From assembly GCA_023667045.1 (NCBI GenBank), contig JAMPAU010000002.1, positions 124,001 to 188,000 of the forward strand: 64,000 nt of DNA. The letters run 5' to 3'. The translations under genes and the position numbers were made by a program. The first letter of the stretch is position 1. Each line of letters starts with the position of its first letter. The DNA comes from Ruminococcus flavefaciens (GTDB taxonomy: Bacteria > Bacillota > Clostridia > Oscillospirales > Ruminococcaceae). The notes beneath the pieces are model-generated. The model worked only from the letters and a program-made list of their open reading frames with translations. It was not told where the DNA came from and did no database searches. Shown in pieces: positions 1 through 64,000 of the stretch.

Positions 1-797
1 GCGATAACGTCCATATAGCCCTCACAGAGAATAATTTTTTTCGTGTCAGAATTTTTAGCAAAGTTCAGCGAAAAGAGATTATAGCCCTTGTCGAAAACCG
101 GAGTTTTAGCGGTATTCAGATATTTAGGCTTGCTGTCATCAAGCACACGTCCGCCGAAACCTATAACGTTTTTCCTCATATCTATAATCGGGAAGATAAC
201 TCTTTTCCGGAACATATCAAACATATTTCCGGTCTTTTGGGAGCGACCGCCTATCCATGCGTCAATAATTTCTTCTTCTGAATAGCCCTTTGATTCGAGG
301 AATTTAACAAGCGTGTCCCAGCTGTCCGGAGCATAGCCGAGACCGTATTTTTTTATGGTCTGCGGAGTGATATGTCTTTCGGCAAAATAAGCAAGACCCG
401 ATTTGTCGTTTCCTTTTACCAGATTACTATAGAAAAAATTAGCAGAGAGACGGTTCATTTCATATATGCGGGTTCTTCTCTGGGAGTTCTGATTATTTCC
501 GGAGTAGACCGGCATTTCTATACCGGAACGCTGTGCGAGTAGTTTAAGGGTTTCCATAAAGTCAAGGTTTTCTATTTTCATGGTAAAGGTTATAACGTCA
601 CCGCCAGCACCACAGCCGAAACAGTAAAATGTCTGAGTGTCCGGAAAGACTGTACACGACGGAGTTTTTTCAGAGTGAAAAGGACACGAACATAAATAAT
701 TTCTGCCCTGTCTCTTTATCTGAACGTAAGAACCGATTACCGTCTCAATGGGATTTGCACGACGGAGTGTATCAAGAAATTCGTCATTTTTAGGCAT
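1..797 (-). CDS. dnaG: DNA primase, N-terminal part (runs off the window)
   Basis: Synthesises RNA primers for the replication fork. The leftward reading frame begins at the ATG at 797, preceded by a GGAGG-type site at 805-812 that lies in the end of the upstream gene. The start MPKNDEFLDTLRRANPIETV is followed by a CHC2 zinc finger at about residues 36-65 (CPFH and FYCFGCG). The catalytic core follows and reaches IILCEGYMDVI, the first Toprim acidic motif, at the window edge. The C-terminal half is missing because the window ends. It lies 15 bases after the dGTPase-like gene, so the two are probably co-transcribed, as in the dgt-dnaG-rpoD order common in Clostridia. Confidence 0.95.
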   Translation of the reverse strand, partial: MPKNDEFLDTLRRANPIETVIGSYVQIKRQGRNYLCSCPFHSEKTPSCTVFPDTQTFYCFGCGAGGDVITFTMKIENLDFMETLKLLAQRSGIEMPVYSGNNQNSQRRTRIYEMNRLSANFFYSNLVKGNDKSGLAYFAERHITPQTIKKYGLGYAPDSWDTLVKFLESKGYSEEEIIDAWIGGRSQKTGNMFDMFRKRVIFPIIDMRKNVIGFGGRVLDDSKPKYLNTAKTPVFDKGYNLFSLNFAKNSDTKKIILCEGYMDVI

Positions 798-812
798 ATC
801 TTAAAACCTCCG

Positions 813-1796
813 TTACTTCCACGATTTCGGGATAAAGATTTCCGAGTATAAGTCTATAGCGTACTGGTCGGTCATACCTGCGATATAGTCGCATACGGCA
901 CGGTCAGCGTCGGAGTTTTTCATTATACTGCGGTATTCTTCGGGGAGCTTGTCTGTATTTTCCTTGAAATACGAATACAGTTTTTTGATAAGCATTTCAG
1001 CCTTTCTGTCTTCGTGTTTGGCGGAGTAGTTAGTATATACTCTTTCAAACATGAAATCTTTCAGTTTATCGTGTGCGGAGCGTATATGCGGTTCAAAGTC
1101 GATAACATCATAGCCGTGAGCAATGACCGACGATACAAGACTTGTGATTCTTTCAGACTTGCTTTTGCCGAGAATATCAGTGCATTCTTCCGGCAGGTCT
1201 TTTTCCGTGAGCAGTCCGGCACGTATTGAGTCGTCAATATCGTGGTTGATGTAGGCGATAGTATCGGCGAGCCGGACTATATTTCCCTCTCTCGTGAAAG
1301 CCGTGCGGTTGGTGTGTGATTCTATGCCGTTTTTTACAGCGTATGTCAGATTGAGGTTTTCGAGTTTTTCAGCAACCATTACGCTGTGGAGATAGTGCCT
1401 AAAACCATGAGGGCATACTTCATTTAGGACAGCCTCACCACAGTGTCCGAAAGGCGAGTGACCTAAGTCGTGCCCCAGTGCTATAGCTTCCGTGAGGTCT
1501 TCATTCAGGAGCATACAACGGGAAATAGTCCGTGCAATCTGTGAGACTTCGAGTGTATGGGTAAGCCTTGTGCGGTAGTGGTCGCCGGAGGGGGAGAGGA
1601 AAACCTGTGTTTTGTGTTTCAGACGGCGAAAAGCCTTACTGTGCAGAATCCTGTCACGGTCACGCTGAAAATCCGTCCGGTAGGGGCATTTTTCTTCTGT
1701 TTTTTCACGCCTTGTCATTTCGTCGTCGGTACTCAGACAGGCAAAACCGCTGAGAATATTTTTTTCAATTTTTTCAGTCTGTTCACGTAAGGTCAT
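813..1796 (-). CDS. dgt: dGTPase-like HD-domain triphosphohydrolase
   Basis: 327-aa protein of the deoxyguanosinetriphosphate triphosphohydrolase-like family, which removes triphosphate from dNTPs. The HD metal site is visible: RLTHTLEV near residue 77, then ALGHDLGHSPFGH at about 105-117, with the basic RRLKHKTQVFL stretch before it. The length fits the short Gram-positive form. ATG start at 1796 with AGAGGTGAT upstream. It sits between yigZ and dnaG on the same strand with short gaps. Substrate preference cannot be read from sequence. Confidence 0.93.
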   Translation of the reverse strand: MTLREQTEKIEKNILSGFACLSTDDEMTRREKTEEKCPYRTDFQRDRDRILHSKAFRRLKHKTQVFLSPSGDHYRTRLTHTLEVSQIARTISRCMLLNEDLTEAIALGHDLGHSPFGHCGEAVLNEVCPHGFRHYLHSVMVAEKLENLNLTYAVKNGIESHTNRTAFTREGNIVRLADTIAYINHDIDDSIRAGLLTEKDLPEECTDILGKSKSERITSLVSSVIAHGYDVIDFEPHIRSAHDKLKDFMFERVYTNYSAKHEDRKAEMLIKKLYSYFKENTDKLPEEYRSIMKNSDADRAVCDYIAGMTDQYAIDLYSEIFIPKSWK

Positions 1797-1814
1797 AAAA
1801 ATATCACCTCTTGT

Positions 1815-2447
1815 CTATATTTTTACTGAAGAAAAGTCTTGATACAGCTCACCGCAGTCCTCGATTAAAACAGAGCCGTTTGTTATTTCGGTAAGATTTT
1901 TTACAAGCGGAGTGAGTTTTTCCGTGAGTACGAGAATTTCAAGAACAACGTCGCTACCGAAATCAGAGTTTACTGTGATAGTGCTGAAATCCGGCAGTAT
2001 ATAGGAAATTTTTCCGTACATGGTGTAGTCTGTGGTTATTTTCAGACGGTGACAGAGACACATATTCATAATATCTGCCTCGTCGCAGGCAAGCGATACC
2101 GCATGGGAGTAGGCACGCACGAGACCGCCTCCGCCGAGCAGAATACCGCCGAAATATCTTGTCACAACCGCACATACGTCCGTCAGCCCTCTTTTTTGCA
2201 GAACGTCCAGCACCGGTACGCCGGCAGTGCCTTGAGGTTCGCCGTCGTCGGAATATCGGGAAATATTGTCATTTCGGAGAATATATGCATAGACATTGTG
2301 TTTAGCCTTGCGGTGTTCGGCACGTACAGAATTTATAAAGTCAACCGCCTCGTCGTTGGTTTTTACCGGAGCGATACGGCATATAAATTCAGAACGTTTT
2401 TCAATAAAAGAAGTCTCTGTGGTCTGGGATATAGTAAAATAATTCAT
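1815..2447 (-). CDS. YigZ/IMPACT family protein
   Basis: 210-aa member of the UPF0029/YigZ family, related to the N-terminal domain of eukaryotic IMPACT. The family signature is clear: KAKHNVYAYIL, then DDGEPQGTAGVPVLDVL and VVTRYFGGILLGGGGLVRAYS. The second half is a small ferredoxin-like domain. Biochemical role is unsettled in the family. It is the first gene of the leftward yigZ-dgt-dnaG run, 18 bases before dgt. Confidence 0.92.
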   Translation of the reverse strand: MNYFTISQTTETSFIEKRSEFICRIAPVKTNDEAVDFINSVRAEHRKAKHNVYAYILRNDNISRYSDDGEPQGTAGVPVLDVLQKRGLTDVCAVVTRYFGGILLGGGGLVRAYSHAVSLACDEADIMNMCLCHRLKITTDYTMYGKISYILPDFSTITVNSDFGSDVVLEILVLTEKLTPLVKNLTEITNGSVLIEDCGELYQDFSSVKI

Positions 2448-2471
2448 TGTGGATTGTCCTTTTTTATACGC

Positions 2472-2494
2472 AAAAAGCCGGTCTGAGACCGGCT
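2472..2494 (-). terminator. Terminator of rpmE
   Basis: Perfect 8-bp stem AGCCGGTC/GACCGGCT with a 3-base loop, followed on the minus strand by TTTTT. It sits directly after the rpmE stop and separates it from yigZ. Confidence 0.85.
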
Positions 2495-2500
2495 GTATAA

Positions 2501-2704
2501 TTACTTGTCCATATTGAAACGCTTTTTGAATCTGTCAACACGTCCGCCTGTATCAACGAGCTTCTGCTTGCCGGTATAGAACGGGTGGCACTTTGAACAA
2601 ATTTCAACCTTGATGTTTTCTTTTGTGGACATAGTTTCAATTACATTACCGCAGTGGCAGGTAATTGTAGTCTTGACAAAATTAGGATGGATTCCTTCTT
2701 TCAC
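2501..2704 (-). CDS. rpmE: 50S ribosomal protein L31
   Basis: Zinc-type L31, 67 aa with the start chosen here. The start is GTG at 2704 because AAAGAGGTGA lies six bases upstream and the protein then begins MKEGIHPNF as in the family; a longer reading from a GTG at 2722 has no ribosome site. The four zinc cysteines are present (CHC near residue 16 and CSKC near 36), so this is the Zn-containing form. The HPFYTGKQK core and the [11 protein letters not shown] tail are typical. It is monocistronic with its own terminator. Confidence 0.95.
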
Positions 2705-2837
2705 GATTGTCACCTCTTTCACATACTATTTAAAACCGACAGCCCATCATTTATATCAGACAGTAGTGTCGCATTACTTAATTTATTTTATCACAGGTCT
2801 TTCAGTTTGTCAAGGGGTATGAATATATTTTTTTATT

Positions 2838-3029
2838 TTAACTATTGCTTTCGCCTGAAGATTCTTCAATGTCAACATTAATAATACACCGCCGTGCAGT
2901 TTTTCTGAAAAATTCCTTTTCTTCTTCGGTCAGTTTCCGGCGGACATCTTCCGGAGCGTCATCTTTAATTATACGTTTTCCGTTTTTTATGTCAGTCCAT
3001 TCCCAGAAGTCGTCAGATAATTCACGCAT
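2838..3029 (-). CDS. Small hypothetical protein, acidic
   Basis: 63 aa, start MRELSDDFWEWTD, many charged residues, no membrane segment. I do not recognise the family. It follows the 91-aa gene on the same strand after 31 bases, with AAAAAAGGCGG just before the ATG at 3029. Codon use is like the neighbours. It may be translated with the upstream small gene. Confidence 0.55.
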   Translation of the reverse strand: MRELSDDFWEWTDIKNGKRIIKDDAPEDVRRKLTEEEKEFFRKTARRCIINVDIEESSGESNS

Positions 3030-3060
3030 AAGTTACCGCCTTTTTTTGATATATTTTTAT

Positions 3061-3336
3061 TTAACAAATGCCAAGAATTTTCCGTGCAGTTTCCAGTAAC
3101 TTTTTATTCAGCATTTCTGCCGGACGTTCAAAAATCATTACAGTTCTGCCGACGGTCTCATCTCTGAAAGTACCTGTAAGTTTCCAGCCTGTTTCACAGC
3201 GTTTTTTCAGCACCTTGTCGTTTTCGTTGACGGCGGTTACAGTTTCGACGGCATAGTCCATGTCCCCGTAAACCGTTATGTAAAATTTTGATTTTTCAAT
3301 ATATTCATTTATAATATTTTCGGGAACGTCATTCAT
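3061..3336 (-). CDS. Hypothetical protein, 91 aa
   Basis: Unrecognised soluble protein beginning MNDVPENIINEYIEKSKFYITVYG, with mixed alpha/beta character and no signal peptide. AAAAAGGAGTG precedes the ATG at 3336. It is directly downstream of the pgcA terminator, so either it has its own promoter or it depends on read-through. The 63-aa gene follows on the same strand. Confidence 0.6.
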   Translation of the reverse strand: MNDVPENIINEYIEKSKFYITVYGDMDYAVETVTAVNENDKVLKKRCETGWKLTGTFRDETVGRTVMIFERPAEMLNKKLLETARKILGIC

Positions 3337-3354
3337 TTAGGACACTCCTTTTTA

Positions 3355-3381
3355 AAACAAAAGCGGAGACCTGCTCCGCTT
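3355..3381 (-). terminator. Terminator of pgcA
   Basis: Stem AAGCGGAG/CTCCGCTT with loop ACCTG, followed on the minus strand by a TTTTGTTTTA run, seven bases after the pgcA stop. Confidence 0.85.
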
Positions 3382-3388
3382 AAAAAAA

Positions 3389-5104
3389 TCATTCAAAAAT
3401 CTTAGTAAAGTCACCCGCAAGTTTAGCTTCAAGAGCCTCTGCCTCTTCGTGAGTGGGCATTTTTGAGGTGAAGTAAGTCTTGATTTTCGGCTCAGTGCCG
3501 GACGGACGAACAATAACCTTTGAACCGCCCTCCAGGAAGAAAGCAAGCACGTTGGACTTCGGGAGAGTGATAGCGGATTCAGTACCGCTTGTGTTGTCCT
3601 TTGAAACGCTTGTTTTGTAGTCGTCGAATCTCACAACTTTAAGACCGGAGATTTCGGCAGGCGGGTCATTGCGGAGTGTATTCATGATGTCATTCATCTT
3701 GTTCATACCGCTTTCGCCCTCGAAAGTAAAGCTGTGAAGTGTCTGATAGAAAACGCCGTACTTTTTGTACATATTTTCACGAGCCTGTAAGAGAGTGATT
3801 CCTTGACTGCGGTAATATGAAGCCATTTCGCAAATAAGCATTGAAGCGTTTACAGCGTCCTTGTCACGCACGTAAGTACCGGAGAGGTAACCGTAACTTT
3901 CTTCAAAGCCGAATATGTAGCGGTTTTCCTGTCCTTTGTCTTCAAGCATTTTAATCTGTTCGCCGATAAACTTGAATCCGGTGAGAACGTCGATGACCTC
4001 AACGCCGTATTCCTTGCCGATAAGATTAACAATATCGGTGGTAACAATAGTCTTTACAGTTACCGGATTTTCGGGCATAGTGCCTTTTTTGATTCTCTGC
4101 TGGCATATGTATTCAAGGAGCATAGCACCTACTTCATTGCCGGAGAATAAAGCATAACCGCCTTTTCCGTCGGGTACAGCAATACCTACACGGTCGCAGT
4201 CAGGGTCGGTAGCGAGGAGCAAATCGGGCTGTACCTCATTGCAGTAGCGTAAACCTACTTCGAGAGCCTCACGGATTTCCGGATTCGGATAAGGGCAGGT
4301 TGTGAAGTTTCCGTCGGGGTTTTCCTGTTCCTTTACAATAGTAACATCTGATATTCCTATTCTCTTGAGGATTTCACGCACCGGCTTATTTCCTGTGCCA
4401 TTTAGCGGAGTGTAGACTACTTTCAGACCGCTTGTTGCACAGAGTTCAGTGTTGATTCCCTCAGCGAGAACATCTTCATAGAAAGCGTCGATAACTTCTT
4501 GACCTATGTAGCAGATATTGCCCTTTGCTACTTCCTCATCAAAAGAAGAAGTTTTCACATCATTGAAGATGTCAAGAGAGTTGATTTTTTCAAGAATGAT
4601 TTCAGCACCTCTGAGAGTAATCTGACAGCCGTCGTCGCCGTAAACCTTATAGCCGTTGTACTTTGCAGGGTTATGGCTTGCTGTAACCATAATACCGCCT
4701 TGACATTTAAGCTCACGCACTGCAAATGAGAGGCATGGTGTAGGCATAAGCTCCGTATATATATGAACCTTTATGCCGTTGGCAGCGAGAACCTCAGCGG
4801 CGGCTTTTGAGAATACGTCTGATTTTATTCTGCTGTCAAATGAGACTGCAACGCTGGGGTTTGTGTATTCCTGATTGAGATAATCAGCAAAGCCCTGAGT
4901 AGCACGTCTTACCGTGTAGATATTCATGCGGTTAGTACCTGCACCGATAACACCTCTCAGACCGCCCGTACCAAATTCGAGGTCACGGTAGAATCTGTCA
5001 CGTATAGCACTGCTGTCATTTTCAATGCTTTTAAGTTCAGTCTGTAAATCTTCGTCCTGTGTGGCATTTTCCAGCCAGAGATTATAAAGTTCTATTTCTG
5101 TCAT
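3389..5104 (-). CDS. pgcA: Phosphoglucomutase/phosphomannomutase
   Basis: 571-aa alpha-D-phosphohexomutase interconverting glucose-1-P and glucose-6-P. The phosphoserine loop TASHNPAKYNGYK (about residue 140), the Mg loop DPDCDRVG (about 298), the sugar-binding GFEESYG (about 398) and the phosphate loop RPSGTEPK (about 537) are all intact. ATG at 5104 with AGGAGG upstream. It lies beside phosphofructokinase on the same strand, and both serve central sugar metabolism, but terminators after each suggest separate transcripts. Confidence 0.96.
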   Translation of the reverse strand: MTEIELYNLWLENATQDEDLQTELKSIENDSSAIRDRFYRDLEFGTGGLRGVIGAGTNRMNIYTVRRATQGFADYLNQEYTNPSVAVSFDSRIKSDVFSKAAAEVLAANGIKVHIYTELMPTPCLSFAVRELKCQGGIMVTASHNPAKYNGYKVYGDDGCQITLRGAEIILEKINSLDIFNDVKTSSFDEEVAKGNICYIGQEVIDAFYEDVLAEGINTELCATSGLKVVYTPLNGTGNKPVREILKRIGISDVTIVKEQENPDGNFTTCPYPNPEIREALEVGLRYCNEVQPDLLLATDPDCDRVGIAVPDGKGGYALFSGNEVGAMLLEYICQQRIKKGTMPENPVTVKTIVTTDIVNLIGKEYGVEVIDVLTGFKFIGEQIKMLEDKGQENRYIFGFEESYGYLSGTYVRDKDAVNASMLICEMASYYRSQGITLLQARENMYKKYGVFYQTLHSFTFEGESGMNKMNDIMNTLRNDPPAEISGLKVVRFDDYKTSVSKDNTSGTESAITLPKSNVLAFFLEGGSKVIVRPSGTEPKIKTYFTSKMPTHEEAEALEAKLAGDFTKIFE

Positions 5105-5271
5105 TAAGATACCTCCTAAAAGAAATATAAGATATTATACCATATCTTTACGGATTTGAAAAGTATTTTTTTCATGAAAAATACAATTTTTGTATTTTTA
5201 CTATATATACTACAAAAAGATACAGCATATTGTTGAAAAACATATAAATATTAGCATATGATAACTTTATT

Positions 5272-5301
5272 GAAAAACAAATGCTGTCAGCCCGACAGCA
5301 T
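5272..5301 (-). terminator. Terminator of the phosphofructokinase gene
   Basis: Perfect stem ATGCTGTC/GACAGCAT around AGCCC, followed on the minus strand by TTTGTTTTTC. Confidence 0.85.
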
Positions 5302-5316
5302 CTGTTATAGGGGGAA

Positions 5317-6399
5317 TCAGTCGCCGAAAGATATACCGATGTCACGTGAAGCGATAACAAGGTGGTTGTCCGTGTCAACGAATTTGGTTTTTCCGGCAAT
5401 ATCAGCAAGCTTGTTTGAAGTTATCTTGTTGCCGATTTTGGCTACTGTGCGACCGTACTTTTCCTGTGCTATGAGGTATGCAGCGTGTACGCCGAACTGT
5501 GTGGAAAGCACTCTGTCGTAAGCACTCGGAGCTCCTCCTCTGAGCATATGACCCGGTACACATACACGTGCCTCAATGCCAGTATTGGCTTGAATCTGTG
5601 CTGCTATGCGAGAGGTTGCAGTAGTTATTCCTGCCTCTGCACGTTTCTTTGCACGTTCTTTCTTTTTCATTTTTGCCTCGTTCACATCAAATGCACCCTC
5701 TGCTACAGCGAGAATGGAGAAATTTTTTCCGGAAGCACTTCTTGCCATTACAGAATCACAGATTTTGTCTATATCATATGGGATTTCCGGAATAATAATC
5801 ACATCAGCACCACCGGCTATACCTGCATTGAGGGTGAGCCAGCCGGCTTTGTTTCCCATGATTTCACAGAGCAGTATTCTTGAATGGCTGGCAGCGGTTG
5901 TGTGGAGACGGTCTATAGCGTCTGTGGCGATGTCAACGGCTGTATGGAAACCGAAAGTAACATCTGTGCCGTAAATATCATTGTCTATTGTTTTCGGGAG
6001 ACCGATAACGTTAAGACCCTCATCAGAAAGGAGCTTTGAGGTCTTGTGTGTGCCGTTTCCGCCGAGAGTAAGCAGACAGTCAAGTTTTTGTTTCTTGTAT
6101 GTCTCTTTCATGTTTTTAACCTTGTCAACGTTGTCCTCTCCGATTACGGTCATCATCTTGAAAGGCTGGCGTTTTGTGCCGAAGATTGTACCGCCCTGTG
6201 TGAGTATGCCGGAAAATGACGACGGCGACATATCCTTGCACAGATTGTTGATGAGACCGTAGTAGCCGTTTGAGATGCCGACGATTTCAACATTATCCTC
6301 GCCGAATCTTTCATAGCAGGCTTTAGCCACACCTCTGATAGTAGCGTTAAGACCGGGACAGTCTCCACCGCTTGTTAAAATGCCTATTCTTCTTTTCAT
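5317..6399 (-). CDS. pfkA: 6-phosphofructokinase, plant-like ATP-PFK signature
   Basis: 360-aa phosphofructokinase. TSGGDCPGLNA at residue 9 binds nucleotide; PKTIDND at 135-141 carries the catalytic aspartates; GGADVIIIPE follows. The position that separates ATP from pyrophosphate use is Gly (GGNGT, 113-117), which favours ATP, while the second position is Lys (PKTIDND), as in pyrophosphate enzymes and in plant-type ATP enzymes. N115 replaces the Asp usually seen in GGDG. Donor specificity is therefore best left open, with ATP more likely. A terminator follows; ATG at 6399 has a CGGAGGTATT site. Confidence 0.93.
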   Translation of the reverse strand: MKRRIGILTSGGDCPGLNATIRGVAKACYERFGEDNVEIVGISNGYYGLINNLCKDMSPSSFSGILTQGGTIFGTKRQPFKMMTVIGEDNVDKVKNMKETYKKQKLDCLLTLGGNGTHKTSKLLSDEGLNVIGLPKTIDNDIYGTDVTFGFHTAVDIATDAIDRLHTTAASHSRILLCEIMGNKAGWLTLNAGIAGGADVIIIPEIPYDIDKICDSVMARSASGKNFSILAVAEGAFDVNEAKMKKKERAKKRAEAGITTATSRIAAQIQANTGIEARVCVPGHMLRGGAPSAYDRVLSTQFGVHAAYLIAQEKYGRTVAKIGNKITSNKLADIAGKTKFVDTDNHLVIASRDIGISFGD

Positions 6400-6424
6400 G
6401 AGTAAATACCTCCGTTTAAAAAAA

Positions 6425-8656
6425 TTATTTTTTCTGTGTCTTTTTCATATTCTCCTCGAAAAATTCCTCTATTTTTTCGGCGGGCATAGGTTTGCCGTAA
6501 AGATAGCCCTGTCCGAAATCACAGCCGGCTTTTCTGAGAATATCTTCTTGACTGGGATTTTCAATACCCTCTGCTATAGTTTCAATCTTTTTTGATTTGG
6601 CTATTCTTATTACAGATGAAACTATTTCATAGGCTATATTGTCGTGTTCTATATCAATAATAAAAGAGCGGTCTAATTTCAGCAGAGTGATAGGGAGTAT
6701 CTGCAAATAGCTTAACGACGAGTAGCCAGTGCCGAAATCGTCCATAGCGAGCTTAACGCCGAGTTCACGGAGCTTGTTCATCTGAGATACTGCATAGTCA
6801 ATATCGCTTAGGGCGAGGGTTTCGGTAAGTTCCACTTCAAGCCACTTTGAGTCAAGACCTGTTTTGGCGAGTGCCTCAAAGACCTTTTCTTTTAGGTCTT
6901 TCTGATAGAAGTCAGTAGACGTGAAGTTTATCGACATTACTATTTCCGGATAGCCCATTTTCTGCCAGAGCTTATTTTGTCTGCAACCCTCATTAAGCAC
7001 AAATTCGCTTATTCTGCCTATTAGGTGAGAACTTTCAGCCACTGGCACAAAAGCGTCGGGGCGTACAATAGTACCGTCGGGCTTAATCCAGCGTATAAGA
7101 GCCTCAACGCCCATGACTTTGCCTGTGGAGAGGTCTATTTTAGGCTGATAGAAAAGCTGTAGCTCGTTGTTGTCGATAGCCAGTGCAAGCTCCTTTTCGA
7201 GTTCGTTTCTGCCCATGATTGAATCATGCATACGTGCTTCATAACCGCATATCGTGTTATTTTCAGCACCGCCGGATTTAAGTGCAAATTCAGCGTGTTC
7301 AAAAGCCTTAAGGAAAGACTCGCAGTCTTCGGGCATTTTGGCATATCCGGCAGAACAGCTAAGATTTATTGAATTGAAATCGCCTACAGCAGACTTTGCG
7401 AACTCATCTTGAATAGCCTTTGCCGTGCGTACCGGCAGGTCGTCGTCGCCGTAATCACGGAGAATGAGAGCGAAATTGTCACCGCTTATGCGTGCTGAAA
7501 GACCTCCGGCTGTCACGAACTTACATATAATATTTGCAAAATTTTTAAGAATATAATTGCCGTTCTGATAGCCGGAGCTGTCATTTATAATATGGAATCT
7601 GTCAATATCGAGTACTATAATCCAGTATGAGTAGTTCAGCATACGGCACTGTTCAAAAGTTTCCTGTCCAACGTCCATAAGCTTGTTGCGGTTGGCTATT
7701 TCCGTTACGTCGTCTATATAGGCGAGACGTTCAATGATAAGGTCTTTTTCGTGTTCCTGAGTATTATCAATCAAAGCACCGCTGAAAATAGGCAGTGAAT
7801 CGGAGTGGTTCATGCCTTTATAGCGGTATGAATACCAGTGATAGAAACCATCCGCCGAGCATATACGCAGTTCAATGCTTTTCACCTCATTGTCGCATAC
7901 AGTACCCGCCGATTTTATTACGCTGTCAAACATCAGACGGTCATTAGGGTGGACTATAGAGCGGAGCGACTTCAGCGTTATATTGTTGCTTTTCAGACCA
8001 AGCATACGTACTGTTTCGGGAGAGGCAATAAAGTTTGCCATATCGTTTGACATGATTATACCGATTTCGGCAAGGCTCATTGAATAGTTAAAGAGGTCGT
8101 TTGTGCTTGCGAGGTCGAGACGCATTCTTTTGATTTCGGTAAGGTTCAGTCCTGTACTCAGATACAGGGAGAGTTTTTTCTTTTTCTTGATAACAGACGT
8201 ACTCCATGCTATCGTGGTGGGCGTGCCGTCGGCACTTGTAAAGCGTGCTTCATGAGAACTGCTCTCGATGATTTCCTGTATAGTTTCAAGAGTAAGGTTT
8301 TCAATGCCGAAAGCCCTCATTATCTCAGCTTTGTGGTCAAAGTTCATGCCCTCTATGCCGAGCAGTTCACGCATATGTCTGTTCATATAGACTGCTGATA
8401 AATCGTCTGTCCAGATAATCATTTCAGTGTTAAGATTTTCTGAAATTCCTGCTATATCGCCTGCATCTACAGATGATTTGTGCTTGCGGTACAGCCATGC
8501 CGACAATGCAAGTATAAGCGAAAGGCATACCATTGTCGCAATGTATGTAACTATAGTGATGAATGCTATTTCGGGGTACATTCTTGTATATGCGAGTACA
8601 AGACCGGTAGCCGCCGCAATTACTATAGCCGCCGCAAGCGGACTGTTGAGGTTCAT
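6425..8656 (-). CDS. Membrane PAS-GGDEF-EAL protein, probable c-di-GMP phosphodiesterase
   Basis: 743 aa. Two N-terminal membrane segments (about 7-50), PAS-like regions (about 70-300), a GGDEF domain and a C-terminal EAL domain. The GGDEF signature is degraded to SGDNF near residue 390, so cyclase activity is unlikely. The EAL domain keeps EALIRW (about 515), the INFTS asparagine, ELTET, DDFGTGYSS, LKLDRSF and AEGIE, all needed for phosphodiesterase activity. The probable role is lowering c-di-GMP in response to a cytosolic or membrane cue. It is divergent from the two-component genes across a 450-base gap. Confidence 0.9.
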   Translation of the reverse strand: MNLNSPLAAAIVIAAATGLVLAYTRMYPEIAFITIVTYIATMVCLSLILALSAWLYRKHKSSVDAGDIAGISENLNTEMIIWTDDLSAVYMNRHMRELLGIEGMNFDHKAEIMRAFGIENLTLETIQEIIESSSHEARFTSADGTPTTIAWSTSVIKKKKKLSLYLSTGLNLTEIKRMRLDLASTNDLFNYSMSLAEIGIIMSNDMANFIASPETVRMLGLKSNNITLKSLRSIVHPNDRLMFDSVIKSAGTVCDNEVKSIELRICSADGFYHWYSYRYKGMNHSDSLPIFSGALIDNTQEHEKDLIIERLAYIDDVTEIANRNKLMDVGQETFEQCRMLNYSYWIIVLDIDRFHIINDSSGYQNGNYILKNFANIICKFVTAGGLSARISGDNFALILRDYGDDDLPVRTAKAIQDEFAKSAVGDFNSINLSCSAGYAKMPEDCESFLKAFEHAEFALKSGGAENNTICGYEARMHDSIMGRNELEKELALAIDNNELQLFYQPKIDLSTGKVMGVEALIRWIKPDGTIVRPDAFVPVAESSHLIGRISEFVLNEGCRQNKLWQKMGYPEIVMSINFTSTDFYQKDLKEKVFEALAKTGLDSKWLEVELTETLALSDIDYAVSQMNKLRELGVKLAMDDFGTGYSSLSYLQILPITLLKLDRSFIIDIEHDNIAYEIVSSVIRIAKSKKIETIAEGIENPSQEDILRKAGCDFGQGYLYGKPMPAEKIEEFFEENMKKTQKK

Positions 8657-8855
8657 ATTATCGCCTCCATTCTAAATGATACTGAACCAAATATATTATA
8701 GCAAAATTTACTGAAAATGTCAATCACAAATTTGAATCCGGAGACAAAATAAATAAATTTACTGTAAAATTACAGAAATTTATCACACAGTGTACACTTT
8801 TGAGTGATATTATAAATTCTTAAAATAATCATAATGTTTAAAGCAATGTGGAATA

Positions 8856-8884
8856 TTGACAAAAGGCAAACGTTATGATATAAT
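8856..8884 (+). promoter_or_regulatory. Consensus sigma-A promoter
   Basis: TTGACA at 8856-8861, exactly 17 bases, TATAAT at 8879-8884. It points right toward a structured leader and the response regulator. Both hexamers are perfect matches. Confidence 0.9.
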
Positions 8885-8885
8885 C

Positions 8886-9030
8886 AAAAAAAGGTTTTCA
8901 AAAGCTGTCCGTAAGACAGCAGTACCGCAAGGACTGCGGAAAGGGTTCGCCTCATAAAAAACCCATAGCCTTTTCAATTCAGACGGATTAAAGGAAGCCT
9001 GTTGGTTTTATAAAACGGGCGGTTCGCTGA
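8886..9030 (+). ncRNA. Structured RNA candidate (leader or small RNA), unidentified
   Basis: This stretch follows the perfect promoter and has no credible reading frame. It can fold as a junction: AAAAGG (8889) with CCTTTT (8969), enclosing hairpins GCTGTC/GACAGC (8904-8920), CCGCA/TGCGG (8925-8939) and GGGTT/AACCC (8943-8964). A further GTTTTATAAAAC hairpin lies at about 9004-9016. It could be a riboswitch-like leader of the two-component operon or a free small RNA. I cannot match it to a known class. The rest of the gap, 9031-9107, holds only the response-regulator ribosome site. Confidence 0.5.
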
Positions 9031-9107
9031 TATTATGGTATAATTAAAAAGCTGTGAGGTTTATATTCTTACGGCTCTGAAAAATCAAAAAAGAGGTGTT
9101 TTTATTT

Positions 9108-9788
9108 ATGGCACATATTTTAGTTGTGGACGATGAAATCAACATAAGAAAGGTTGTCCGTGAGTATGCGGAGTTTGAGGGCTATGAAGTTACTGAGGCA
9201 GAAAACGGCATGGAGGCTGTCGGTCTCTGCCACGATAATGACTATGATTTGATTATCATGGACGTTATGATGCCAAGACTTGACGGCTATTCAGCCTGTA
9301 AGGAAATCCGCAAGACAAAGCAGATTCCCGTTATAATGCTTTCGGCAAGAAGTGAGGAGTATGACAAACTCTTCGGCTTTGAAATCGGTATCGACGATTA
9401 CGTGGTAAAGCCTTTTTCACCTAAGGAGCTTATGGCAAGGGTAAAGGTTGTACTCAAAAGAAATGCCGTCCCCGACCAACCTGTTTATCAGGACAAGTAT
9501 GTATTTGAGGGACTGGAAGTGGATATTTCTGGTCGTGAGGTATACGTCAACGGCGAAAAGGCTTCAATGACCCCGAAAGAATACGACCTTCTTTTCTATC
9601 TCGTGAAAAACAAGAATATTGCTCTCTCAAGAGACAAGCTCCTTGAAGAAGTATGGGGATATGATTTCTTCGGCGACGACAGAACAGTGGACACACATAT
9701 TAAAATGCTCCGTAACAGTCTCGGCGAATACCGCAGATATATTGTTACTCTGAGAGGACTGGGATATAAGTTTGAATATCTACAATAA
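9108..9788 (+). CDS. OmpR-family response regulator (VanR-like)
   Basis: 226-aa DNA-binding response regulator. Receiver domain 1-118 with the acidic pair in VVDDE, phosphoacceptor in IIMDVMMPRLDG (about 53) and conserved Lys in VVKPFSPKEL (about 102). A winged-helix domain follows from 135 (MTPKEYDLLFYLV, DDRTVDTHIKMLRNSLG, VTLRGLGYKFE). The ATG at 9108 follows AAGAGGTG at good spacing. The 3' end overlaps the kinase start by 17 bases, indicating translational coupling. Targets are unknown; there are no van genes nearby apart from a distant D,D-carboxypeptidase at 47238. Confidence 0.93.
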   Translation: MAHILVVDDEINIRKVVREYAEFEGYEVTEAENGMEAVGLCHDNDYDLIIMDVMMPRLDGYSACKEIRKTKQIPVIMLSARSEEYDKLFGFEIGIDDYVVKPFSPKELMARVKVVLKRNAVPDQPVYQDKYVFEGLEVDISGREVYVNGEKASMTPKEYDLLFYLVKNKNIALSRDKLLEEVWGYDFFGDDRTVDTHIKMLRNSLGEYRRYIVTLRGLGYKFEYLQ

Positions 9789-11223
9789 GATAAAAAGCAT
9801 TAATAACCGTATGCCACTCCGCCTTAAAGTATGGATACACTTTGTTATGTTTATAATACTTGTGTTTGTGCTTATGTGGATATTTCAGATATTTTTTCTT
9901 GAATCTTTCTATGAGAGCATGAAGACACGCTCCGTAACCGAAAATGCCGTTGAAATAGTAGAGGCATACAATACCGACTACAAGGCAGGCAATAAGTCGG
10001 AATTTATTGAAAAGTACTCGAAAACGGCAGTGAATAACGACGTATGCGTTGAAATCCTCGACAGGTATGGCAGGTCTATCTACTCAAAGGACGTACTCGG
10101 CGACTGTCTTGTACACGGCAGAGAAAACAGCACGTATAAGTTTCTGAATGAAATAAGACGTACTGAGCAGTCAGAGGCTTTATATAAGGTATCAAACCCG
10201 AAAAGCAGTAACGATATGCTTGTATATATGTGTGTATTCGGAAGCGTGCAGTCTCCAGAGGGCTATCTGCTGATAAACTCTGAGCTTGCACCTGTCGGCT
10301 CTACCGTCTCTATAATAAAGAGACAGCTTGTTATTATTACGGTTATACTTATATTAATAGCGGCTGTCATATCGGTATTCCTTGCAAATAGAATCTCCCG
10401 ACCGATAGACAGAATAACCAAGTCAGCCGAAAATCTCGCAAAGGGCGACCTCAACACAAAGTTTGACGGTACTGGCTACCTTGAAGCATTAAAACTTGCC
10501 GATACTCTCATGTATGCCGAAAAGGAGCTTTCAAGGGTTGATACAATGCAGAGGGACTTGATAGCCAATGTCTCTCACGACCTCAGAACCCCCCTCACTA
10601 TGCTTAAAGCCTATGCAGAGATGATACGTGACCTCTCCGGCGATAATCCGGTAAAACGCAACGAACATCTCGAAATAATTATAAATGAAACAGACAGGCT
10701 CTCCGCTATGGTCAATGATATTCTCGACCTCTCAAAACTGGAAAGCGGTAAGCAGAAACTTAATCCGTCGGAATTTGAGATAAGTTCAAAAATGCACGAC
10801 ATTATAGGACGTTTCAAGGGGATTTCCGACAAAATGGGCTACCATATACATTTCACTCCCGATACTGAAAAAACTGTCTGCTGTGATGTCGGAAAGATTG
10901 AGCAGGTAATATATAATCTGATAAACAACGCAATAAATTACACGGGTGCGGACAAGCAGGTTTATGTACGGCAGATTAATAAGCCCGACGGCGTTCTGAT
11001 AGAAATAGAAGACACCGGAGACGGCATTGAAGAAGACAAGATTAAACTCATATTTGACAAGTACTACCGTTCAGAAAATCACAAGCGTGAAGTAGTAGGC
11101 ACTGGGCTTGGACTTTCGATAGTCAAGGCTATACTTAAACTTCATGGTTATGATTACGGCGTAAAAAGTACTCTCGGAAAGGGTTCTGTTTTCTGGTTTA
11201 AAATCAGCGACAGGAAAGAATAG
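9772..11223 (+). CDS. Sensor histidine kinase (VanS-like)
   Basis: 483 aa. The TTG start at 9772 lies inside the response-regulator gene. Membrane segments at about 20-45 and 180-205 bound an extracytoplasmic sensor region of roughly 130 residues, followed by HAMP (about 206-255). The phosphoacceptor is in NVSHDLRTPLTMLKAYAEM (about 268). The ATP domain has the N box NLINNAINY, G1 DTGDGIEED, F box IFDKYYRS and G2 GTGLGLSIVK. It should phosphorylate the regulator just upstream. The signal is unknown. Confidence 0.93.
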   Translation: MNIYNKIKSINNRMPLRLKVWIHFVMFIILVFVLMWIFQIFFLESFYESMKTRSVTENAVEIVEAYNTDYKAGNKSEFIEKYSKTAVNNDVCVEILDRYGRSIYSKDVLGDCLVHGRENSTYKFLNEIRRTEQSEALYKVSNPKSSNDMLVYMCVFGSVQSPEGYLLINSELAPVGSTVSIIKRQLVIITVILILIAAVISVFLANRISRPIDRITKSAENLAKGDLNTKFDGTGYLEALKLADTLMYAEKELSRVDTMQRDLIANVSHDLRTPLTMLKAYAEMIRDLSGDNPVKRNEHLEIIINETDRLSAMVNDILDLSKLESGKQKLNPSEFEISSKMHDIIGRFKGISDKMGYHIHFTPDTEKTVCCDVGKIEQVIYNLINNAINYTGADKQVYVRQINKPDGVLIEIEDTGDGIEEDKIKLIFDKYYRSENHKREVVGTGLGLSIVKAILKLHGYDYGVKSTLGKGSVFWFKISDRKE

Positions 11224-11314
11224 TAAAAATTTGTAACCTTTTTGGCAGAAATTGTAACAGAATTTTTACTTTTTTATCACGCAGTTTACACAATTATTTT
11301 TTATACTATAAATG

Positions 11315-11446
11315 CTGAAGGAGAAATCCTGAAAGCTGTTTTTTCATAGGTGATTTCGGCGTTCACCCCAACGCTGAGTCACGAATCCCCAATAATCCCT
11401 ATATCATGGCAGACGGACTTCCTTAACCGGAAGTTCGTTTGTTTTT
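11315..11446 (+). promoter_or_regulatory. Structured leader with intrinsic terminator, unidentified
   Basis: Between the kinase gene and the phosphatase gene. AGGA-GAAA-TCCT hairpin at 11319-11330; a rod-like hairpin at 11349-11386 with inner stem GCGTT/AACGC; then a strong terminator CGGACTTCC/GGAAGTTCG (11414-11437) followed by TTTGTTTTT. A weak promoter TTTACA-16-TATAAA ends at 11312. The order hairpins, terminator, ribosome site, gene is that of an attenuator or riboswitch, but the terminator could also simply end the two-component transcript. No known riboswitch class is matched. Confidence 0.5.
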
Positions 11447-11470
11447 CACACGGAAAAAGGAGATGTTTTT

Positions 11471-11938
11471 GTGAAAGTTTCAATCTATTCAAGAAAAGAA
11501 ATCGGCGAGATTATAAAGTCCGGAGAGTTTCCGGAAAATACCGCCGTTATCAGCTACTATGACCCGTAAGCCCATAAGATAGACCCGAACTATGCCCCTG
11601 TGGATTACAGCAGTGTGTGTGATAAGGTCTTTTCTGTCGGCTTTGATGATGTGGATATTAATTACCTCGAAAAGCAGGGCTACATCTACGATACATATTT
11701 TACTGAATCCGCCGGTATGGCAGAGTTCATATATAATGCCTATAACGACGGCATGGACGTGATTTGTCAGTGTGATTACGGACAGAGCAGAAGTGCAGGC
11801 ACAGCTGCCGCTATTTTGGAACACTTCTACAAAAACGGCATAACGGTCTTTGCGGACTATAACCGTTTCCCGAATAAGCTTGTTTACCATAAGGTCTCAG
11901 AGGCTCTTGAAAGCTACCGGAAGAATCGCTGTAAGTAA
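11471..11938 (+). pseudogene. Small dual-specificity-type phosphatase with in-frame stop
   Basis: A GTG at 11471 after AAAAAGGAG opens a frame MKVSIYSRKEIGEIIKSGEF. It runs 32 codons to a TAA at 11567-11569, then continues in the same frame to 11938. The downstream part has the phosphatase P-loop CDYGQSRSAG (Cys, then Arg after five residues) and a helical C-terminus. Both halves read like one protein of about 155 aa, so the stop probably inactivates it or is read through. A shorter product could start at the GTG at 11600 (112 aa), keeping the active site but losing the first beta strand. Confidence 0.72.
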
Positions 11939-11947
11939 ATATTTATT

Positions 11948-11985
11948 AAGGGTGCAGAATTTATTATAGTTTTTGCACCCTTTTT
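11948..11985 (+). terminator. Terminator after the phosphatase gene
   Basis: GGGTGCA (11950) and TGCACCC (11974) form a stem followed by TTTTT. The same heptamer recurs in the next 270 bases. Confidence 0.75.
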
Positions 11986-12250
11986 CAAAAGCTAAATGAC
12001 GATATACAGCCACAAATGAGCATTAGGGTGCAAAAGGTGTACAGGGTGCAGTTAATTTCCTTTTTATATATAATTATTTTCTTCTATTGATATAGTTTTT
12101 TGTTTTTTCTATATAGAAACTTATGCACCCTTTGCACCCTATACATCCTGTAGATGATTTTCGCCTGTATATAGCTGAAAAAGCACAGAGCAGACTTTAA
12201 AAATATCTGCACCCATTTTTGCACCCTCTGCACCCATTTTTGCACCCTAA
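11950..12250. repeat. Cluster of GGGTGCA/TGCACCC heptamers
   Basis: The heptamer occurs on the plus strand at 11950 and twice near 12025-12052, and as its complement at 11974, twice near 12123-12140 and four times near 12210-12248. Two copies of a longer unit (an ATATACAG box followed by GGGTGCA boxes, about 60 bases) face each other at about 12000-12065 and 12105-12180. The four at 12210-12248 form two tandem 20-base units. No open frame is convincing. It may be the decayed end of a mobile-element gene or a set of protein-binding sites. The 560-base gap before metK otherwise holds only the riboswitch. Confidence 0.55.
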
Positions 12251-12310
12251 CATAAAACAGCACTCGAAAATCATAGAAAAAAATATTTTTCATAAATTTT
12301 GAAAAAACTC

Positions 12311-12339
12311 TTGACATTTTATGTCCGTTGATGTATAAT
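12311..12339 (+). promoter_or_regulatory. metK promoter
   Basis: TTGACA at 12311, 17-base spacer, TATAAT at 12334-12339, just upstream of the SAM riboswitch. Confidence 0.9.
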
Positions 12340-12349
12340 GTTAGCATGA

Positions 12350-12500
12350 CCTTATCAAGAAGGACGGAGGCAACAGGGCTGATGATGTCCAGCAACCTAT
12401 CACATATGTGAAAAGGTGCTAATTCCTGCGGTTATCCGGCAGATGAGGAGTTTTTTCAAATTCAGAACGTTCCGGAGTTTTTCGGGGCGTTTTTATTTTT
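12350..12500 (+). promoter_or_regulatory. SAM-I (S-box) riboswitch with terminator
   Basis: The conserved S-box elements appear in order: CTTATCAAGA and GGAGG (12351-12369), GGGCTGATGATGTCCAGCAACC, GGTGCTAATTCCTGC and the closing AGATGAGGAG. A downstream hairpin CGTTCCG/CGGGGCG at about 12468-12490 followed by TTTTTA is the expression platform. High S-adenosylmethionine should terminate transcription before metK. Confidence 0.95.
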
Positions 12501-12516
12501 TATGGAGGTATTATTT

Positions 12517-13701
12517 ATGAGTAAAGTTTTTTTCACTTCTGAATCAGTTACTGAGGGTCACCCCGATAAAATCTGCGACCAGATTTCAGACGCTGTACTT
12601 GACGCTATTCTTGAACAGGATTCGCACGGTCGTGTAGCCTGCGAGACAGCCGTTACTACTGGTATGATTCTCTGCATGGGCGAAATATCCACTACCGCAA
12701 AAGTTGATATTCCTAAGATTGCAAGACAGGTAGTTGCTGATATTGGCTATGACCGTGCTAAATACGGATTTGACGCTCATACCTGTTCTGTACTGACAAG
12801 CATTGACGAGCAGTCGGCGGATATTGCTATGGGCGTAAATGAGGCTTTTGAGTATAGAGAGGAAAACAATGAAAATGACGGTCTCTCAAACGGTGCTGGC
12901 GATCAAGGCATTATGTTTGGCTATGCCTGCAATGAAACTCCCGAACTCATGCCACTGCCTATCTCTCTTGCACACAAGCTCGCTATGAGACTTACCGAAG
13001 TACGCAAAGACGGCACTCTCCGCTATCTCAGACCCGACGGAAAAACACAGGTTACTGTAGAGTACAATGACGGCAAGCCCTCAAGAATAGACGCAGTAGT
13101 TGTATCTTCACAGCACTCGGCTGATATTTCGCTCGGTCAGCTCCGCAAGGATATTGAAGAATACGTTATAAGGGAAATTATTCCGGAAAATCTCATCGAC
13201 GAAAATACAAAGATTTACATCAATCCGACAGGTCGCTTTGTTATCGGCGGTCCGCAGGGCGACAGCGGTCTGACTGGAAGAAAGATTATAGTAGATACAT
13301 ACGGCGGTTACTCCAGACACGGCGGTGGAGCTTTCAGCGGTAAAGACCCGACTAAAGTAGACAGAAGTGCAGCATATGCTTCAAGATATATCGCAAAGAA
13401 TATAGTATCAGCAGGTCTTGCCGATAAGTGCGAGGTACAGCTTTCTTATGCTATCGGCGTGGCAAAGCCTGTGTCCATTCTCGTTGATACTTTCGGCACT
13501 GGCAAAGTCTCAGAGGACAAGCTCGCTGAGGCTGTAGGAAAAGTCTTTGACCTCAGACCGACAGCTATTATCGAAATGCTCGACCTCAGAAAGCCTCAGT
13601 ACAGGAGACTTTCCGCATACGGTCATATGGGTCGTGAGGAACTCGGTGTGGCATGGGAAAAGACAGACAGGGCAGAGGCTCTTAAATCCGCCCTCTCATA
13701 A
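12517..13701 (+). CDS. metK: S-adenosylmethionine synthetase
   Basis: 394-aa enzyme making SAM from methionine and [21 protein letters not shown] at the N-terminus, [12 protein letters not shown] (about residue 130), [21 protein letters not shown] and [19 protein letters not shown] with its catalytic loops are all intact. The ATG at 12517 is eight bases after GGAGG; an upstream in-frame ATG at 12502 overlaps that site and is unlikely. It is controlled by the SAM-I riboswitch. No terminator is seen between its stop and the promoter of CRISPR mini-array A eight bases later, so read-through into that array is possible. Confidence 0.97.
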
Positions 13702-13708
13702 AAAACTC

Positions 13709-13737
13709 TTGACAAAACTGAATCTATGTGATATACT
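13709..13737 (+). promoter_or_regulatory. Promoter of CRISPR mini-array A
   Basis: TTGACA at 13709-13714, 17 bases, TATACT at 13732-13737. The first repeat begins 31 bases after the -10. The short leader carries GGGTC twice. Confidence 0.85.
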
Positions 13738-13768
13738 ATATTAAAAGGGTCTTTATGGGTCTATTTTC

Positions 13769-13857
13769 TTTTTCCCCGCACATGCGGGGGTGACCCTCAA
13801 GCGGAGATTCTTCACCGTACTATGCTTAATTTTTCCCCGCACACGCGGGGGTGACCC
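13769..13857 (+). CRISPR. CRISPR mini-array A: two repeats, one spacer
   Basis: Two 28-base repeats (13769-13796 and 13830-13857) flank one 33-base unit at 13797-13829, giving a 61-base period as in type I-E. The repeat has five T, then the palindrome CCCCGCACACGCGGGG, then GTGACCC; the first copy has ATG for ACG in the loop. It closely resembles the S. thermophilus type I-E repeat. Bases 13803-13832 match 14085-14114 inside the next gene with one mismatch. No cas gene is near. The array lies in the 5' untranslated region of the 13876 gene, ending 18 bases before its ATG. Confidence 0.85.
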
Positions 13858-13875
13858 ACGAAGAGGAGAAGATAC

Positions 13876-14235
13876 ATGAAAAACTATGCTGAAATTCGCT
13901 TTGAGAACCAACCACTTGCCGAGATACTGCATATATGCGAGTACGGCAAGTACAACCTCAAGCTCGATACGGTAGAGCCTGCCAAGTCCCCAAAAAATGC
14001 TGAAGACGTTCTGAGTATGATTTTTGCCCTGCTTGAAAAAAACCCCGATACTCCGGAGGGGCGTGTGTATATGGGCAATTGTATGGAGATTCTTCACCGT
14101 ACCATGCTTAATTTGTCTGAGGTGATAAATGGCTTCAGAGCTGTTGAAGTCATAATCACCACTTCAAAAGAAGACGAGGGCGGAAACATCATCGAGACAA
14201 AGGCAGTAACAAATATCACTATATCCGAATCATAA
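13876..14235 (+). CDS. Unknown protein, 119 aa, downstream of mini-array A
   Basis: Soluble protein starting MKNYAEIRFENQPLAEILHI, no signal peptide or membrane segment, a predicted alpha-rich middle (EDVLSMIFALLEK, MEILHRTMLNLSEVI) and a beta-rich tail (VEVIITTSKED, VTNITISES). I do not recognise the family. AGAGGAG lies nine bases before the ATG. It is the only gene after array A and is followed by its own terminator. Its codons at 14085-14114 are the sequence matched by the array A spacer. It may be of mobile origin. Confidence 0.75.
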   Translation: MKNYAEIRFENQPLAEILHICEYGKYNLKLDTVEPAKSPKNAEDVLSMIFALLEKNPDTPEGRVYMGNCMEILHRTMLNLSEVINGFRAVEVIITTSKEDEGGNIIETKAVTNITISES

Positions 14236-14240
14236 TAAAA

Positions 14241-14270
14241 AAGGGACAGTTAAAAAAAGCTGTCCTTTTT
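14241..14270 (+). terminator. Terminator of the 119-aa gene
   Basis: AAGG-GACAG paired with CTGTCCTT around a T/A-rich loop, followed by TTTTT. It closes the mini-array A transcript. Confidence 0.75.
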
Positions 14271-14285
14271 CTGTGAGGTGAATAA

Positions 14286-15122
14286 ATGAAAAAAATTATC
14301 CTGTGCCTTGCTTTTCTGTCGCTTACAGCTTGTGGTAATAAAAATGAAGTCTCTGTAAATCCTCTGGGGAGCGTAAACCATGAGATAACGTCTTCTTATA
14401 CGACCGCAACAACAGTTACGGAAACAACTACAACTACAGCAACCACTACCGCTCCGGCAAAGAAAACCCAGCGTAACACTAAAAAGAAAGTGCTGATAGA
14501 CGTTCCGTACTATTCACAGAAAGACTACCCCACCGGCTGTGAACTTGTCAGCACCTCTATGCTCCTTGCCTTTTACGGCTTTGATATAAGTGCAGGAGAC
14601 CTCATCAGCGACGGCTACATAAAGGCTGTTGATGTGACAGAAAAAGGCAAAGACAAAACAAGATACGGCGGTGACCCGAATAAAGTATTTGTGGGAAATC
14701 CCGAAAAAAATACTGGCTATGGCTGTCATAGTGGTGCTGTTATTCTTGCTCTGAAAAAATACCTCTCTCCGCAGGAGCATAAGCTTGACAGAAAATACGA
14801 GATTACCGACCTCAGCGGTATGGAGCTTGATGAAATCTGTGCCGAATATATCGACAATGAAATACCTGTGCTTGTATGGGCAAGCATAAATATGAAACCG
14901 ACCTTTTATAAGCTCGCTAATAGTTGGATTATTGAGAATACAGGTGAGCATTATCTGTGGAAATCAAATGAGCATTGCCTTGTGCTTGTCGGCTATGATG
15001 AGGAAAACTATTACTTTAATGACCCGCTTGTGAAAAAGAATACCACCTACATAAAACCGCTCGTTGAGAGAAGATACGGCGAAATGGGTATGCAGGCGGT
15101 AGCTGTAACTGAAATCAATTGA
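14286..15122 (+). CDS. C39-like cysteine peptidase lipoprotein
   Basis: 278 aa. A lipoprotein signal peptide ends in LSLTAC (Cys 16), followed by a threonine-rich linker (about 35-60) and a peptidase_C39_2-type domain. The catalytic Cys lies in PTGCELVSTSML (about 84), the His in SNEHCLVLVGYD (about 233) and the Asp in NYYFNDPL. The domain anchors outside the membrane. The Thr linker is typical of Ruminococcus surface proteins. Substrate unknown. It has its own GTGAGGTG ribosome site and follows the terminator of the previous gene. Confidence 0.85.
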   Translation: MKKIILCLAFLSLTACGNKNEVSVNPLGSVNHEITSSYTTATTVTETTTTTATTTAPAKKTQRNTKKKVLIDVPYYSQKDYPTGCELVSTSMLLAFYGFDISAGDLISDGYIKAVDVTEKGKDKTRYGGDPNKVFVGNPEKNTGYGCHSGAVILALKKYLSPQEHKLDRKYEITDLSGMELDEICAEYIDNEIPVLVWASINMKPTFYKLANSWIIENTGEHYLWKSNEHCLVLVGYDEENYYFNDPLVKKNTTYIKPLVERRYGEMGMQAVAVTEIN

Positions 15123-15713
15123 TAATCAAGAATGCAGAATTATTTTAATTAAGAATTATTCGGGCGTGAAATAGCCAAACGCTACAATAAAAAGAGAAGT
15201 AATGGCAATACTTTATATTCTGGAATTTTACTTTTGATAAGTACTTGATTTTATTTTTCAGTGCAGGTTTTTAGCTATTATAAATTCCTTTTGTAGAAAA
15301 CTAAAAAACTGTATAGGTTTTATAAAATGGCTGAAACTTGCACTTTCAATTTGAAAAAACAACGATTTTTCCCAAAATACAGCCGAATATCAGCAGTGCA
15401 AGTTTATAATTGACCTGCACTTGAAAGGAGCGATGACATGAAAAATAATAATAAATCACTCTGCCGGATTGACATGTACCATTATATGCTTTATATCGGG
15501 AAACTCTTTTTCGGCTTAGAGATGTCAAAAAGATATACAAAAAAAGAAAATACATTGTAGTGATTTTTATATTGAAATTTCACTTGATTTGAACGTGATA
15601 TAATCTTTATTTTGCCTGATATATAGCCAAAAATAGTGGTGGGCATAAATCTTTATCCCTCACCCGAAAGGAGCGATTGCATGAAAATAATTAATAATTA
15701 AAATAATTATGCA
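15123..15713. other. 590-base intergenic region with two related leader-like units
   Basis: AT-rich. Two similar units end in AAAGGAGCGAT and an ATG: 15370-15440 (ATACAGCC box, then an AGTGCA/TGCACT hairpin) and 15610-15683 (ATATAGCC box, then a GGTG-GG/CCC-CACC type hairpin). Hairpin sequences differ but the layout is shared. The first leads into a 40-codon frame, the second into only MKIINN. I see no other gene here. Confidence 0.45.
15438..15560 (+). CDS. Possible small protein, 40 aa
   Basis: ATG at 15438 is eight bases after AAAGGAG. The frame reads MKNNNKSLCRIDMYHYMLYI and continues to TAG at 15558, basic with a short hydrophobic centre. No family recognised. The ribosome site is excellent, and a six-base hairpin stem lies just upstream. 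It could also be the decayed start of a longer gene, because a similar leader at 15661-15683 leads only to a six-codon frame. Confidence 0.4.
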   Translation: MKNNNKSLCRIDMYHYMLYIGKLFFGLEMSKRYTKKENTL

Positions 15714-16601
15714 TTATCCATTGCTGATGATACAGTCTCTTAGTTCGAGGTATTCGCCGTCGTTTATGGTTATTTCACTTGCTGATTGCGTGTAGTCGTC
15801 GTATGATGTAAGCTCTCCGGATTCTTTCAGCACAGCCCCGACTGCATTTATGCTTGAATACGTATACCACTCGGCATACTCTCCGTACTCGCCGTATGGC
15901 TCTAGGGTATACGTACCGGCAGGAATATCACGCCCTACAATAAACATACCGTCACTGCTGTACGGGTCATTGATTATTTCGGGGTGCATATCGAGATTGT
16001 AGGCGGTAGCCCATGAAAAGTCGAGGTAGCCGTTGCCGGATATTTCTGCTATGCGAGAGCCGTCGAAATGCACGTAAGCCGAAGAAATCTGATTTTCGCA
16101 TTCGGGGTCTGCATATACGCCCTCAACGCCGTGACCGTCTGCCATATCCGGAATGAATACGTACAGCCCCTCTGGAATGTCAACGCCTATCTGATACGTA
16201 CCGGAGGGAAAAACGCCGTTTTCGCTGAAAGCCTCATTTGCCGAGTATACAGGCATTGCCTCTTCAATATCGTAGTAGTCGTGGTGGTCATAGTGGTCAT
16301 AATCATCATAGCCGTCATGGTATTCAACGGCATAGTCAGCCGGAGAGTATATATAGCCCCCTCTGTTGCGGTTGGCTGACACAGCCATAGCCGTAATACT
16401 CACTGCAAAGAAAACCGCACTACCTGCCAGTACCGCACGGAGTAGTTTCTTTCTGTTTTTTATTGCAGATAGTTTCATGGTAATCTTTGGTTTATTTTTA
16501 TATATTACTTTAGCCGGAGCGGGCTTTGTTCTTATCGGCATATCGCAGTATTCACATACCGTACCGGAAACGACAGCTCCGCAGTGTTCGCATACTGTCA
16601 T
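15714..16601 (-). CDS. Zinc-ribbon membrane-anchored protein
   Basis: 295 aa. An N-terminal zinc ribbon (CEHCGAVVSGTVCEYC, residues 4-19), a basic stretch, one membrane segment (about 54-74), then a Tyr/His/Asp-rich linker (about 92-112) and two beta-rich segments with similar wording (FPSGTYQIGVDIPEGLYVF and FIVGRDIPAGTYTLEP). The topology is ribbon inside, C-terminal domain outside. Function unknown. A monocistronic leftward gene divergent from array B. Confidence 0.8.
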   Translation of the reverse strand: MTVCEHCGAVVSGTVCEYCDMPIRTKPAPAKVIYKNKPKITMKLSAIKNRKKLLRAVLAGSAVFFAVSITAMAVSANRNRGGYIYSPADYAVEYHDGYDDYDHYDHHDYYDIEEAMPVYSANEAFSENGVFPSGTYQIGVDIPEGLYVFIPDMADGHGVEGVYADPECENQISSAYVHFDGSRIAEISGNGYLDFSWATAYNLDMHPEIINDPYSSDGMFIVGRDIPAGTYTLEPYGEYGEYAEWYTYSSINAVGAVLKESGELTSYDDYTQSASEITINDGEYLELRDCIISNG

Positions 16602-16686
16602 ATAGAATCACCTCTTTTTCTTTATTATACCACTGAATGAAGGAGTAATCAAGAGTATTTTTCTTAAAAAAATCTTAATGCCACTC

Positions 16687-16715
16687 TTGACAAAAAGAGT
16701 TCTATATGCTATAAT
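16687..16715 (+). promoter_or_regulatory. Promoter of CRISPR mini-array B
   Basis: TTGACA at 16687-16692, 17 bases, TATAAT at 16710-16715. The first repeat starts 25 bases later. Unlike A and C, the leader has no GGGTC boxes. Confidence 0.85.
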
Positions 16716-16740
16716 AATAAAAACGCATAAGACAAATCTT

Positions 16741-16829
16741 TTTTTCCCTGCACACGCAGGGGTGAACCTGGCAAAAGGTGAAATTTGCGGAAAAGGTATG
16801 CCTTTTCCCCGCATACGCAGGGCTGACCC
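16741..16829 (+). CRISPR. CRISPR mini-array B: two diverged repeats, one spacer
   Basis: Repeats at 16741-16768 and 16802-16829 with a 33-base unit (16769-16801) between them, again a 61-base period. The first repeat has paired changes in the stem, CCCTGC/GCAGGG instead of CCCCGC/GCGGGG, so the hairpin is kept. The second repeat has GCATACGCAGGG and CTGACCC, a weaker stem. No gene follows on the plus strand before the rpmB terminator. The end of the spacer and the start of repeat 2 form a perfect GGAAAAGG/CCTTTTCC inverted repeat. Confidence 0.78.
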
Positions 16830-16881
16830 TTTTAGTTGGTCTGATTTGTTGCTTTATGCGTTTCTTTTTTATAACTAAACA

Positions 16882-16914
16882 TAAAAAAACAGGGTACTCT
16901 TGCGAGTACTCTGA
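16882..16914 (-). terminator. Terminator of rpmB
   Basis: Minus-strand stem CAGAGTACTC/GAGTACCCTG with one mismatch around GCAA, followed by TTTTTTT. Confidence 0.8.
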
Positions 16915-16935
16915 ATTTTTTCTGTAACGTTAAGT

Positions 16936-17121
16936 TCAAGCTCTCTCAACCTTACCCGAGCGTAAACAGCGTGAGCAAGCATAAACATGACAAGGAGTAC
17001 CCTTGACGATAGCCTTTACTTTCTTAACGTTCGGCTTCCATGTTCTGTTTGTACGTCTGTGTGAGTGAGATACCTTTATACCAAAAGATATACCCTTACC
17101 GCATATATCACATTTTGCCAT
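16936..17121 (-). CDS. rpmB: 50S ribosomal protein L28
   Basis: 61 aa, the normal size. MAKCDICGKGISFGIKVSHS and RRTNRTWKPNVKKVKA are typical, and the two CxxC pairs (CDIC, CSRC) mark the zinc-type variant. AGGAGGTG precedes the ATG at 17121. Single gene with its own terminator. Confidence 0.96.
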   Translation of the reverse strand: MAKCDICGKGISFGIKVSHSHRRTNRTWKPNVKKVKAIVKGTPCHVYACSRCLRSGKVERA

Positions 17122-17251
17122 TAGGATTGCACCTCCTTATCTGTTATAAAAAGTCAACATGATTATTGTAACACATCTTTCCGAAAAAATCAAGTCTTTT
17201 TTGAAAAAAAATGAAAAAAATTTTTTATTTCATTAAATTTGCTCAGATTAC

Positions 17252-17280
17252 TTGAAAAATATCCAATAATGTAGTATAAT
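17252..17280 (+). promoter_or_regulatory. Promoter of the M50-scpAB run
   Basis: TTGAAA at 17252, 17 bases, TATAAT at 17275-17280, 64 bases before the M50 protease start. Confidence 0.75.
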
Positions 17281-17344
17281 AAATAGTAATCATCTTTCCG
17301 GATTTTTCCGGAATGCGAAATTTTTTATTAAAGAAAGGAAAACT

Positions 17345-18034
17345 ATGGATATTAACTCAACGCTCAGAATTTTTTCAAGGCTGATAACACTTCTGCTTGT
17401 CATGCCTGTCCATGAGGCTGCTCACGCACTTGTCGCAAAGTGGCTCGGCGATGATACCGCTGAACGTCAAGGCAGAATAAGCCTCAATCCCTTTTCACAT
17501 CTCGACCTTATGGGTTCTATACTGATAGTCCTTACCGGATTCGGCTGGGCAAAGCCCGTACAGGTAAATCCCAACCGCATGAAGAATCCTCGTGGTGGAT
17601 ATGCACTCACTGCCCTTGCCGGACCTGTCTCAAACCTCATCGTTGCTTTTCTTTCGATACTTGTATGGGCTTGTCTGCTCTGCACAGAATCGGGTATGGT
17701 TTCTGCTCTTTCCGGCGAGACAACAGCCATGTCCAGCGTACTCACTCTTTTGCAGTTTCTTTTCAGCGTAAATATCGGTCTTGCAATGTTCAATCTGATT
17801 CCCGTTCCGCCACTCGACGGCTTCAACGTTCTGAGGTTCTTTCTCGGCGAAAAGGCAGACAGGTGGTTTTACGAACACCAACAGCAGATGCAGTTAGGCT
17901 TTCTCATTCTCATACTCGTTCTGAACTATATACCAGCACAGTACAATATTTTGAATATAGCCTGTGATTTTGTAAGCGGTAAAATGCTTGACCTCGTATG
18001 GAAGATACCAATGCACAAGTGGGGTTTTGCTTAA
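17345..18034 (+). CDS. Site-2 protease family (M50) membrane metalloprotease
   Basis: 229 aa, about five or six membrane segments. The zinc motif HEAAH lies in the first segment (about 23-27), and the second metal-binding region NLIPVPPLDGFNV is at about 145. No PDZ domain, so this is the small YwhC-like class. AAAGGAAAACT precedes the ATG. It is directly followed by scpA with no gap, an order common in Firmicutes. Substrate unknown. Confidence 0.9.
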   Translation: MDINSTLRIFSRLITLLLVMPVHEAAHALVAKWLGDDTAERQGRISLNPFSHLDLMGSILIVLTGFGWAKPVQVNPNRMKNPRGGYALTALAGPVSNLIVAFLSILVWACLLCTESGMVSALSGETTAMSSVLTLLQFLFSVNIGLAMFNLIPVPPLDGFNVLRFFLGEKADRWFYEHQQQMQLGFLILILVLNYIPAQYNILNIACDFVSGKMLDLVWKIPMHKWGFA

Positions 18035-18784
18035 ATGGAAAAAATTTCTTTCCATATCGAAGGCTTTGAAGGTCCTCTGGACGTTCTTCTCACTCTGATA
18101 AACCGCCATAAGCTCGATATATTCGATATTGAAATATCTGAACTGCTAAAGCAGTATCTTGCCTTTATGGAAGACTGCCGTGAAAATAACCTCGAATTAG
18201 CAGGAGAGTTTCTTGAAATGGCTTCACGTCTGATATATATAAAGACAGCTTCTTTACTGCCACAGCCGGAAGTAGCAGAGGAAATGAAAAAGGAACTGCA
18301 AGGCTCTCTGATTGAGTATTCCCTTTGCAAGACCGCTACAGCCGAACTCTCCAGAAGATACACAGGCGATATTTTCGTGCGTACTCCCATGAAAATCAAG
18401 GCTGATACGACGTACAGGCTTGTACACAGTCCGGAGCGTCTGGCTGAGACTTATCAGATAATTTCCGGCAGAAAAATCATAACGGAAAAACAGGAAAACA
18501 AAATAGAAAATAAAATAAATTCTGTCGTGAAAAGGCGTATAGTTTCCGTCATGAGTAAAGTAGTACACATACTCCGAGAGCTTTATTCCGGCGGAGAAGT
18601 CCCCATGAATAAGCTGTATGACGGCATAACCGACAGGTCGGCAAGAGTGGCTACTTTCCTTGCCGTGCTTGAACTTACACGCTCCGGCAGAATAATGATA
18701 AGCGATGACAACTCTAAAATCTTTATGAAACAAAGAAAGGAAGTCGGTAAAACTTGGAAATCAAGGAAAAACTCGGCACAATAG
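18035..18784 (+). CDS. scpA: Segregation and condensation protein A
   Basis: 249-aa kleisin of the SMC-ScpAB condensin. The N-terminal FEGPLDVLLTLINRHKLDIFDIEI signature and the C-terminal winged helix (VATFLAVLELTRSGRI) are clear. It starts one base after the M50 gene stop and overlaps scpB by about 30 bases, so the three genes form one translation-coupled operon. Confidence 0.95.
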   Translation: MEKISFHIEGFEGPLDVLLTLINRHKLDIFDIEISELLKQYLAFMEDCRENNLELAGEFLEMASRLIYIKTASLLPQPEVAEEMKKELQGSLIEYSLCKTATAELSRRYTGDIFVRTPMKIKADTTYRLVHSPERLAETYQIISGRKIITEKQENKIENKINSVVKRRIVSVMSKVVHILRELYSGGEVPMNKLYDGITDRSARVATFLAVLELTRSGRIMISDDNSKIFMKQRKEVGKTWKSRKNSAQ

Positions 18785-19284
18785 AGGCTATACTTTTTGC
18801 AAGCGGTGACCCCATTGAAATGTACCGTCTTTCAGAGGCAAGCGGTGTGGATATAGGCACTCTGCCGTCTATGATAAAGGCTCTCAACGAGCGTTACGAC
18901 GAATCCGGAAGCGGTATATGCATAAAAAAACTCGAAAGCAGTTACCAGATGTGTACCCGTGAGGAGTTCGCTCCGGCTGTCCGTAAGGCTCTCGAAACAA
19001 AACGCAGTACGCCTCTTTCAAATGCAGGCATGGAAGCACTCACTATAATAGCCTATAACCAGCCTGTTTCAAAGAGCTTTGTTGAAAAGGTTCGTGGGGT
19101 GGATAGTTCTTCAGTGATAAATAATCTTGTCGAAAAGGGTCTTGTCGAGGAAGCAGGACGGCTTGATGTGGTCGGCAAGCCTGTTGTTTACCGGACTACC
19201 GCCGTATTCCTTAGAACTTTCGGTCTAAGTTCGATTTCTGACTTGCCCGCACTGGTAGGTCAGACCTCAATAAATGAAGAATGA
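18754..19284 (+). CDS. scpB: Segregation and condensation protein B
   Basis: 176-aa partner of ScpA, two winged-helix domains. IEAILFASGDPIEM near the start and EALTIIAYNQPVSKSFVEKVRGV in the second domain are the family marks. The start is a TTG at 18754 inside scpA, with AAAGGAAG upstream. The next gene begins 20 bases after its stop. Confidence 0.95.
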   Translation: MEIKEKLGTIEAILFASGDPIEMYRLSEASGVDIGTLPSMIKALNERYDESGSGICIKKLESSYQMCTREEFAPAVRKALETKRSTPLSNAGMEALTIIAYNQPVSKSFVEKVRGVDSSSVINNLVEKGLVEEAGRLDVVGKPVVYRTTAVFLRTFGLSSISDLPALVGQTSINEE

Positions 19285-19303
19285 TTAAGGGGGACGGCAG
19301 GTT

Positions 19304-20173
19304 TTGATTGTATTAAAAATTTTATTATGCGTACTTCTTGCCGTTCTCGGTATTGTCATGGCGGTGGTTATTCTTGCTCTTGCACTTCCGGCAGCGGCAG
19401 AAGTAAGCTTTATAGACGGCAAACTTAAATACAAGGTTAAGTTTTCTTTTCTTTCGCTTATTGATTCCGACGGAAAAGGTCTTCTGAAAAGAAAAAAGAA
19501 AAGCAAAAAATCCAATAAGAAAAGCGAAATGGCAGAGCAGGAAACTTCCTTTGACTTTGAAGATTATAACGATGATGATATTTTTCCGGAAGATGATATT
19601 GACGATACAGACATTGACATAGATATTGATATTGAACAGGAAACTATTACTGATGAACTTCCCAAAGAAACCGACGAGGACGACGAAGACAGAGTGCGCT
19701 CTGAAAAGATTAAAAAAATCAAGGAAAAGAAATCACGTTCCGCAGAAGAAACTCAGCAGTCAGATGAAAGCAAACCGGATACTCCCTCAGAAAGCAAAAT
19801 AGAAAAACTGCTGAATATATGGGATATAGCTGGTCGTCCTCTGCTGAAAATTTTCAAGGGTTTTCATGTGAAAAACGTTTTTGTTGACTTTATCGTTGCC
19901 GACGAGGACGCTTATAAATGTGCCATAAATTACGGAATAGTCAGCGGTGCTGTATACAATATACTTGCATGGCTCGGCGAGTTGTTTACCGTCAGCTATA
20001 AGACTGTTGACGTGCAGTGCGGTTTTTCGCTGAAAAAATCCCAGTGGAATGTCTCATGCAAAGTGACTTTCCGGCTCTATACTCTGGTCGTTTCGGGACT
20101 TTGGTTTCTGATGACATATATTTTCAAAATACTTCTGCCGAAAAAATTTAAAGGCAGAAAATCCAAAAAGTGA
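19304..20173 (+). CDS. DUF2953 membrane protein with acidic linker
   Basis: 289 aa. An N-terminal membrane segment (about 4-28), a highly charged Lys-rich then Asp/Glu-rich middle (about 60-165, including repeated DID residues), then the DUF2953 part (VKNVFVDFIVADEDAYKCAINYGIVSGAVYN) and a C-terminal hydrophobic segment. It comes immediately before the ytfJ-like gene, the usual neighbour in spore-forming Firmicutes. The TTG start has GGCAGG upstream, so the start is less certain than the frame. Confidence 0.85.
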   Translation: MIVLKILLCVLLAVLGIVMAVVILALALPAAAEVSFIDGKLKYKVKFSFLSLIDSDGKGLLKRKKKSKKSNKKSEMAEQETSFDFEDYNDDDIFPEDDIDDTDIDIDIDIEQETITDELPKETDEDDEDRVRSEKIKKIKEKKSRSAEETQQSDESKPDTPSESKIEKLLNIWDIAGRPLLKIFKGFHVKNVFVDFIVADEDAYKCAINYGIVSGAVYNILAWLGELFTVSYKTVDVQCGFSLKKSQWNVSCKVTFRLYTLVVSGLWFLMTYIFKILLPKKFKGRKSKK

Positions 20174-20184
20174 GGTTATTTATT

Positions 20185-20598
20185 ATGGAAAAAGGCAAAA
20201 CTCCGGTAAGCGAGATTTTAGGAATTTCAATGGAAAAAGTAAAGGAAATGGCTGATGTTAACTCTGTTATCGGCGAACCGATAAAGCTTGACGACGGCAC
20301 AACTATTATCCCGATTTCAAAAGTTTCATACGGCTTTGCCTCCGGCGGTTCTGATTTGCCGTCAAAGTATGAGAAGAATCTTTTCGGTGGCGGAGCAGGT
20401 GCAGGCATTTCAATAAAGCCGGAGGGTTTTCTTGTAATATCTCCCGACGGTACAGCTAAAATGGTATCTGTCAGCTCCGGCGACGACCCGATAAGCAACG
20501 CTATAAACGCTATCCCGAATGTCATAAATAAAGTTTCTGATTTCGTGGGAAAAAAGAAAAAAAATGACGACAGTGCGGAAGTTGTCCTCAATGACTGA
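20185..20598 (+). CDS. ytfJ: Sporulation protein YtfJ (GerW family)
   Basis: 137 aa, spore-associated protein linked to germination in Bacillus. VIGEPIKLDDGTTIIPISKVSYGFASGG and NLFGGGAGAGISIKPEGFLVI are family hallmarks. The ATG at 20185 follows GTGAGG; a GTG five codons upstream is part of that site. It follows the DUF2953 gene by 11 bases. Confidence 0.92.
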   Translation: MEKGKTPVSEILGISMEKVKEMADVNSVIGEPIKLDDGTTIIPISKVSYGFASGGSDLPSKYEKNLFGGGAGAGISIKPEGFLVISPDGTAKMVSVSSGDDPISNAINAIPNVINKVSDFVGKKKKNDDSAEVVLND

Positions 20599-20674
20599 TT
20601 AATCCGGAATACTCACCGCTAAATCTGCATATCATATATGTATAATATTATGGACTTGTTCCGGAGGTATGCAG

Positions 20675-21823
20675 ATGAAAAAAATTATAGTTTCAGTATG
20701 TACGGCTGTGCTTGTTTCGGGCTGTGCCATTATGGACGTTAAGGCAGTAAATGAACCGGAAGTATCAGCTAAATCGGCTGTTCTTATTTCGGCAGACACA
20801 GGGGAGATAATCTATTCCGTAAACTGCAATGAAAAGCTCCCTATGGCAAGCACTACCAAAATCATGACTACCATGCTATGCCTTGAAAGCGGTAATCTCT
20901 ATGAAGAATTTGAAGTTGACAGCGACGCAATAATGGTTGAGGGGTCTTCTATGGGACTGCAAAAGGGTGATATTGTCACAAAGTACGCCCTCTGCTGTGG
21001 TATGCTACTGCCGTCCGGAAACGATTCCGCAAATGCCACAGCGGTAAAGCTCGCCGGAAGTCTTGAAAATTTCGCCGTCATGATGAACGACAGGGCAAAG
21101 GAACTGGGTTTATCTCGGACATGGTTTGTCACTCCGTCCGGACTTGAGGGCGAGGGTCACGGCTCGTCGGCTTATGATATGGCGATACTTGCACGTGAGG
21201 CACTGAAAAACGACATCTTCCGTGAAATATGCTCGTCGCCCACTATAAAGGTTGAGTTCGGCAATCCCCCGTATACACGCTGGCTGAAAAATACCAACAA
21301 ACTACTAACCATGTATGACGGAGTGTACGGCGTGAAGACAGGCTTTACCGACGAGGCAGGGCGGTGTCTTGTATCAGCCTGTGAGCGTGACGGCATTGAC
21401 ATGATATGCGTTACCCTCAACGACCGCAATGACTGGAATGACCATATAGCCATGTACGATTACGGCTTTGAAACAGTAAAAAATATCCGGCTTGATATTC
21501 CGGAAGACCTCTCAGTAAATATAGCAGGTGCTGAAAAGGACAGGCTCACCCTCACGGCAGGTGAAGAACCCATTGAGGTTACTGTCTTGTCTGCTGAAAA
21601 AAATGACTTTGAGTATCAGATTATTTCATCGCCTTTTGTATACGCTCCGGTGAGTGCAGGCGACGAGGTGGCACAGCTCAGTATATCATACGACGGCAGG
21701 GAAGTACGCCGTATACCATTGTATGCGGAAGAAAACGCTCCGGTTAAGATGATAAAAAAACCGGAGAAGAAGAAAAGTTTTTTAAAGAAAATAACAGAAA
21801 AACTCGGGGGTGCATTCTCCTGA
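20675..21823 (+). CDS. D-alanyl-D-alanine carboxypeptidase (DacF/PBP5 type)
   Basis: 382 aa, serine peptidase S11 that trims peptidoglycan stem peptides. The signal peptide is followed by the active-site SxxK in MASTTKIMT, SGN in LPSGNDSAN and KTG in GVKTGFTDEAG. A PBP5 C-terminal beta domain follows. The C-terminal end is Lys-rich with an amphipathic helix, fitting peripheral membrane attachment. The second ATG (20675) is used because GGAGG lies seven bases before it. Neighbouring ytfJ suggests a sporulation role, unproven. Confidence 0.92.
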   Translation: MKKIIVSVCTAVLVSGCAIMDVKAVNEPEVSAKSAVLISADTGEIIYSVNCNEKLPMASTTKIMTTMLCLESGNLYEEFEVDSDAIMVEGSSMGLQKGDIVTKYALCCGMLLPSGNDSANATAVKLAGSLENFAVMMNDRAKELGLSRTWFVTPSGLEGEGHGSSAYDMAILAREALKNDIFREICSSPTIKVEFGNPPYTRWLKNTNKLLTMYDGVYGVKTGFTDEAGRCLVSACERDGIDMICVTLNDRNDWNDHIAMYDYGFETVKNIRLDIPEDLSVNIAGAEKDRLTLTAGEEPIEVTVLSAEKNDFEYQIISSPFVYAPVSAGDEVAQLSISYDGREVRRIPLYAEENAPVKMIKKPEKKKSFLKKITEKLGGAFS

Positions 21824-21851
21824 GTAATTTATCGAAAAGGAGAATTTAAGA

Positions 21852-22583
21852 GTGGAAAAAATAAGAATACAGAAAATGATTGCAGACAGCGGTTACTGTT
21901 CACGCCGTAAGGCTGAAACTCTCATCTCACAGGGGCGTGTGAAAATTAACGGCAGACCGGTGAAACTCGGCGACAAGTGCGGTTTCAAGGATATTATTAC
22001 GGTTGACGGCGAAAGACTTCATACACCAAGAAAGAAAAATTTCGTCTATATCATGCTCAATAAGCCGAGAGGTTATGTTACTACCGTATCGGACGAGCTT
22101 GACAGACGTTGTGTTATGGACTTGATAGACGATATTGAAGAACGTGTCTATCCTGTCGGCAGACTTGACAGAAATTCAGAGGGTCTTCTGCTTTTCACCA
22201 ATGACGGAGAATTTGCAAACAGCATTATGCACCCAAGCCGTCATATCGCCAAAACCTACCGTGTTACTGTACGTCCGGATATTTCAGATGAACAGCTTGT
22301 ACGTCTTTCTGAGGGCGTGGAGATAGACGGCAGAAAGACACTTCCGGCGAGTGTTGTTGTTAAGGAAAAGGAGCAGGGCAGGGTTGTTCTGCTTATTACC
22401 ATAAAAGAGGGCAGAAACAGGCAGATAAGAAAAATGTGCGAGGCTGTAGGTCTTGAGGTGGCACGTTTACGCCGTATCAGCATAGGTCCTCTTAAACTCG
22501 GTATGCTTAAGCCGGGTACGTGGCGTGAACTTACCGCCGAAGAACTCCGTGCATTGCGAAACGCCATAGGCAAGGAAAACTGA
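21852..22583 (+). CDS. RsuA/RluB-family pseudouridine synthase
   Basis: 243 aa. The S4 RNA-binding domain at 1-60 (MIADSGYCSRRKAETLISQGRVKING) precedes the synthase domain with the catalytic Asp in VGRLDRNSEGLLLFTNDGEF. It modifies rRNA uridine, probably a large-subunit site as in RluB. GTG start with AAAAGGAG upstream. The next gene starts 28 bases on. Confidence 0.93.
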   Translation: MEKIRIQKMIADSGYCSRRKAETLISQGRVKINGRPVKLGDKCGFKDIITVDGERLHTPRKKNFVYIMLNKPRGYVTTVSDELDRRCVMDLIDDIEERVYPVGRLDRNSEGLLLFTNDGEFANSIMHPSRHIAKTYRVTVRPDISDEQLVRLSEGVEIDGRKTLPASVVVKEKEQGRVVLLITIKEGRNRQIRKMCEAVGLEVARLRRISIGPLKLGMLKPGTWRELTAEELRALRNAIGKEN

Positions 22584-22611
22584 AGAATCAAAAGGAAAGG
22601 AGCGATTTTGT

Positions 22612-23559
22612 ATGCCTATACGCATTTCTTCCGAACTTCCGGCATTCAGAACGCTTGGAGAAGAAAACATATTTGTTATGTCTAAAGAGAGGGCGGAACA
22701 TCAGGATATACGCCCCCTTAAAGTCGTGATAGTAAATATAATGCCGAAAAAAATAGAGACAGAGAGCCAGCTTATGAGGTTGCTCAGTAATACGCCCATA
22801 CAGGTTGATATAGACCTCGTGCAGATGTCTTCTCACGTCTCGAAGAATACATCACGCAGTCACCTTGAATCTTTTTACAAGACCTTTGACCAGATAAAAA
22901 ATGACCGCTATGACGGCATGATAGTTACCGGAGCGCCTGTTGAGCTTCTCGAATATGAGCAGGTGGACTACTGGAAAGAGATAACTCAGATTATGGAGTG
23001 GTCTAAAACCCATGTTTTTTCGTCGCTGTATATATGTTGGGCATCACAGGCAGGGCTTTACTATCACTTTGGCGTGCCGAAATATACCTTGAAAAAGAAG
23101 ATGTTCGGGATTTTTCCGCACCGTGCCGAAGTGGAAAACTGCCGTATACTCAGCGGTTTTGATGACATATTCTTTGTACCTCATTCACGCAATACAGAGG
23201 TTCGCCGTGAGGATATTGAAAAAGTCCCACAGCTTAAAATACTTACATCTTCAGATATTTCCGGCATACACATGGTAGCCAACAAAAACGGCAGGCAGTA
23301 TTTTATTACCGGTCACTCGGAATACGACCGTGACACCATAGCAAACGAGTATTTCAGAGACGTTGAAAAGGGTCTTGACATTCAGATACCCTATAATTAT
23401 TTTCCGGACGATAACCCCGAAAATACCCCTGTCTTTTCTTGGCGGTGTACCGCAAACCTCATGTTTTCAAACTGGCTTAACTACTGCGTCTATCAGAAAA
23501 CCCCCTACAATCTGGAAGAACTCGCAGTACGCAACTGGAACTGGGAAACGGTTCTTTAA
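22612..23559 (+). CDS. metA: Homoserine O-acyltransferase (MetA; acetyl-CoA type predicted)
   Basis: 315 aa, first step of methionine synthesis from homoserine. The nucleophile is Cys142 (ICWASQAG), and HSEYD at about 235 supplies the His/Glu. Residue 111 is Glu in TGAPVELLEYE; in this family Glu at that position goes with acetyl-CoA and Gly with succinyl-CoA, so O-acetylhomoserine is the likely product. It has an AAAGGAG site. No SAM riboswitch is present here, unlike metK. Confidence 0.94.
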   Translation: MPIRISSELPAFRTLGEENIFVMSKERAEHQDIRPLKVVIVNIMPKKIETESQLMRLLSNTPIQVDIDLVQMSSHVSKNTSRSHLESFYKTFDQIKNDRYDGMIVTGAPVELLEYEQVDYWKEITQIMEWSKTHVFSSLYICWASQAGLYYHFGVPKYTLKKKMFGIFPHRAEVENCRILSGFDDIFFVPHSRNTEVRREDIEKVPQLKILTSSDISGIHMVANKNGRQYFITGHSEYDRDTIANEYFRDVEKGLDIQIPYNYFPDDNPENTPVFSWRCTANLMFSNWLNYCVYQKTPYNLEELAVRNWNWETVL

Positions 23560-23569
23560 GGAGTATAAA

Positions 23570-24169
23570 ATGAACGAAGATTTTTTTGATAAGGGTCAGC
23601 AGGAAGATTCTGAAAAAATGCCAGAATCGCTCAAAACCGGACTCGCTACAGCTTCATTTGTCATAAGTCTGGTTAATCTTGTTTTCTGTGCTTTTGCCTG
23701 TAGTTTTGTGACTGCTCCTGTCTCAATCATTATGGGAGCGATTGCACTTGCAAGACATCAAGGCGGAAAAGCCTTTGCAGTGATTGGCATAATAATATCT
23801 TCCGTATCGCTGATAATATGCATACTTTTTACGGCCTTATTTGCTAAGATATATCCGGATATGGAGTATTTTATAAGAAACGATACTGCTATTATTTCTG
23901 AATTTGAAGAAGACGGCACAATACCGGAGCAGTTTGAAAAATACCGCAGTCCTAAATACGACAAGTACTGGCAGGCTTTTCAGTGCAAAGACTTTGACGA
24001 GTTCTTTGAAATATTCATTGATATTTACAGGCAGTCAGACAATGTGTACAGCATTCCGGACAGTCCATATAATCCGGATAACCCGACATCACCCGACGAC
24101 GACGAGGAACTTGTTGTACTCGGCTACAACGGTGCTATTTCCGGAATGAAATTTCTTAAAACAGCATAG
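23570..24169 (+). CDS. DUF4190-like membrane protein
   Basis: 199 aa. Acidic N-terminus, two adjacent membrane segments (about 27-80) with the small-residue pattern GLATASFVISLVNLVF and IIMGAIALARHQGGKAFAVIG of DUF4190, then an acidic soluble tail. The ATG at 23570 follows AAGGAG, 10 bases after the metA stop, so the two are likely co-transcribed. The last 46 bases overlap the convergent DUF2752 gene. Confidence 0.8.
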   Translation: MNEDFFDKGQQEDSEKMPESLKTGLATASFVISLVNLVFCAFACSFVTAPVSIIMGAIALARHQGGKAFAVIGIIISSVSLIICILFTALFAKIYPDMEYFIRNDTAIISEFEEDGTIPEQFEKYRSPKYDKYWQAFQCKDFDEFFEIFIDIYRQSDNVYSIPDSPYNPDNPTSPDDDEELVVLGYNGAISGMKFLKTA

Positions 24170-24495
24170 ATTATAAAAATCCCCGTGACCGTGATATAGA
24201 ATATGCGGTTTGTGGGGATTAATTTTTTACCTGTTACCGACTGTAGCCACAGCAGTGCAAGAAATACCGCTCCGGAAAATACTATTAGGTTTTCACGCAC
24301 GGCAAGTATTAAATTTCCTCTGAGTAAAGCCTCAATACAGCGAGTGCCTCCGCAACCTATGCAGTATATTCCGGTGAAGAAATTAAGCATACATGGCAGT
24401 GAGTGCTTCTGGAAAAGCTCCAGTGCAGGCAGTAAAAAAGGCACAGCTATAAAGGGCATAAAAAATATTATAATTCTTTTTATTTTTGACATCAA
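24124..24495 (-). CDS. DUF2752 membrane protein
   Basis: 123 aa, three membrane segments. The family motif is present: NFFTGIYCIGCGGTRCIEALLRGNL, with the CxGCGGTR core. Function unknown. It starts one base after the polysaccharide deacetylase stop on the same strand and overlaps the convergent DUF4190-like gene by 46 bases. Confidence 0.88.
   Translation of the reverse strand: MMSKIKRIIIFFMPFIAVPFLLPALELFQKHSLPCMLNFFTGIYCIGCGGTRCIEALLRGNLILAVRENLIVFSGAVFLALLWLQSVTGKKLIPTNRIFYITVTGIFIIYAVLRNFIPEIAPL
24178..24228 (+). terminator. Terminator for the metA run, inside an opposing gene
   Basis: AATCCCC at 24178 pairs with GGGGATT at 24214, followed by AATTTTTT. It lies within the coding region of the convergent DUF2752 gene. 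Confidence 0.6.
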
Positions 24496-24496
24496 A

Positions 24497-25375
24497 TCAT
24501 TCCTTGAAAATTCTGTTCATAAATTCCGCCGTCGAGTAAAAACCGCTCCTGTTGTAGCGGTTGAGACCGTACAGACAGTTAGGGTCGTGGGTTATGTAGT
24601 TAGGCTTTTCGGTGCAGGTGAGTGTTATCGTGAATCCAAGCTCACGTATTACTGGAGTAGATTCAGCACTTCTGAAACCAAAAGGGTACGCAAATACTAT
24701 GGGCATAGTACCTGTATGTTGGTGGATTTCATTCTGCATACGGCTGAGGTCTTCGGCGAGTAACTCCCTGTACTGTTCTTCCGTTTCTTCGGGATTCATT
24801 GAACACCCACGCCTTGTGCCTTTGAAAGAGTGCATATTATACGTATGATTACCTATTTCAACGTGTCCGGAATTTATAAGGTGCTGTATATCTTCCCATG
24901 TAAGATACGAGTATGCCGGAATATGCGGGTCATTTTCGGCAGTAACGTCTGTATACTGTCCCACAACAGAAACAACAGCGTGCATATCATATTTTTCAAG
25001 CAAAGGCAGAACGTCCGACAGATTATTATAACAGCCGTCGTCAAGAGTAATCATCACGGGCTTTTCCGGAAGCACTCCATTGCCGTTTACATAGTCGGTC
25101 AGTTGCTGTGCCGTCACTGAAGTACAGCCGTTTTCCGCCAACCATGCAAGGTCGTTTTCGAGCTGTAGCGGAGTGACTATGTATTCTTCCGGATTTCCGT
25201 CATATACGCTGTGGTACATTATCACAGGAAGAAATACTGAATCCTGTGTATCTTCTCCGGCAGAAGACAGGAAAAGGCTTTTTCCTATAAAGAAAAATAC
25301 CGCACACAGCGAAAATACAAATATGTCAAGCAGAATAAGACTGAAAAAGCGTTTGGCACTTCTGCACTCATACAT
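24497..25375 (-). CDS. Polysaccharide deacetylase, membrane-anchored
   Basis: 292 aa, NodB-homology carbohydrate esterase 4. One N-terminal membrane segment (about 10-32), then MITLDDGCYNN (metal and catalytic Asp pair), HTYNMHS (HxxxxH-type metal site) and FAYPFGF. Expected to remove acetyl groups from cell-wall or extracellular glycans. The ATG at 25375 follows GAGGTGA; an earlier ATG at 25393 lies before that site. Divergent from spoIIP. Confidence 0.9.
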   Translation of the reverse strand: MYECRSAKRFFSLILLDIFVFSLCAVFFFIGKSLFLSSAGEDTQDSVFLPVIMYHSVYDGNPEEYIVTPLQLENDLAWLAENGCTSVTAQQLTDYVNGNGVLPEKPVMITLDDGCYNNLSDVLPLLEKYDMHAVVSVVGQYTDVTAENDPHIPAYSYLTWEDIQHLINSGHVEIGNHTYNMHSFKGTRRGCSMNPEETEEQYRELLAEDLSRMQNEIHQHTGTMPIVFAYPFGFRSAESTPVIRELGFTITLTCTEKPNYITHDPNCLYGLNRYNRSGFYSTAEFMNRIFKE

Positions 25376-25475
25376 AATAATCACCTCATTCAATGATATG
25401 CTGACGGCAAAAGAAATATTTCACGCCGTAAAGGAATATAATTGATTTAAAAGGAAATAATAATGAGGTGAGTGT

Positions 25476-26636
25476 ATGACACGTCATAAGAGAAGAAAAA
25501 TTGCCGGTATAGTGCGTGTGTGCGTACTGCTGATACTTCCGGCGGTAATAGCCGTTTCTGCTAAGGGCATTCCGAGACTTAAAGCTTTTTTTGACAGAAT
25601 GGGCAGTATAAGCATTGAAAAAGACAGCGGTGACGTTTCCGTTGCAGAAAGCACAACCCATAGCACTGGCGAGAATAAAAAGCCGGAAGATTACGTGATT
25701 TCTGAGGGGTACGGAACAACCGAAGAAAAAGAAGAAAGTACTGATATTCTTACGGAAACAGAAAACCCTCTGGAGACCGTCTCTGAAAATGCAGGTGACA
25801 AGCCCTATCCCTCTGAGGATTCTTGGACGGCAGGCGGTGCGATAGTCCGGACTACTTACGGCAAATACAGCGGTAACTCTTTTTTTGACCTTGACAAAGG
25901 CGGTCAAGTAAACAATCAGACTTCTATTCCGAATGAAACACTTCTCTCGGAGAGCAGGTGCGGTGCGGACTTTACAGTGGAAGATACCAGCGAACCTCTC
26001 GTACTTATATACCATACCCACACCACTGAAAGCTTTGAGCCGTATGTCAGAGACTTTTATGACGCTAATTTCAATTACCGCACTACCGACGAAACTAAAA
26101 ATATGATTATGGTAGGCGACGCTATACAGGTAGAGCTTGAAGCACAGGGTATAGGCGTTATCCATGCACGCAATATACATGACTATCCGTCATATAACGG
26201 CTCTTACAGCAGAAGCAGAGAGACTATTCTGCCGATACTTGAAGAATATCCGAGCATAAAGGTAGTACTGGATATTCACAGGGACGCTGTTTCCGGCGAG
26301 GGCGTGGCATATCAGCCCTTTGTTGAAATCAACGGCAGGGAGGCTTCACAGATTATGATTATATCCGGCTGTGATGACGGTACTTTAGGTATGCCGGACT
26401 TTATGAAGAATTTTCATTTTGCCTGTCGCTTGCAGGAGCAGTTTGAAAATGATTACGCCGGACTTACAAGACCTATACTTTTTGACTACCGTCATTATAA
26501 TCAAGACTTGACAACAGGCAGTCTGCTCATTGAGGTAGGTTCTCACGGAAATACTCTTGAACAGTCTCAGTATTCCGGACAGCTTATCGGAAGCTCTCTC
26601 GGTCGCCTGCTCAATTCAATGAAAGAGGGGAATTAA
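25476..26636 (+). CDS. spoIIP: Stage II sporulation protein P
   Basis: 386 aa. N-terminal membrane anchor, a low-complexity Glu/Thr linker (about 60-120), then the amidase/endopeptidase domain with IYHTHTTESFEPY and VVLDIHRDAV, which bind zinc. In spore formers it cuts septal peptidoglycan during engulfment with SpoIID and SpoIIM. GAGGTGAGTGT precedes the ATG. The next small gene begins two bases after its stop. Confidence 0.93.
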   Translation: MTRHKRRKIAGIVRVCVLLILPAVIAVSAKGIPRLKAFFDRMGSISIEKDSGDVSVAESTTHSTGENKKPEDYVISEGYGTTEEKEESTDILTETENPLETVSENAGDKPYPSEDSWTAGGAIVRTTYGKYSGNSFFDLDKGGQVNNQTSIPNETLLSESRCGADFTVEDTSEPLVLIYHTHTTESFEPYVRDFYDANFNYRTTDETKNMIMVGDAIQVELEAQGIGVIHARNIHDYPSYNGSYSRSRETILPILEEYPSIKVVLDIHRDAVSGEGVAYQPFVEINGREASQIMIISGCDDGTLGMPDFMKNFHFACRLQEQFENDYAGLTRPILFDYRHYNQDLTTGSLLIEVGSHGNTLEQSQYSGQLIGSSLGRLLNSMKEGN

Positions 26637-26638
26637 AA

Positions 26639-26953
26639 ATGCGTAAAGCTAAAAGAAAAGCGGTCAGACTGATATTCATATATCTTCTGCTGACCGCCGG
26701 AGCTTATATGTTTCTTGAATCTTGTAGTAATTCTTACAACAGGATTTCAGACGAAAAGATAACTCCGGCGAGTATTGTCATAGACGGAAACAAAGCCTCT
26801 GTTAGTGTTCTGGAAAACAAGGTGAGTTTCAGCACGGAAATATTTTCGCCGGAGAGCAGATTTTATTTTACGGCATATCTCATATCGCCCGATGATGTGA
26901 GGACAATGGCATACTGCATATCGCTTGCCAGTAAACTGCCGTACTTTCAGTAA
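26639..26953 (+). CDS. Small membrane-anchored hypothetical protein
   Basis: 104 aa, basic start MRKAKRKAVRLIFIYLLL, one membrane segment or signal peptide, then a beta-rich soluble part. No family recognised. It begins two bases after spoIIP, so it is very likely co-expressed and may act in the same process. Its end overlaps the convergent 190-aa gene by seven bases. Confidence 0.7.
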   Translation: MRKAKRKAVRLIFIYLLLTAGAYMFLESCSNSYNRISDEKITPASIVIDGNKASVSVLENKVSFSTEIFSPESRFYFTAYLISPDDVRTMAYCISLASKLPYFQ

Positions 26954-27519
26954 TAGATTCTTTGGCACTGTGATGTAATCTGAGACTGCATATTATAGTA
27001 GAATTTATTGAGGTCTCCGGAGTATATCAGCGTTGAGTTGGGAAAATTCCGGAAATCGTCGGGTTTATACAGACAGAAAGGCTTTTCGAGTTTCAGACCT
27101 ATTTTGTCCATAGTATATGCTACAAACTGTGAACAGACGAAACTGTGTTCACGCTTCCACCTTACATTCAGATATATTGCAACAAGTCCGAGAAGATTAT
27201 ATGAATATATACGCCTGTTCTTGACGAAATGCTGAATCACTTGGTTGTACAGCTGTTTTTGTTCTCTTGTAACGGGTATGCGGTAGATTTCGCATGGTAT
27301 GAACTCGAACTGTCCCAGCGTGCCTTTTCCTACTATTTCACGGTTGAAAGTTGCCGGCAGAGGAAAAGGCGTATATGTACGGCAGAAGCTGTACATTTCG
27401 GAAAGGTTTATGTCTCCGGATAGTGAGACGTGATTATATGGTTTTCGTGTAAAGAATCTGAAAAATCTTGCAGGTCCTGTGCCTGTCTGAGCCATAATCA
27501 GATAGATATATTCTTCCAT
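26947..27519 (-). CDS. Permuted papain-like (YiiX/NlpC-type) protein
   Basis: 190 aa without signal peptide. A catalytic His precedes the Cys: PYNHVSLSGD (about 29) and SFVCSQFVAYTM (about 128), the circularly permuted order of YiiX-like NlpC/P60 relatives. The substrate may be a lipid, peptide or cell-wall amide. GGAGTTGAAACT precedes the ATG at 27519. Expressed alone, convergent with the spoIIP pair. Confidence 0.78.
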   Translation of the reverse strand: MEEYIYLIMAQTGTGPARFFRFFTRKPYNHVSLSGDINLSEMYSFCRTYTPFPLPATFNREIVGKGTLGQFEFIPCEIYRIPVTREQKQLYNQVIQHFVKNRRIYSYNLLGLVAIYLNVRWKREHSFVCSQFVAYTMDKIGLKLEKPFCLYKPDDFRNFPNSTLIYSGDLNKFYYNMQSQITSQCQRIYY

Positions 27520-27565
27520 AGTTTCAACTCCTGAAAAATTTCTTATTTAATTATATCATAAACAC

Positions 27566-27594
27566 TTGCAAATTACAATAGTTTGTGCTATAAT
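27566..27594 (+). promoter_or_regulatory. tRNA-Arg promoter
   Basis: TTGCAA at 27566, 17 bases, TATAAT at 27589-27594, 19 bases before the tRNA. Confidence 0.8.
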
Positions 27595-27613
27595 AATAGA
27601 AGACAATTTTCAT

Positions 27614-27688
27614 GCGTCTGTAGCTCAGGGGATAGAGCAGTGGCCTCCGACGCCATGTGCGCAGGTTCGATTCCTGTCAGGCGTACCA
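27614..27688 (+). tRNA. tRNA-Arg (anticodon CCG), CCA encoded
   Basis: Cloverleaf with acceptor GCGTCTG/CAGGCGT, anticodon loop CTCCGAC giving CCG, T arm CAGG-TTCGATT-CCTG and encoded ACCA end. Confidence 0.95.
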
Positions 27689-27695
27689 TATCAAT

Positions 27696-27737
27696 ACCGC
27701 CGTAGTCCGTATTTATTCGAGTTACAGCGGTTTTTTT
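27696..27737 (+). terminator. Terminator of tRNA-Arg
   Basis: ACCGCCGTA pairs with TTACAGCGGT with one mismatch, followed by TTTTTTT. Confidence 0.7.
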
Positions 27738-27934
27738 ATTTATAAAATGTCGTGATTTTATAGCTTTTTGTCTTAAAAATAAGGTGTGAAATTTCTTGAA
27801 AAGCATTTATAATATAATTACAGAAATAAAGAAACACATATCCGGTAAATAAAATATCCGGCAAACATATTGAAAATCATGCAGAAGAAATTATTGTCAG
27901 TATTGGATTGCCGTAGTAAGAAAGGACTATAGTT

Positions 27935-30900
27935 ATGAATAACTCAGATATTAAAAGAAATCTAAAGAAAAAAACCGCTTTCTTGATGGCTGTGTCAATG
28001 GTATCTGGTTTTTCGGGTACAGACGATATTATCAGAAGCTTTGCAGCTGACGGCAATCACTCCGCTGACACAAATTCGGGAAGTACAGAAGAAAATTCAC
28101 GCCCTAAAAATTTAGGACAGATTGAGGTGACTTTCGCCTCAGCATTGATGATTGATTCAGTTGATTGTAAAGTTAAACTCATGCTGAATAACGATGAAAT
28201 CGACGAGCAGGATGTCACAATAACAAACAACGGCGAAAGTGTAGTGAGCTTTGACGACCTCGTTGACGGTACGTATACTCTCGTTGTTACAGCAGAGGGT
28301 TTTGCAGACTATGTGCAGGATATTGATGTTGAAAGTAATTGTCGTACGCTGAGAATTGATACTGGTTTCTGTGGCGGTGTTAACTACGTTGAGGGCGGAC
28401 TTCACAACGGCGTTATCCTTATTGGTGACGTGGACGGCGACGGAGATATTGACGACGACGACAAGAATATGCTCATAGATGAAATCGACAAACAATATAA
28501 TGCTAAAAATGATAATAGCGAAAATAAAACAGAAATAATTTTTAATGAAAATACAGACCTTAACCATGACGGTGTAACAGACCTCTGTGACCTCTCACTT
28601 TTTTCAAAGAGCTATAAGACTGACAAGGACACACAGGCTACTATTGAAACTTATGCTTCTCCAGTTCCAGTTACAATGAAAAAAGCAGCAGGAACTAATA
28701 CTGAAATTACTGGAAGTATTGCAAATGTAATGAACAAAACAAGCAACGAGACAATGACACTCTCAGCACCTCAGAATGCTTCAAAAGAAAATCCGATTGG
28801 TGCGGTAATAGATTTAGCAAGTCAAAAAATTGACGGCATGACCATTGAAACCGGTGAAGATACTCAAATCGAAGATGCAGAAATGACATTTGATTGTATT
28901 AATACCGAAACAAATGAAGAATTTTCTGTGACAAAACATATGACAAAAGGCGTGTCATACATGACGCTCACAGAGAGCGACGTTCGTGCTGAAATAGATG
29001 AAAACGGCAATATTGAGATTAAACTCGGCAAACAGGTTGCAATAAAGAGAGTTACTCTCATGATAACAGCTCTAGACAATGCAAACGGTAACAATAATCT
29101 TGCTGAAATAAGCAAGGTTGAATTTGTAAACGGCATGGATAACAGAGTACCTGAGCCGAAAATGGACTATCCGCAAGACTTCAGTGCAGTTGCTTCAAGC
29201 AAGAAGATAAAACTCAGCTGGTCGCCATGCGTAAACGTAACAGGCTATGAACTGGAAGTTACATATAAGGACACAAAAAACAACAAAAAAACTGTTACTA
29301 TTCCGGCTAACTCAAATTCAGTTACCCTTACAACAATAGGCAGAGACGAAATCATGAACTACACAGAATATACATTCCGTGTACAGTCCGTTAACGGCAG
29401 CTGGAAAAGCGGTTATGAGGACGGCGTTTTTCAGAGTGTTACTCCTATGCCTAACAAGAAACCCGACAAGCCCGATAATGTATCAGTATCAGGCGATTAC
29501 CGCAAGATTAACGTTTCATGGAAAAAAATGGAAGATACACTTTCATATAACGTTTACTACAAACTGAGAAATTCAGATGATGAATATACTAAGATTTCCG
29601 GCATTACAGCAAATAAATATGAAATCAACTCATTGCAGGATTTGACAGAGTATGAAGTATATGTCACTGGCGTTAACGAACTTGGTGAAAGTCCTCAGTC
29701 ATACCACTATACAGCAACCACCACAGACTTAAACCTCGCCGATATGCCGAAATACAACCTCATCAACCGTGACGAAAACGGCATACCTGGAAGCAATCAT
29801 ATTGTTTCTGTCACAAGATGTGGCGGTACTATGGAAAACAGTGAACTTGATGAGGGCAAAGACAATACTGCATGGGGTGCTGTAGACGGCAATAAAAACT
29901 CCTATTACACAAAAGCTGACAAATACGACGGAGGCTGGACCACTTTGACTGACTACAATGGTCTGAAATATACTTTTGACCAGGAATATACAATCGATAC
30001 CATTTGTATATTGACCGCCTCAACAGATATATCGTTTACACATTTCAGATGGTGGGACGCTAACGGAAAAGAAAGCTCTATTAATGGCAAGTATGATTAT
30101 AAAAACTATGCTACAGCACAGACAGATGCATACGGCAGAACTTATTACTTTATCAGACTTCCATATGCAATAACAGCAAGTAAAATTCAGATTGGTCTCG
30201 GACGTTATTCAGCTCCTGTTACTGTGGCAGAAACTTATTTCTACCATTATGACAGTCTCAGAAATGAAATCATGGATTTGTTTACAGATGATATGCACAT
30301 GGCTATAAGAGATGACGTTACTCAGGAACTTATAGACGAACTCCGCACAAGATTAAATACTCCTGATGAGTTCGGTGAAATGCACTTTGAAAAAGTCGCT
30401 CTGGAAAAAGAACTTAAATCGGCTGAAAAAATATTAAATGCCCAGTCTCTCACCGATATAATTGAGATACACAATGGTATCACTACCAATGATGTAGGAC
30501 GTGGTTTTACTGGAATAAATGCATGGCAACCTCTCGGCGTTTCACTTGCAGCAGAAGATGAAGTAACAATTTATGTCGGACACAATACAAAGAAAAAAGG
30601 TGCATCTACAAACCTCCGCCTTATCTGCACACAGTACCATACAGAATCTGACAGAATAGAAACAAGCGGTGCTGACCTTAAAGTAGGCGAAAATACTTTT
30701 AAAATACCTAAGGGTAAAAAGGTAAGCTCAGACTATGAGGCAGGCGGTGCATTGTATATACAGTATACAGGAAACAGTGCCAACGACCAGTATATAGTAC
30801 GTGTAAACGGCGGTACTAATGTTCCGATTCTTGACCTCTATAAAGTAACAGACGAAAATGAAAGACTTGAACGTACAGTTAAGTATGTAGAGGCTCTTGA

Positions 30901-33148
30901 CAAGCACGTGGCTGAAATGGAAACTATGCATGAAGAACTGCATAGAAATTCAACAAACAAAAACGTTGCATTGGCTTATGACGAAAAGAACTGTATCTTA
31001 GGTGCTTCCGATATAATGCTTGACACAATGATGTTATCACTTCCTGCAAAGCAGATACTTGCCGGAGCAGGAACAGGCAGTGCGGAAGACCGTGCAAAGA
31101 CTATGCTGAAAAGTATGGACGCTATGGAAGAAATGATGTATCTTTTCTATCAGCACAAAGGTCTTAACGCTTCTGCTCCCGACGCAGTAGACCAGATACC
31201 AAAGGGTCATCTCAATATCCGCTATCAGCGTATGTTTTCCGGTGCTTTTATGTATGCGGCAGGAAATCATATCGGTATTGAGTGGGGTTCAACAAGCGGT
31301 CTGATGAGGGGAGTTCCAATTGAATCAGACGAAAACGGAAAATATAAGAGCGGTAACTATTTCGGCTGGGGCATTTCTCACGAAATAGGTCATAATATTA
31401 ATCAGGGTGCTTATACTGTTGCAGAAATCACAAATAACTATTTCGCACAGCTTGCACAGGCTAAGGACACCAACGAGGGTATGCGTTTCAAATACAGCAA
31501 TATATATGATAAAGTTACTTCCGGCACAAAGGGAGATTGTCAGAATATAGCTACTCAGCTTGGTATGTACTGGCAGTTGCACCTCGCATATGACAAGGGT
31601 CTCAACTACAAGACATATCCCGATTATGATGAACAGCTCGCTAATCTTTTCTACGCAAGAGTTGACACATACGCCAGAACACCTTCAAAAGCTCCTGCTC
31701 CTAACGGCGTGGCTCTTGCAGTCAACGGTGATACAGACCAGAATCTCATGAGACTTGCCTGTGCCGCTGCTGAAAAGAACGTTCTTGAATTTTTTGAAAG
31801 GTGGGGCAAAACACCTGATGCGGACACTATTAAATATGCTGAACAGTTTGAAAAGGAAACAAGGGCTATTTATTATGCAAACGACGACGCACGTGTTTAC
31901 TCACTTAATGGTGAAAGCGTTTTAGGTACTGCCGGAAACGTAAAGGCAATAGAAAACGTTTCTGCAAAGACCGGCAAGGCTTCCAATCAGATTGAGCTTT
32001 CATTTAAATCATGCAATATTCCGGAAGAAGATATACTCGGCTATGAAGTAATACGCTGTACTATTTCCGGTGGCAGAGTACAGGAAAATACAGTAGGTTT
32101 TACAACTGAAAGTACATTTACTGATACTGTCACAACTATGAATAACAGAACCGTATACTACAAAGTAACTCTCATTGACAAGTATCTTAATCGCTCTGAG
32201 GCTGTTATTACTAAACAGTTAAAGGTTGAACATGACGGCAGTATGGATAAGACCGGCTGGAGCGTAAGCACTAAAAACCTCATGGCTACATCAGTTGAAA
32301 ATAACGATGAAGTAACCTGCAAGGAAGTTGCAATAGACCCTGCCGGAATGATTATCGACCATGATTTGAATACTGTTTACACACCTAAAGCAACAAATAC
32401 CAATGCAGAAATAATTATAGACTTTAATCAGACTCTTACAGTAAGCGGTCTGAAATATACAGCAGGCGACGGACGCTCAATCGGTAAGTATGAAATTTAT
32501 GTACATGAGAATAACGACTGGGTTCTTGTTTCAAGCGGTCAGTTTAATGGCAGTAAAACAGTTTACTTTGCAAATGCAGACGACAAGTATATAAGCACTT
32601 ATTCTGCAACAGGTGTCAAGGTGGTAATTCAAAATCAGAAAAATGTCAACCTCTCAATCGCCGAGATAGATATTCTTGGTGCAACCGGAGATAATGTTGA
32701 CTTCCGCAGAACCACAGGCGACAATACTACAGTTATAGGTACTCTTGCAAAAGACTATGTATACGGCGAAAATGAAGAAGACGTTATCAAGAAAGGCTCG
32801 CTTATATTCACAGGTTCTTATAAGGGCAACCCGGCATACAGCACAATTATTCTTTATGATAACAAGGGCAATATTGTAGGCGGTATTGATGAGAATAATA
32901 TGATTCAGTCTCAACAGATAATACTCGCAGACGTTCCCGACGGAAAGGACATCACGGAAGTTTCTAACGGCACATGGATATACTGGATTGAACCGGATTA
33001 TATACCCGATAATCTGCCCGAAACTGTACGTGCTGAACTCTACAGAGTAAACGACGCAGTCACAAATCAAGGTCAGAGACTGGTAAGCGATACTCTCTAT
33101 GAAGAAATACCGGATAAACTTCCGGAAATCACGATTGACACAGACTGA
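27935..33148 (+). CDS. Secreted M60-like (mucin) peptidase with dockerin-like, FN3 and F5/8C modules
   Basis: 1,737 aa. Signal peptide (about 1-37). At about 165-235 an EF-hand pair, GDVDGDGDIDDDD and DLNHDGVTDLCDLSLF, forms a dockerin-like calcium module in an unusual internal place. Two fibronectin type III domains follow (about 410-600), then an F5/8C-like region (about 620-780). The M60 peptidase has HEIGH at 1149-1153 with Glu1164. A late FN3-like segment and a second F5/8C domain (about 1440-1590) close it. M60 enzymes cut mucin-type glycoproteins, so host mucus is a plausible substrate. AGAAAGGA precedes the ATG. Confidence 0.88.
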   Translation: MNNSDIKRNLKKKTAFLMAVSMVSGFSGTDDIIRSFAADGNHSADTNSGSTEENSRPKNLGQIEVTFASALMIDSVDCKVKLMLNNDEIDEQDVTITNNGESVVSFDDLVDGTYTLVVTAEGFADYVQDIDVESNCRTLRIDTGFCGGVNYVEGGLHNGVILIGDVDGDGDIDDDDKNMLIDEIDKQYNAKNDNSENKTEIIFNENTDLNHDGVTDLCDLSLFSKSYKTDKDTQATIETYASPVPVTMKKAAGTNTEITGSIANVMNKTSNETMTLSAPQNASKENPIGAVIDLASQKIDGMTIETGEDTQIEDAEMTFDCINTETNEEFSVTKHMTKGVSYMTLTESDVRAEIDENGNIEIKLGKQVAIKRVTLMITALDNANGNNNLAEISKVEFVNGMDNRVPEPKMDYPQDFSAVASSKKIKLSWSPCVNVTGYELEVTYKDTKNNKKTVTIPANSNSVTLTTIGRDEIMNYTEYTFRVQSVNGSWKSGYEDGVFQSVTPMPNKKPDKPDNVSVSGDYRKINVSWKKMEDTLSYNVYYKLRNSDDEYTKISGITANKYEINSLQDLTEYEVYVTGVNELGESPQSYHYTATTTDLNLADMPKYNLINRDENGIPGSNHIVSVTRCGGTMENSELDEGKDNTAWGAVDGNKNSYYTKADKYDGGWTTLTDYNGLKYTFDQEYTIDTICILTASTDISFTHFRWWDANGKESSINGKYDYKNYATAQTDAYGRTYYFIRLPYAITASKIQIGLGRYSAPVTVAETYFYHYDSLRNEIMDLFTDDMHMAIRDDVTQELIDELRTRLNTPDEFGEMHFEKVALEKELKSAEKILNAQSLTDIIEIHNGITTNDVGRGFTGINAWQPLGVSLAAEDEVTIYVGHNTKKKGASTNLRLICTQYHTESDRIETSGADLKVGENTFKIPKGKKVSSDYEAGGALYIQYTGNSANDQYIVRVNGGTNVPILDLYKVTDENERLERTVKYVEALDKHVAEMETMHEELHRNSTNKNVALAYDEKNCILGASDIMLDTMMLSLPAKQILAGAGTGSAEDRAKTMLKSMDAMEEMMYLFYQHKGLNASAPDAVDQIPKGHLNIRYQRMFSGAFMYAAGNHIGIEWGSTSGLMRGVPIESDENGKYKSGNYFGWGISHEIGHNINQGAYTVAEITNNYFAQLAQAKDTNEGMRFKYSNIYDKVTSGTKGDCQNIATQLGMYWQLHLAYDKGLNYKTYPDYDEQLANLFYARVDTYARTPSKAPAPNGVALAVNGDTDQNLMRLACAAAEKNVLEFFERWGKTPDADTIKYAEQFEKETRAIYYANDDARVYSLNGESVLGTAGNVKAIENVSAKTGKASNQIELSFKSCNIPEEDILGYEVIRCTISGGRVQENTVGFTTESTFTDTVTTMNNRTVYYKVTLIDKYLNRSEAVITKQLKVEHDGSMDKTGWSVSTKNLMATSVENNDEVTCKEVAIDPAGMIIDHDLNTVYTPKATNTNAEIIIDFNQTLTVSGLKYTAGDGRSIGKYEIYVHENNDWVLVSSGQFNGSKTVYFANADDKYISTYSATGVKVVIQNQKNVNLSIAEIDILGATGDNVDFRRTTGDNTTVIGTLAKDYVYGENEEDVIKKGSLIFTGSYKGNPAYSTIILYDNKGNIVGGIDENNMIQSQQIILADVPDGKDITEVSNGTWIYWIEPDYIPDNLPETVRAELYRVNDAVTNQGQRLVSDTLYEEIPDKLPEITIDTD

Positions 33149-33169
33149 CACACAAAAAAGGAGTATATT

Positions 33170-34168
33170 ATGGTAAAGAAAATTTTAACAGCTTTATTTA
33201 CTGCTCTTGCAGTCAGGGGTATGGTTGCTGTCAGTGCCTATGCTGAGTCAGCCAATAAAGTGGAGATGGACGGTTTCGGCGGTATATCTGTAACGTCGGA
33301 AAACGCTAAAGAAGAAAAAGCCACTACAATGCATTTAAGTATTAAAATTACCTCAGCTAAAGAAGAAGCAGTTTCAGATGAAGAAGCAAGTGAAGCACAG
33401 AATGAAGAATCTGATACATCATCAAATCAAGAGGGATTTAATGTTTCTTTTGCATTCAATAATGATATTCCAATTGCAGAATCCCGCTACAATGCAGAAA
33501 CAGGTATGCTTAATGTCTATATGTCCAGTGCAGACACACTCTTTAAAGAAGAGACAATAGATATAGGCTCGCCGGTAGTGACGAATGATGAAGGAGAGTT
33601 TGTACCATATGCAGCAAAAGTAGAATCTAACGCTCTTTCATTTGTATCAAAACAGAATCAAGTAGACGAAAGTGATAAACTTGACGGATTTAAGGATTCT
33701 AATAGTAAAATAACAGGCTTTACAAAAATTATTACTATGAGTACGCCCGACAAATATTCACACCTTAATGTTAGTACTTATGTTAAATCTTCGTTTTTGG
33801 TTGTAATACCGGACGGCGAAATAGATATAAAAAACGGTGCTGATATGTCTGTTGCAGCAAGAAAAGTAATGATATCTGATAACCAAGTGCTTGACATAGC
33901 AGTGTATAGTCCGAATGGATGGTATCTTGTAAACAGCAAAGCCGGAAGTACAGAGAAGCTGAAATATGAAGTTACTCTTGAAGACGGCACAAAGCTGACA
34001 GGAAGTGAACCGCATACTCTGCTTTCTGTTAATGCAGGAGAATATTCAGAGGAGCATATAAGAACAAGAATGAAAGCTACAGTTACAGGCACGCCGAAAG
34101 TCTCTGGTACTTATAGGGATAATCTTACATTTAAAGTATCTGTAAGCGAAAAAAATCAACCAAGCTAA
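33170..34168 (+). CDS. Secreted hypothetical protein next to the M60 peptidase
   Basis: 332 aa. Signal peptide ending near AYAES (about 25), an acidic Ser/Glu linker (about 65-90), then beta-rich domains. The C-terminal TPKVSGTYRDNLTFKVSV resembles the end of Gram-positive surface beta domains. It follows the M60 gene by 21 bases with AAAAGGAG, so co-expression is likely. Role unknown; a binding or chaperone partner of the peptidase is one guess. Confidence 0.75.
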   Translation: MVKKILTALFTALAVRGMVAVSAYAESANKVEMDGFGGISVTSENAKEEKATTMHLSIKITSAKEEAVSDEEASEAQNEESDTSSNQEGFNVSFAFNNDIPIAESRYNAETGMLNVYMSSADTLFKEETIDIGSPVVTNDEGEFVPYAAKVESNALSFVSKQNQVDESDKLDGFKDSNSKITGFTKIITMSTPDKYSHLNVSTYVKSSFLVVIPDGEIDIKNGADMSVAARKVMISDNQVLDIAVYSPNGWYLVNSKAGSTEKLKYEVTLEDGTKLTGSEPHTLLSVNAGEYSEEHIRTRMKATVTGTPKVSGTYRDNLTFKVSVSEKNQPS

Positions 34169-34183
34169 TAATAATTTCTTCTG

Positions 34184-34223
34184 AAAAAAGACCTTCTGTG
34201 GTGCAGACCGCAGGGGGTCTTTT
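34184..34223 (+). terminator. Terminator of the M60 operon
   Basis: AAAAGACC...GGTCTTTT with an inner CTGTGG/CCGCAG stem and trailing T run. Confidence 0.8.
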
Positions 34224-34305
34224 AAATGGCGTTATTTTCCAGTGATTACCTTAATATTTTCCGGCAATAATAATACCATAATAAAACTCAGGAGAATGAT
34301 TTATT

Positions 34306-35079
34306 ATGGCTTACAATAAAGTGGTAATTTCGGGTATAAATACATCGGAGCTTACTGTTCTGAAAGAAGAAGAAAAAATAGCACTGCTCAAAGAAATAAA
34401 ATCCACCAACAGTAAAGAAGCACGTGACAAGCTCATAAAAGGAAATCTAAGGCTTGTACTCAGCGTTATACAGAAATTCACGGGCAGGGGAGAGGATATT
34501 GATGATTTGTTTCAGATAGGCGTTATGGGGCTTATCAAGGCTATAAATAATTTCGACCTCTCAAAAGAAGTACGCTTTTCTACCTACTGTGTTCCCATGA
34601 TAAGCGGAGAACTCCGCCGGCACTTGCGTGACTACAGTCAAGTAAAGGTCAGCCGTTCGCTCCGTGACCTCGCATACAAGGCAATACAGGCTAAGGAACG
34701 TCTTACAATATCGCTACAGCGTGAACCTAACATAGAAGAAATTGCAAACGATATAGGCGAAAAGCGTTCAGATGTTGTCATAGCCCTCGAAAGTATAAGC
34801 GACCCTGTTTCACTGTATGAGCCTGTCTATTCCGATTCAGAAGATACGCTGTATATTATGGACCAGATTGGAGACAGAAATGATGTTGACAGCTGGCTTG
34901 ACGAGCTTTTTATTCGTGACGCTATAAAAGAACTCGGCGAGCGTGAAAAGAATATCCTGTATCTGCGTTTCCTCAAAGGCAAGACACAGGTTGAAGTCGC
35001 CGGAGAAATAGGCATTTCACAGGCACAAGTTTCACGTCTTGAAAAAAGTGCCATAAACCGCATAAAAGGCAGTGTATGA
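34306..35079 (+). CDS. sigG: Sporulation sigma factor SigG
   Basis: 257-aa forespore sigma factor. Region 2 has NLRLVLSVIQKFTGRGEDIDDLFQIGVMGLIKAINNFD, region 3 KVSRSLRDLAYKAIQ and region 4 LGEREKNILYLRFLKGKTQVEVAGEIGISQAQVSRLEK. The N-terminus NKVVISGINTSELTVLKEEE matches the SigG anti-sigma contact segment. It is not beside spoIIGA/sigE here, so regulation must differ from the Bacillus cluster. CAGGAGAATG precedes the ATG. Confidence 0.93.
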   Translation: MAYNKVVISGINTSELTVLKEEEKIALLKEIKSTNSKEARDKLIKGNLRLVLSVIQKFTGRGEDIDDLFQIGVMGLIKAINNFDLSKEVRFSTYCVPMISGELRRHLRDYSQVKVSRSLRDLAYKAIQAKERLTISLQREPNIEEIANDIGEKRSDVVIALESISDPVSLYEPVYSDSEDTLYIMDQIGDRNDVDSWLDELFIRDAIKELGEREKNILYLRFLKGKTQVEVAGEIGISQAQVSRLEKSAINRIKGSV

Positions 35080-35111
35080 TACTTTTTTACGACTTTTTTC
35101 TGCAAAAATGC

Positions 35112-35140
35112 TTGACTTTTTCCGGCTGATGTAATACAAT
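35112..35140 (+). promoter_or_regulatory. Promoter of the YGYD-rich protein
   Basis: TTGACT at 35112, 17 bases, TACAAT at 35135-35140. Confidence 0.65.
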
Positions 35141-35172
35141 AATATATTATATAAATTGGAGTGTGTTTTTTT

Positions 35173-35748
35173 ATGGGAAAGAGCAAAGGCAAAGGTTTCT
35201 TTTCAAGGCTTAAAAAGTCAACGGTAATAACTATGGTGTCGTGTATAAGTTTCGTCGTGATGACGTTTCTTGCACTGCTTTTCTTTATAAAGTTTCCTAT
35301 CACGCCCTCTGAAAAAATCATGGCGAGCATAGGACGTGAGAGCATTTACCGCCATAACAGCGTTGAGGGGCTTGAAGTAACTACTGCCTCTGCTGTGCCG
35401 GAAACTCAGACCACAACAACCTCAGCTGTCACTACTACTACAGCATTACAGACTACTACAGCATCTACAACTCATTCTGATTTCGTTATCACTATAACCA
35501 CCGGAAAAGGTTTTCTTACTGGCGGTCGCATACCTACCATTGAATATAATCCCGACGAAATTGTTACCGATTATATCAATACTCCGGAAGATACTTTCAC
35601 AACAACAACTGTTACCGACGAGTACGGTTATGATTACGGCGACGGTGAGCAGGATTATAACGATTACGGTTACGGCAACGACTATAATTATGACTATGAT
35701 TATGGATATGGCTATGATGACAATTACGGCTATGGCTGGGGGTATTGA
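35173..35748 (+). CDS. Membrane protein with Thr linker and Tyr/Gly/Asp-rich tail
   Basis: 191 aa. A basic N-terminus, one membrane segment (about 18-42), a threonine-rich stretch (about 75-105) and a C-terminal tail of about 45 residues made almost only of Tyr, Gly, Asp and Asn (YGYD-type repeats). The tail is expected to be outside the cell. Function unknown; such tails can mediate adhesion or assembly. The ATG at 35173 follows GGAGTG. Confidence 0.7.
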   Translation: MGKSKGKGFFSRLKKSTVITMVSCISFVVMTFLALLFFIKFPITPSEKIMASIGRESIYRHNSVEGLEVTTASAVPETQTTTTSAVTTTTALQTTTASTTHSDFVITITTGKGFLTGGRIPTIEYNPDEIVTDYINTPEDTFTTTTVTDEYGYDYGDGEQDYNDYGYGNDYNYDYDYGYGYDDNYGYGWGY

Positions 35749-35753
35749 CAGCA

Positions 35754-36143
35754 ATGAAAATAAAGGATATACTTTCATGCACAGACTTTGAGGAAGTAGC
35801 ACGTCATATAGAGTTACACTACGGAAACAAGCATACAGAGAAGTTCCGGAAACTTTACGACAGACTGAAAAATACAGACAGTCCATGCAGTGAAGATTTC
35901 AGCATTTTGATAAGGGCTTTCAGAGATGAAGAACTACAGGAATCATTTGACGAAAATGACACTTCTCTTTACTTTGATGTGAGTGCCATAAGTAATAAAG
36001 ACGATTTTCTGTACTCGATAGTCGGAACTGAAAAAGCAGAGCTTCCGGAATATAGTATCTCTCCGGAAACTCTTAACCTTTTTTCGTATTCTGCAATTAT
36101 TGCTCACTGTCTGTGGGAGATAACATTTTTTTCATTTGAATAA
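35754..36143 (+). CDS. Unknown protein, 129 aa
   Basis: Soluble protein starting MKIKDILSCTDFEEVARHIE, acidic, no motif I can name. The start at ATG 35754 is the best available but has only a GGGGG stretch before it. It follows the Tyr-rich gene by five bases, so probably one transcript ending at the terminator at 36153. Confidence 0.65.
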   Translation: MKIKDILSCTDFEEVARHIELHYGNKHTEKFRKLYDRLKNTDSPCSEDFSILIRAFRDEELQESFDENDTSLYFDVSAISNKDDFLYSIVGTEKAELPEYSISPETLNLFSYSAIIAHCLWEITFFSFE

Positions 36144-36152
36144 CTAATATAA

Positions 36153-36184
36153 AAAAGACTGGCGTAAAAACCAGTCTTTTGTTA
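36153..36184 (+). terminator. Bidirectional terminator
   Basis: AAAAGACTGG at 36153 pairs with CCAGTCTTTT at 36171, between convergent genes. T/A runs on both sides suit both directions. Confidence 0.85.
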
Positions 36185-36187
36185 TTC

Positions 36188-36955
36188 TCAGAATACAGCT
36201 TTTTTTATCATTTCCAGTTCTTCAACGGAAATACAGGTTTTAAGGTTTATGTCGTTCATTACGGTGAGGAGTTCGTCTATTTCAGCCCAGCCTACTTCAG
36301 AGACTTCAGACGGACTGGGGTTAATCATGCTGTCTTCTATATCTCCACGACACATGAATACTGCTGTGAGTTCATTGTCTTTTATGTTTTCTTCGGCGTG
36401 GCTGTTTTTGCGGAAGCCAAGAAATTCAAGATTTTCCCTTGTGATTTCAAGACCTAATTCTTCACGGGTTTCCTTTATGGCGGTAATGCCGTACTCCTGC
36501 CCCTGTCTTACGTGACCGGCAGATGATACGTCCCATAGATTCGGGTATATGTCTTTGGACGATGAGCGTTTCTGGAGCAGGACATATATGCCCATGTCCT
36601 TTCTTTTTATCAGCCATACATGGACGGTCGGGTGGAGTTCGCCGTCACGGTGAATAAGAGAGCGAGGCTTGCTGTTGTTGGTGATTCTGTCGCTGTCGTC
36701 GATTATGTTCAGAAACTCGTCTGTAATAACGGTATGGTTCACGCCGGAAAAAGCCTTTATTACTTTTTCGATTACAGGGTTTTCGAGTTTTTCGTCTGAA
36801 ACGTACAGCTTGTATTGTGCCGTGCTGTCTGTACCGGAAAGGTATTTTTCAAGACTTTCAGTATCAGTGATTGTTGTGTTAAGTTTACGGCTTATTTCAG
36901 AAAAAATATCGTTTTCTTCCGCAAGCCTGCTAAGAAAAATTTCAATAGGTTGCAT
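36188..36955 (-). CDS. Nudix hydrolase family protein
   Basis: 255 aa. The Nudix box GHVRQGQEYGITAIKETREELGLEI (about 143-167) is complete. WLIKRKDMGIYVLLQKRSSSKDIYPNLWDVSSA before it is like the isopentenyl-diphosphate isomerase-type Nudix proteins. The N-terminal 100 residues are an unrecognised helical extension. Substrate unknown. ATG at 36955 with GGAGGAATG upstream. Confidence 0.88.
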   Translation of the reverse strand: MQPIEIFLSRLAEENDIFSEISRKLNTTITDTESLEKYLSGTDSTAQYKLYVSDEKLENPVIEKVIKAFSGVNHTVITDEFLNIIDDSDRITNNSKPRSLIHRDGELHPTVHVWLIKRKDMGIYVLLQKRSSSKDIYPNLWDVSSAGHVRQGQEYGITAIKETREELGLEITRENLEFLGFRKNSHAEENIKDNELTAVFMCRGDIEDSMINPSPSEVSEVGWAEIDELLTVMNDINLKTCISVEELEMIKKAVF

Positions 36956-37042
36956 ATAAAATCATTCCTCCAATTTTTTAGGCATAGTAATTATATACCT
37001 TATCCGGACAAAAGTCAACACTTTTTTTCAGAAAAATTTATT

Positions 37043-37070
37043 AAAAAAACGCTCCCGAAAAGAGAACGTT
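37043..37070 (-). terminator. Terminator of the CPBP/ABC operon
   Basis: Minus-strand stem AACGTTCTC/GGGAGCGTT followed by TTTTTTT, just past the CPBP stop. Confidence 0.8.
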
Positions 37071-37078
37071 TTTATATA

Positions 37079-37948
37079 TTATTTCTGCTCCGGAATGGAT
37101 TTTTTGCGGTGACTTTCAATGCACAGCATTACGAAAAATACAGCCCCTACAATAGCCGTACCCGACATCAGCATACAGCTTACATTGAAATTTTCCTGTC
37201 CGGTACTGTCAAACCTTTCAAAATCTTTTTCCGGAATAAGATACATATGAATACTCATCACATCAATCGCTGTGTGTGCTATAGATGCCGGATAAATTGA
37301 ACCGGTTTTTTTGGTTATCCATGTAAGAAAAGACCCAGTAAAGATACACATTATACACATTGCTATATATCCGGCATATGGGAAAAATTTATAGTCTGAG
37401 CCGAAATTAAGTCCGAAATCCTTTATCATTACTCCATGCCACATTGCCCATATTATACCGCTGACAATCAGTGCGAGAGGTTCGGGGAGCAGACTTTCAA
37501 GCTTAGGTGTCAGGTAGGCTCTCCAGCCGAACTCCTCGCCGAAACATATATAAAACATTACAAACGAACTGCCTATAGTAATAAGGTTTGTAATAATGAA
37601 ATCTCCTGTATCTTTGATTATAAGGCATTCCTTTATGTCATAGTCCTCAACCCATAATATTATCATAACTATTGATGAAACTATAAACATTACAAAGGGA
37701 ACAACAACAGCTGTAACATAATGTTTAATGTTTCCGCTCAGATTGGCAGGTAGCAGGAGTTCTTTTATAGTTGTTTTTTCACGTGTGACAAGTCTTGTTA
37801 AAATATGTGCCATAGTCGGAGTAAACATGATAAAAAGACTGTTTCTGAAAAAAGAGTCCGGATTTATTTTCAGAAAAATATAAGAAAGAAAATACGCAAT
37901 GAAAGTGAAAATTATAATTCTGATTATATCAGCGGTTTTATTTTTCAA
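37079..37948 (-). CDS. CPBP family intramembrane metalloprotease
   Basis: 289 aa with about eight membrane segments. The CAAX-protease motifs are EEFGWRAYL (about 142), the HGVM histidine (about 170) and the late IAHTAIDV. The last gene of the gntR-ABC operon, overlapping the preceding permease by 11 bases. Such proteases often act in bacteriocin immunity or membrane stress. Confidence 0.9.
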   Translation of the reverse strand: MKNKTADIIRIIIFTFIAYFLSYIFLKINPDSFFRNSLFIMFTPTMAHILTRLVTREKTTIKELLLPANLSGNIKHYVTAVVVPFVMFIVSSIVMIILWVEDYDIKECLIIKDTGDFIITNLITIGSSFVMFYICFGEEFGWRAYLTPKLESLLPEPLALIVSGIIWAMWHGVMIKDFGLNFGSDYKFFPYAGYIAMCIMCIFTGSFLTWITKKTGSIYPASIAHTAIDVMSIHMYLIPEKDFERFDSTGQENFNVSCMLMSGTAIVGAVFFVMLCIESHRKKSIPEQK

Positions 37949-38654
37949 AGTTTTCAGCTCCTTTCAGATAAAGTCTGCACGATACCCTGTATGACAGATA
38001 GTAAGCTCCGAAAGCCACAAAAGGCAGTACCGCAACAAATATCTGTAAAGCCTTTACCTCTCCGCCGAGAGCCTTGAAAAGCCATTCATAGAAAGAATCT
38101 ATAGAGCCGAAATGCGACAGGTCGCCGAAAAGAAGATATATTCCCACGATAATTACCAAAAGCAGAAAAACTCCTACTTTGTAGTATCTGCCCATATCGC
38201 CGAAACGCACTAAAAAGGGTATTTCTATTGCTCTCATAAATATCTGTATGCAGAACATCAGCATAATAAGTGCCTGCAATGACTGTGTATCAGATATTAT
38301 GCAGTTGAGTGCGTCAAAGACTGATATTATAAACATTGTAGCTAACGACATTATCATGACCAACCAGTATTTAGCTTCTATGTGTTTTTTCAGCATGGGC
38401 GTGGACGTTATGAAGTATGCCCATTTCTTGCTCTCGTCGCTTTTAAATATATTGCCCTCAAAAGCCCCCGATATAATGAACATTGCAACAAACAGGAGTA
38501 TGCCGTACAACTGCATGAACATTCCCATATCTTCCTTTACGCTCTCGTCGCTGACAGGAATAATCATCATTATACCGCAGTAAAGCATAGCCCCCAGTGC
38601 AATAAAAATGCTCTTTTTGTTCACCAGAAAATCCTTATATATCAGACCGCCCAT
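37938..38654 (-). CDS. ABC-2 transporter permease
   Basis: 238 aa, six membrane segments with the ABC-2 layout, starting MGGLIYKDFLVNKKSIFIALG. It overlaps the next permease stop by one base. Together with the second permease and the ATPase it forms a heterodimeric exporter. Confidence 0.85.
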   Translation of the reverse strand: MGGLIYKDFLVNKKSIFIALGAMLYCGIMMIIPVSDESVKEDMGMFMQLYGILLFVAMFIISGAFEGNIFKSDESKKWAYFITSTPMLKKHIEAKYWLVMIMSLATMFIISVFDALNCIISDTQSLQALIMLMFCIQIFMRAIEIPFLVRFGDMGRYYKVGVFLLLVIIVGIYLLFGDLSHFGSIDSFYEWLFKALGGEVKALQIFVAVLPFVAFGAYYLSYRVSCRLYLKGAENFEK

Positions 38655-39430
38655 CAGTTTTCCCTCCTTTCGAGGATTTTTTTAGTCAGTACGTATTCAA
38701 GTACGAAAATTCCGGCGATAATAAAAGGCACGAATATTACGAATATATCAAGGAAATTCAGCATTTTATCGCCCATTCCGTCAAGGAATCTGTTCATAGC
38801 CTCGTCGTCGCCGTCGAATTTTTTCATAATACCGCTCATATATACTATTGCTACAAGAATAATTGCTATGAATATTACTGTGAATATAAGACTTGTTACT
38901 ACCTGTGTGAGAGTTATATTCTTGAATTTATATGTAAGAATCTGTTCTGTAGCGGTTGTAAGGCAGAAGACAAGAATTATAACGAGCATTATCTTGAAAC
39001 TGAATATATCAAATTTTCTGTCACATAATTTAGAAAATACAGTAAAATTTATAATACTTACAACAACAGATAATAAAAATCCGGCGAGAGTTATTCCGGT
39101 TTTGTATAGAGCCGTTTCTTTTGGACTTACCGGAAAAGTGTATGAAAATTTCAGCCAGTCCACCTTGTAGTCGGAGACGATTAACTCCGGTGTTTCTGCA
39201 AAAGATACTATAAATATAACCGGCGTGGCGAGCGTGAACAGATAATAAGTAAGCATATCCATGCTCTTGAAAGTCTCCTCATCAACGTTTGCGAGATTTC
39301 CGAAACTCATACTCATTCTCAGCAGTATGCCCACAAAAAGCATGGCGACGTATACCGCAAAACCTATTATATAGCGTTTTCTGTTGAGGTAAAGCTCACG
39401 GTAGACTATGCCTTTACGCATTATGTCCAC
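38654..39430 (-). CDS. ABC-2 transporter permease
   Basis: 258 aa, about six membrane segments, starting MDIMRKGIVYRELYLNRKRY, similar in layout to the other permease. It overlaps the ATPase gene by 10 bases. The pair is likely the membrane half of the exporter. Confidence 0.85.
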   Translation of the reverse strand: MDIMRKGIVYRELYLNRKRYIIGFAVYVAMLFVGILLRMSMSFGNLANVDEETFKSMDMLTYYLFTLATPVIFIVSFAETPELIVSDYKVDWLKFSYTFPVSPKETALYKTGITLAGFLLSVVVSIINFTVFSKLCDRKFDIFSFKIMLVIILVFCLTTATEQILTYKFKNITLTQVVTSLIFTVIFIAIILVAIVYMSGIMKKFDGDDEAMNRFLDGMGDKMLNFLDIFVIFVPFIIAGIFVLEYVLTKKILERREN

Positions 39431-40299
39431 TCTCCTTTCTGACGGTTGACATAGTAAAGCATGATTTCTTCCAAATCGGCTTTTTCGGTCATAAGTCTAG
39501 AATACTTCCGCTGTGCCTTTTGAATATCGTCAACCATTACTGACACCCCGAAATCATTTATTCTTGCACTGATAAAGTCAGATTTTTCGATGTGCTGATA
39601 GTCATTTTTTGTGCATTTGATAAGTCCATGACTTTCAAGAATATCGTCCTTGTAGCCGGTGAGCAGGATTTTGCCCTTGTCGATAAAGGTCACGCTGTCG
39701 GCGATTTTTTCAAGGTCTGATGTGATATGCGAAGACATGAGAATGCTGTTGTTTTCGTCCTGAAGATATTCAAGGAATATGTCAAGTATTTCGCTTCTCA
39801 CAACGGGGTCAAGACCTGTTGTTGCCTCGTCCATGACAAGCAGTTTAGCGTCATGAGAGAGGGCTATAGCTATCTGTAGTTTCATTTTCATGCCCTTTGA
39901 GAACTGCCCTATTTTCTTTTTTACTGGCAGACCGAAACGCTCGATATAACCAAAGAATACAGTTTCATTCCATTTTCTGAAAATATCCCGCATGATTATG
40001 TTGATATTTTTAATATTGAGAGAATCATGTATGGGGAGTTCGTCGAAAACAACAGCTAAATTCTCCTTGATTTCGATTTCGTTTTCAACGTTGTCCATGC
40101 CGAATATCTTAATATAACCGCTGTCCTTTGAAATGATATTCAGAATAGATTTTATCGTGGTTGTTTTTCCTGCACCGTTCTGACCGATAAAGCCCATGAT
40201 ACTGCCTTTCGGCACACTGAAGCTGACGTTATCCAGCGTGAAGCCGTCGTATTTTTTTGTAAGACCGCTTATTTCTATAGCGTTTTCGTAATCATTCAT
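39421..40299 (-). CDS. ABC transporter ATP-binding protein (YtrB/BcrA type)
   Basis: 292 aa. Walker A GQNGAGKTT (about 37), signature FSKGMKMKLQIA (about 137), Walker B LLVMDEATTGLD and switch His in SSHIT. The ATG at 40299 follows GGAGG at eight bases; the ATG at 40314 is inside that site's upstream part and overlaps gntR. Energises the two permeases downstream. Confidence 0.93.
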   Translation of the reverse strand: MNDYENAIEISGLTKKYDGFTLDNVSFSVPKGSIMGFIGQNGAGKTTTIKSILNIISKDSGYIKIFGMDNVENEIEIKENLAVVFDELPIHDSLNIKNINIIMRDIFRKWNETVFFGYIERFGLPVKKKIGQFSKGMKMKLQIAIALSHDAKLLVMDEATTGLDPVVRSEILDIFLEYLQDENNSILMSSHITSDLEKIADSVTFIDKGKILLTGYKDDILESHGLIKCTKNDYQHIEKSDFISARINDFGVSVMVDDIQKAQRKYSRLMTEKADLEEIMLYYVNRQKGEWT

Positions 40300-40300
40300 A

Positions 40301-40675
40301 TTAACTGCCTCCATAAATTATATCAATAATTTCTTTAAGTTCCTCAGCGGAAACACCTGCCTGTTTAGCCTTGTCGCACGCCTGTGACAGTAATTCTTCA
40401 GTCTGCCGGAGATACTCCTCACGGAGAAGCTCTGTATTCTGTCTGCGTACAAAACTGCCCTTTCCGGTATATGATTCTATAAAGCCGTCTCTTTCGAGTT
40501 CTTCATAGGCACGTTTTGTGGTGATAACGCTTATATGAAGTGCCAGTGCAAGCGACCGCATAGACGGCAGTGCATCGCCCTCTTTTAAAGTACCGCTGAG
40601 TATCTGCTCTTTAATCTGTCGGGAAATCTGCTCATAGATAGGCTCGCCGGTTGAGTTGGTAATAATAATATTCAT
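40301..40675 (-). CDS. GntR-family regulator, YtrA subfamily
   Basis: 124 aa. Winged helix at 10-75 (PIYEQISRQIKEQILSGTLKEGDALPSMRSLALALHISVITTKRAYEEL) with a short C-terminal helical part, as in YtrA. First gene of the operon and therefore its likely repressor. A palindrome in its own promoter (40691-40711) is the probable operator. In Bacillus the related system responds to cell-wall antibiotics. Confidence 0.92.
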   Translation of the reverse strand: MNIIITNSTGEPIYEQISRQIKEQILSGTLKEGDALPSMRSLALALHISVITTKRAYEELERDGFIESYTGKGSFVRRQNTELLREEYLRQTEELLSQACDKAKQAGVSAEELKEIIDIIYGGS

Positions 40676-40690
40676 ATGCTCACCTCAGAT

Positions 40691-40739
40691 TGTATATATA
40701 CGATATATACATTATACACGCCTGTGCACAATCTGTCAA
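40691..40739 (-). promoter_or_regulatory. gntR promoter with operator
   Basis: On the minus strand TTGACA (40739-40734), 17 bases, TATAAT (40716-40711). Inverted repeat TGTATATA-N5-TATATACA at 40691-40711 overlaps the start point, as expected for YtrA-type autorepression. Confidence 0.85.
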
Positions 40740-40832
40740 TGGCATTAATTCACAAATTATGCTGTAATTATTATATAAATCACAGCATTTGTTACAAATA
40801 TTAAATTAAAAGATAAAATTTTATAAAATCCC

Positions 40833-40861
40833 TTGACAAACCACACAACCTGTGCTATAAT
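40833..40861 (+). promoter_or_regulatory. tRNA-Trp promoter
   Basis: TTGACA at 40833, 17 bases, TATAAT at 40856-40861. Confidence 0.9.
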
Positions 40862-40902
40862 AATATACGTCGTGAGGGACATGACAGTGAAATAAAGGAA
40901 AT

Positions 40903-40978
40903 AGGGGTATAGCTCAGTTGGTAGAGCAGTGGTCTCCAAAACCACGTGCCGAGGGTTCAAGTCCTTCTGCCCCTGCCA
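40903..40978 (+). tRNA. tRNA-Trp (anticodon CCA), CCA encoded
   Basis: Acceptor AGGGGTA/TGCCCCT, D arm, anticodon stem GTGGT/ACCAC around CTCCAAA giving CCA, T arm and encoded CCA end. Confidence 0.96.
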
Positions 40979-40985
40979 GAAAAGA

Positions 40986-41009
40986 AAGTCCGAGTGTTCG
41001 GGCTTTTTT
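40986..41009 (+). terminator. Terminator of tRNA-Trp
   Basis: AGTCCGA paired with TTCGGGCT around GTG, followed by TTTTTT. Confidence 0.8.
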
Positions 41010-41046
41010 GTTTTTATAAATAAATATAAAGCTATGAGGTGAAAAT

Positions 41047-41220
41047 ATGGTAAGAGGTGAAATTTATCTGTACTGGATAACAAATCTTGACTGGTACGAT
41101 TATGACGAAAACGAAAAGCCTTATCTGACAGAAAAAGCACCGGAAAAAGCACGAGAATCTTTCAGAAAATACATTGAACTTAAAGAAAAGGAAAAAAGAA
41201 CCGGAGTAAGAATTATTTAA
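41047..41220 (+). CDS. Small hypothetical protein, 57 aa
   Basis: ATG at 41047 after GAGGTGA. The product starts MVRGEIYLYWITNLDWYDYD, with an aromatic N-terminal half and a Lys/Glu-rich helical C-terminus. No family recognised. It follows tRNA-Trp and its terminator, and ends before a bidirectional terminator, so it is probably a small stand-alone gene or depends on read-through. Confidence 0.6.
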   Translation: MVRGEIYLYWITNLDWYDYDENEKPYLTEKAPEKARESFRKYIELKEKEKRTGVRII

Positions 41221-41224
41221 AAAT

Positions 41225-41254
41225 AACCAGAGGGCTTGTATGTCCTCTGGTTTT
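41225..41254 (+). terminator. Bidirectional terminator
   Basis: AACCAGAGG (41225) pairs with CCTCTGGTT (41244), between the 57-aa gene and the convergent DUF624 gene. Confidence 0.85.
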
Positions 41255-41260
41255 GTTTGT

Positions 41261-42181
41261 TTATGAAATTCTTTTGCCTTTACCCTTTTTGCGTTTTTCG
41301 ATAGGTTTTTCCTTACCGCCCATATCCTCAAATACAGGTTTTTCTTCGGTCGGGGACTCGTTCATGAGTTCGGGGTTTATTTCGCCTATGCTTGTGTAGT
41401 AGGGGTTTATTACGAACTTCTGTATTACCGGATAGCTGTTGAAGCAAGTTATGAAACACAGAAAAGCCATAGGTGCAAAAGGTATAAGCATGAGGAAAAG
41501 CGGTCTCATATAGACATAGAGAAGAAACATTCCCACTATAGCTGTGGCATTTATGATAAAGGTTATCACATTCTGTTTCAGTGCCACAAAAGCCAATGCA
41601 AATGAATTTTTCACAAGGTTTATAAATGAAAGGTTGGTAGCGGTCATCATGAGGAAAATATAAAAGTTCATCATTGCGATTACTATAGCAAGGCTGAAAG
41701 TTATAACCATAGGAATATACATCAGATTAGTTTCTGCCTTTTCGGCAAGCACCGGATATACTATGAACGACGCATACACGGAAAGTATTATCACACAGTC
41801 CACGAATCCCACCAGACAGGCTTTTTTGAAATTCGCCTTGAATGCCTTGAAAAAGTCGTTTACTATAAAAGAGTGTTTTTCGAGTACAAATTTACGCATA
41901 ACCTTTGTCATGCCTGCTGTTGCCGGACCTATGCATACCACAAAAAGCACAAGCGAAAGTCCCGCACATATCAAGGAAACAGTATTATTTTTTATAAATG
42001 CAAGCGAGGCAAGCATAAGAAAAACAGGTATAAAAAAAACAAAGTACAGCATATTTACTTCTATGAGTTTCCAGAATTTCCGGAAAAAGATTTCAAAGAA
42101 AAGTCTTATGCCCTTTTTTTTCGGAGCGTTTTTTGCTATGCCTGAGCCTCTGCTTTCAAAGTCATTTGAAAATATCGCCAA
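41261..42181 (-). CDS. DUF624 (YesL-like) membrane protein
   Basis: 306 aa from a TTG start at 42181, chosen because CGGAGG lies ten bases upstream and the protein then begins MAIFSNDFESRGSG; a longer frame to 42355 would run deep into the upstream gene. About six membrane segments, starting after FFRKFWKLIEVNMLY, the usual DUF624 entry. A Lys-rich C-terminal tail. Function unknown; often near sugar transporters in other Firmicutes. Confidence 0.82.
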   Translation of the reverse strand: MAIFSNDFESRGSGIAKNAPKKKGIRLFFEIFFRKFWKLIEVNMLYFVFFIPVFLMLASLAFIKNNTVSLICAGLSLVLFVVCIGPATAGMTKVMRKFVLEKHSFIVNDFFKAFKANFKKACLVGFVDCVIILSVYASFIVYPVLAEKAETNLMYIPMVITFSLAIVIAMMNFYIFLMMTATNLSFINLVKNSFALAFVALKQNVITFIINATAIVGMFLLYVYMRPLFLMLIPFAPMAFLCFITCFNSYPVIQKFVINPYYTSIGEINPELMNESPTEEKPVFEDMGGKEKPIEKRKKGKGKRIS

Positions 42182-42218
42182 TTTTAAAAATCCTCCGTTT
42201 TTAGTTTTTTGAAAAAAA

Positions 42219-42803
42219 TCACCGCAGTCCCGAAAAAGCATAGTTGAGTACGGTTGCAAGGACTGCGATAACAAGCGAAACAGCAATAAGCACAAGAAAT
42301 TCAAGACAATACAGCTTGAAAGACTTGTCAGTGTGGTTAATATCTGAAACAACAAATCTTGAAACCGAGCGTGACATTCTTATCAGTTCACGGACGGCAA
42401 GTACAGATATTACGGTTACGGCTATGCATTCCGGAAGAATAAGCACAAGTACGGTTGGTATGCCGTGAAGCCCCTTTGAGAGATATTCAGAAGATACTGC
42501 CGTGCCTATGCCGAATCCACGATAAATGAGCATTATTATTCCGGCAGGTTGTCCGAAAGCTGAAAGTCCCATGACAAAAGCCGTCACGGTAAAAAGAAAA
42601 AGCGACATGAAAGTATTTCTGAATACTTCATATATAGTACTGCCGGAGCATTCGGGCAGTAAGTACTGGTGTACCCACGGGCTTGTAACAGTATGTCCGG
42701 TACTGTATATTGCTCCGATGAGTATTCCGGCGGTTATTACTGCAAACAACAGCAGAAATCCAGTACTGCTTTTTTTCGTTTCCGTCTGATTCAAATTCTT
42801 CAT
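42219..42803 (-). CDS. Stage II sporulation protein M family membrane protein
   Basis: 194 aa, five membrane segments. FRNTFMSLFLFTVTAFVMGLSAFGQPAGIIMLIYRGFGIG and LILPECIAVTVISVLAVREL fit the SpoIIM fold. In spore formers it recruits SpoIID and SpoIIP. It could be an ordinary SpoIIM-like membrane protein, since the fold is shared outside sporulation. Located upstream of the DUF624 gene on the same strand. Confidence 0.82.
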   Translation of the reverse strand: MKNLNQTETKKSSTGFLLLFAVITAGILIGAIYSTGHTVTSPWVHQYLLPECSGSTIYEVFRNTFMSLFLFTVTAFVMGLSAFGQPAGIIMLIYRGFGIGTAVSSEYLSKGLHGIPTVLVLILPECIAVTVISVLAVRELIRMSRSVSRFVVSDINHTDKSFKLYCLEFLVLIAVSLVIAVLATVLNYAFSGLR

Positions 42804-42861
42804 AAAGGCTCACCTTTCTTTTTATAAAAGGATATGCCAGTAACCGCAATATTAGAACGTC

Positions 42862-43659
42862 TTATTTTGAGAGTTCGTATGCTCTCTTTGTACAGCTTTC
42901 ACAGCAGTTGTCTACTATCTGGGTGAGATTGCCCTCATAGAGACGGTCGAGACCGGCAAGGGTAGTGCCACCCGGAGAAGATACCATTTTGATGAGTTCG
43001 TCAATGGTATAACCGGAATCAGTAATCATCTTTGCTGAACCGATAAGGCTCTGTGTGAAAAGCTCTGTTGCGGAATTTCTGTCAATGCCCACTCTGTCGG
43101 CATAGTCTATAAAGCCCTTTGCAAAGAGGTATATAAACGCCGGACTGCTACCGTTAAGGGCTATTATTTCTTTCATTTTGTCCTTTGAGATGACGGAAGC
43201 CTTACCGCAGAGACGGAAAATATTAAGGACTGTTTCAAACTCCTCATCTGTCACCATGTCGTTGTGGGAGAGAGCGGAAGCACCCTCGCCGATGAGCAGG
43301 GGAGTATTTGGCATTACGAGGATAACCTTAGCGTCGGGGCGTGTTTTTCCGGCTATGAACTCGTCGCCTATTCCGGCGGCTATGGAAATAAGAACTGTCT
43401 CGGCAGTAACGGCAGATGAGGCAGTTTCAAGCACTCCCTCAATAATCTGAGGTTTTACGGCAAGAAATACATATTTGCACTCTGAGATAAGTTCTGTTTC
43501 GCTTGCACAGTACTTTACGCCATACTCACCAAGAGAATCGACTTTTGAGCGGTCGGGGTCGAATGCGAAAAGTTCAGCCTCTACAGTAGACTTTGAAATT
43601 CCTTTCATGATAGCAGAACCCATATTGCCTGCACCTATGAATCCGATTTTGATACTCAT
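42862..43659 (-). CDS. proC: Pyrroline-5-carboxylate reductase
   Basis: 265 aa, last step of proline synthesis, NAD(P)H dependent. Rossmann motif GFIGAGNMGSAIMKG at 5, LAVKPQ at about 66, VMPNTPLLIGEGAS and the C-terminal MVSSPGGTTLAGLDRL signature. ATG at 43659 with AAAGGAG upstream. Confidence 0.96.
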   Translation of the reverse strand: MSIKIGFIGAGNMGSAIMKGISKSTVEAELFAFDPDRSKVDSLGEYGVKYCASETELISECKYVFLAVKPQIIEGVLETASSAVTAETVLISIAAGIGDEFIAGKTRPDAKVILVMPNTPLLIGEGASALSHNDMVTDEEFETVLNIFRLCGKASVISKDKMKEIIALNGSSPAFIYLFAKGFIDYADRVGIDRNSATELFTQSLIGSAKMITDSGYTIDELIKMVSSPGGTTLAGLDRLYEGNLTQIVDNCCESCTKRAYELSK

Positions 43660-43764
43660 GACTATAAAAAACTCCTTTGTAATAAAAGTTCCCGAAAAAA
43701 ACAGGATTTATAATATTATACTACACTATGCACAAAAAAGCAAGCATAATTTTGTGAAAAAAAC

Positions 43765-43793
43765 TTGAAAATAAAAACGTAATGTGTTATAAT
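43765..43793 (+). promoter_or_regulatory. Promoter of the 178-aa gene
   Basis: TTGAAA at 43765, 17 bases, TATAAT at 43788-43793. Confidence 0.75.
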
Positions 43794-43819
43794 AGTATAA
43801 CATGAAAAAGGAGAGAATT

Positions 43820-44356
43820 ATGGATTATTTAAATGACATTCAGATAGCCTTTGAAAGTATTCATGAATCTAAGCTTGACAGTATATTCAGTATAAGCGAC
43901 TGTATATGCGACCTGTACTGTGTGCCGTCCCATTATGACAGCTCATACTATGTGCGTGTATACAGAAAAGACAGTAAGTATACGGCGATATATGCACGCA
44001 CTGAAATAAATGATATTTTCGGACATAAAGTTTACTGTGATGCGTTTGAAAGTGCTTTGAGGGCAAGTAGACACTCCGCAAAACAGGGTAAAATAATATG
44101 CGGATATTTTAAACCGTCTGAAGATTTTATAGGTGAACTGAAATCTATGATTGAATTGTTTCCGGAGGAAGACTACATACTCAGTGAAAAGCATATAATC
44201 ATTGACGGCATATGGCAGGTTATACGGCTGTGGAAAAACGGCACTCCGCAATGTACCGTATCTTTTGAGAATATGTCTGCAAAAAGCATATTCAGAAAAG
44301 ACTTTGCGGAAACTGTCTGCAATATGTACGAATTTATTCAGAATCAACTGCAATGA
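43820..44356 (+). CDS. Unknown protein, 178 aa
   Basis: Soluble, starting MDYLNDIQIAFESIHESKLDSIF, mixed alpha/beta with several Tyr and Cys residues and no recognisable motif. The ATG at 43820 is six bases after AAAAAGGAG; the upstream ATG at 43802 overlaps that site. It has its own promoter and precedes glnN, which also has its own promoter. Confidence 0.7.
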   Translation: MDYLNDIQIAFESIHESKLDSIFSISDCICDLYCVPSHYDSSYYVRVYRKDSKYTAIYARTEINDIFGHKVYCDAFESALRASRHSAKQGKIICGYFKPSEDFIGELKSMIELFPEEDYILSEKHIIIDGIWQVIRLWKNGTPQCTVSFENMSAKSIFRKDFAETVCNMYEFIQNQLQ

Positions 44357-44362
44357 ATTTAC

Positions 44363-44390
44363 TTGACTATTCTGAAATTCATGATATAAT
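44363..44390 (+). promoter_or_regulatory. glnN promoter
   Basis: TTGACT at 44363, 16 bases, TATAAT at 44385-44390. An inverted GAATTT/AAATTC pair lies across it. Confidence 0.65.
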
Positions 44391-44429
44391 AATATAATAG
44401 AATTAAAGTTACATACAGGAGGATTTTTT

Positions 44430-46523
44430 ATGACCAAGAGTGTTCCAGAAATTTTTGCGGAAAATGTTTTCAGCGACGAGGTGATGAAATCCCGTCTCCC
44501 TAAAAACGTCTACAAAACGCTTATGAATACCATTCAGAACGGCAGACAGCTTGATATGACAACGGCTGATTTTGTCGCAAATACCATGAAAGAATGGGCT
44601 GTTGAAAAAGGTGCTACCCATTATACACACTGGTTTCAGCCACTCACCGGCTCGACCGCTGAAAAGCACGATTCCTTTATAACTCCTGCCTCAAAGGGTA
44701 CTGCTATTATGGAGTTTTCCGGTAAGGCTCTCGTTAAGGGCGAACCCGACGCTTCTTCTTTCCCCTCCGGAGGTCTCAGACAGACCAGCAGTGCAAGAGG
44801 CTACACCGCTTGGGACCCTACCTCTTACTGTTTCGTGAAAGAGGGCAGTCTTTACATACCTACTGTTTTTCTTTCATACACCGGTGAAACTCTTGACAAG
44901 AAAACACCCCTCCTGCGTTCTATGGACGCTCTCAGCAGTTCGGCTGTTAAGTTCTTAAAGCTTTTCGGCAACGAAAATGTAACACGTGTTACTTCTACCG
45001 TAGGTGCGGAGCAGGAATATTTCCTTATTGATAAGGATATGTATGACAAACGCAAGGACTTAATCCTTACTGGTAGAACTCTTTTCGGTGCAAAGCCACC
45101 AAAGGGACAGGAACTCGACGACCAGTATTTTGCTAATCTCCGTCCGAGAATTGCAGAATATATGGCAGACCTTGATGAAGAACTCTGGAAACTCGGTATC
45201 TACTCAAAGACCAAGCACAATGAGGTAGCTCCGGCACAGCACGAAATGGCACCTGTTTTTACCACTTCTAATCTTGGTGCAGACCAGAATGAGCTTGCTA
45301 TGGAAGTAATGGAAAAAGTCGCTCTCAGACATAATCTTGTGTGTCTCCTGCATGAAAAGCCATTCGAGGGGGTTAACGGTTCGGGCAAGCACAACAACTG
45401 GTCTATGGCTACCGACGACGGACAGAATCTTCTTGACCCCGGTGACACCCCTATGGAGAATCTCCAGTTTCTTACTATTCTCTGTGCCTTGATTAAGGGC
45501 ATTGACGAATATGCAGACCTTATGAGAATTTCCGCATCTTCTGCCGGAAACGACCATCGTCTTGGTGCAGATGAAGCCCCTCCTGCTATCGTGTCAATGT
45601 TTCTGGGCGAGGAACTCGACGCAGTTCTTAAAGCTATAGAAGAAGACAGCGTTTACAAGACACAGACCCGTGCTTTTGAAATAGGCGTTAACGCTCTGCC
45701 GTCTTTCCCGAAAGATTCAACCGACAGAAACAGAACCTCTCCTTTTGCCTTTACCGGTAATAGATTTGAGTTCCGTATGGTTGGTTCTTCCGATAATATC
45801 GCCTGCCCGAATGCACTTCTCAATACTATAGTAGCCGAAGAACTTAGCCAGTTTACTGAAATTCTTGAACCTTTCAGCAATACTGATAAATTTGAATCGG
45901 AAGTCAAGAAACTAATGAAAAACGTCCTCAAAGAACACAGGAGAGTTATTTTCAACGGCGACGGCTATTCTCTTGAATGGGTACAGGAAGCTGAACGCCG
46001 TGGACTGCCTAATTATCCGTCTACTGTGGACGCTCTGCCACACTATACCGACGAAAAAAATATGCGTATCTTTAAGAAGTTCGGCATATACACCGAAAAC
46101 GAACTTAAGGCTCGTACAGAGGTATTGCTTGAAACTTACTCGAAGACTTTACGCATAGAGGCAAGAACTATGATTCAAATGGCAAGGAAACAACTTCTTC
46201 CGGCTACTCTCGAATATATCCATAAGCTTTGCGATTCTATAGCCGTGAAACAGCAGATAGGTCTTTCGGGCAGTGTCGAGAAGAAAACAGCAGAAAAACT
46301 CAGCGACCTTGCCGAAGCTTTCTATGATTCTATCGAAAACCTTGAAGTGCAGGTTAATCAGGCGTGCGAGATAAAGGAAATCTTACCGCAGGCGAGATTC
46401 TTCCGTGAAAAAGTACTCTCCGAAATGGAACGTATGCGTACTACTTCCGATACTATCGAGAGAATTATGCCGAGCAGTCAGTGGCCTGTGCCGGATTACT
46501 CGGAAATGATTTACAATGTATAA
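44430..46523 (+). CDS. glnN: Type III glutamine synthetase
   Basis: 697 aa, the size of GSIII, found in Bacteroides, cyanobacteria and Ruminococcus. [21 protein letters not shown] and [25 protein letters not shown] are the GSIII-specific N-terminal motifs; [38 protein letters not shown] and [21 protein letters not shown] are catalytic. Incorporates ammonium into glutamate. AGGAGG precedes the ATG. No PII or other nitrogen regulator is nearby. Confidence 0.97.
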
Positions 46524-46589
46524 TTTTGAAAGGATATGTTAATTTACGAGCAATAAGAACAAAAAGCCGGCAAATACCCCTCCGAATCT

Positions 46590-47135
46590 GTGAAAAATAC
46601 ACAGAACAAAAAGAAGAAACGTCCAATAATTAAATACAGTGCGGACTATATAAGCTACGTTGAACACGGCGATTCTGCGGTAGTGTTTATCACTCGTGAT
46701 ATAGTAAACTCAATCAACACCAATGGCAAGTGGATAGATGTTCTGCATTCAGAAGGCGGAAAAGAGATTTTCACCGATGAGGGAGATGCAAGATACAGGT
46801 GCGATTTTGACTGGTTCATTGTTGAACTTTTTCCGAGAAATACAAAACCCGATTACTCAAAAGCATGGTCTGATGAGGATAAAAAGTATATCACATGGGC
46901 AACCGCAATCAAAGATATTGCAGAATGGCGAAAAGAAGGCTATGAAGGTCAGAAATTCAAGGTAAGGCTTAAGCTTGTAAACGAGAACAAAGGCAAAACC
47001 ATAATGGCGGAAAGGCTGTGGAATAAAAAGCGTGAAAGGTTTGTGCCGGAAAAATGCAGACTGTGTGTACACAAAAGTGAAAGTACCTGTAAATCCGAAC
47101 TGGCAGTATCATATCCTTTCTGTCGAGAGACTTGA
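46590..47135 (+). CDS. Unknown basic protein with Cys cluster
   Basis: 181 aa. Lys-rich N-terminus, then SADYISYVEHGDSAVVFITRDI, and a C-terminal four-Cys cluster CRLCVHKSESTCKSE...PFC that could bind zinc. The GTG start at 46590 has no clear ribosome site, so the start is uncertain. No family recognised. It follows glnN and ends at a bidirectional terminator. Confidence 0.6.
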   Translation: MKNTQNKKKKRPIIKYSADYISYVEHGDSAVVFITRDIVNSINTNGKWIDVLHSEGGKEIFTDEGDARYRCDFDWFIVELFPRNTKPDYSKAWSDEDKKYITWATAIKDIAEWRKEGYEGQKFKVRLKLVNENKGKTIMAERLWNKKRERFVPEKCRLCVHKSESTCKSELAVSYPFCRET

Positions 47136-47164
47136 CAATAAATAATCATGACAGATATTCTTTT

Positions 47165-47199
47165 AAGGTGACCTATAATTATTTATGGGTCACCTTTTT
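47165..47199 (+). terminator. Bidirectional terminator
   Basis: AAGGTGACC (47165) pairs with GGTCACCTT (47188), followed by TTTTT. Between convergent genes. Confidence 0.8.
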
Positions 47200-47237
47200 A
47201 GCCGATTGAAATATTATTATGCGAAATTTCTTAATTA

Positions 47238-47870
47238 TTAATCAGAAAGATATTCTTCTAAGGTGATATTCATTTCGTGAATTTCAAGAGCCGTGTCAGT
47301 GCCGACATATCGGTAGTGCCATGGCTCATAGCTTATTCCGGTTATGTCTTCCTTGCCGGACGGATAACGCAGTATAAAGCCGTATATGTGGGCGTTTTCG
47401 GCAAGCCAGTTATAAACTTCCTCGTCGGTAGACTGTGAAGTGTCAGCATTTATGTCAAGTGCAAGACCTGTCTCGTGTTCGCTTTTTCCGGCAACCGCTA
47501 CCCAGTTACGTGCGAGTTTTTTCGCCTCATGCCTTGAATATCCCTCATCTATGTAGCCTTCCACCTTGTCGGACATCATTTTCTGCTGTTCCTCATGGGT
47601 TCGGTAGCCCTCGCCGACAATCATATATATACCGTCTTTTTCAGCGTCGCTGGACATTCTCTGAAAGTCCGGATATATTCTTTCGTCAATGCGTATGCCG
47701 TTTGGTAGCTGTATAAGTTCGGGACTGTAGCCATGCGGTATTGAGTGGCTTTCATTCACGAGAATCAACCGCCAGTCGTTAGGGATTTTTTCCTGCTGAT
47801 TATATTTAAGCATGGACATTCCGGCAACTATAATAACTGCCGTGACAAGTAATCTGTTTTTTCTTTTCAT
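47238..47870 (-). CDS. D-alanyl-D-alanine carboxypeptidase, M15B (VanY type)
   Basis: 210 aa from the ATG at 47870, nine bases after AAAGGAG; a longer frame to 47981 has no ribosome site. One N-terminal membrane segment, then the M15B zinc peptidase: EGYRTHEEQQKM, SEHETGLALDI (zinc ligands His and Asp) and EPWHYRYVG (third ligand). It trims terminal D-Ala from cell-wall peptides. A VanY-like gene in the same window as a VanRS-like pair but 36 kb away, so linkage is not implied. Confidence 0.9.
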   Translation of the reverse strand: MKRKNRLLVTAVIIVAGMSMLKYNQQEKIPNDWRLILVNESHSIPHGYSPELIQLPNGIRIDERIYPDFQRMSSDAEKDGIYMIVGEGYRTHEEQQKMMSDKVEGYIDEGYSRHEAKKLARNWVAVAGKSEHETGLALDINADTSQSTDEEVYNWLAENAHIYGFILRYPSGKEDITGISYEPWHYRYVGTDTALEIHEMNITLEEYLSD

Positions 47871-48012
47871 TTTCAAAAGCTCCTTTCTGATTTTATATTC
47901 TATCATGCCGTCATTAAAAATCACTGAATGAAATTCATAATTTTTTCTTAAGTCCGGTATACGTACCGGATATTTTTCCATAGTTATCTGCCAAAGAAAT
48001 TGTGGTCGCCCC

Positions 48013-48041
48013 TTGACAAAGAAAAATTTTTATGATATAAT
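48013..48041 (+). promoter_or_regulatory. Promoter of CRISPR mini-array C
   Basis: TTGACA at 48013-48018, 17 bases, TATAAT at 48036-48041. The first repeat begins 34 bases on. The leader has GGGTC twice, as in array A. Confidence 0.88.
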
Positions 48042-48075
48042 ATTTCGGTAAGGGTCTTTTAATGGGTCTTTTTAG

Positions 48076-48164
48076 TATTTCCCCGCACACGCGGGGGTGA
48101 CCCTATTTTTCTGATATGTGGTATAATTATAACATAATTTTCCCCGCACACGCGGGGGTGACCC
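48076..48164 (+). CRISPR. CRISPR mini-array C: two repeats, one spacer
   Basis: Repeats at 48076-48103 and 48137-48164 with the 33-base unit 48104-48136 between them, period 61. Both cores are the exact CCCCGCACACGCGGGG palindrome plus GTGACCC; only the first five bases differ slightly. The AT-rich spacer includes TGTGGTATAAT. It ends 18 bases before the ATG at 48183, the same gap as in array A. Thus the array is the 5' untranslated region of the HD-domain gene. Confidence 0.88.
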
Positions 48165-48182
48165 TGTCTTTACAAAGGAGCG

Positions 48183-48788
48183 ATGATTACATTGACAGCA
48201 AAAGAAGAATTTATTTCGATTTATAAGGAAAATATTAGGCGTAAAGGTGCAGACAAACTTCTTGAATACCTCGAAAAAAGCGATTTTTTTACTGCTCCTA
48301 GCAGTACACGCTATCATGGCAGTTATGAGGGCGGTCTGGTTGAACACAGCGTTAACGTCTATCACTGTCTTAAGGATTACCTCTCACGTCCGAGAGTAAA
48401 AGAACTTTACGGCATGAATTACTCAGAGGAAACTATAGCTATAGTCGCTCTTCTGCACGACCTGTGCAAAGTTAATTTCTATACCATAGAAATGCGTAAC
48501 CGGAAAAACGAGGAGACAGGCAAGTGGGAAAAATACCCATACTATGCCATAAACGATACTCTGCCGTACGGTCACGGCGAAAAATCTGTTTACATAATTT
48601 CCGGCTTTTTATACGGCGACGACAGGCTCACCCGTGAGGAAGCTTTTGCTATTAGGTATCATATGGGCTTTTCCGGCGTTGAGGATAAAAACACTATAGG
48701 CAGAGCTCTAGAAATGTACCCCCTCGCCTGTGCTTTGAATGTTGCAGACATGGAAGCATCTTACTTTATGGAAGGCAGTATCAAATAA
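48183..48788 (+). CDS. HD-domain hydrolase downstream of mini-array C
   Basis: 201 aa. The HD site is GLVEHSVNVYHCL (about 50) and ALLHDLCKVNFY (about 88), with a later IRYHMGFSG histidine. This family of small HD proteins is common in Firmicutes genomes and phages; substrate unknown, a nucleotide is likely. The ATG at 48183 is only two bases after AAAGGAG; the TTG at 48192 would give better spacing and 198 aa. Followed by an amylase gene without a clear terminator between. Confidence 0.85.
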   Translation: MITLTAKEEFISIYKENIRRKGADKLLEYLEKSDFFTAPSSTRYHGSYEGGLVEHSVNVYHCLKDYLSRPRVKELYGMNYSEETIAIVALLHDLCKVNFYTIEMRNRKNEETGKWEKYPYYAINDTLPYGHGEKSVYIISGFLYGDDRLTREEAFAIRYHMGFSGVEDKNTIGRALEMYPLACALNVADMEASYFMEGSIK

Positions 48789-48845
48789 TCTATAAATGCG
48801 TTTCACATACGTATTATATAATAAATCACAAAAGGAGTTAATTTT

Positions 48846-50435
48846 ATGAATTGGTACGATAATGCGATAATTTATCATATTTATCCGCTCGGTTTCTGCG
48901 GAGCACCGAAATTCAATGACGGAGGAGAGACGGTTTACAGACTGGACAAGGTTCTTGAATGGATTCCGCACCTCAAGGAAATGAACGTTGACGCTGTATA
49001 CTTTGGACCTGTCTTTGAGTCCGTTGAACACGGCTACGATACAACCGACTATAAGAAGATTGACCGCCGTCTCGGCGATAACAATTCTTTCAGAAATATC
49101 TGTGAAAAACTTCATGAAAACGGTATAAGAATTATCCTCGACGGCGTTTTCAACCATGTCGGCAGAAACTTCCCACAGTTCGTTGACATTCAGCAGAAAG
49201 GACAAGGCTCTGGCTACTGTGACTGGTTTCAGAACCTCAACTTCGGCGGACAGTCACCTTGTGGCGACCCTTTTTGGTATGAGGGTTGGAACGGTCACTA
49301 CAATCTCGTAAAACTCAACCTCAGAAATGTCGGCGTGTGCGACCACCTCATTGACGCTGTAAACTACTGGATTGAAGAATTTAAAATCGACGGTATCAGA
49401 TTCGATGCTGCCGACTGTCTCGATTTCGACTTCATCAAGAGAATACGCAATTTCTGCAAGTCTAAAAAGCCGGATTTCTGGCTCATGGGCGAAATCATTC
49501 ACGGCGACTATAACCGCTGGGCTAACTCTGAGATGTTTGACAGCGTAACCAACTATGAGTGCTACAAGGGCATTTATTCTTCTCACAATGACAAGAACTA
49601 TTATGAAATAGACTACTCAATCAACAGACAGTCAGGTGCTAACGGCGGTATCTACAGAAATATCAATCTCTATACTTTCGTTGATAATCATGACGTTAAC
49701 CGTCTCGCAAGCACTGTACACAACCCAATGCACCTTCCGCTTATATATACCCTCCTTTACTCAATGCCCGGCATTCCGTCAATCTATTACGGCAGTGAGT
49801 ACGGCGTACAGGGCAGACACGAGAATAACTCAGACGACGGTCTCCGTCCTTGTCTCTATTTGCAGGATATGAACAATGAAAACACAACCCTCTACAACCA
49901 CATTGTAAAGCTCGGCAGAATCTACCGTGCATATCCGGCAATGCGTACAGGTGCTTACGAGAGAATGCATATCACTAATCAGCAGTTGCTTTTCAAGAAA
50001 GTACAGGGCGACCAGACCGTTTATGTTGCTCTTAACCTTGCAGATTATGAGTATGACCTTAATTTCGGCACACATCTGCCTGCACTCGTTGATGTTATCT
50101 CCGGTAAGATGATACAGGTTAATAACGGCAACGCTTACGTTAAAATGCCTCCTTTCTCATCAATGATTATCGTTTCTGACGATATTGTAAACGTTGAGCC
50201 GGAAAGCACTCCTGTTCAGACCGTTGAGGAAGACAAGGAAACAGAAATTGTTATCGGTGCAAGATACCGTCATTTCAAGGGCGGTGAGTACGAACTCATG
50301 GCAGTTGCACGCCACAGCGAAACAAACGAGGAACTCGTTATTTATAAGTCCGTAGAAAACGGCGAGGTATTCGCAAGACCGAAGACTATGTTTGTCGATA
50401 AAGCCGGAGATGTAAGAAGATTTGTAAAGCTTTAA
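48846..50435 (+). CDS. GH13 alpha-amylase-like enzyme with C-terminal DUF1653
   Basis: 529 aa, no signal peptide, so cytoplasmic. The GH13 barrel has DGVFNHVGR, the nucleophile in GIRFDAADCL, the acid/base in LMGEIIHGD and the third Asp in TFVDNHDVNRL. A beta domain follows to about 450. The last 65 residues (IGARYRHFKGGEYELMAVARHSETNEELVIY) are a DUF1653 domain, normally a stand-alone protein. Probably acts on imported malto-oligosaccharides. AAAAGGAG precedes the ATG. Confidence 0.92.
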   Translation: MNWYDNAIIYHIYPLGFCGAPKFNDGGETVYRLDKVLEWIPHLKEMNVDAVYFGPVFESVEHGYDTTDYKKIDRRLGDNNSFRNICEKLHENGIRIILDGVFNHVGRNFPQFVDIQQKGQGSGYCDWFQNLNFGGQSPCGDPFWYEGWNGHYNLVKLNLRNVGVCDHLIDAVNYWIEEFKIDGIRFDAADCLDFDFIKRIRNFCKSKKPDFWLMGEIIHGDYNRWANSEMFDSVTNYECYKGIYSSHNDKNYYEIDYSINRQSGANGGIYRNINLYTFVDNHDVNRLASTVHNPMHLPLIYTLLYSMPGIPSIYYGSEYGVQGRHENNSDDGLRPCLYLQDMNNENTTLYNHIVKLGRIYRAYPAMRTGAYERMHITNQQLLFKKVQGDQTVYVALNLADYEYDLNFGTHLPALVDVISGKMIQVNNGNAYVKMPPFSSMIIVSDDIVNVEPESTPVQTVEEDKETEIVIGARYRHFKGGEYELMAVARHSETNEELVIYKSVENGEVFARPKTMFVDKAGDVRRFVKL

Positions 50436-50457
50436 TACAGGCTACAACAAGGGCATA

Positions 50458-51084
50458 ATGAAGAAGATACTCTACAGAATACGGGACATTTCTGCATCAG
50501 TTATAAGACACATTTTAGCATTGATTCTTTTGTTGGCGGTGTGGGCAATGTCAGCGTGTTCTTCTATAGAAAAACTGTTCAGCAAGGACAAAACCGAGTA
50601 CATTTCACCAGATAACCTTGCGATACAACATCAGTCAAAAATAATGGAGTGCTTCATTAACAGAGACCCCGAACCAATAAAAAGCCTCATGAGTGGATTT
50701 GCTGTTGAAAATAATCCGGATATTGACGGACAAATAGTTAAGGCTTTTGACTTCCTTGACGGCAAAATTGTTTCATATGACAAGCCTTTTCCAAGTGCCT
50801 GCGGTGCAAGGGAACAAAAGGCTTACGGTGCTGAAACAAGGCATGTAATAACCGACAAAGGCACAGAGTATACTATCGGATTCAAGGGGTGGTACTCGTA
50901 TGACAAAGCCCCTGAAAAAGTCGGTATAACGGCAATATATGTAAGCAATGAAACAACGGTCGAACAGTTTAAAAATCAATACAAGGAAAAACTGACAAAA
51001 TATCCGTTAAGAAACAAGTCGGTAGGCGACCAGCTGGACTATTTCAACATAAAATACCAGACGTGCATAGGGTATGACGAATAA
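50458..51084 (+). CDS. DUF5104-like lipoprotein
   Basis: 208 aa. A hydrophobic segment ends at a lipobox-like WAMSAC (Cys about 34). The rest has the DUF5104 pattern: [43 protein letters not shown]. Role unknown. It begins 22 bases after the amylase stop without a strong ribosome site. Confidence 0.75.
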
Positions 51085-51143
51085 TTTTCAGACCGTCGGA
51101 AATTTTCTGGCGGTTTTTTTCGGAAAAAATTATCAGAAAACTA

Positions 51144-51172
51144 TTGACAAGCTGTTTTTTTTGTGATATAAT
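51144..51172 (+). promoter_or_regulatory. Promoter of the rplU operon
   Basis: TTGACA at 51144, 17 bases, TATAAT at 51167-51172. Confidence 0.9.
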
Positions 51173-51179
51173 AATATTA

Positions 51180-51254
51180 CCGCTTGTAAACGGGTTTTCA
51201 AGTTGTTTCTGCACGCCCGTGACAGCGAGTTTATTGAAAAGGCAGGTGCGTAAT
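51180..51254 (+). promoter_or_regulatory. Probable L21 leader
   Basis: The 5' untranslated region between the promoter and rplU contains CGCTTGTAAACGGG and CCCGTGACAGCG, which can pair (CGGG/CCCG and CGCT/AGCG), as in the ribosomal-protein L21 autoregulatory leader of Firmicutes. Assigned from position and shape, not from a model search. Confidence 0.6.
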
Positions 51255-51566
51255 ATGTACGCAGTTATTGAAACCGGCGGTAAGCAGTATCAGGTTAACG
51301 AAGGAGACGTTATCTTCATCGAAAAGCTCGCAGTAGAGGCAGACGAGGCAGTTACTTTTGATAAGGTTGTTGCTCTCGGTGCTGAAGACGGCATTAAGGT
51401 AGGCACTCCATATGTTGACGGTGCAACTGTTGAGGCTAAGGTTATTAAGAACGGCAAGGCTAAGAAAATCACTGTTTTCACTTATAAGCCCAAGAAGAGC
51501 GAAAAGAAAAAGCAGGGTCACAGACAGCCTTATACTCAGGTAAAAATCGAAGCTATCAAGGCATAA
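51255..51566 (+). CDS. rplU: 50S ribosomal protein L21
   Basis: 103 aa, starting [18 protein letters not shown]; the end [14 protein letters not shown] is typical. The frame is open upstream to 51144, but the ATG at 51255 gives the normal length. First gene of rplU-prp-rpmA. Confidence 0.97.
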
Positions 51567-51572
51567 TCATTT

Positions 51573-51884
51573 ATGATTCGTGCAAAATTCTATCAGTCGG
51601 GCGGAAAACTCAAAGGCTTTGATATAAGCGGTCATGCAGGCTATGCGGAATTGGGACAGGACGTTGTTTGTGCCTCTGTTTCGTCTGCTGTGCAGTTTGC
51701 CGTGAATATCCTTGATGAATTTGACTGCAAGCCGGAAGTAAGCGTGGAGGATAATTTAATCAGTTGTCGCATTACGGCTTCTGTAAATACCGCCGGTGTT
51801 GTACTTGAGGTTTTTAGAAATCATCTCGAATCTATCCTTGAGGAGTTCCCGAAGACAATTAAAATCACTATTTCGGAGGTGTAA
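51573..51884 (+). CDS. prp: Ribosomal-processing cysteine protease Prp
   Basis: 103 aa. Catalytic His21 in ISGHAGYAE and Cys33 in [12 protein letters not shown] are both present. It removes the N-terminal extension of L27, encoded by the next gene. Its place between rplU and rpmA is the Firmicutes arrangement. Seven bases after rplU. Confidence 0.95.
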
Positions 51885-51886
51885 AT

Positions 51887-53905
<2,019 letters not shown>

Positions 53906-53923
53906 TTGAGGAGATGATTTTTT

Positions 53924-54166
53924 ATGAAAAAAAATTCCGTTAAGCCGGTAAAGGTAAAACCGGTGAAAAAAAGCAAGTCCGCAAAGAATACCTGTAAAAA
54001 ATGCCATGTTAATTTCAATAAGGGCTTAGGCATGGGCTTTGTACTCGGTTTTGCGACAGGTGCGGCAATCGTTGCTGTTGTTGATTACCTCGACGAAAAA
54101 CACAACGAGATGAGAAGAATCGAAAAGGGTTCTAACGCTGACTACTATTACAACACAACTGATTAA
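53924..54166 (+). CDS. Small membrane protein, Lys-rich N-terminus
   Basis: 80 aa. A strongly basic start with a CxxC pair (NTCKKCHVNF), one membrane segment (GMGFVLGFATGAAIVAVVDYL), then a short acidic Tyr-containing tail. No family recognised. GAGGAGATG upstream; lies between mrnC and yebC on the same strand. Confidence 0.65.
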   Translation: MKKNSVKPVKVKPVKKSKSAKNTCKKCHVNFNKGLGMGFVLGFATGAAIVAVVDYLDEKHNEMRRIEKGSNADYYYNTTD

Positions 54167-54193
54167 TTTTTTATACAAAGGAGTAATGAAAGA

Positions 54194-54931
54194 ATGTCAG
54201 GTCATTCAAAATGGAATAACATCAAGCGTAAAAAAGAGGCTACCGACGCTGTAAAAGGTAAAATCTTCACTAAAATCGGACGTGAAATCACTGTCGTTGT
54301 AAGAGAGGGCGGTCCTGACCCGAACAACAACAGCAAGCTCCGTGACCTTATCGCTAAGGCTAAGGCTAATAACGTGCCTAACGATAATATCGAGCGTGTA
54401 ATCAAAAAGGCTGCCGGTGGCGAAGACAAAAACAACTATGAAAATATGGTTTATGAGGGCTATGGTCCTAACGGCGTTGCTGTAATCGTTGAGTGTCTCA
54501 CAGACAACAAAAACAGAACTGCCGGAGACGTACGCCATTATTTTGATAAGTTCGGCGGAAATCTCGGTACTTCCGGCTGTGTTTCGTTCATGTTCTCAAA
54601 AAAGGGAATTGTTGTTCTTGAAAATACCGGACTTGATGAAGACGCTGTTATGGAAGACGTTTTTGAATGCGGTGGCGACGATTTCGATATTAACGAGGAA
54701 ACCGTTGAAATTGAATGCTCTCCCGAAAACCTCCATGCTCTCCGTGAGGGGCTTTCCGGTAAGGGCTATAATGTAATGTCCGCTGAAATAGAACAGATTC
54801 CGGCAAACTACACTACCCTCACCGATGAGGAACACATCAAGAAAATGAATCTTCTTCTTGAACATCTTGAAGACAATGACGACGTTCAGAATGTATATCA
54901 CAACTGGGAAATGCCTGCTGACGAGGAATAA
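54194..54931 (+). CDS. yebC: YebC/PmpR family regulator
   Basis: 245 aa. MSGHSKWNNIKRKKEATDAVKGK and YEGYGPNGVAVIVECLTDN are the family marks. Members act as transcription factors or, in Bacillus-type forms, as polyproline-stall translation factors. AAAGGAG precedes the ATG. Confidence 0.96.
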   Translation: MSGHSKWNNIKRKKEATDAVKGKIFTKIGREITVVVREGGPDPNNNSKLRDLIAKAKANNVPNDNIERVIKKAAGGEDKNNYENMVYEGYGPNGVAVIVECLTDNKNRTAGDVRHYFDKFGGNLGTSGCVSFMFSKKGIVVLENTGLDEDAVMEDVFECGGDDFDINEETVEIECSPENLHALREGLSGKGYNVMSAEIEQIPANYTTLTDEEHIKKMNLLLEHLEDNDDVQNVYHNWEMPADEE

Positions 54932-54934
54932 TCA

Positions 54935-55432
54935 ATGATTTCTATAGAAAAGGTCATTTCTGATTCTGAACTCCATGAAGTCGCCATGCTTGCTGAAAAA
55001 ATATGGCATGAGTTTTTTCCTGCTGTTATTTCGGAAGAACAGATTGACTATATGGTGGAAAAATTCCAGTCATACGAAGCTATGAAAAATCAGACGGAAT
55101 CGCAAGGTTATTATTATCTTGCTGTAAGATGTGACGGCGAACTATGCGGATATATCGGCGTAAAACCCGAAAGCGACAGCCGTTTTTTCCTCAGCAAGCT
55201 TTATCTCCGCAGTGATATGCGTGGCAAAGGTATAGCCTCTGAGATGATGTCAAGGGTCTTTGACGAGGCGAGAAGTGCCGGAAAGAAATCTGTATATCTT
55301 ACGGTAAACAAGTATAACGCCCATGCCGTTGAGGTGTACAGGAAAAAGGGCTTTGAGGTTATCGACTCCGTTATAACCGATATTGGCGGTGGTTTTGTCA
55401 TGGACGATTATATTATGGAGTACAAGTTGTAA
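54935..55432 (+). CDS. GNAT family N-acetyltransferase
   Basis: 165 aa. The acetyl-CoA motif A is LYLRSDMRGKGIASEMMSRVFDEAR, followed by LTVNKYNAHAVEVYRKKGF. Four bases after yebC, so co-translated. Substrate unknown. A 12-bp terminator follows. Confidence 0.9.
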   Translation: MISIEKVISDSELHEVAMLAEKIWHEFFPAVISEEQIDYMVEKFQSYEAMKNQTESQGYYYLAVRCDGELCGYIGVKPESDSRFFLSKLYLRSDMRGKGIASEMMSRVFDEARSAGKKSVYLTVNKYNAHAVEVYRKKGFEVIDSVITDIGGGFVMDDYIMEYKL

Positions 55433-55442
55433 TATATTTACT

Positions 55443-55487
55443 CTCTCTGCAATATAATTATATAAAGTATTGCAGAGAGATTTTTTT
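55443..55487 (+). terminator. Strong terminator
   Basis: Perfect 12-bp stem CTCTCTGCAATA/TATTGCAGAGAG with a 13-base loop, followed by TTTTTTT. It stands directly before mntP, so it could also act as an attenuator. Confidence 0.9.
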
Positions 55488-55499
55488 GTGAGGTTTTTT

Positions 55500-56057
55500 A
55501 TGGGTACAACAGAATTGCTTTTATTATCGGTAGGTCTGGCGGCGGATGCTTTTTCGGCTTCCGTATGCGAGGGCATAAAAATGAAAAAAATAAACCGTGC
55601 AGGCATGGTGCTGACGGCTTTGTTTTTCGGTGTGTTTCAAGCGGGTATGCCACTGGTGGGGTACTTTCTTGGCAGTCGTTTTTCAGAGATAACTTCCGCA
55701 TACGACCACTGGATAGCCTTTATACTGCTCGGCATTATCGGCGGTAAAATGATATGGGAATCTTTTCACCCCGAAAAAAATGACGACAAGGCATATATTT
55801 TTAATCTGAAAGAGATTATTGTTCTTTCTGTTGCGACAAGTATTGACGCTATGGCGGTAGGTATAGTTTTTTCTGCCCAGAAAACAAGCATTCTGTTTTC
55901 TGTTTCAGTAATCGGAGCTGTTACCTTTGTGCTGTCGCTTGCCGGAGTAGTAATAGGAAATCGTTTCGGCGGAAAGTACGGCAATAAAGCGGAATTAGTC
56001 GGCGGAGCGGTTTTGGTTTTCATAGGCTTGAAACTTCTTTTGCAGGATATATTATAA
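55500..56057 (+). CDS. mntP: Manganese efflux pump MntP
   Basis: 185 aa, six membrane segments. The conserved Asp lie in GLAADAFSASVCEGI and SVATSIDAMAVGI. It exports Mn2+. The start is ATG at 55500 after GTGAGG; a TTG ten codons upstream lies in the terminator stem. No yybP-ykoY manganese riboswitch is evident. Confidence 0.92.
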   Translation: MGTTELLLLSVGLAADAFSASVCEGIKMKKINRAGMVLTALFFGVFQAGMPLVGYFLGSRFSEITSAYDHWIAFILLGIIGGKMIWESFHPEKNDDKAYIFNLKEIIVLSVATSIDAMAVGIVFSAQKTSILFSVSVIGAVTFVLSLAGVVIGNRFGGKYGNKAELVGGAVLVFIGLKLLLQDIL

Positions 56058-56060
56058 AAA

Positions 56061-56090
56061 GCTGTCTGAGGTCGTCAGACAGCCTTTTTT
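56061..56090 (+). terminator. Bidirectional terminator
   Basis: GCTGTCTGA/TCAGACAGC followed by CTTTTTT, between mntP and the convergent dockerin gene. Confidence 0.85.
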
Positions 56091-56091
56091 G

Positions 56092-57474
56092 TTATTCGTA
56101 AAGCGGAAGGTCTTCAGCGGAAAGTATATTAAGGTCTACCTGTTGTATAACGAGAGCGTCTCTTGGTGTAATGCCGTCGCCATGATTTGCAACATCACCG
56201 TTGATTTGACCCTCTTCGCTGAGTTTGTATTCATTAGGGTTTGAAAGTGCCTGCATGATAAGAACGGCGTCAGCGAGTGAAACCTTTCCGTCTGTGTTTG
56301 TATCGCCCCATAAAGTAGTAGTATCTGTAGTGGTAGTAGTCTGTGTAGTTGTTGTTTCTGTGGTGGTAGTTGTTTCAGAGGAGACAGTAGTAGTAGTTTC
56401 CGGCGGAGTGCCTTCTTCCCATACAGCGTCAAGAGCGATACCTTTTCCAGCTATTGCACCCTTAATCATGTAATTACTGCCGACGGGGTATATAGTGCCG
56501 TCCTCGTCTTTCCAACCTGCAAGGTACTTGCCGTCTTGAGTTATAGTAGCCTCCGGAGTAGTAATTTCCGTATCAGTAAGACCTTTTATTTTAATATTGT
56601 TTTTTGAGTTTTTGTCCTGCTTGAATAATACCGTGTATTCTTTCGGAGACCATACGGCAGTGAAAGTAACGTCGTGATTAGGCATAATGTAAGAGGGGGT
56701 GCTTGGTGCATATATTTGATTGTCGTCGTCGCAGAGCCAGCCGGTAATTGTAAAGCCGTTTCTTGAAAATCTGCTTGCTGACTGAAGCCCAGTATCAACG
56801 TTTTCGGGCTGAACGTATTCCATAAATGTAGCGCCTACAACACGGTCAACATCGCCGACAGTATATGTAATTTTGTATCGTTTGTTCCAGTGTGGAGTAA
56901 GAGTAACGTCATGCTCCGGCATAATGAATTTTTCTTGACCTCTGAAAACATTTCCGTCAAATTCCCAGCCAAACTGCACATAATCGTCTTGAGCGTAACT
57001 CATAAGCGACACTTCAAAAATCTGTCCGGCATAGCGTTTTTTGTTCGGAAGTTCTTGATAGGTATCAATAACTTCGCCGTTTATTTCCACATAGTAGCTG
57101 ACTGTGTATTCTGTTTCCTGGTCTTTTGCACTCCATATAGGTTTAAGAGTGACATCATTTCCGTCGGGAGAGCGGAAAGCGTCGCCGTACGTATAGGCAT
57201 GAAGACCGTCGTAAGTCCAGCCTGTGAAATTATATCCGTCACGTGTAGGGAATGCCTCCGGAATAACAATCGGAAGATTAGGGTCTGTTTTTACAGGCTC
57301 GACAAGTTCTTTGTATTCGTCTTTTAGTGCTACTCCGTCTTCAGAGCAGTCAAAAGATATAGTTATTTCGCTTATTTCTTCGGTATCTTCTGCCGATACC
57401 GGAACTGCTGTACTGCAAAGTGCAAGTAAGCACACTGAAGTAACGGCGGTAAGTTTGTTAAGTAAAGTTTTCAT
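56092..57474 (-). CDS. Dockerin protein with InlB B-repeat domains
   Basis: 460 aa. Signal peptide ending PVSAED (about 29). Four or five InlB B-repeat-type units (TRDGYNFTGWTYDG, DDYVQFGWEFDG, SRNGFTITGWLCDD, DGKYLAGWKDEDG), a Thr-rich linker (about 355-385), then a type I dockerin at the C-terminus (LWGDTNTDGKVSLADAVLIMQAL and NGDGITPRDALVIQQ). No catalytic domain. Probably docks to a cellulosome-like scaffold or surface cohesin and binds a partner or glycan. Confidence 0.9.
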   Translation of the reverse strand: MKTLLNKLTAVTSVCLLALCSTAVPVSAEDTEEISEITISFDCSEDGVALKDEYKELVEPVKTDPNLPIVIPEAFPTRDGYNFTGWTYDGLHAYTYGDAFRSPDGNDVTLKPIWSAKDQETEYTVSYYVEINGEVIDTYQELPNKKRYAGQIFEVSLMSYAQDDYVQFGWEFDGNVFRGQEKFIMPEHDVTLTPHWNKRYKITYTVGDVDRVVGATFMEYVQPENVDTGLQSASRFSRNGFTITGWLCDDDNQIYAPSTPSYIMPNHDVTFTAVWSPKEYTVLFKQDKNSKNNIKIKGLTDTEITTPEATITQDGKYLAGWKDEDGTIYPVGSNYMIKGAIAGKGIALDAVWEEGTPPETTTTVSSETTTTTETTTTQTTTTTDTTTLWGDTNTDGKVSLADAVLIMQALSNPNEYKLSEEGQINGDVANHGDGITPRDALVIQQVDLNILSAEDLPLYE

Positions 57475-57483
57475 GTTTCCTCC

Positions 57484-57660
57484 TTATTTGAAACGGTTTT
57501 GCTCCGGACTGTATGCATAGCCAATCAGCGACAGCTTTTTTTCAAGTTTTTCCTGCTGAATGTCAAGGCTTTTGCATAGTTCGTCAAGAGAATCATATTC
57601 ATCTCTCAGCATAGTATTTACATAGCTAAGTAAGATTGCGGGGTCTTTTGGAATATTCAT
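57484..57660 (-). CDS. DUF4250 protein
   Basis: 58 aa from ATG at 57660, seven bases after AGGAG. MNIPKDPAILLSYVNTMLRDEYDSLDELCKSLD is the DUF4250 pattern. Function unknown. It lies nine bases before the dockerin gene on the same strand. Confidence 0.85.
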   Translation of the reverse strand: MNIPKDPAILLSYVNTMLRDEYDSLDELCKSLDIQQEKLEKKLSLIGYAYSPEQNRFK

Positions 57661-57773
57661 AAAAAGTCTCCTGTCAGAATAATCTATAGAATAACTATAC
57701 AATAATTAATAGATTTTGTCAATAAGATATGGAAAATATGAAATGTGAATTTTTAGTTAATTTGTAAATATAT

Positions 57774-58331
57774 TTATATGTCGTCCATTTTGCCGGAGGA
57801 ATTATTGTATCTGTCTATATAGTGCTGATACGGATTGTTTTTTTTGTATTCTTCAAGCTTGTTTTTGTTTTCCTCAAAACGCACATTGAAATACGGAAAA
57901 CCCTCTTGTTGTTCAAGCCAGCGGTAGTTTCTGTGCGTGACCGTGAGAATAAGCGACGAGGCAATAGCTATGACCATATGTATAGGACCCATAGAATCGA
58001 GCGTTATTATATTGAGGAAATACATATCACTGAAACAGTTTACAAGCACAAGAATCACAGCCGGAAGCAACGGCAGATAAGTGAATTTTGTTTCTTTTTT
58101 ATATATACTGAGCAGTCCGGTGGCGAAAAGTGCAAGCAGTAAAATAAATGTCATGACAAAGCCAATTACATTACTGTTTACTGTAGCAAGTGAAAGAATT
58201 CCGTATATAAGCGTAATGACAGCAAGCGGTACGCACAGTAAAAAATATATCCAGAATATAATATTGTATATTCTACGGCATTTTTTCAGCATGGCAAGAT
58301 TTTTTGCGTAATTATTTTTCATATCAGTCAC
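57774..58331 (-). CDS. Four-helix membrane protein, unknown
   Basis: 185 aa, four membrane segments (about 22-150) followed by a charged C-terminal cytoplasmic tail of about 45 residues. No family recognised. The start at 58331 (GTG) or the ATG at 58322 lacks a clean ribosome site. Confidence 0.7.
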   Translation of the reverse strand: MTDMKNNYAKNLAMLKKCRRIYNIIFWIYFLLCVPLAVITLIYGILSLATVNSNVIGFVMTFILLLALFATGLLSIYKKETKFTYLPLLPAVILVLVNCFSDMYFLNIITLDSMGPIHMVIAIASSLILTVTHRNYRWLEQQEGFPYFNVRFEENKNKLEEYKKNNPYQHYIDRYNNSSGKMDDI

Positions 58332-58354
58332 ATTCTTTCACAATAATGAATATA

Positions 58355-58849
58355 CTATTTAAGAGGGGCGACTTCAGCGATATTCATGACCACTCCCGAC
58401 ACTGATATATCTATGTGACCAAATGATGGGGCTTTTCCGTCACGTGGACATGAAGCACTTCCCGGATTCATGATATACAGACCGTCTTCATATGACATGA
58501 AGCGTGAATGGGTGTGACCGTAAAGAGCTATATTACAGCCGTTTTGTATTGCGGTTTTTTTCAGTGGTTCGAGAGAGCTTTTCACATTATAGTGGTGACC
58601 GTGAGTGATAAAGATATTGCAGTATGCTGCCGGAAGTATAAAGCTGTCGTGGCTGAGACTGTTGTAATCGCAGTTTCCGGCGACATGAATAATTTTTCGT
58701 GCAAAAGCAGGATTTGATGTTATAAACTGGTCGAGTTCACGCTCACCGTCGCCGAGATGTATGAACCAGTCAGCGTCTGCATTGCGGAAAAAGACAGTCT
58801 CAATAGCGTCATATTTTCCGTGAGTATCTGAGATTACTATTATTCGCAT
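58355..58849 (-). CDS. YfcE-like metallophosphoesterase
   Basis: 164 aa. All metal ligands are seen: VISDTHGKYD, HLGDGERELD, VAGNCDY, FITHGHHYN and LYGHTHSRF. MJ0936/YfcE class phosphodiesterase. ATG at 58849, and GGGGGTTTTTAC before it. In many Firmicutes it sits beside an RdgB-type gene, not seen here. Confidence 0.9.
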   Translation of the reverse strand: MRIIVISDTHGKYDAIETVFFRNADADWFIHLGDGERELDQFITSNPAFARKIIHVAGNCDYNSLSHDSFILPAAYCNIFITHGHHYNVKSSLEPLKKTAIQNGCNIALYGHTHSRFMSYEDGLYIMNPGSASCPRDGKAPSFGHIDISVSGVVMNIAEVAPLK

Positions 58850-58938
58850 AGTAAAAACCCCCTTGATATATTGTTATTTTATTATAACATACAAAATTAG
58901 GAATTGCAAGCCAATAAAATGAATTTCCGGAGGTAATT

Positions 58939-59187
58939 ATGAATACTAATAATATTGACCCGAAAAAAATCAACGGACTTCTTGAAGCAGTAAGCAAAAA
59001 GATAGGCGTTGCTCCCGAAAAACTCAAAAAGGAACTGGAGGCAGGAAAATTTGACAGTGCTATTTCTGCCATGAATCAAAGCGACGCAATGAAATTTCAG
59101 CAGGCAGTGAATAACCCTAAGCTCGTTGAAAAAATGATGAGTACGCCACAGGCTAAGGCTCTCTATAAAAAGCTTTCGGGAGAATAA
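58939..59187 (+). CDS. Small hypothetical protein, first gene of BofA-like cluster
   Basis: 82 aa, soluble and helical, starting MNTNNIDPKKINGLLEAVSKK. Excellent GGAGG site. First of four short genes with 15-20 base gaps. Family not recognised, but the cluster with coil-like and BofA-like proteins is probably co-transcribed. Confidence 0.75.
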   Translation: MNTNNIDPKKINGLLEAVSKKIGVAPEKLKKELEAGKFDSAISAMNQSDAMKFQQAVNNPKLVEKMMSTPQAKALYKKLSGE

Positions 59188-59202
59188 AGCAGGTGATTTT
59201 AT

Positions 59203-59556
59203 TTGGACGATACAATGGAAAAAATAGGGAAGATTCTTTCAGACGAGGAGAGCATGAAACAGCTTTCAGAGCTTGCACAGATACTTATGAACGAAAATAA
59301 ACCGTCTGAAAATATTCCGGAAGAAAATAACTGTGATGAGAGTGTTAACATTCCGGACGTTGCAAAGATAATGAAACTTACTGAACTAATGGGGACTTTC
59401 TCACAGAGCGACAGAAACACTGAACTTCTGCTCGCTCTGAAACCTCATCTCAGAGAAGAACGCCGGCAGAAAGTTGACAAGGCTGTAAAAATGCTTAAAC
59501 TTTTGGCTGTCTGGAATGTCGCAAAGGAAAGCGGACTGCTTAATGATATTCTGTAA
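59203..59556 (+). CDS. Hypothetical protein of BofA-like cluster
   Basis: 117 aa, helical and acidic; TTG start at 59203 with AGGTG upstream (an ATG four codons later is possible). LMGTFSQSDRNTELLLALKPHLREERRQKVDKAVKMLKLL resembles a helical segment also found in small clostridial spore-associated proteins. Function unknown. Confidence 0.7.
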   Translation: MDDTMEKIGKILSDEESMKQLSELAQILMNENKPSENIPEENNCDESVNIPDVAKIMKLTELMGTFSQSDRNTELLLALKPHLREERRQKVDKAVKMLKLLAVWNVAKESGLLNDIL

Positions 59557-59576
59557 CAGAACGGGGGTGGCTGGTT

Positions 59577-59831
59577 ATGTCAGTATACAGCAATTCAGAA
59601 TCATACAGCGGAGGGCGTTTCGGAAAAAATGCAGATATTCCGCCCTCATTGGACAATATCAGTACACCTCGCCCGTCTGACAGCGGAATGTCGCTTAATA
59701 ATATAATTGAAAGTATCATGGGGAAAAGTCCGGACAGTGATAAGCTTCTGATACTTGCACTTATGTTTATGCTGATAAAAGAGGGTGCAGATATGAAACT
59801 CATTCTTGCTTTGGGCTACATACTGCTGTGA
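59577..59831 (+). CDS. Hypothetical protein of BofA-like cluster
   Basis: 84 aa, Ser/Gly-rich N-terminus, then a C-terminal amphipathic to hydrophobic region (LLILALMFMLIKEGADMKLILALGYIL). Possibly membrane-associated. GGGGGTGG upstream. Function unknown. Confidence 0.7.
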   Translation: MSVYSNSESYSGGRFGKNADIPPSLDNISTPRPSDSGMSLNNIIESIMGKSPDSDKLLILALMFMLIKEGADMKLILALGYILL

Positions 59832-59845
59832 AAGAGGTTTTTTAA

Positions 59846-60100
59846 ATGAATACGGATTTGGTTTTTGGAGCTGTATGTACTGTTGTAGTACTTACAATGC
59901 TTATCTACTATATGAGACGTGAAAGGAAGATACTTTCATTTGTTTTCGGAGCATTCACAGGCATGACGGCACTTTTTATACTGAACAGATACGGCGGTGC
60001 TATAGGTGCGGAAATTCCGCTTAATATATTCAATGTGGGCGGAAGTGCAGTACTTGGAGTGCCTTTTGTGGCTGGACTTGTTGTATTGAAGTATCTGTGA
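59846..60100 (+). CDS. BofA-like membrane protein
   Basis: 84 aa, two or three membrane segments. The RYGGAIGAEIPLNIFNVGGSAVLGVPFVAGLVVLKYL end is the BofA (pro-sigma-K processing inhibitor) signature. In Bacillus BofA holds SpoIVFB inactive. No sigK or spoIVFB gene is in the window, so the role here is inferred from family only. Confidence 0.85.
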   Translation: MNTDLVFGAVCTVVVLTMLIYYMRRERKILSFVFGAFTGMTALFILNRYGGAIGAEIPLNIFNVGGSAVLGVPFVAGLVVLKYL

Positions 60101-60129
60101 AAATATTACAGTTTTTTGTATGTAAATAC

Positions 60130-60158
60130 TTGAATTTCTGTCGCAGATATGTTAAAAT
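60130..60158 (+). promoter_or_regulatory. Promoter of the pyrimidine phosphorylase
   Basis: TTGAAT at 60130, 17 bases, TAAAAT at 60153-60158, 20 bases before the start codon. Confidence 0.6.
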
Positions 60159-60178
60159 ATATACAGGAGGTGGAACTG

Positions 60179-61441
60179 ATGAATATTATTGATATTATCA
60201 ACAAAACTAAAAATCACACTGAACTTTCTGAAAACGAAATAAAATGGCTTGTGGAAAATTATACGTCCGGAGCAGTACCCGACTATCAAATGTCGGCATG
60301 GCTTATGGCGGTATGTCTCAGCGGTCTGACAGAGCGTGAAATTCTCTCGCTTACCCTCGCAATGCGTGATAGCGGTGATATACTCGATTTAAGCGGTATC
60401 GACGGCGTGACAGTTGACAAGCACAGCACCGGCGGAGTAGGTGACAAGACAAGTCTGATAATAGCACCTGTTGTAGCTTCCTGTGGTGTGTATGTCCCAA
60501 AAATGTCCGGCAGAGGTCTTGGTCATACAGGCGGTACTATTGACAAGCTCGAAAGTATTTCCGGCTACAGAACTGAGCTGGCATTTGATGAATTTGAAAG
60601 AATCGTGAAACGGACAGGCTTTTCAATAATATCTCAGAGCGGTAATCTCTGTCCGGCAGACAAGAAGATATATTCACTCAGAAATGCCACAGCCACAGTA
60701 GACAGCATACCGCTGATATGTGCAAGCATTATGAGCAAGAAACTTGCACTTAATGCAGACTGCATTCTTCTGGACGTGAAATACGGTTCGGGGGCATTCA
60801 TGAAGTCTTATTCAGAGGCACGTAAGCTTGCGGACTTAATGGAGAGTATCGGGCAGAAATCCGGAAAGAAATGCCGTGCTTTAGTCACTGATATGGGCAG
60901 TCCGCTGGGAAATAATATCGGCAATGCACTGGAAGTAAAAGAGGCAGTTGAAATATTGCAGGGAAAATATAAGGGCAGACTGTATGATTTATGCATGGAA
61001 CTTAGTGCGGAAATGCTCGCTCTTGCCGGAAAGGGTACGCATGAAGAATGCTATGAAATGTCTGAAAAGGCTGTGTCTTCCGGAAAGGCTCTTGAAACTC
61101 TCAGAGAAACTATAAGACTGCACGGCGGTGACTGCCGTATATGCGACGATATTTCACTTCTGCCGTCTGCTAAATATAAATATGAAGTCCGTGCTGTGCG
61201 TGATATGAAGATAACAGGTATAGACAGTCAGGAGATAGGCATGACTTCGCTTATTCTCGGAGCAGGCAGGATTTCAAAAGATGATGTCATTGATATGTCG
61301 GCAGGTATTGTGATGAACTGCACGGCAGGCGACTGCATTTCTGTTGACGATACTATAATGACGCTTTATTCCTCGACTGTAAGCGATTTTTCAGAAGCGT
61401 CTTTCCGTGCCGTAAATTCACTGAAATTTCACGGAATTTAA
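60179..61441 (+). CDS. pdp: Pyrimidine-nucleoside phosphorylase
   Basis: 420 aa, family of thymidine/pyrimidine nucleoside phosphorylases. The KHSTGGVGDKTSLI and SGRGLGHTGGTIDKLES signatures are complete, and the C-terminal domain ends in a beta-barrel-like part. It splits uridine or thymidine with phosphate. The ATG at 60179 follows AGGAGG; an upstream ATG at 60149 is between promoter and site. The exact pyrimidine preference is not readable. Confidence 0.93.
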   Translation: MNIIDIINKTKNHTELSENEIKWLVENYTSGAVPDYQMSAWLMAVCLSGLTEREILSLTLAMRDSGDILDLSGIDGVTVDKHSTGGVGDKTSLIIAPVVASCGVYVPKMSGRGLGHTGGTIDKLESISGYRTELAFDEFERIVKRTGFSIISQSGNLCPADKKIYSLRNATATVDSIPLICASIMSKKLALNADCILLDVKYGSGAFMKSYSEARKLADLMESIGQKSGKKCRALVTDMGSPLGNNIGNALEVKEAVEILQGKYKGRLYDLCMELSAEMLALAGKGTHEECYEMSEKAVSSGKALETLRETIRLHGGDCRICDDISLLPSAKYKYEVRAVRDMKITGIDSQEIGMTSLILGAGRISKDDVIDMSAGIVMNCTAGDCISVDDTIMTLYSSTVSDFSEASFRAVNSLKFHGI

Positions 61442-61453
61442 ATCATTTCCCTA

Positions 61454-61482
61454 TTGACTATTCGGGAAATATATGCTAATAT
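61454..61482 (+). promoter_or_regulatory. Promoter of the zinc-ribbon protein
   Basis: TTGACT at 61454, 17 bases, TAATAT at 61477-61482. Confidence 0.6.
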
Positions 61483-61515
61483 ATATTTATTATCTATTTT
61501 TAGGAGGTACTTATT

Positions 61516-62043
61516 ATGGGTTTTCTGGACTCAATGAAAGATTTCGCCGGAAAAGTCGGCAATACCGTTGAAAAAGGTGCTAAGAGCGTTTCAGACAGCT
61601 CTAAGAAAATGGCTGAAAAGTCAAGGCTTAAAAAAGAAATCTCTCAGCTTGAAACTGAGGTGAACTCTGCATATATCAGCATAGGAAAGGTGTATTTCGA
61701 CAGAATCTCTGCTAATCCCGACCCCGAATGCGAAAATGCAGTTGAAACAATAACTACTAAGGGCGAAAGAATCGAACAGCTCCGCAAGGTTCTCAGCAGT
61801 CTTGAAGATAAAATACCATGCCCAAGCTGTGGTGCGGATATTTTAAAGGGTCAGAAATTCTGCGACAAGTGCGGTGCAAAAATCGAGGTAGATGTTGCAG
61901 TAGAAAAAGCAGAGCCTGTTATTATTGAGCCGGTAGCAGAGCCAGTGGCAGAACAGCAGTCAGATAAGAAAATATGCTCTGAATGCGGTACTCCTGCCGA
62001 CGCTGACCAGTTATTCTGCCAGCAGTGCGGTAAGAAATTCTAA
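61516..62043 (+). CDS. Coiled-coil protein with two zinc ribbons
   Basis: 175 aa. N-terminal amphipathic helical region (FLDSMKDFAGKVGNTVEKGAK), a coiled coil (about 30-95), then two zinc ribbons: CPSCGADILKGQKFCDKCG (about 98) and CSECGTPADADQLFCQQCG (about 154), joined by a Glu/Pro/Ala linker. Function unknown; soluble. AGGAGG upstream. Confidence 0.85.
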   Translation: MGFLDSMKDFAGKVGNTVEKGAKSVSDSSKKMAEKSRLKKEISQLETEVNSAYISIGKVYFDRISANPDPECENAVETITTKGERIEQLRKVLSSLEDKIPCPSCGADILKGQKFCDKCGAKIEVDVAVEKAEPVIIEPVAEPVAEQQSDKKICSECGTPADADQLFCQQCGKKF

Positions 62044-62052
62044 TCTAAAAAT

Positions 62053-62085
62053 ACTGTCGGGTTGACAAATCCGGCAGTTTTTTTG
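62053..62085 (+). terminator. Terminator of the zinc-ribbon gene
   Basis: ACTGTCGG/CCGGCAGT stem followed by TTTTTTTG. Confidence 0.8.
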
Positions 62086-62182
62086 TTTTGGGTATTTACT
62101 TTTTAATGATTTTGTGGTAAAATAACTTTATCACTTTGATACTTTTATCTATTAAAGTTACTCGGAAAGGAATTTTTTTATA

Positions 62183-63817
62183 ATGCCAATTACAGATTTA
62201 CTTAAAAGAAATGCTGAACTCTATGGCAATGATGTTGCACTTGTTGAAGTCAACCCTACTATCACTGAGGTAAGGCGTGTGACATGGAAAGAATACGAAC
62301 TTATCGAACCAAGTCCGCTCAGTCATTACAGACGTGAAATTACATGGAAAGTCTTTGACGAAAAGGCTAACCGTTTTGCAAATCTCCTCATTGAAAGAGG
62401 TGTACGCAAGGGCGACAAGGTTGGCATACTCCTCATGAACTGCCTTGAATGGTTGCCGATATATTTCGGAATCCTTAAAACAGGTGCTTTGGCTGTACCG
62501 CTTAACTTTCGCTATACTGCCGACGAAATAAAGTACTGTCTTGACCTCGCTGAAGTGGACGTGCTTATGTTTGGTGTGGAGTTTATCGGACGTGTTGAGG
62601 AAATCGCTGAGGAAATAAGCCGTAACAGACTGCTTTTTTATGTGGGTGAGGGCTGTCCGTCTTTTGCTGAGCATTATGACAGTCTCACCGCTAACTGCCA
62701 CAGTTCTGCACCCGATATTGAAATCAAGGATTCGGACTATTCCGCTATTTATTTTTCGTCCGGTACTACTGGTTTTCCGAAAGCCATTCTGCACAATCAT
62801 GAAAGCCTTATGCACTCTGCAAAGGTAGAGCAGAATCATCACGGACAGACAAAAGACGACGTTTTTCTTTGTATACCGCCCCTTTACCATACCGGAGCTA
62901 AAATGCACTGGTTTGGCAGTCTGTACACCGGCGGAAAGGCTGTACTCCTTAAAGGCGTAAAGCCCGATACTATTCTTAGGACAGTTTCAGAGGAAGGCTG
63001 TACTATCGTGTGGCTTTTAGTTCCTTGGGCTCAGGATATTCTTGACGCTGTGGACAGGGGAGATGTAAAGATTGATGATTACACTCTCGACCAGTGGAGA
63101 CTTATGCATATAGGCGCTCAGCCTGTACCGCCGTCGCTGATAGCCCGCTGGAAAAAGCTTTTCCCGAATCATAAGTATGATACTAACTATGGTCTCAGCG
63201 AATCCATAGGTCCGGGTTGTGTGCATCTTGGCGTTGAGAATATACACAAGGTCGGAGCTATCGGCAAGGCTGGCTATGGCTGGGAAGTAAAGATAGTTGA
63301 CGAAAACGGCACTACCGTCAAGCGTGGCGAGGTAGGCGAACTATGCGTTAAGGGAGCAGGTCTCATGACTTGCTACTACCGTGACGAAAAGGCTACCGCT
63401 GAAACTCTCCGTGACGGCTGGCTCTTTACCGGAGATATGGCACAGGAAGATGAAGACGGTTTTATTTATCTCGTTGACCGCAAGAAAGATGTTATCATCA
63501 GTGGCGGTGAAAATCTCTATCCGGTGCAGATTGAGGACTTTTTAAGAAGTCACCCTGCCGTAAAGGACGTGGCTGTTATAGGTCTGCCGGATAAGAGACT
63601 GGGCGAAATTGCAACCGCTGTCATCTCTGTCAAGTCCGGCTGTGAATGCTCAGAAGATGATATTAATGCATTCTGTCAGAAACTCCCACGCTACAAGAGA
63701 CCCCATAAGATTATATTTGCGGAAGTGCCACGTAATCCTACCGGAAAGATAGAAAAGCCGAAACTCCGTGAGACCTACTGCAAAGAAGGACTTGTTGCTT
63801 CTCAGATAAAAAGCTGA
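62183..63817 (+). CDS. AMP-dependent acyl-CoA synthetase/ligase
   Basis: 544 aa of the ANL adenylating family. IYFSSGTTGFPKAI (about 190), the YGLSES motif (about 333), DGWLFTGDMA (about 411), RKKDVIISGGENLYP and the catalytic Lys in NPTGKIEKPKL (about 527). Acts on a carboxylic acid, probably a fatty or aromatic acid; substrate not readable. GAAAGGAA precedes the ATG. Single gene. Confidence 0.92.
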   Translation: MPITDLLKRNAELYGNDVALVEVNPTITEVRRVTWKEYELIEPSPLSHYRREITWKVFDEKANRFANLLIERGVRKGDKVGILLMNCLEWLPIYFGILKTGALAVPLNFRYTADEIKYCLDLAEVDVLMFGVEFIGRVEEIAEEISRNRLLFYVGEGCPSFAEHYDSLTANCHSSAPDIEIKDSDYSAIYFSSGTTGFPKAILHNHESLMHSAKVEQNHHGQTKDDVFLCIPPLYHTGAKMHWFGSLYTGGKAVLLKGVKPDTILRTVSEEGCTIVWLLVPWAQDILDAVDRGDVKIDDYTLDQWRLMHIGAQPVPPSLIARWKKLFPNHKYDTNYGLSESIGPGCVHLGVENIHKVGAIGKAGYGWEVKIVDENGTTVKRGEVGELCVKGAGLMTCYYRDEKATAETLRDGWLFTGDMAQEDEDGFIYLVDRKKDVIISGGENLYPVQIEDFLRSHPAVKDVAVIGLPDKRLGEIATAVISVKSGCECSEDDINAFCQKLPRYKRPHKIIFAEVPRNPTGKIEKPKLRETYCKEGLVASQIKS

Positions 63818-63819
63818 AT

Positions 63820-63851
63820 AAAAAAGACCGTCCATGACAGACGGCGAAAAA
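63820..63851 (-). terminator. Bidirectional terminator
   Basis: ACCGTC (63827) pairs with GACGGC (63840); A runs on both sides serve both convergent genes. Confidence 0.7.
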
Positions 63852-63852
63852 A

Positions 63853-64000
63853 TCAGTTTATTTCGGCTATAACAGTACCTATTACTTTTTTCAGAATATC
63901 ATCAGGGAGAGTTTCAATAAAAATATATTTCCTTGCATTTATATCCAGTGAGCGTATATGCTGACATAATATACTTCCGCTTGTCTGAGTTCTGCTGTCA
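63853..64000 (-). CDS. Probable PemK/MazF-type toxin, C-terminal fragment
   Basis: The leftward frame enters at the window edge and stops at TGA 63853. The visible 48 residues read DSRTQTSGSILCQHIRSLDI, then NARKYIFIETLPDDILKKVIG and a short end. The S-x-I-L-C-x-x-I-R-S-L-D pattern is that of MazF-like endoribonuclease toxins (CEQIRTID in relatives). The antitoxin would be outside the window. Moderately sure because only the C-terminus is present. Confidence 0.6.
   Translation of the reverse strand, partial: DSRTQTSGSILCQHIRSLDINARKYIFIETLPDDILKKVIGTVIAEIN

Follow-up and report, generated by a model that had tools for sequence, protein, structure and literature searches.

Three single-spacer CRISPR units, A, B, and C, lie in the window, the 64,000-nucleotide stretch of Ruminococcus flavefaciens DNA analyzed here, and the data support the view that these units are CRISPR-derived, repeated, and deployed before or beside unrelated genes. 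Among the 10 spacers of testable length (nine from this genome and one from a relative), eight matched the adjacent locus within approximately 400 bases. The matched form was that of related species or one since altered in the carrier, and in seven of the eight matched units the carrier target was missing or damaged. We see roughly even chances that the units are allele-exclusion or homing-like units, in which the host Cascade–Cas3 would be used against array-less alleles.

Repeat units and type I-E machinery

Repeat pairs with a 61-base period were found on the plus strand at 13769 and 13830 (A), 16741 and 16802 (B), and 48076 and ~48137 (C), where the initial annotation had placed three single-spacer mini-arrays (Table 1). 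As it had also described, TTGACA-N17-TATAMT precedes all three, with approximately 27–36 nt from the −10 element to the repeat versus the claimed 25–34. An 18-nt spacing between the end of the second repeat and the ATG, claimed for A and C, holds for A; for C it is probably coincidence because the start codon in relatives (ATG or TTG), which precedes the conserved GCAAAAGA, aligns with TTG 48192 and not with ATG 48183.

Table 1. Features of the three units and of the adjoining loci in the window. Mismatches are to the 26-base repeat consensus.
Feature	Position	Strand	Remark
Array A promoter TTGACA-N17-TATACT	13709..13737	+	between metK stop and gene A
Array A short leader	13747..13761	+	GGGTC motif twice; predicted pairing with the two repeat handles GACCC (fold predicted without shuffle control)
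Array A repeat 1	13769..13796	+	1 mismatch of 26
Array A spacer	13797..13829	+	codes QAEILHRTML, as in gene A orthologs
Array A repeat 2	13830..13857	+	0 mismatches of 26
Gene A	13876..14235	+	follows metK; 119-aa product without a Pfam family; holds altered target
Own target of spacer A	14077..14111	+	AAT kept at PAM position; protospacer bases 1–5 altered, 26/27 identical beyond
Array B promoter TTGACA-N17-TATAAT	16687..16715	+	sequence
Array B closing stem, left arm	16720..16738	+	predicted fold
Array B repeat 1	16741..16768	+	3 mismatches of 26
Array B spacer	16769..16801	+	resembles rpmB first codons
Array B repeat 2	16802..16829	+	2 mismatches of 26
Array B closing stem, right arm	16843..16863	+	predicted fold; then T run, terminator-like
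Own target of spacer B, start of rpmB (L28, 16936-17121)	17087..17121	-	retains a fitting AAT and bases 1–7; 7 scattered mismatches beyond
Array C promoter TTGACA-N17-TATAAT	48013..48041	+	sequence
Array C repeat 1	48076..48103	+	0 mismatches of 26
Array C spacer	48104..~48137	+	equals native promoter (-10 region) of HD-domain gene as in relatives
Array C repeat 2	~48138..48164	+	cleanly between native promoter segment and native 5' UTR TGTCTTT
HD-domain gene behind array C	48183..48788	+	ORF; true start probably TTG 48192

The repeats of A, B, and C carry 0–3 mismatches to the consensus and are near-identical to those of the main arrays of the genome. Their 16-base core occurred 43 times in the genome at one mismatch or fewer and a reversed control pattern 0 times, so the repeat family is not due to chance. 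A MITE-like or chance hairpin family was excluded by this control, the match to the main-array repeats, and the predominant period. A genome-wide search returned 11 two-repeat units, namely A, B, and C in the window and D1, D2, E, F1, F2, G, H, and K elsewhere, and one further two-repeat unit, L064, was found in a related species. The units have one spacer, host-like repeats, and no cas genes of their own. Most units show a repeat period of 61 and G one of 64, and the spacers of F1 and K are shortened. F1 and K are decayed copies, as are the single repeats L062 and L063; these agree with the earlier suggestion that the units are relics of dispersed arrays, which the general pattern does not bear out.

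A complete type I-E cas operon (cas3, cse1, cse2, cas7, cas5, cas6e, cas1, and cas2 with a DnaQ-like domain) was found on C45, a separate, 11-kb contig from an assembly with 4.84% contamination. No cas genes were found among the window ORFs inspected, which represent part of the genes of the window. The genome thus neither lacks Cas6e and Cascade nor holds repeats of random period, the two grounds on which the initial annotation was to be given up.

Within the genus, a strict repeat pattern was found in three of 125 genomes (G000, G114, and G002, the last with a single repeat only); this pattern misses the repeats of G083 and might miss others. Cas6e was present in five of the 125. A survey of named genomes, which may omit the genome of the window itself, gave seven stretches, six of them long arrays of 12–42 repeats and one (L023) the G114 mini-array. 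The repeat was absent from 84 relative loci spanning 362,010 bases.

Host-identical repeats, strong promoters, predicted structured RNAs, and the existence of single-repeat copies would also suit Racr (solitary repeat) RNA anti-CRISPR decoys that inhibit the host Cascade. We regard this as highly improbable, since such decoys need no neighbor-matching spacers and most of the units comprise a repeat pair with a spacer of full length.

Spacer matches and altered targets in the carrier

Spacers were scored by their best ungapped match of 33 against a control set of 128 sequences (28 main-array spacers and 100 shuffles). Thirteen relatives were chosen for comparison as the closest ones. A cross control with the other mini-array spacers gave a top score of 28 in the B relatives, which we attribute to spacer A, the gene of which is part of those loci. 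For the E and L064 sets the figure was 29, each spacer matching the locus of the other; D1 brought the D2 set to 24, and the G set reached 23. The neighboring genes are metK (A), rpmB (B), the HD-domain gene (C), thiC (D1), a glycosyl hydrolase 25 gene (F2), and a transpeptidase gene (G).

Spacer A scored 27 against its own locus and 28 against relatives, each reached by 0/128 controls. Differences from its own target affect five of the first six bases and one of the remaining 26 (p 1.7e-4). The target peptide of the carrier contains CM, which was seen in 0/11 relatives, and Q comes first in 9/11. In array-less relatives such as L070, the gap between metK and gene A is approximately 14 nt. Spacer B scored 26 against its own locus and 27 against relatives (0/128 controls for both). 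It is the exception, as the carrier target alone among the matched units keeps a fitting PAM and seven seed bases, and this carrier may not be fully protected.

For array C, 10 of 29 orthologs were used for the match scores; relatives gave 28 (0/128 controls) and the own locus, where the native promoter has been replaced, gave 20 (52/128). All 29 orthologs were scanned for the triplet before the native spacer-C sequence, which was AAT in seven of the 12 that could be aligned. Spacer D1, the alignment of which needs a 1-nt gap, scored 24 against relatives (0/128) and 21 against its own locus (3/128); the PAM codon is an AAR lysine codon in 12/12 relatives (AAG in 11) and CGA in the carrier.

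The AT-rich spacer F2 scored 25 against relatives (2/128 controls) and 18 against its own locus (125/128), where the promoter region has been replaced and the protospacer cut short; AAT precedes the match in 5/11 relatives. Spacer G scored 23 against relatives (0/128), a score that another mini spacer also reaches, and 19 against its own locus (49/128). The G carrier protein has lost approximately 11–13 residues in frame at the protospacer position, and AAT precedes the match in 2/7 relatives. Position is an additional basis for the F2 and G matches, and the peptide is a further one for G. For D2, no target was found in 13 relative loci or in its own flank, the scores being reached by 35 and 51 of 128 controls. 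The H match was weak (11/128 controls reach it), with a best score of 16–20 of 27 in six relative stretches that may hold the H locus.

Spacers E and L064 each matched their own locus at 29/33 (0/128 controls), and neither target has a fitting PAM. No ancestral allele was found for either: related genes occur in seven of 125 genomes and are close only in G000 and G114, and none was informative. Phage-type genes (DnaC-like, O-like replication, and Lar-like) surround E, and L064 adjoins an Arc-like repressor gene and a primase fragment. Such surroundings would suit a conflict confined to mobile elements, in which prophage-derived units would target related phages and the chromosomal units would be stray copies; archaeal viruses do likewise, according to the available text of PMC6858448. 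We consider this improbable because A, B, C, D1, F2, and G adjoin and match chromosomal, non-phage genes, and a search of IMG/VR with two repeat patterns gave no such unit. No viral relatives of the E- and L064-locus proteins were found.

Differences between the spacers and the own targets of A, B, E, and L064 fall at third codon positions in 12 of 20 cases (p 0.011), an excess indicating that the gene drifted and not the spacer. A comparison of INPHARED with the spacers of the 17-repeat main array yielded nothing beyond array-like records and weak hits (E ~4). As these provided no usable targets, we inferred the PAM from the neighbor alleles together with the first base of the spacers, which is T in 25/31 main-array repeats and fits a PAM ending in T. 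No same-species strain with an empty, array-less allele was found, and "ancestral" here is inferred from other species. In C, F2, G, A, and D1, the putative recognition site is destroyed in the carrier and present in relatives of other species.

The earlier reading of the units as a deployed CreA/CreR-like regulatory cassette would have a crRNA-like RNA guide Cascade to the neighbor and repress it by partial complementarity. Consistent with this, the ectopic repeats adjoin a gene, the spacers partly match the adjacent start codon (B and L064) or promoter (C and F2), and B retains its PAM and seed. However, guide regulation needs a target that can be bound in the carrier, and such targets are mostly gone: outside the array, the carrier matches of C, F2, and G are at noise, the seed of A is lost, a fitting PAM is lost in D1 and L064, and E is without one. 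Neighbor regulation is thus unlikely, and we give it little credence.

The main rival is that the units are autoimmunity scars, left by accidental uptake of nearby host DNA, harm from the resulting self-targeting, and survival of lineages with a changed target, the arrays being otherwise functionless. Levy and colleagues reportedly found in 2015 that spacer uptake is biased near CRISPR loci, which counts for this rival, and the decayed copies suggest disuse. Mutation or deletion of the self-target is, moreover, a known outcome of self-targeting in the available text of PMC8616872. Against it, the leader core common to all three main arrays was missing in 12/12 mini units, which makes spacer uptake at the mini unit itself doubtful, and outside arrays, in 229,821 bases of the genome's own DNA, the 28 main-array spacers match nothing over more than 18 nt. 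Losing a spacer between two repeats should also be far easier than multi-base change at eight neighbors, and spacer C is native sequence in place. We judge autoimmunity less likely than not; even so explained, eight neighbor loci with a matched spacer and a changed target would form an unusual record of self-targeting.

A possible allele-exclusion or homing-like mechanism

In the allele-exclusion or homing-like reading, a minimal CRISPR locus (strong promoter, short leader, repeat, one spacer, and repeat) would be transcribed and processed into crRNA by borrowing the host type I-E system in trans. Each spacer would represent the adjoining locus in its ancestral or pre-array form. A carrier copy without the PAM, the seed, or the whole protospacer would be safe, and array-less copies with the ancestral sequence, whether on a sister chromosome, in a recombined allele, or in a related element, would be exposed to cleavage by Cascade–Cas3. 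The array and the changed locus would then form a linked killer-and-immunity pair that fixes its own allele in place, and if the allele were transferred and broken copies were repaired from it, homing-like spread could follow.

More tentatively, the units might constitute a natural bacterial CRISPR homing or cleave-and-rescue system, a fuller version that we consider possible but doubtful. Guide units would destroy array-less alleles via Cascade–Cas3, locking in the array with its resistant allele and spreading by recombination; they would have multiplied to approximately 10 loci within a single lineage, decayed copies marking the end of a cycle of gain and loss, and would act as a recombination barrier against non-carriers. 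Word searches of open-licence papers found neither a natural drive based on CRISPR nor self-matching mini-arrays on a chromosome. If the allele-exclusion or homing-like reading is correct, bacteria carry guide-only elements that borrow CRISPR machinery to act against their own locus in its ancestral form. These would be a natural example of engineered gene drive logic and might help to explain why close strains are separated by recombination barriers.

Comparison with known systems

Homing endonuclease genes and synthetic cleave-and-rescue drives cut the element-less or ancestral allele, have a resistant carrier, and place the element at or beside the cut site. By analogy, the units described here adjoin sites whose array-less form they would cut, with the carrier changed; they differ in being RNA-guided, bacterial, and without a nuclease of their own, and their spread is only proposed.

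Other systems are compared as the available parts of their papers describe them. The delocalized homing crRNAs of CAST elements (PMC11656645) likewise match, from outside the main array, a site beside the element, but CAST lacks interference, whereas the genome here encodes a full cas3 and no transposase module was seen beside the units. Racrs (PMC10651486) share host-like repeats outside arrays and differ in that they mimic repeats and require no matching spacer. CreTA/CreA (PMC9458426) also has ectopic two-repeat units beside a matched gene, with partial matching and Cascade acting in trans; CreA, however, has an intact, bindable target (the creT promoter) and degenerate repeats, whereas here most carrier targets have been destroyed and the repeats differ little from those of the main arrays. 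In CreTA the targeted promoter drives a toxin RNA; the genes beside the units here encode proteins.

The nearest precedent is the mini-CRISPR arrays of the archaeal portogloboviruses SPV1 and SPV2, which share target proximity and self-escape with our units. In the available text of Medvedeva et al. (2019; PMC6858448), these arrays have one or two spacers, a leader, and no cas genes of their own; their spacers match orthologous regions near the array, and the own locus bears deletions or point mutations that block self-targeting. Few spacers, host-like repeats, and the lack of own cas genes recur here, as does a match to a nearby ortholog with the own copy changed (8/10 testable spacers, B having scattered mismatches only). 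The SPV arrays are viral and directed against related viruses, whereas most units here lie beside chromosomal housekeeping genes (E being in a phage-like region and L064 by phage-like remnants), belong to type I-E, and have a leader without the main-array core. The reason for target proximity is called unclear in that paper; if our reading is correct, the units would be a chromosomal counterpart of the viral mini-arrays and would open that question to testing.

One-spacer units and the type I-E system of the carrier genome

The three single-spacer mini-arrays with TTGACA-N17-TATAMT promoters proposed in the initial annotation were all found.

Repeat positions of the one-spacer units in the window
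Unit	First/second repeat	Spacers	Features
A	13769/13830	one	type I-E-like repeats, TTGACA-N17-TATAMT promoter in front
B	16741/16802	one	type I-E-like repeats, TTGACA-N17-TATAMT promoter in front
C	48076/48137	one	type I-E-like repeats, TTGACA-N17-TATAMT promoter in front

The carrier genome comprises 3.64 Mb in 112 contigs, and the window comes from contig C35; pattern searches of this genome and of the stretches around matches raised the number of two-repeat units to 11. Among the units outside the window, D1 and D2 lie in tandem behind thiC, E sits in a phage-like region, and F1, F2, G, H and K are at other places in the genome; F1 and K have shortened spacers. D1 and D2 (L011:7020-7480) look as if one unit and its terminator had been duplicated in tandem, but their spacers differ. 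One relative, the Ruminococcus genome G114, was found to have such a unit (L064), and the repeat was absent from the 84 relative loci scanned.

Single repeats were present in stretches L062, L063 and L024. At L062:1232, one repeat follows a promoter and a mini-array-type leader and precedes a terminator-like hairpin; this unit looks collapsed via repeat recombination. The repeat-like hairpins at L063:4783-4802, with a strong promoter upstream, lie in the 5' UTR of a gene that we take, from reading its sequence, to be QueD-like, and may be the remains of a unit or an unrelated hairpin. The copy at L024:6473-6498 (C68:47472-47497) is near-perfect, with 1 mismatch of 26, and falls within a gene for bacterial class A RNase P RNA (Rfam RF00010, 6325-6728).

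A type I-E operon (cas3, cse1, cse2, cas7, cas5, cas6e, cas1 and cas2) was found on C45, a contig separate from that of the window in an assembly with 4.84% contamination. Its Cas2e (L016:1163-2032) carries a fused DnaQ-like exonuclease domain. Three longer main arrays, on C24, C40 and C45, have a common leader core, which was found in 0/12 mini units. Predicted folds pair leader GGGTC motifs with repeat handles in A and C, and closing stems are predicted in B, D1, D2, E, G, H and L064. In the 17-repeat array of L009, spacers 1 and 4 are alike at 30/32, as if derived from two variants of one target. Record MT835722.1 (13091-14040), labelled Bacteriophage sp., contains stretches similar to the whole I-E array and may be a bacterial contig.

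Spacer targets beside the units

Spacers were compared with array-less orthologous loci of relatives, which are other species rather than strains of the carrier species. Spacer A matches the gene directly downstream of its unit, which in 11 relatives was identified by its location after metK or as an ortholog. Where the carrier gene reads N-C-M-E-I-L-H-R-T, the spacer reads Q-A in place of C-M; relatives have Q after N in 9/11 and A or T as the second residue in 9/11, and C-M in 0/11. The Asn codon ahead of the target (AAT in 9/11 relatives, AAC in 2/11) would, judging from the sequence, serve as the PAM. The carrier retains AAT, with 5 of the first 6 protospacer bases altered versus 1 of the remaining 26. 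A SAM riboswitch (RF00162; window 12349-12449) precedes metK, downstream of which lies the gene carrying array A.

Spacer B is similar to the opening codons of rpmB, which adjoins unit B convergently, and about equally so in relatives (27 or 28 of 34 at best) and in the carrier (27). AAT precedes the match in 7/10 relatives; the carrier target has a fitting AAT and its first seven bases intact, with seven mismatches beyond them.

Spacer C corresponds to the native promoter of an HD-domain gene as found in relatives (up to 28/33), where the match lies directly after the -35 element (TTGAAT or TTGCAT) and the preceding triplet is AAT in 7/12 alignable relatives. The second repeat of the carrier's unit cleanly separates the promoter segment from the native 5' UTR. 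No further copy was found above noise within 3 kb, so the spacer is the sole copy, and its PAM position is occupied by repeat sequence. Spacer F2 is similar (25/33 at best) to the promoter region native to a glycosyl hydrolase 25 gene; upstream of its unit, the carrier retains just a start resembling that of the native stretch.

Spacer D1 aligns to the 3' part of thiC with a 1-nt gap; the codon in the PAM position is lysine in relatives (AAG 11/12, AAA 1/12) and CGA (arginine) in the carrier. On its other strand, spacer G codes NDTADGSYDYLN; orthologs of the adjoining transpeptidase hold a similar segment (e.g., NDTAGSSYDYLN in L161), where about 11-13 residues are missing in frame from the carrier protein. 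Guide-directed regulation of the neighbouring gene, including the CreA/CreR-like cassette suggested in the initial annotation, is hard to square with the carrier's mostly lost or damaged targets.

Spacer E has a 29/33 match within a truncated gene downstream, with GCA in the PAM position, and the ancestral form of this target was not found among 125 genus genomes. Spacer L064 has a 29/33 match to the opening codons of the gene downstream of its unit; the GTG start of that gene places AGT in the PAM position, which would read AAT with an ATG start. Conflict between phages agrees with E and L064 and fits no other unit. Spacer H gave only a weak match, and D2 gave none in relative loci or its own flank.

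We scanned the same loci with 128 controls, namely 28 spacers from the main arrays and, for each spacer, 100 shuffled versions. None reached the match for A, B, C (relatives), D1 (relatives), E, G (relatives) or L064, and 2/128 reached that of F2; in a cross control, one other mini spacer tied with G. Main-array spacers had no match >18 nt to own DNA outside arrays (229,821 bases). Spacer/own differences in A, B, E and L064 fell at third codon positions in 12/20 cases (p 0.011), as expected if a gene under protein constraint drifted from a frozen spacer copy.

A proposed linked pair of unit and immune allele

Host-like repeats, a cas operon, spacer matches and damaged own targets are observed together in this genome. 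Autoimmunity followed by escape accounts for the damaged targets, but does not easily explain why the leader core is absent, why the spacer of C lies in place or why targets changed at several bases in eight cases. Most likely, from sequence comparison, each unit and its immune allele act as a linked pair. The unit would be transcribed, its transcript cut by Cas6e and the crRNA loaded into Cascade; Cascade-Cas3 would then strike only locus copies with the ancestral sequence and a putative AAN-type PAM. The carrier would be immune, so that unit and changed allele form a linked pair, which would fix the allele in place and could spread it if broken alleles were repaired from a carrier copy. Targets lie within about 400 bases of their units, in keeping with what co-conversion would require. 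The boldest reading would be natural CRISPR homing.

Medvedeva et al. (2019; PMC6858448) report archaeal viruses whose spacers target array-proximal regions of related viruses; the carrier's own locus is mutated or deleted, and the reason for target-array proximity is left unexplained. As those mini-arrays and the Ruminococcus units alike combine near-array targets with an altered own locus, the units described here appear not wholly new in kind.
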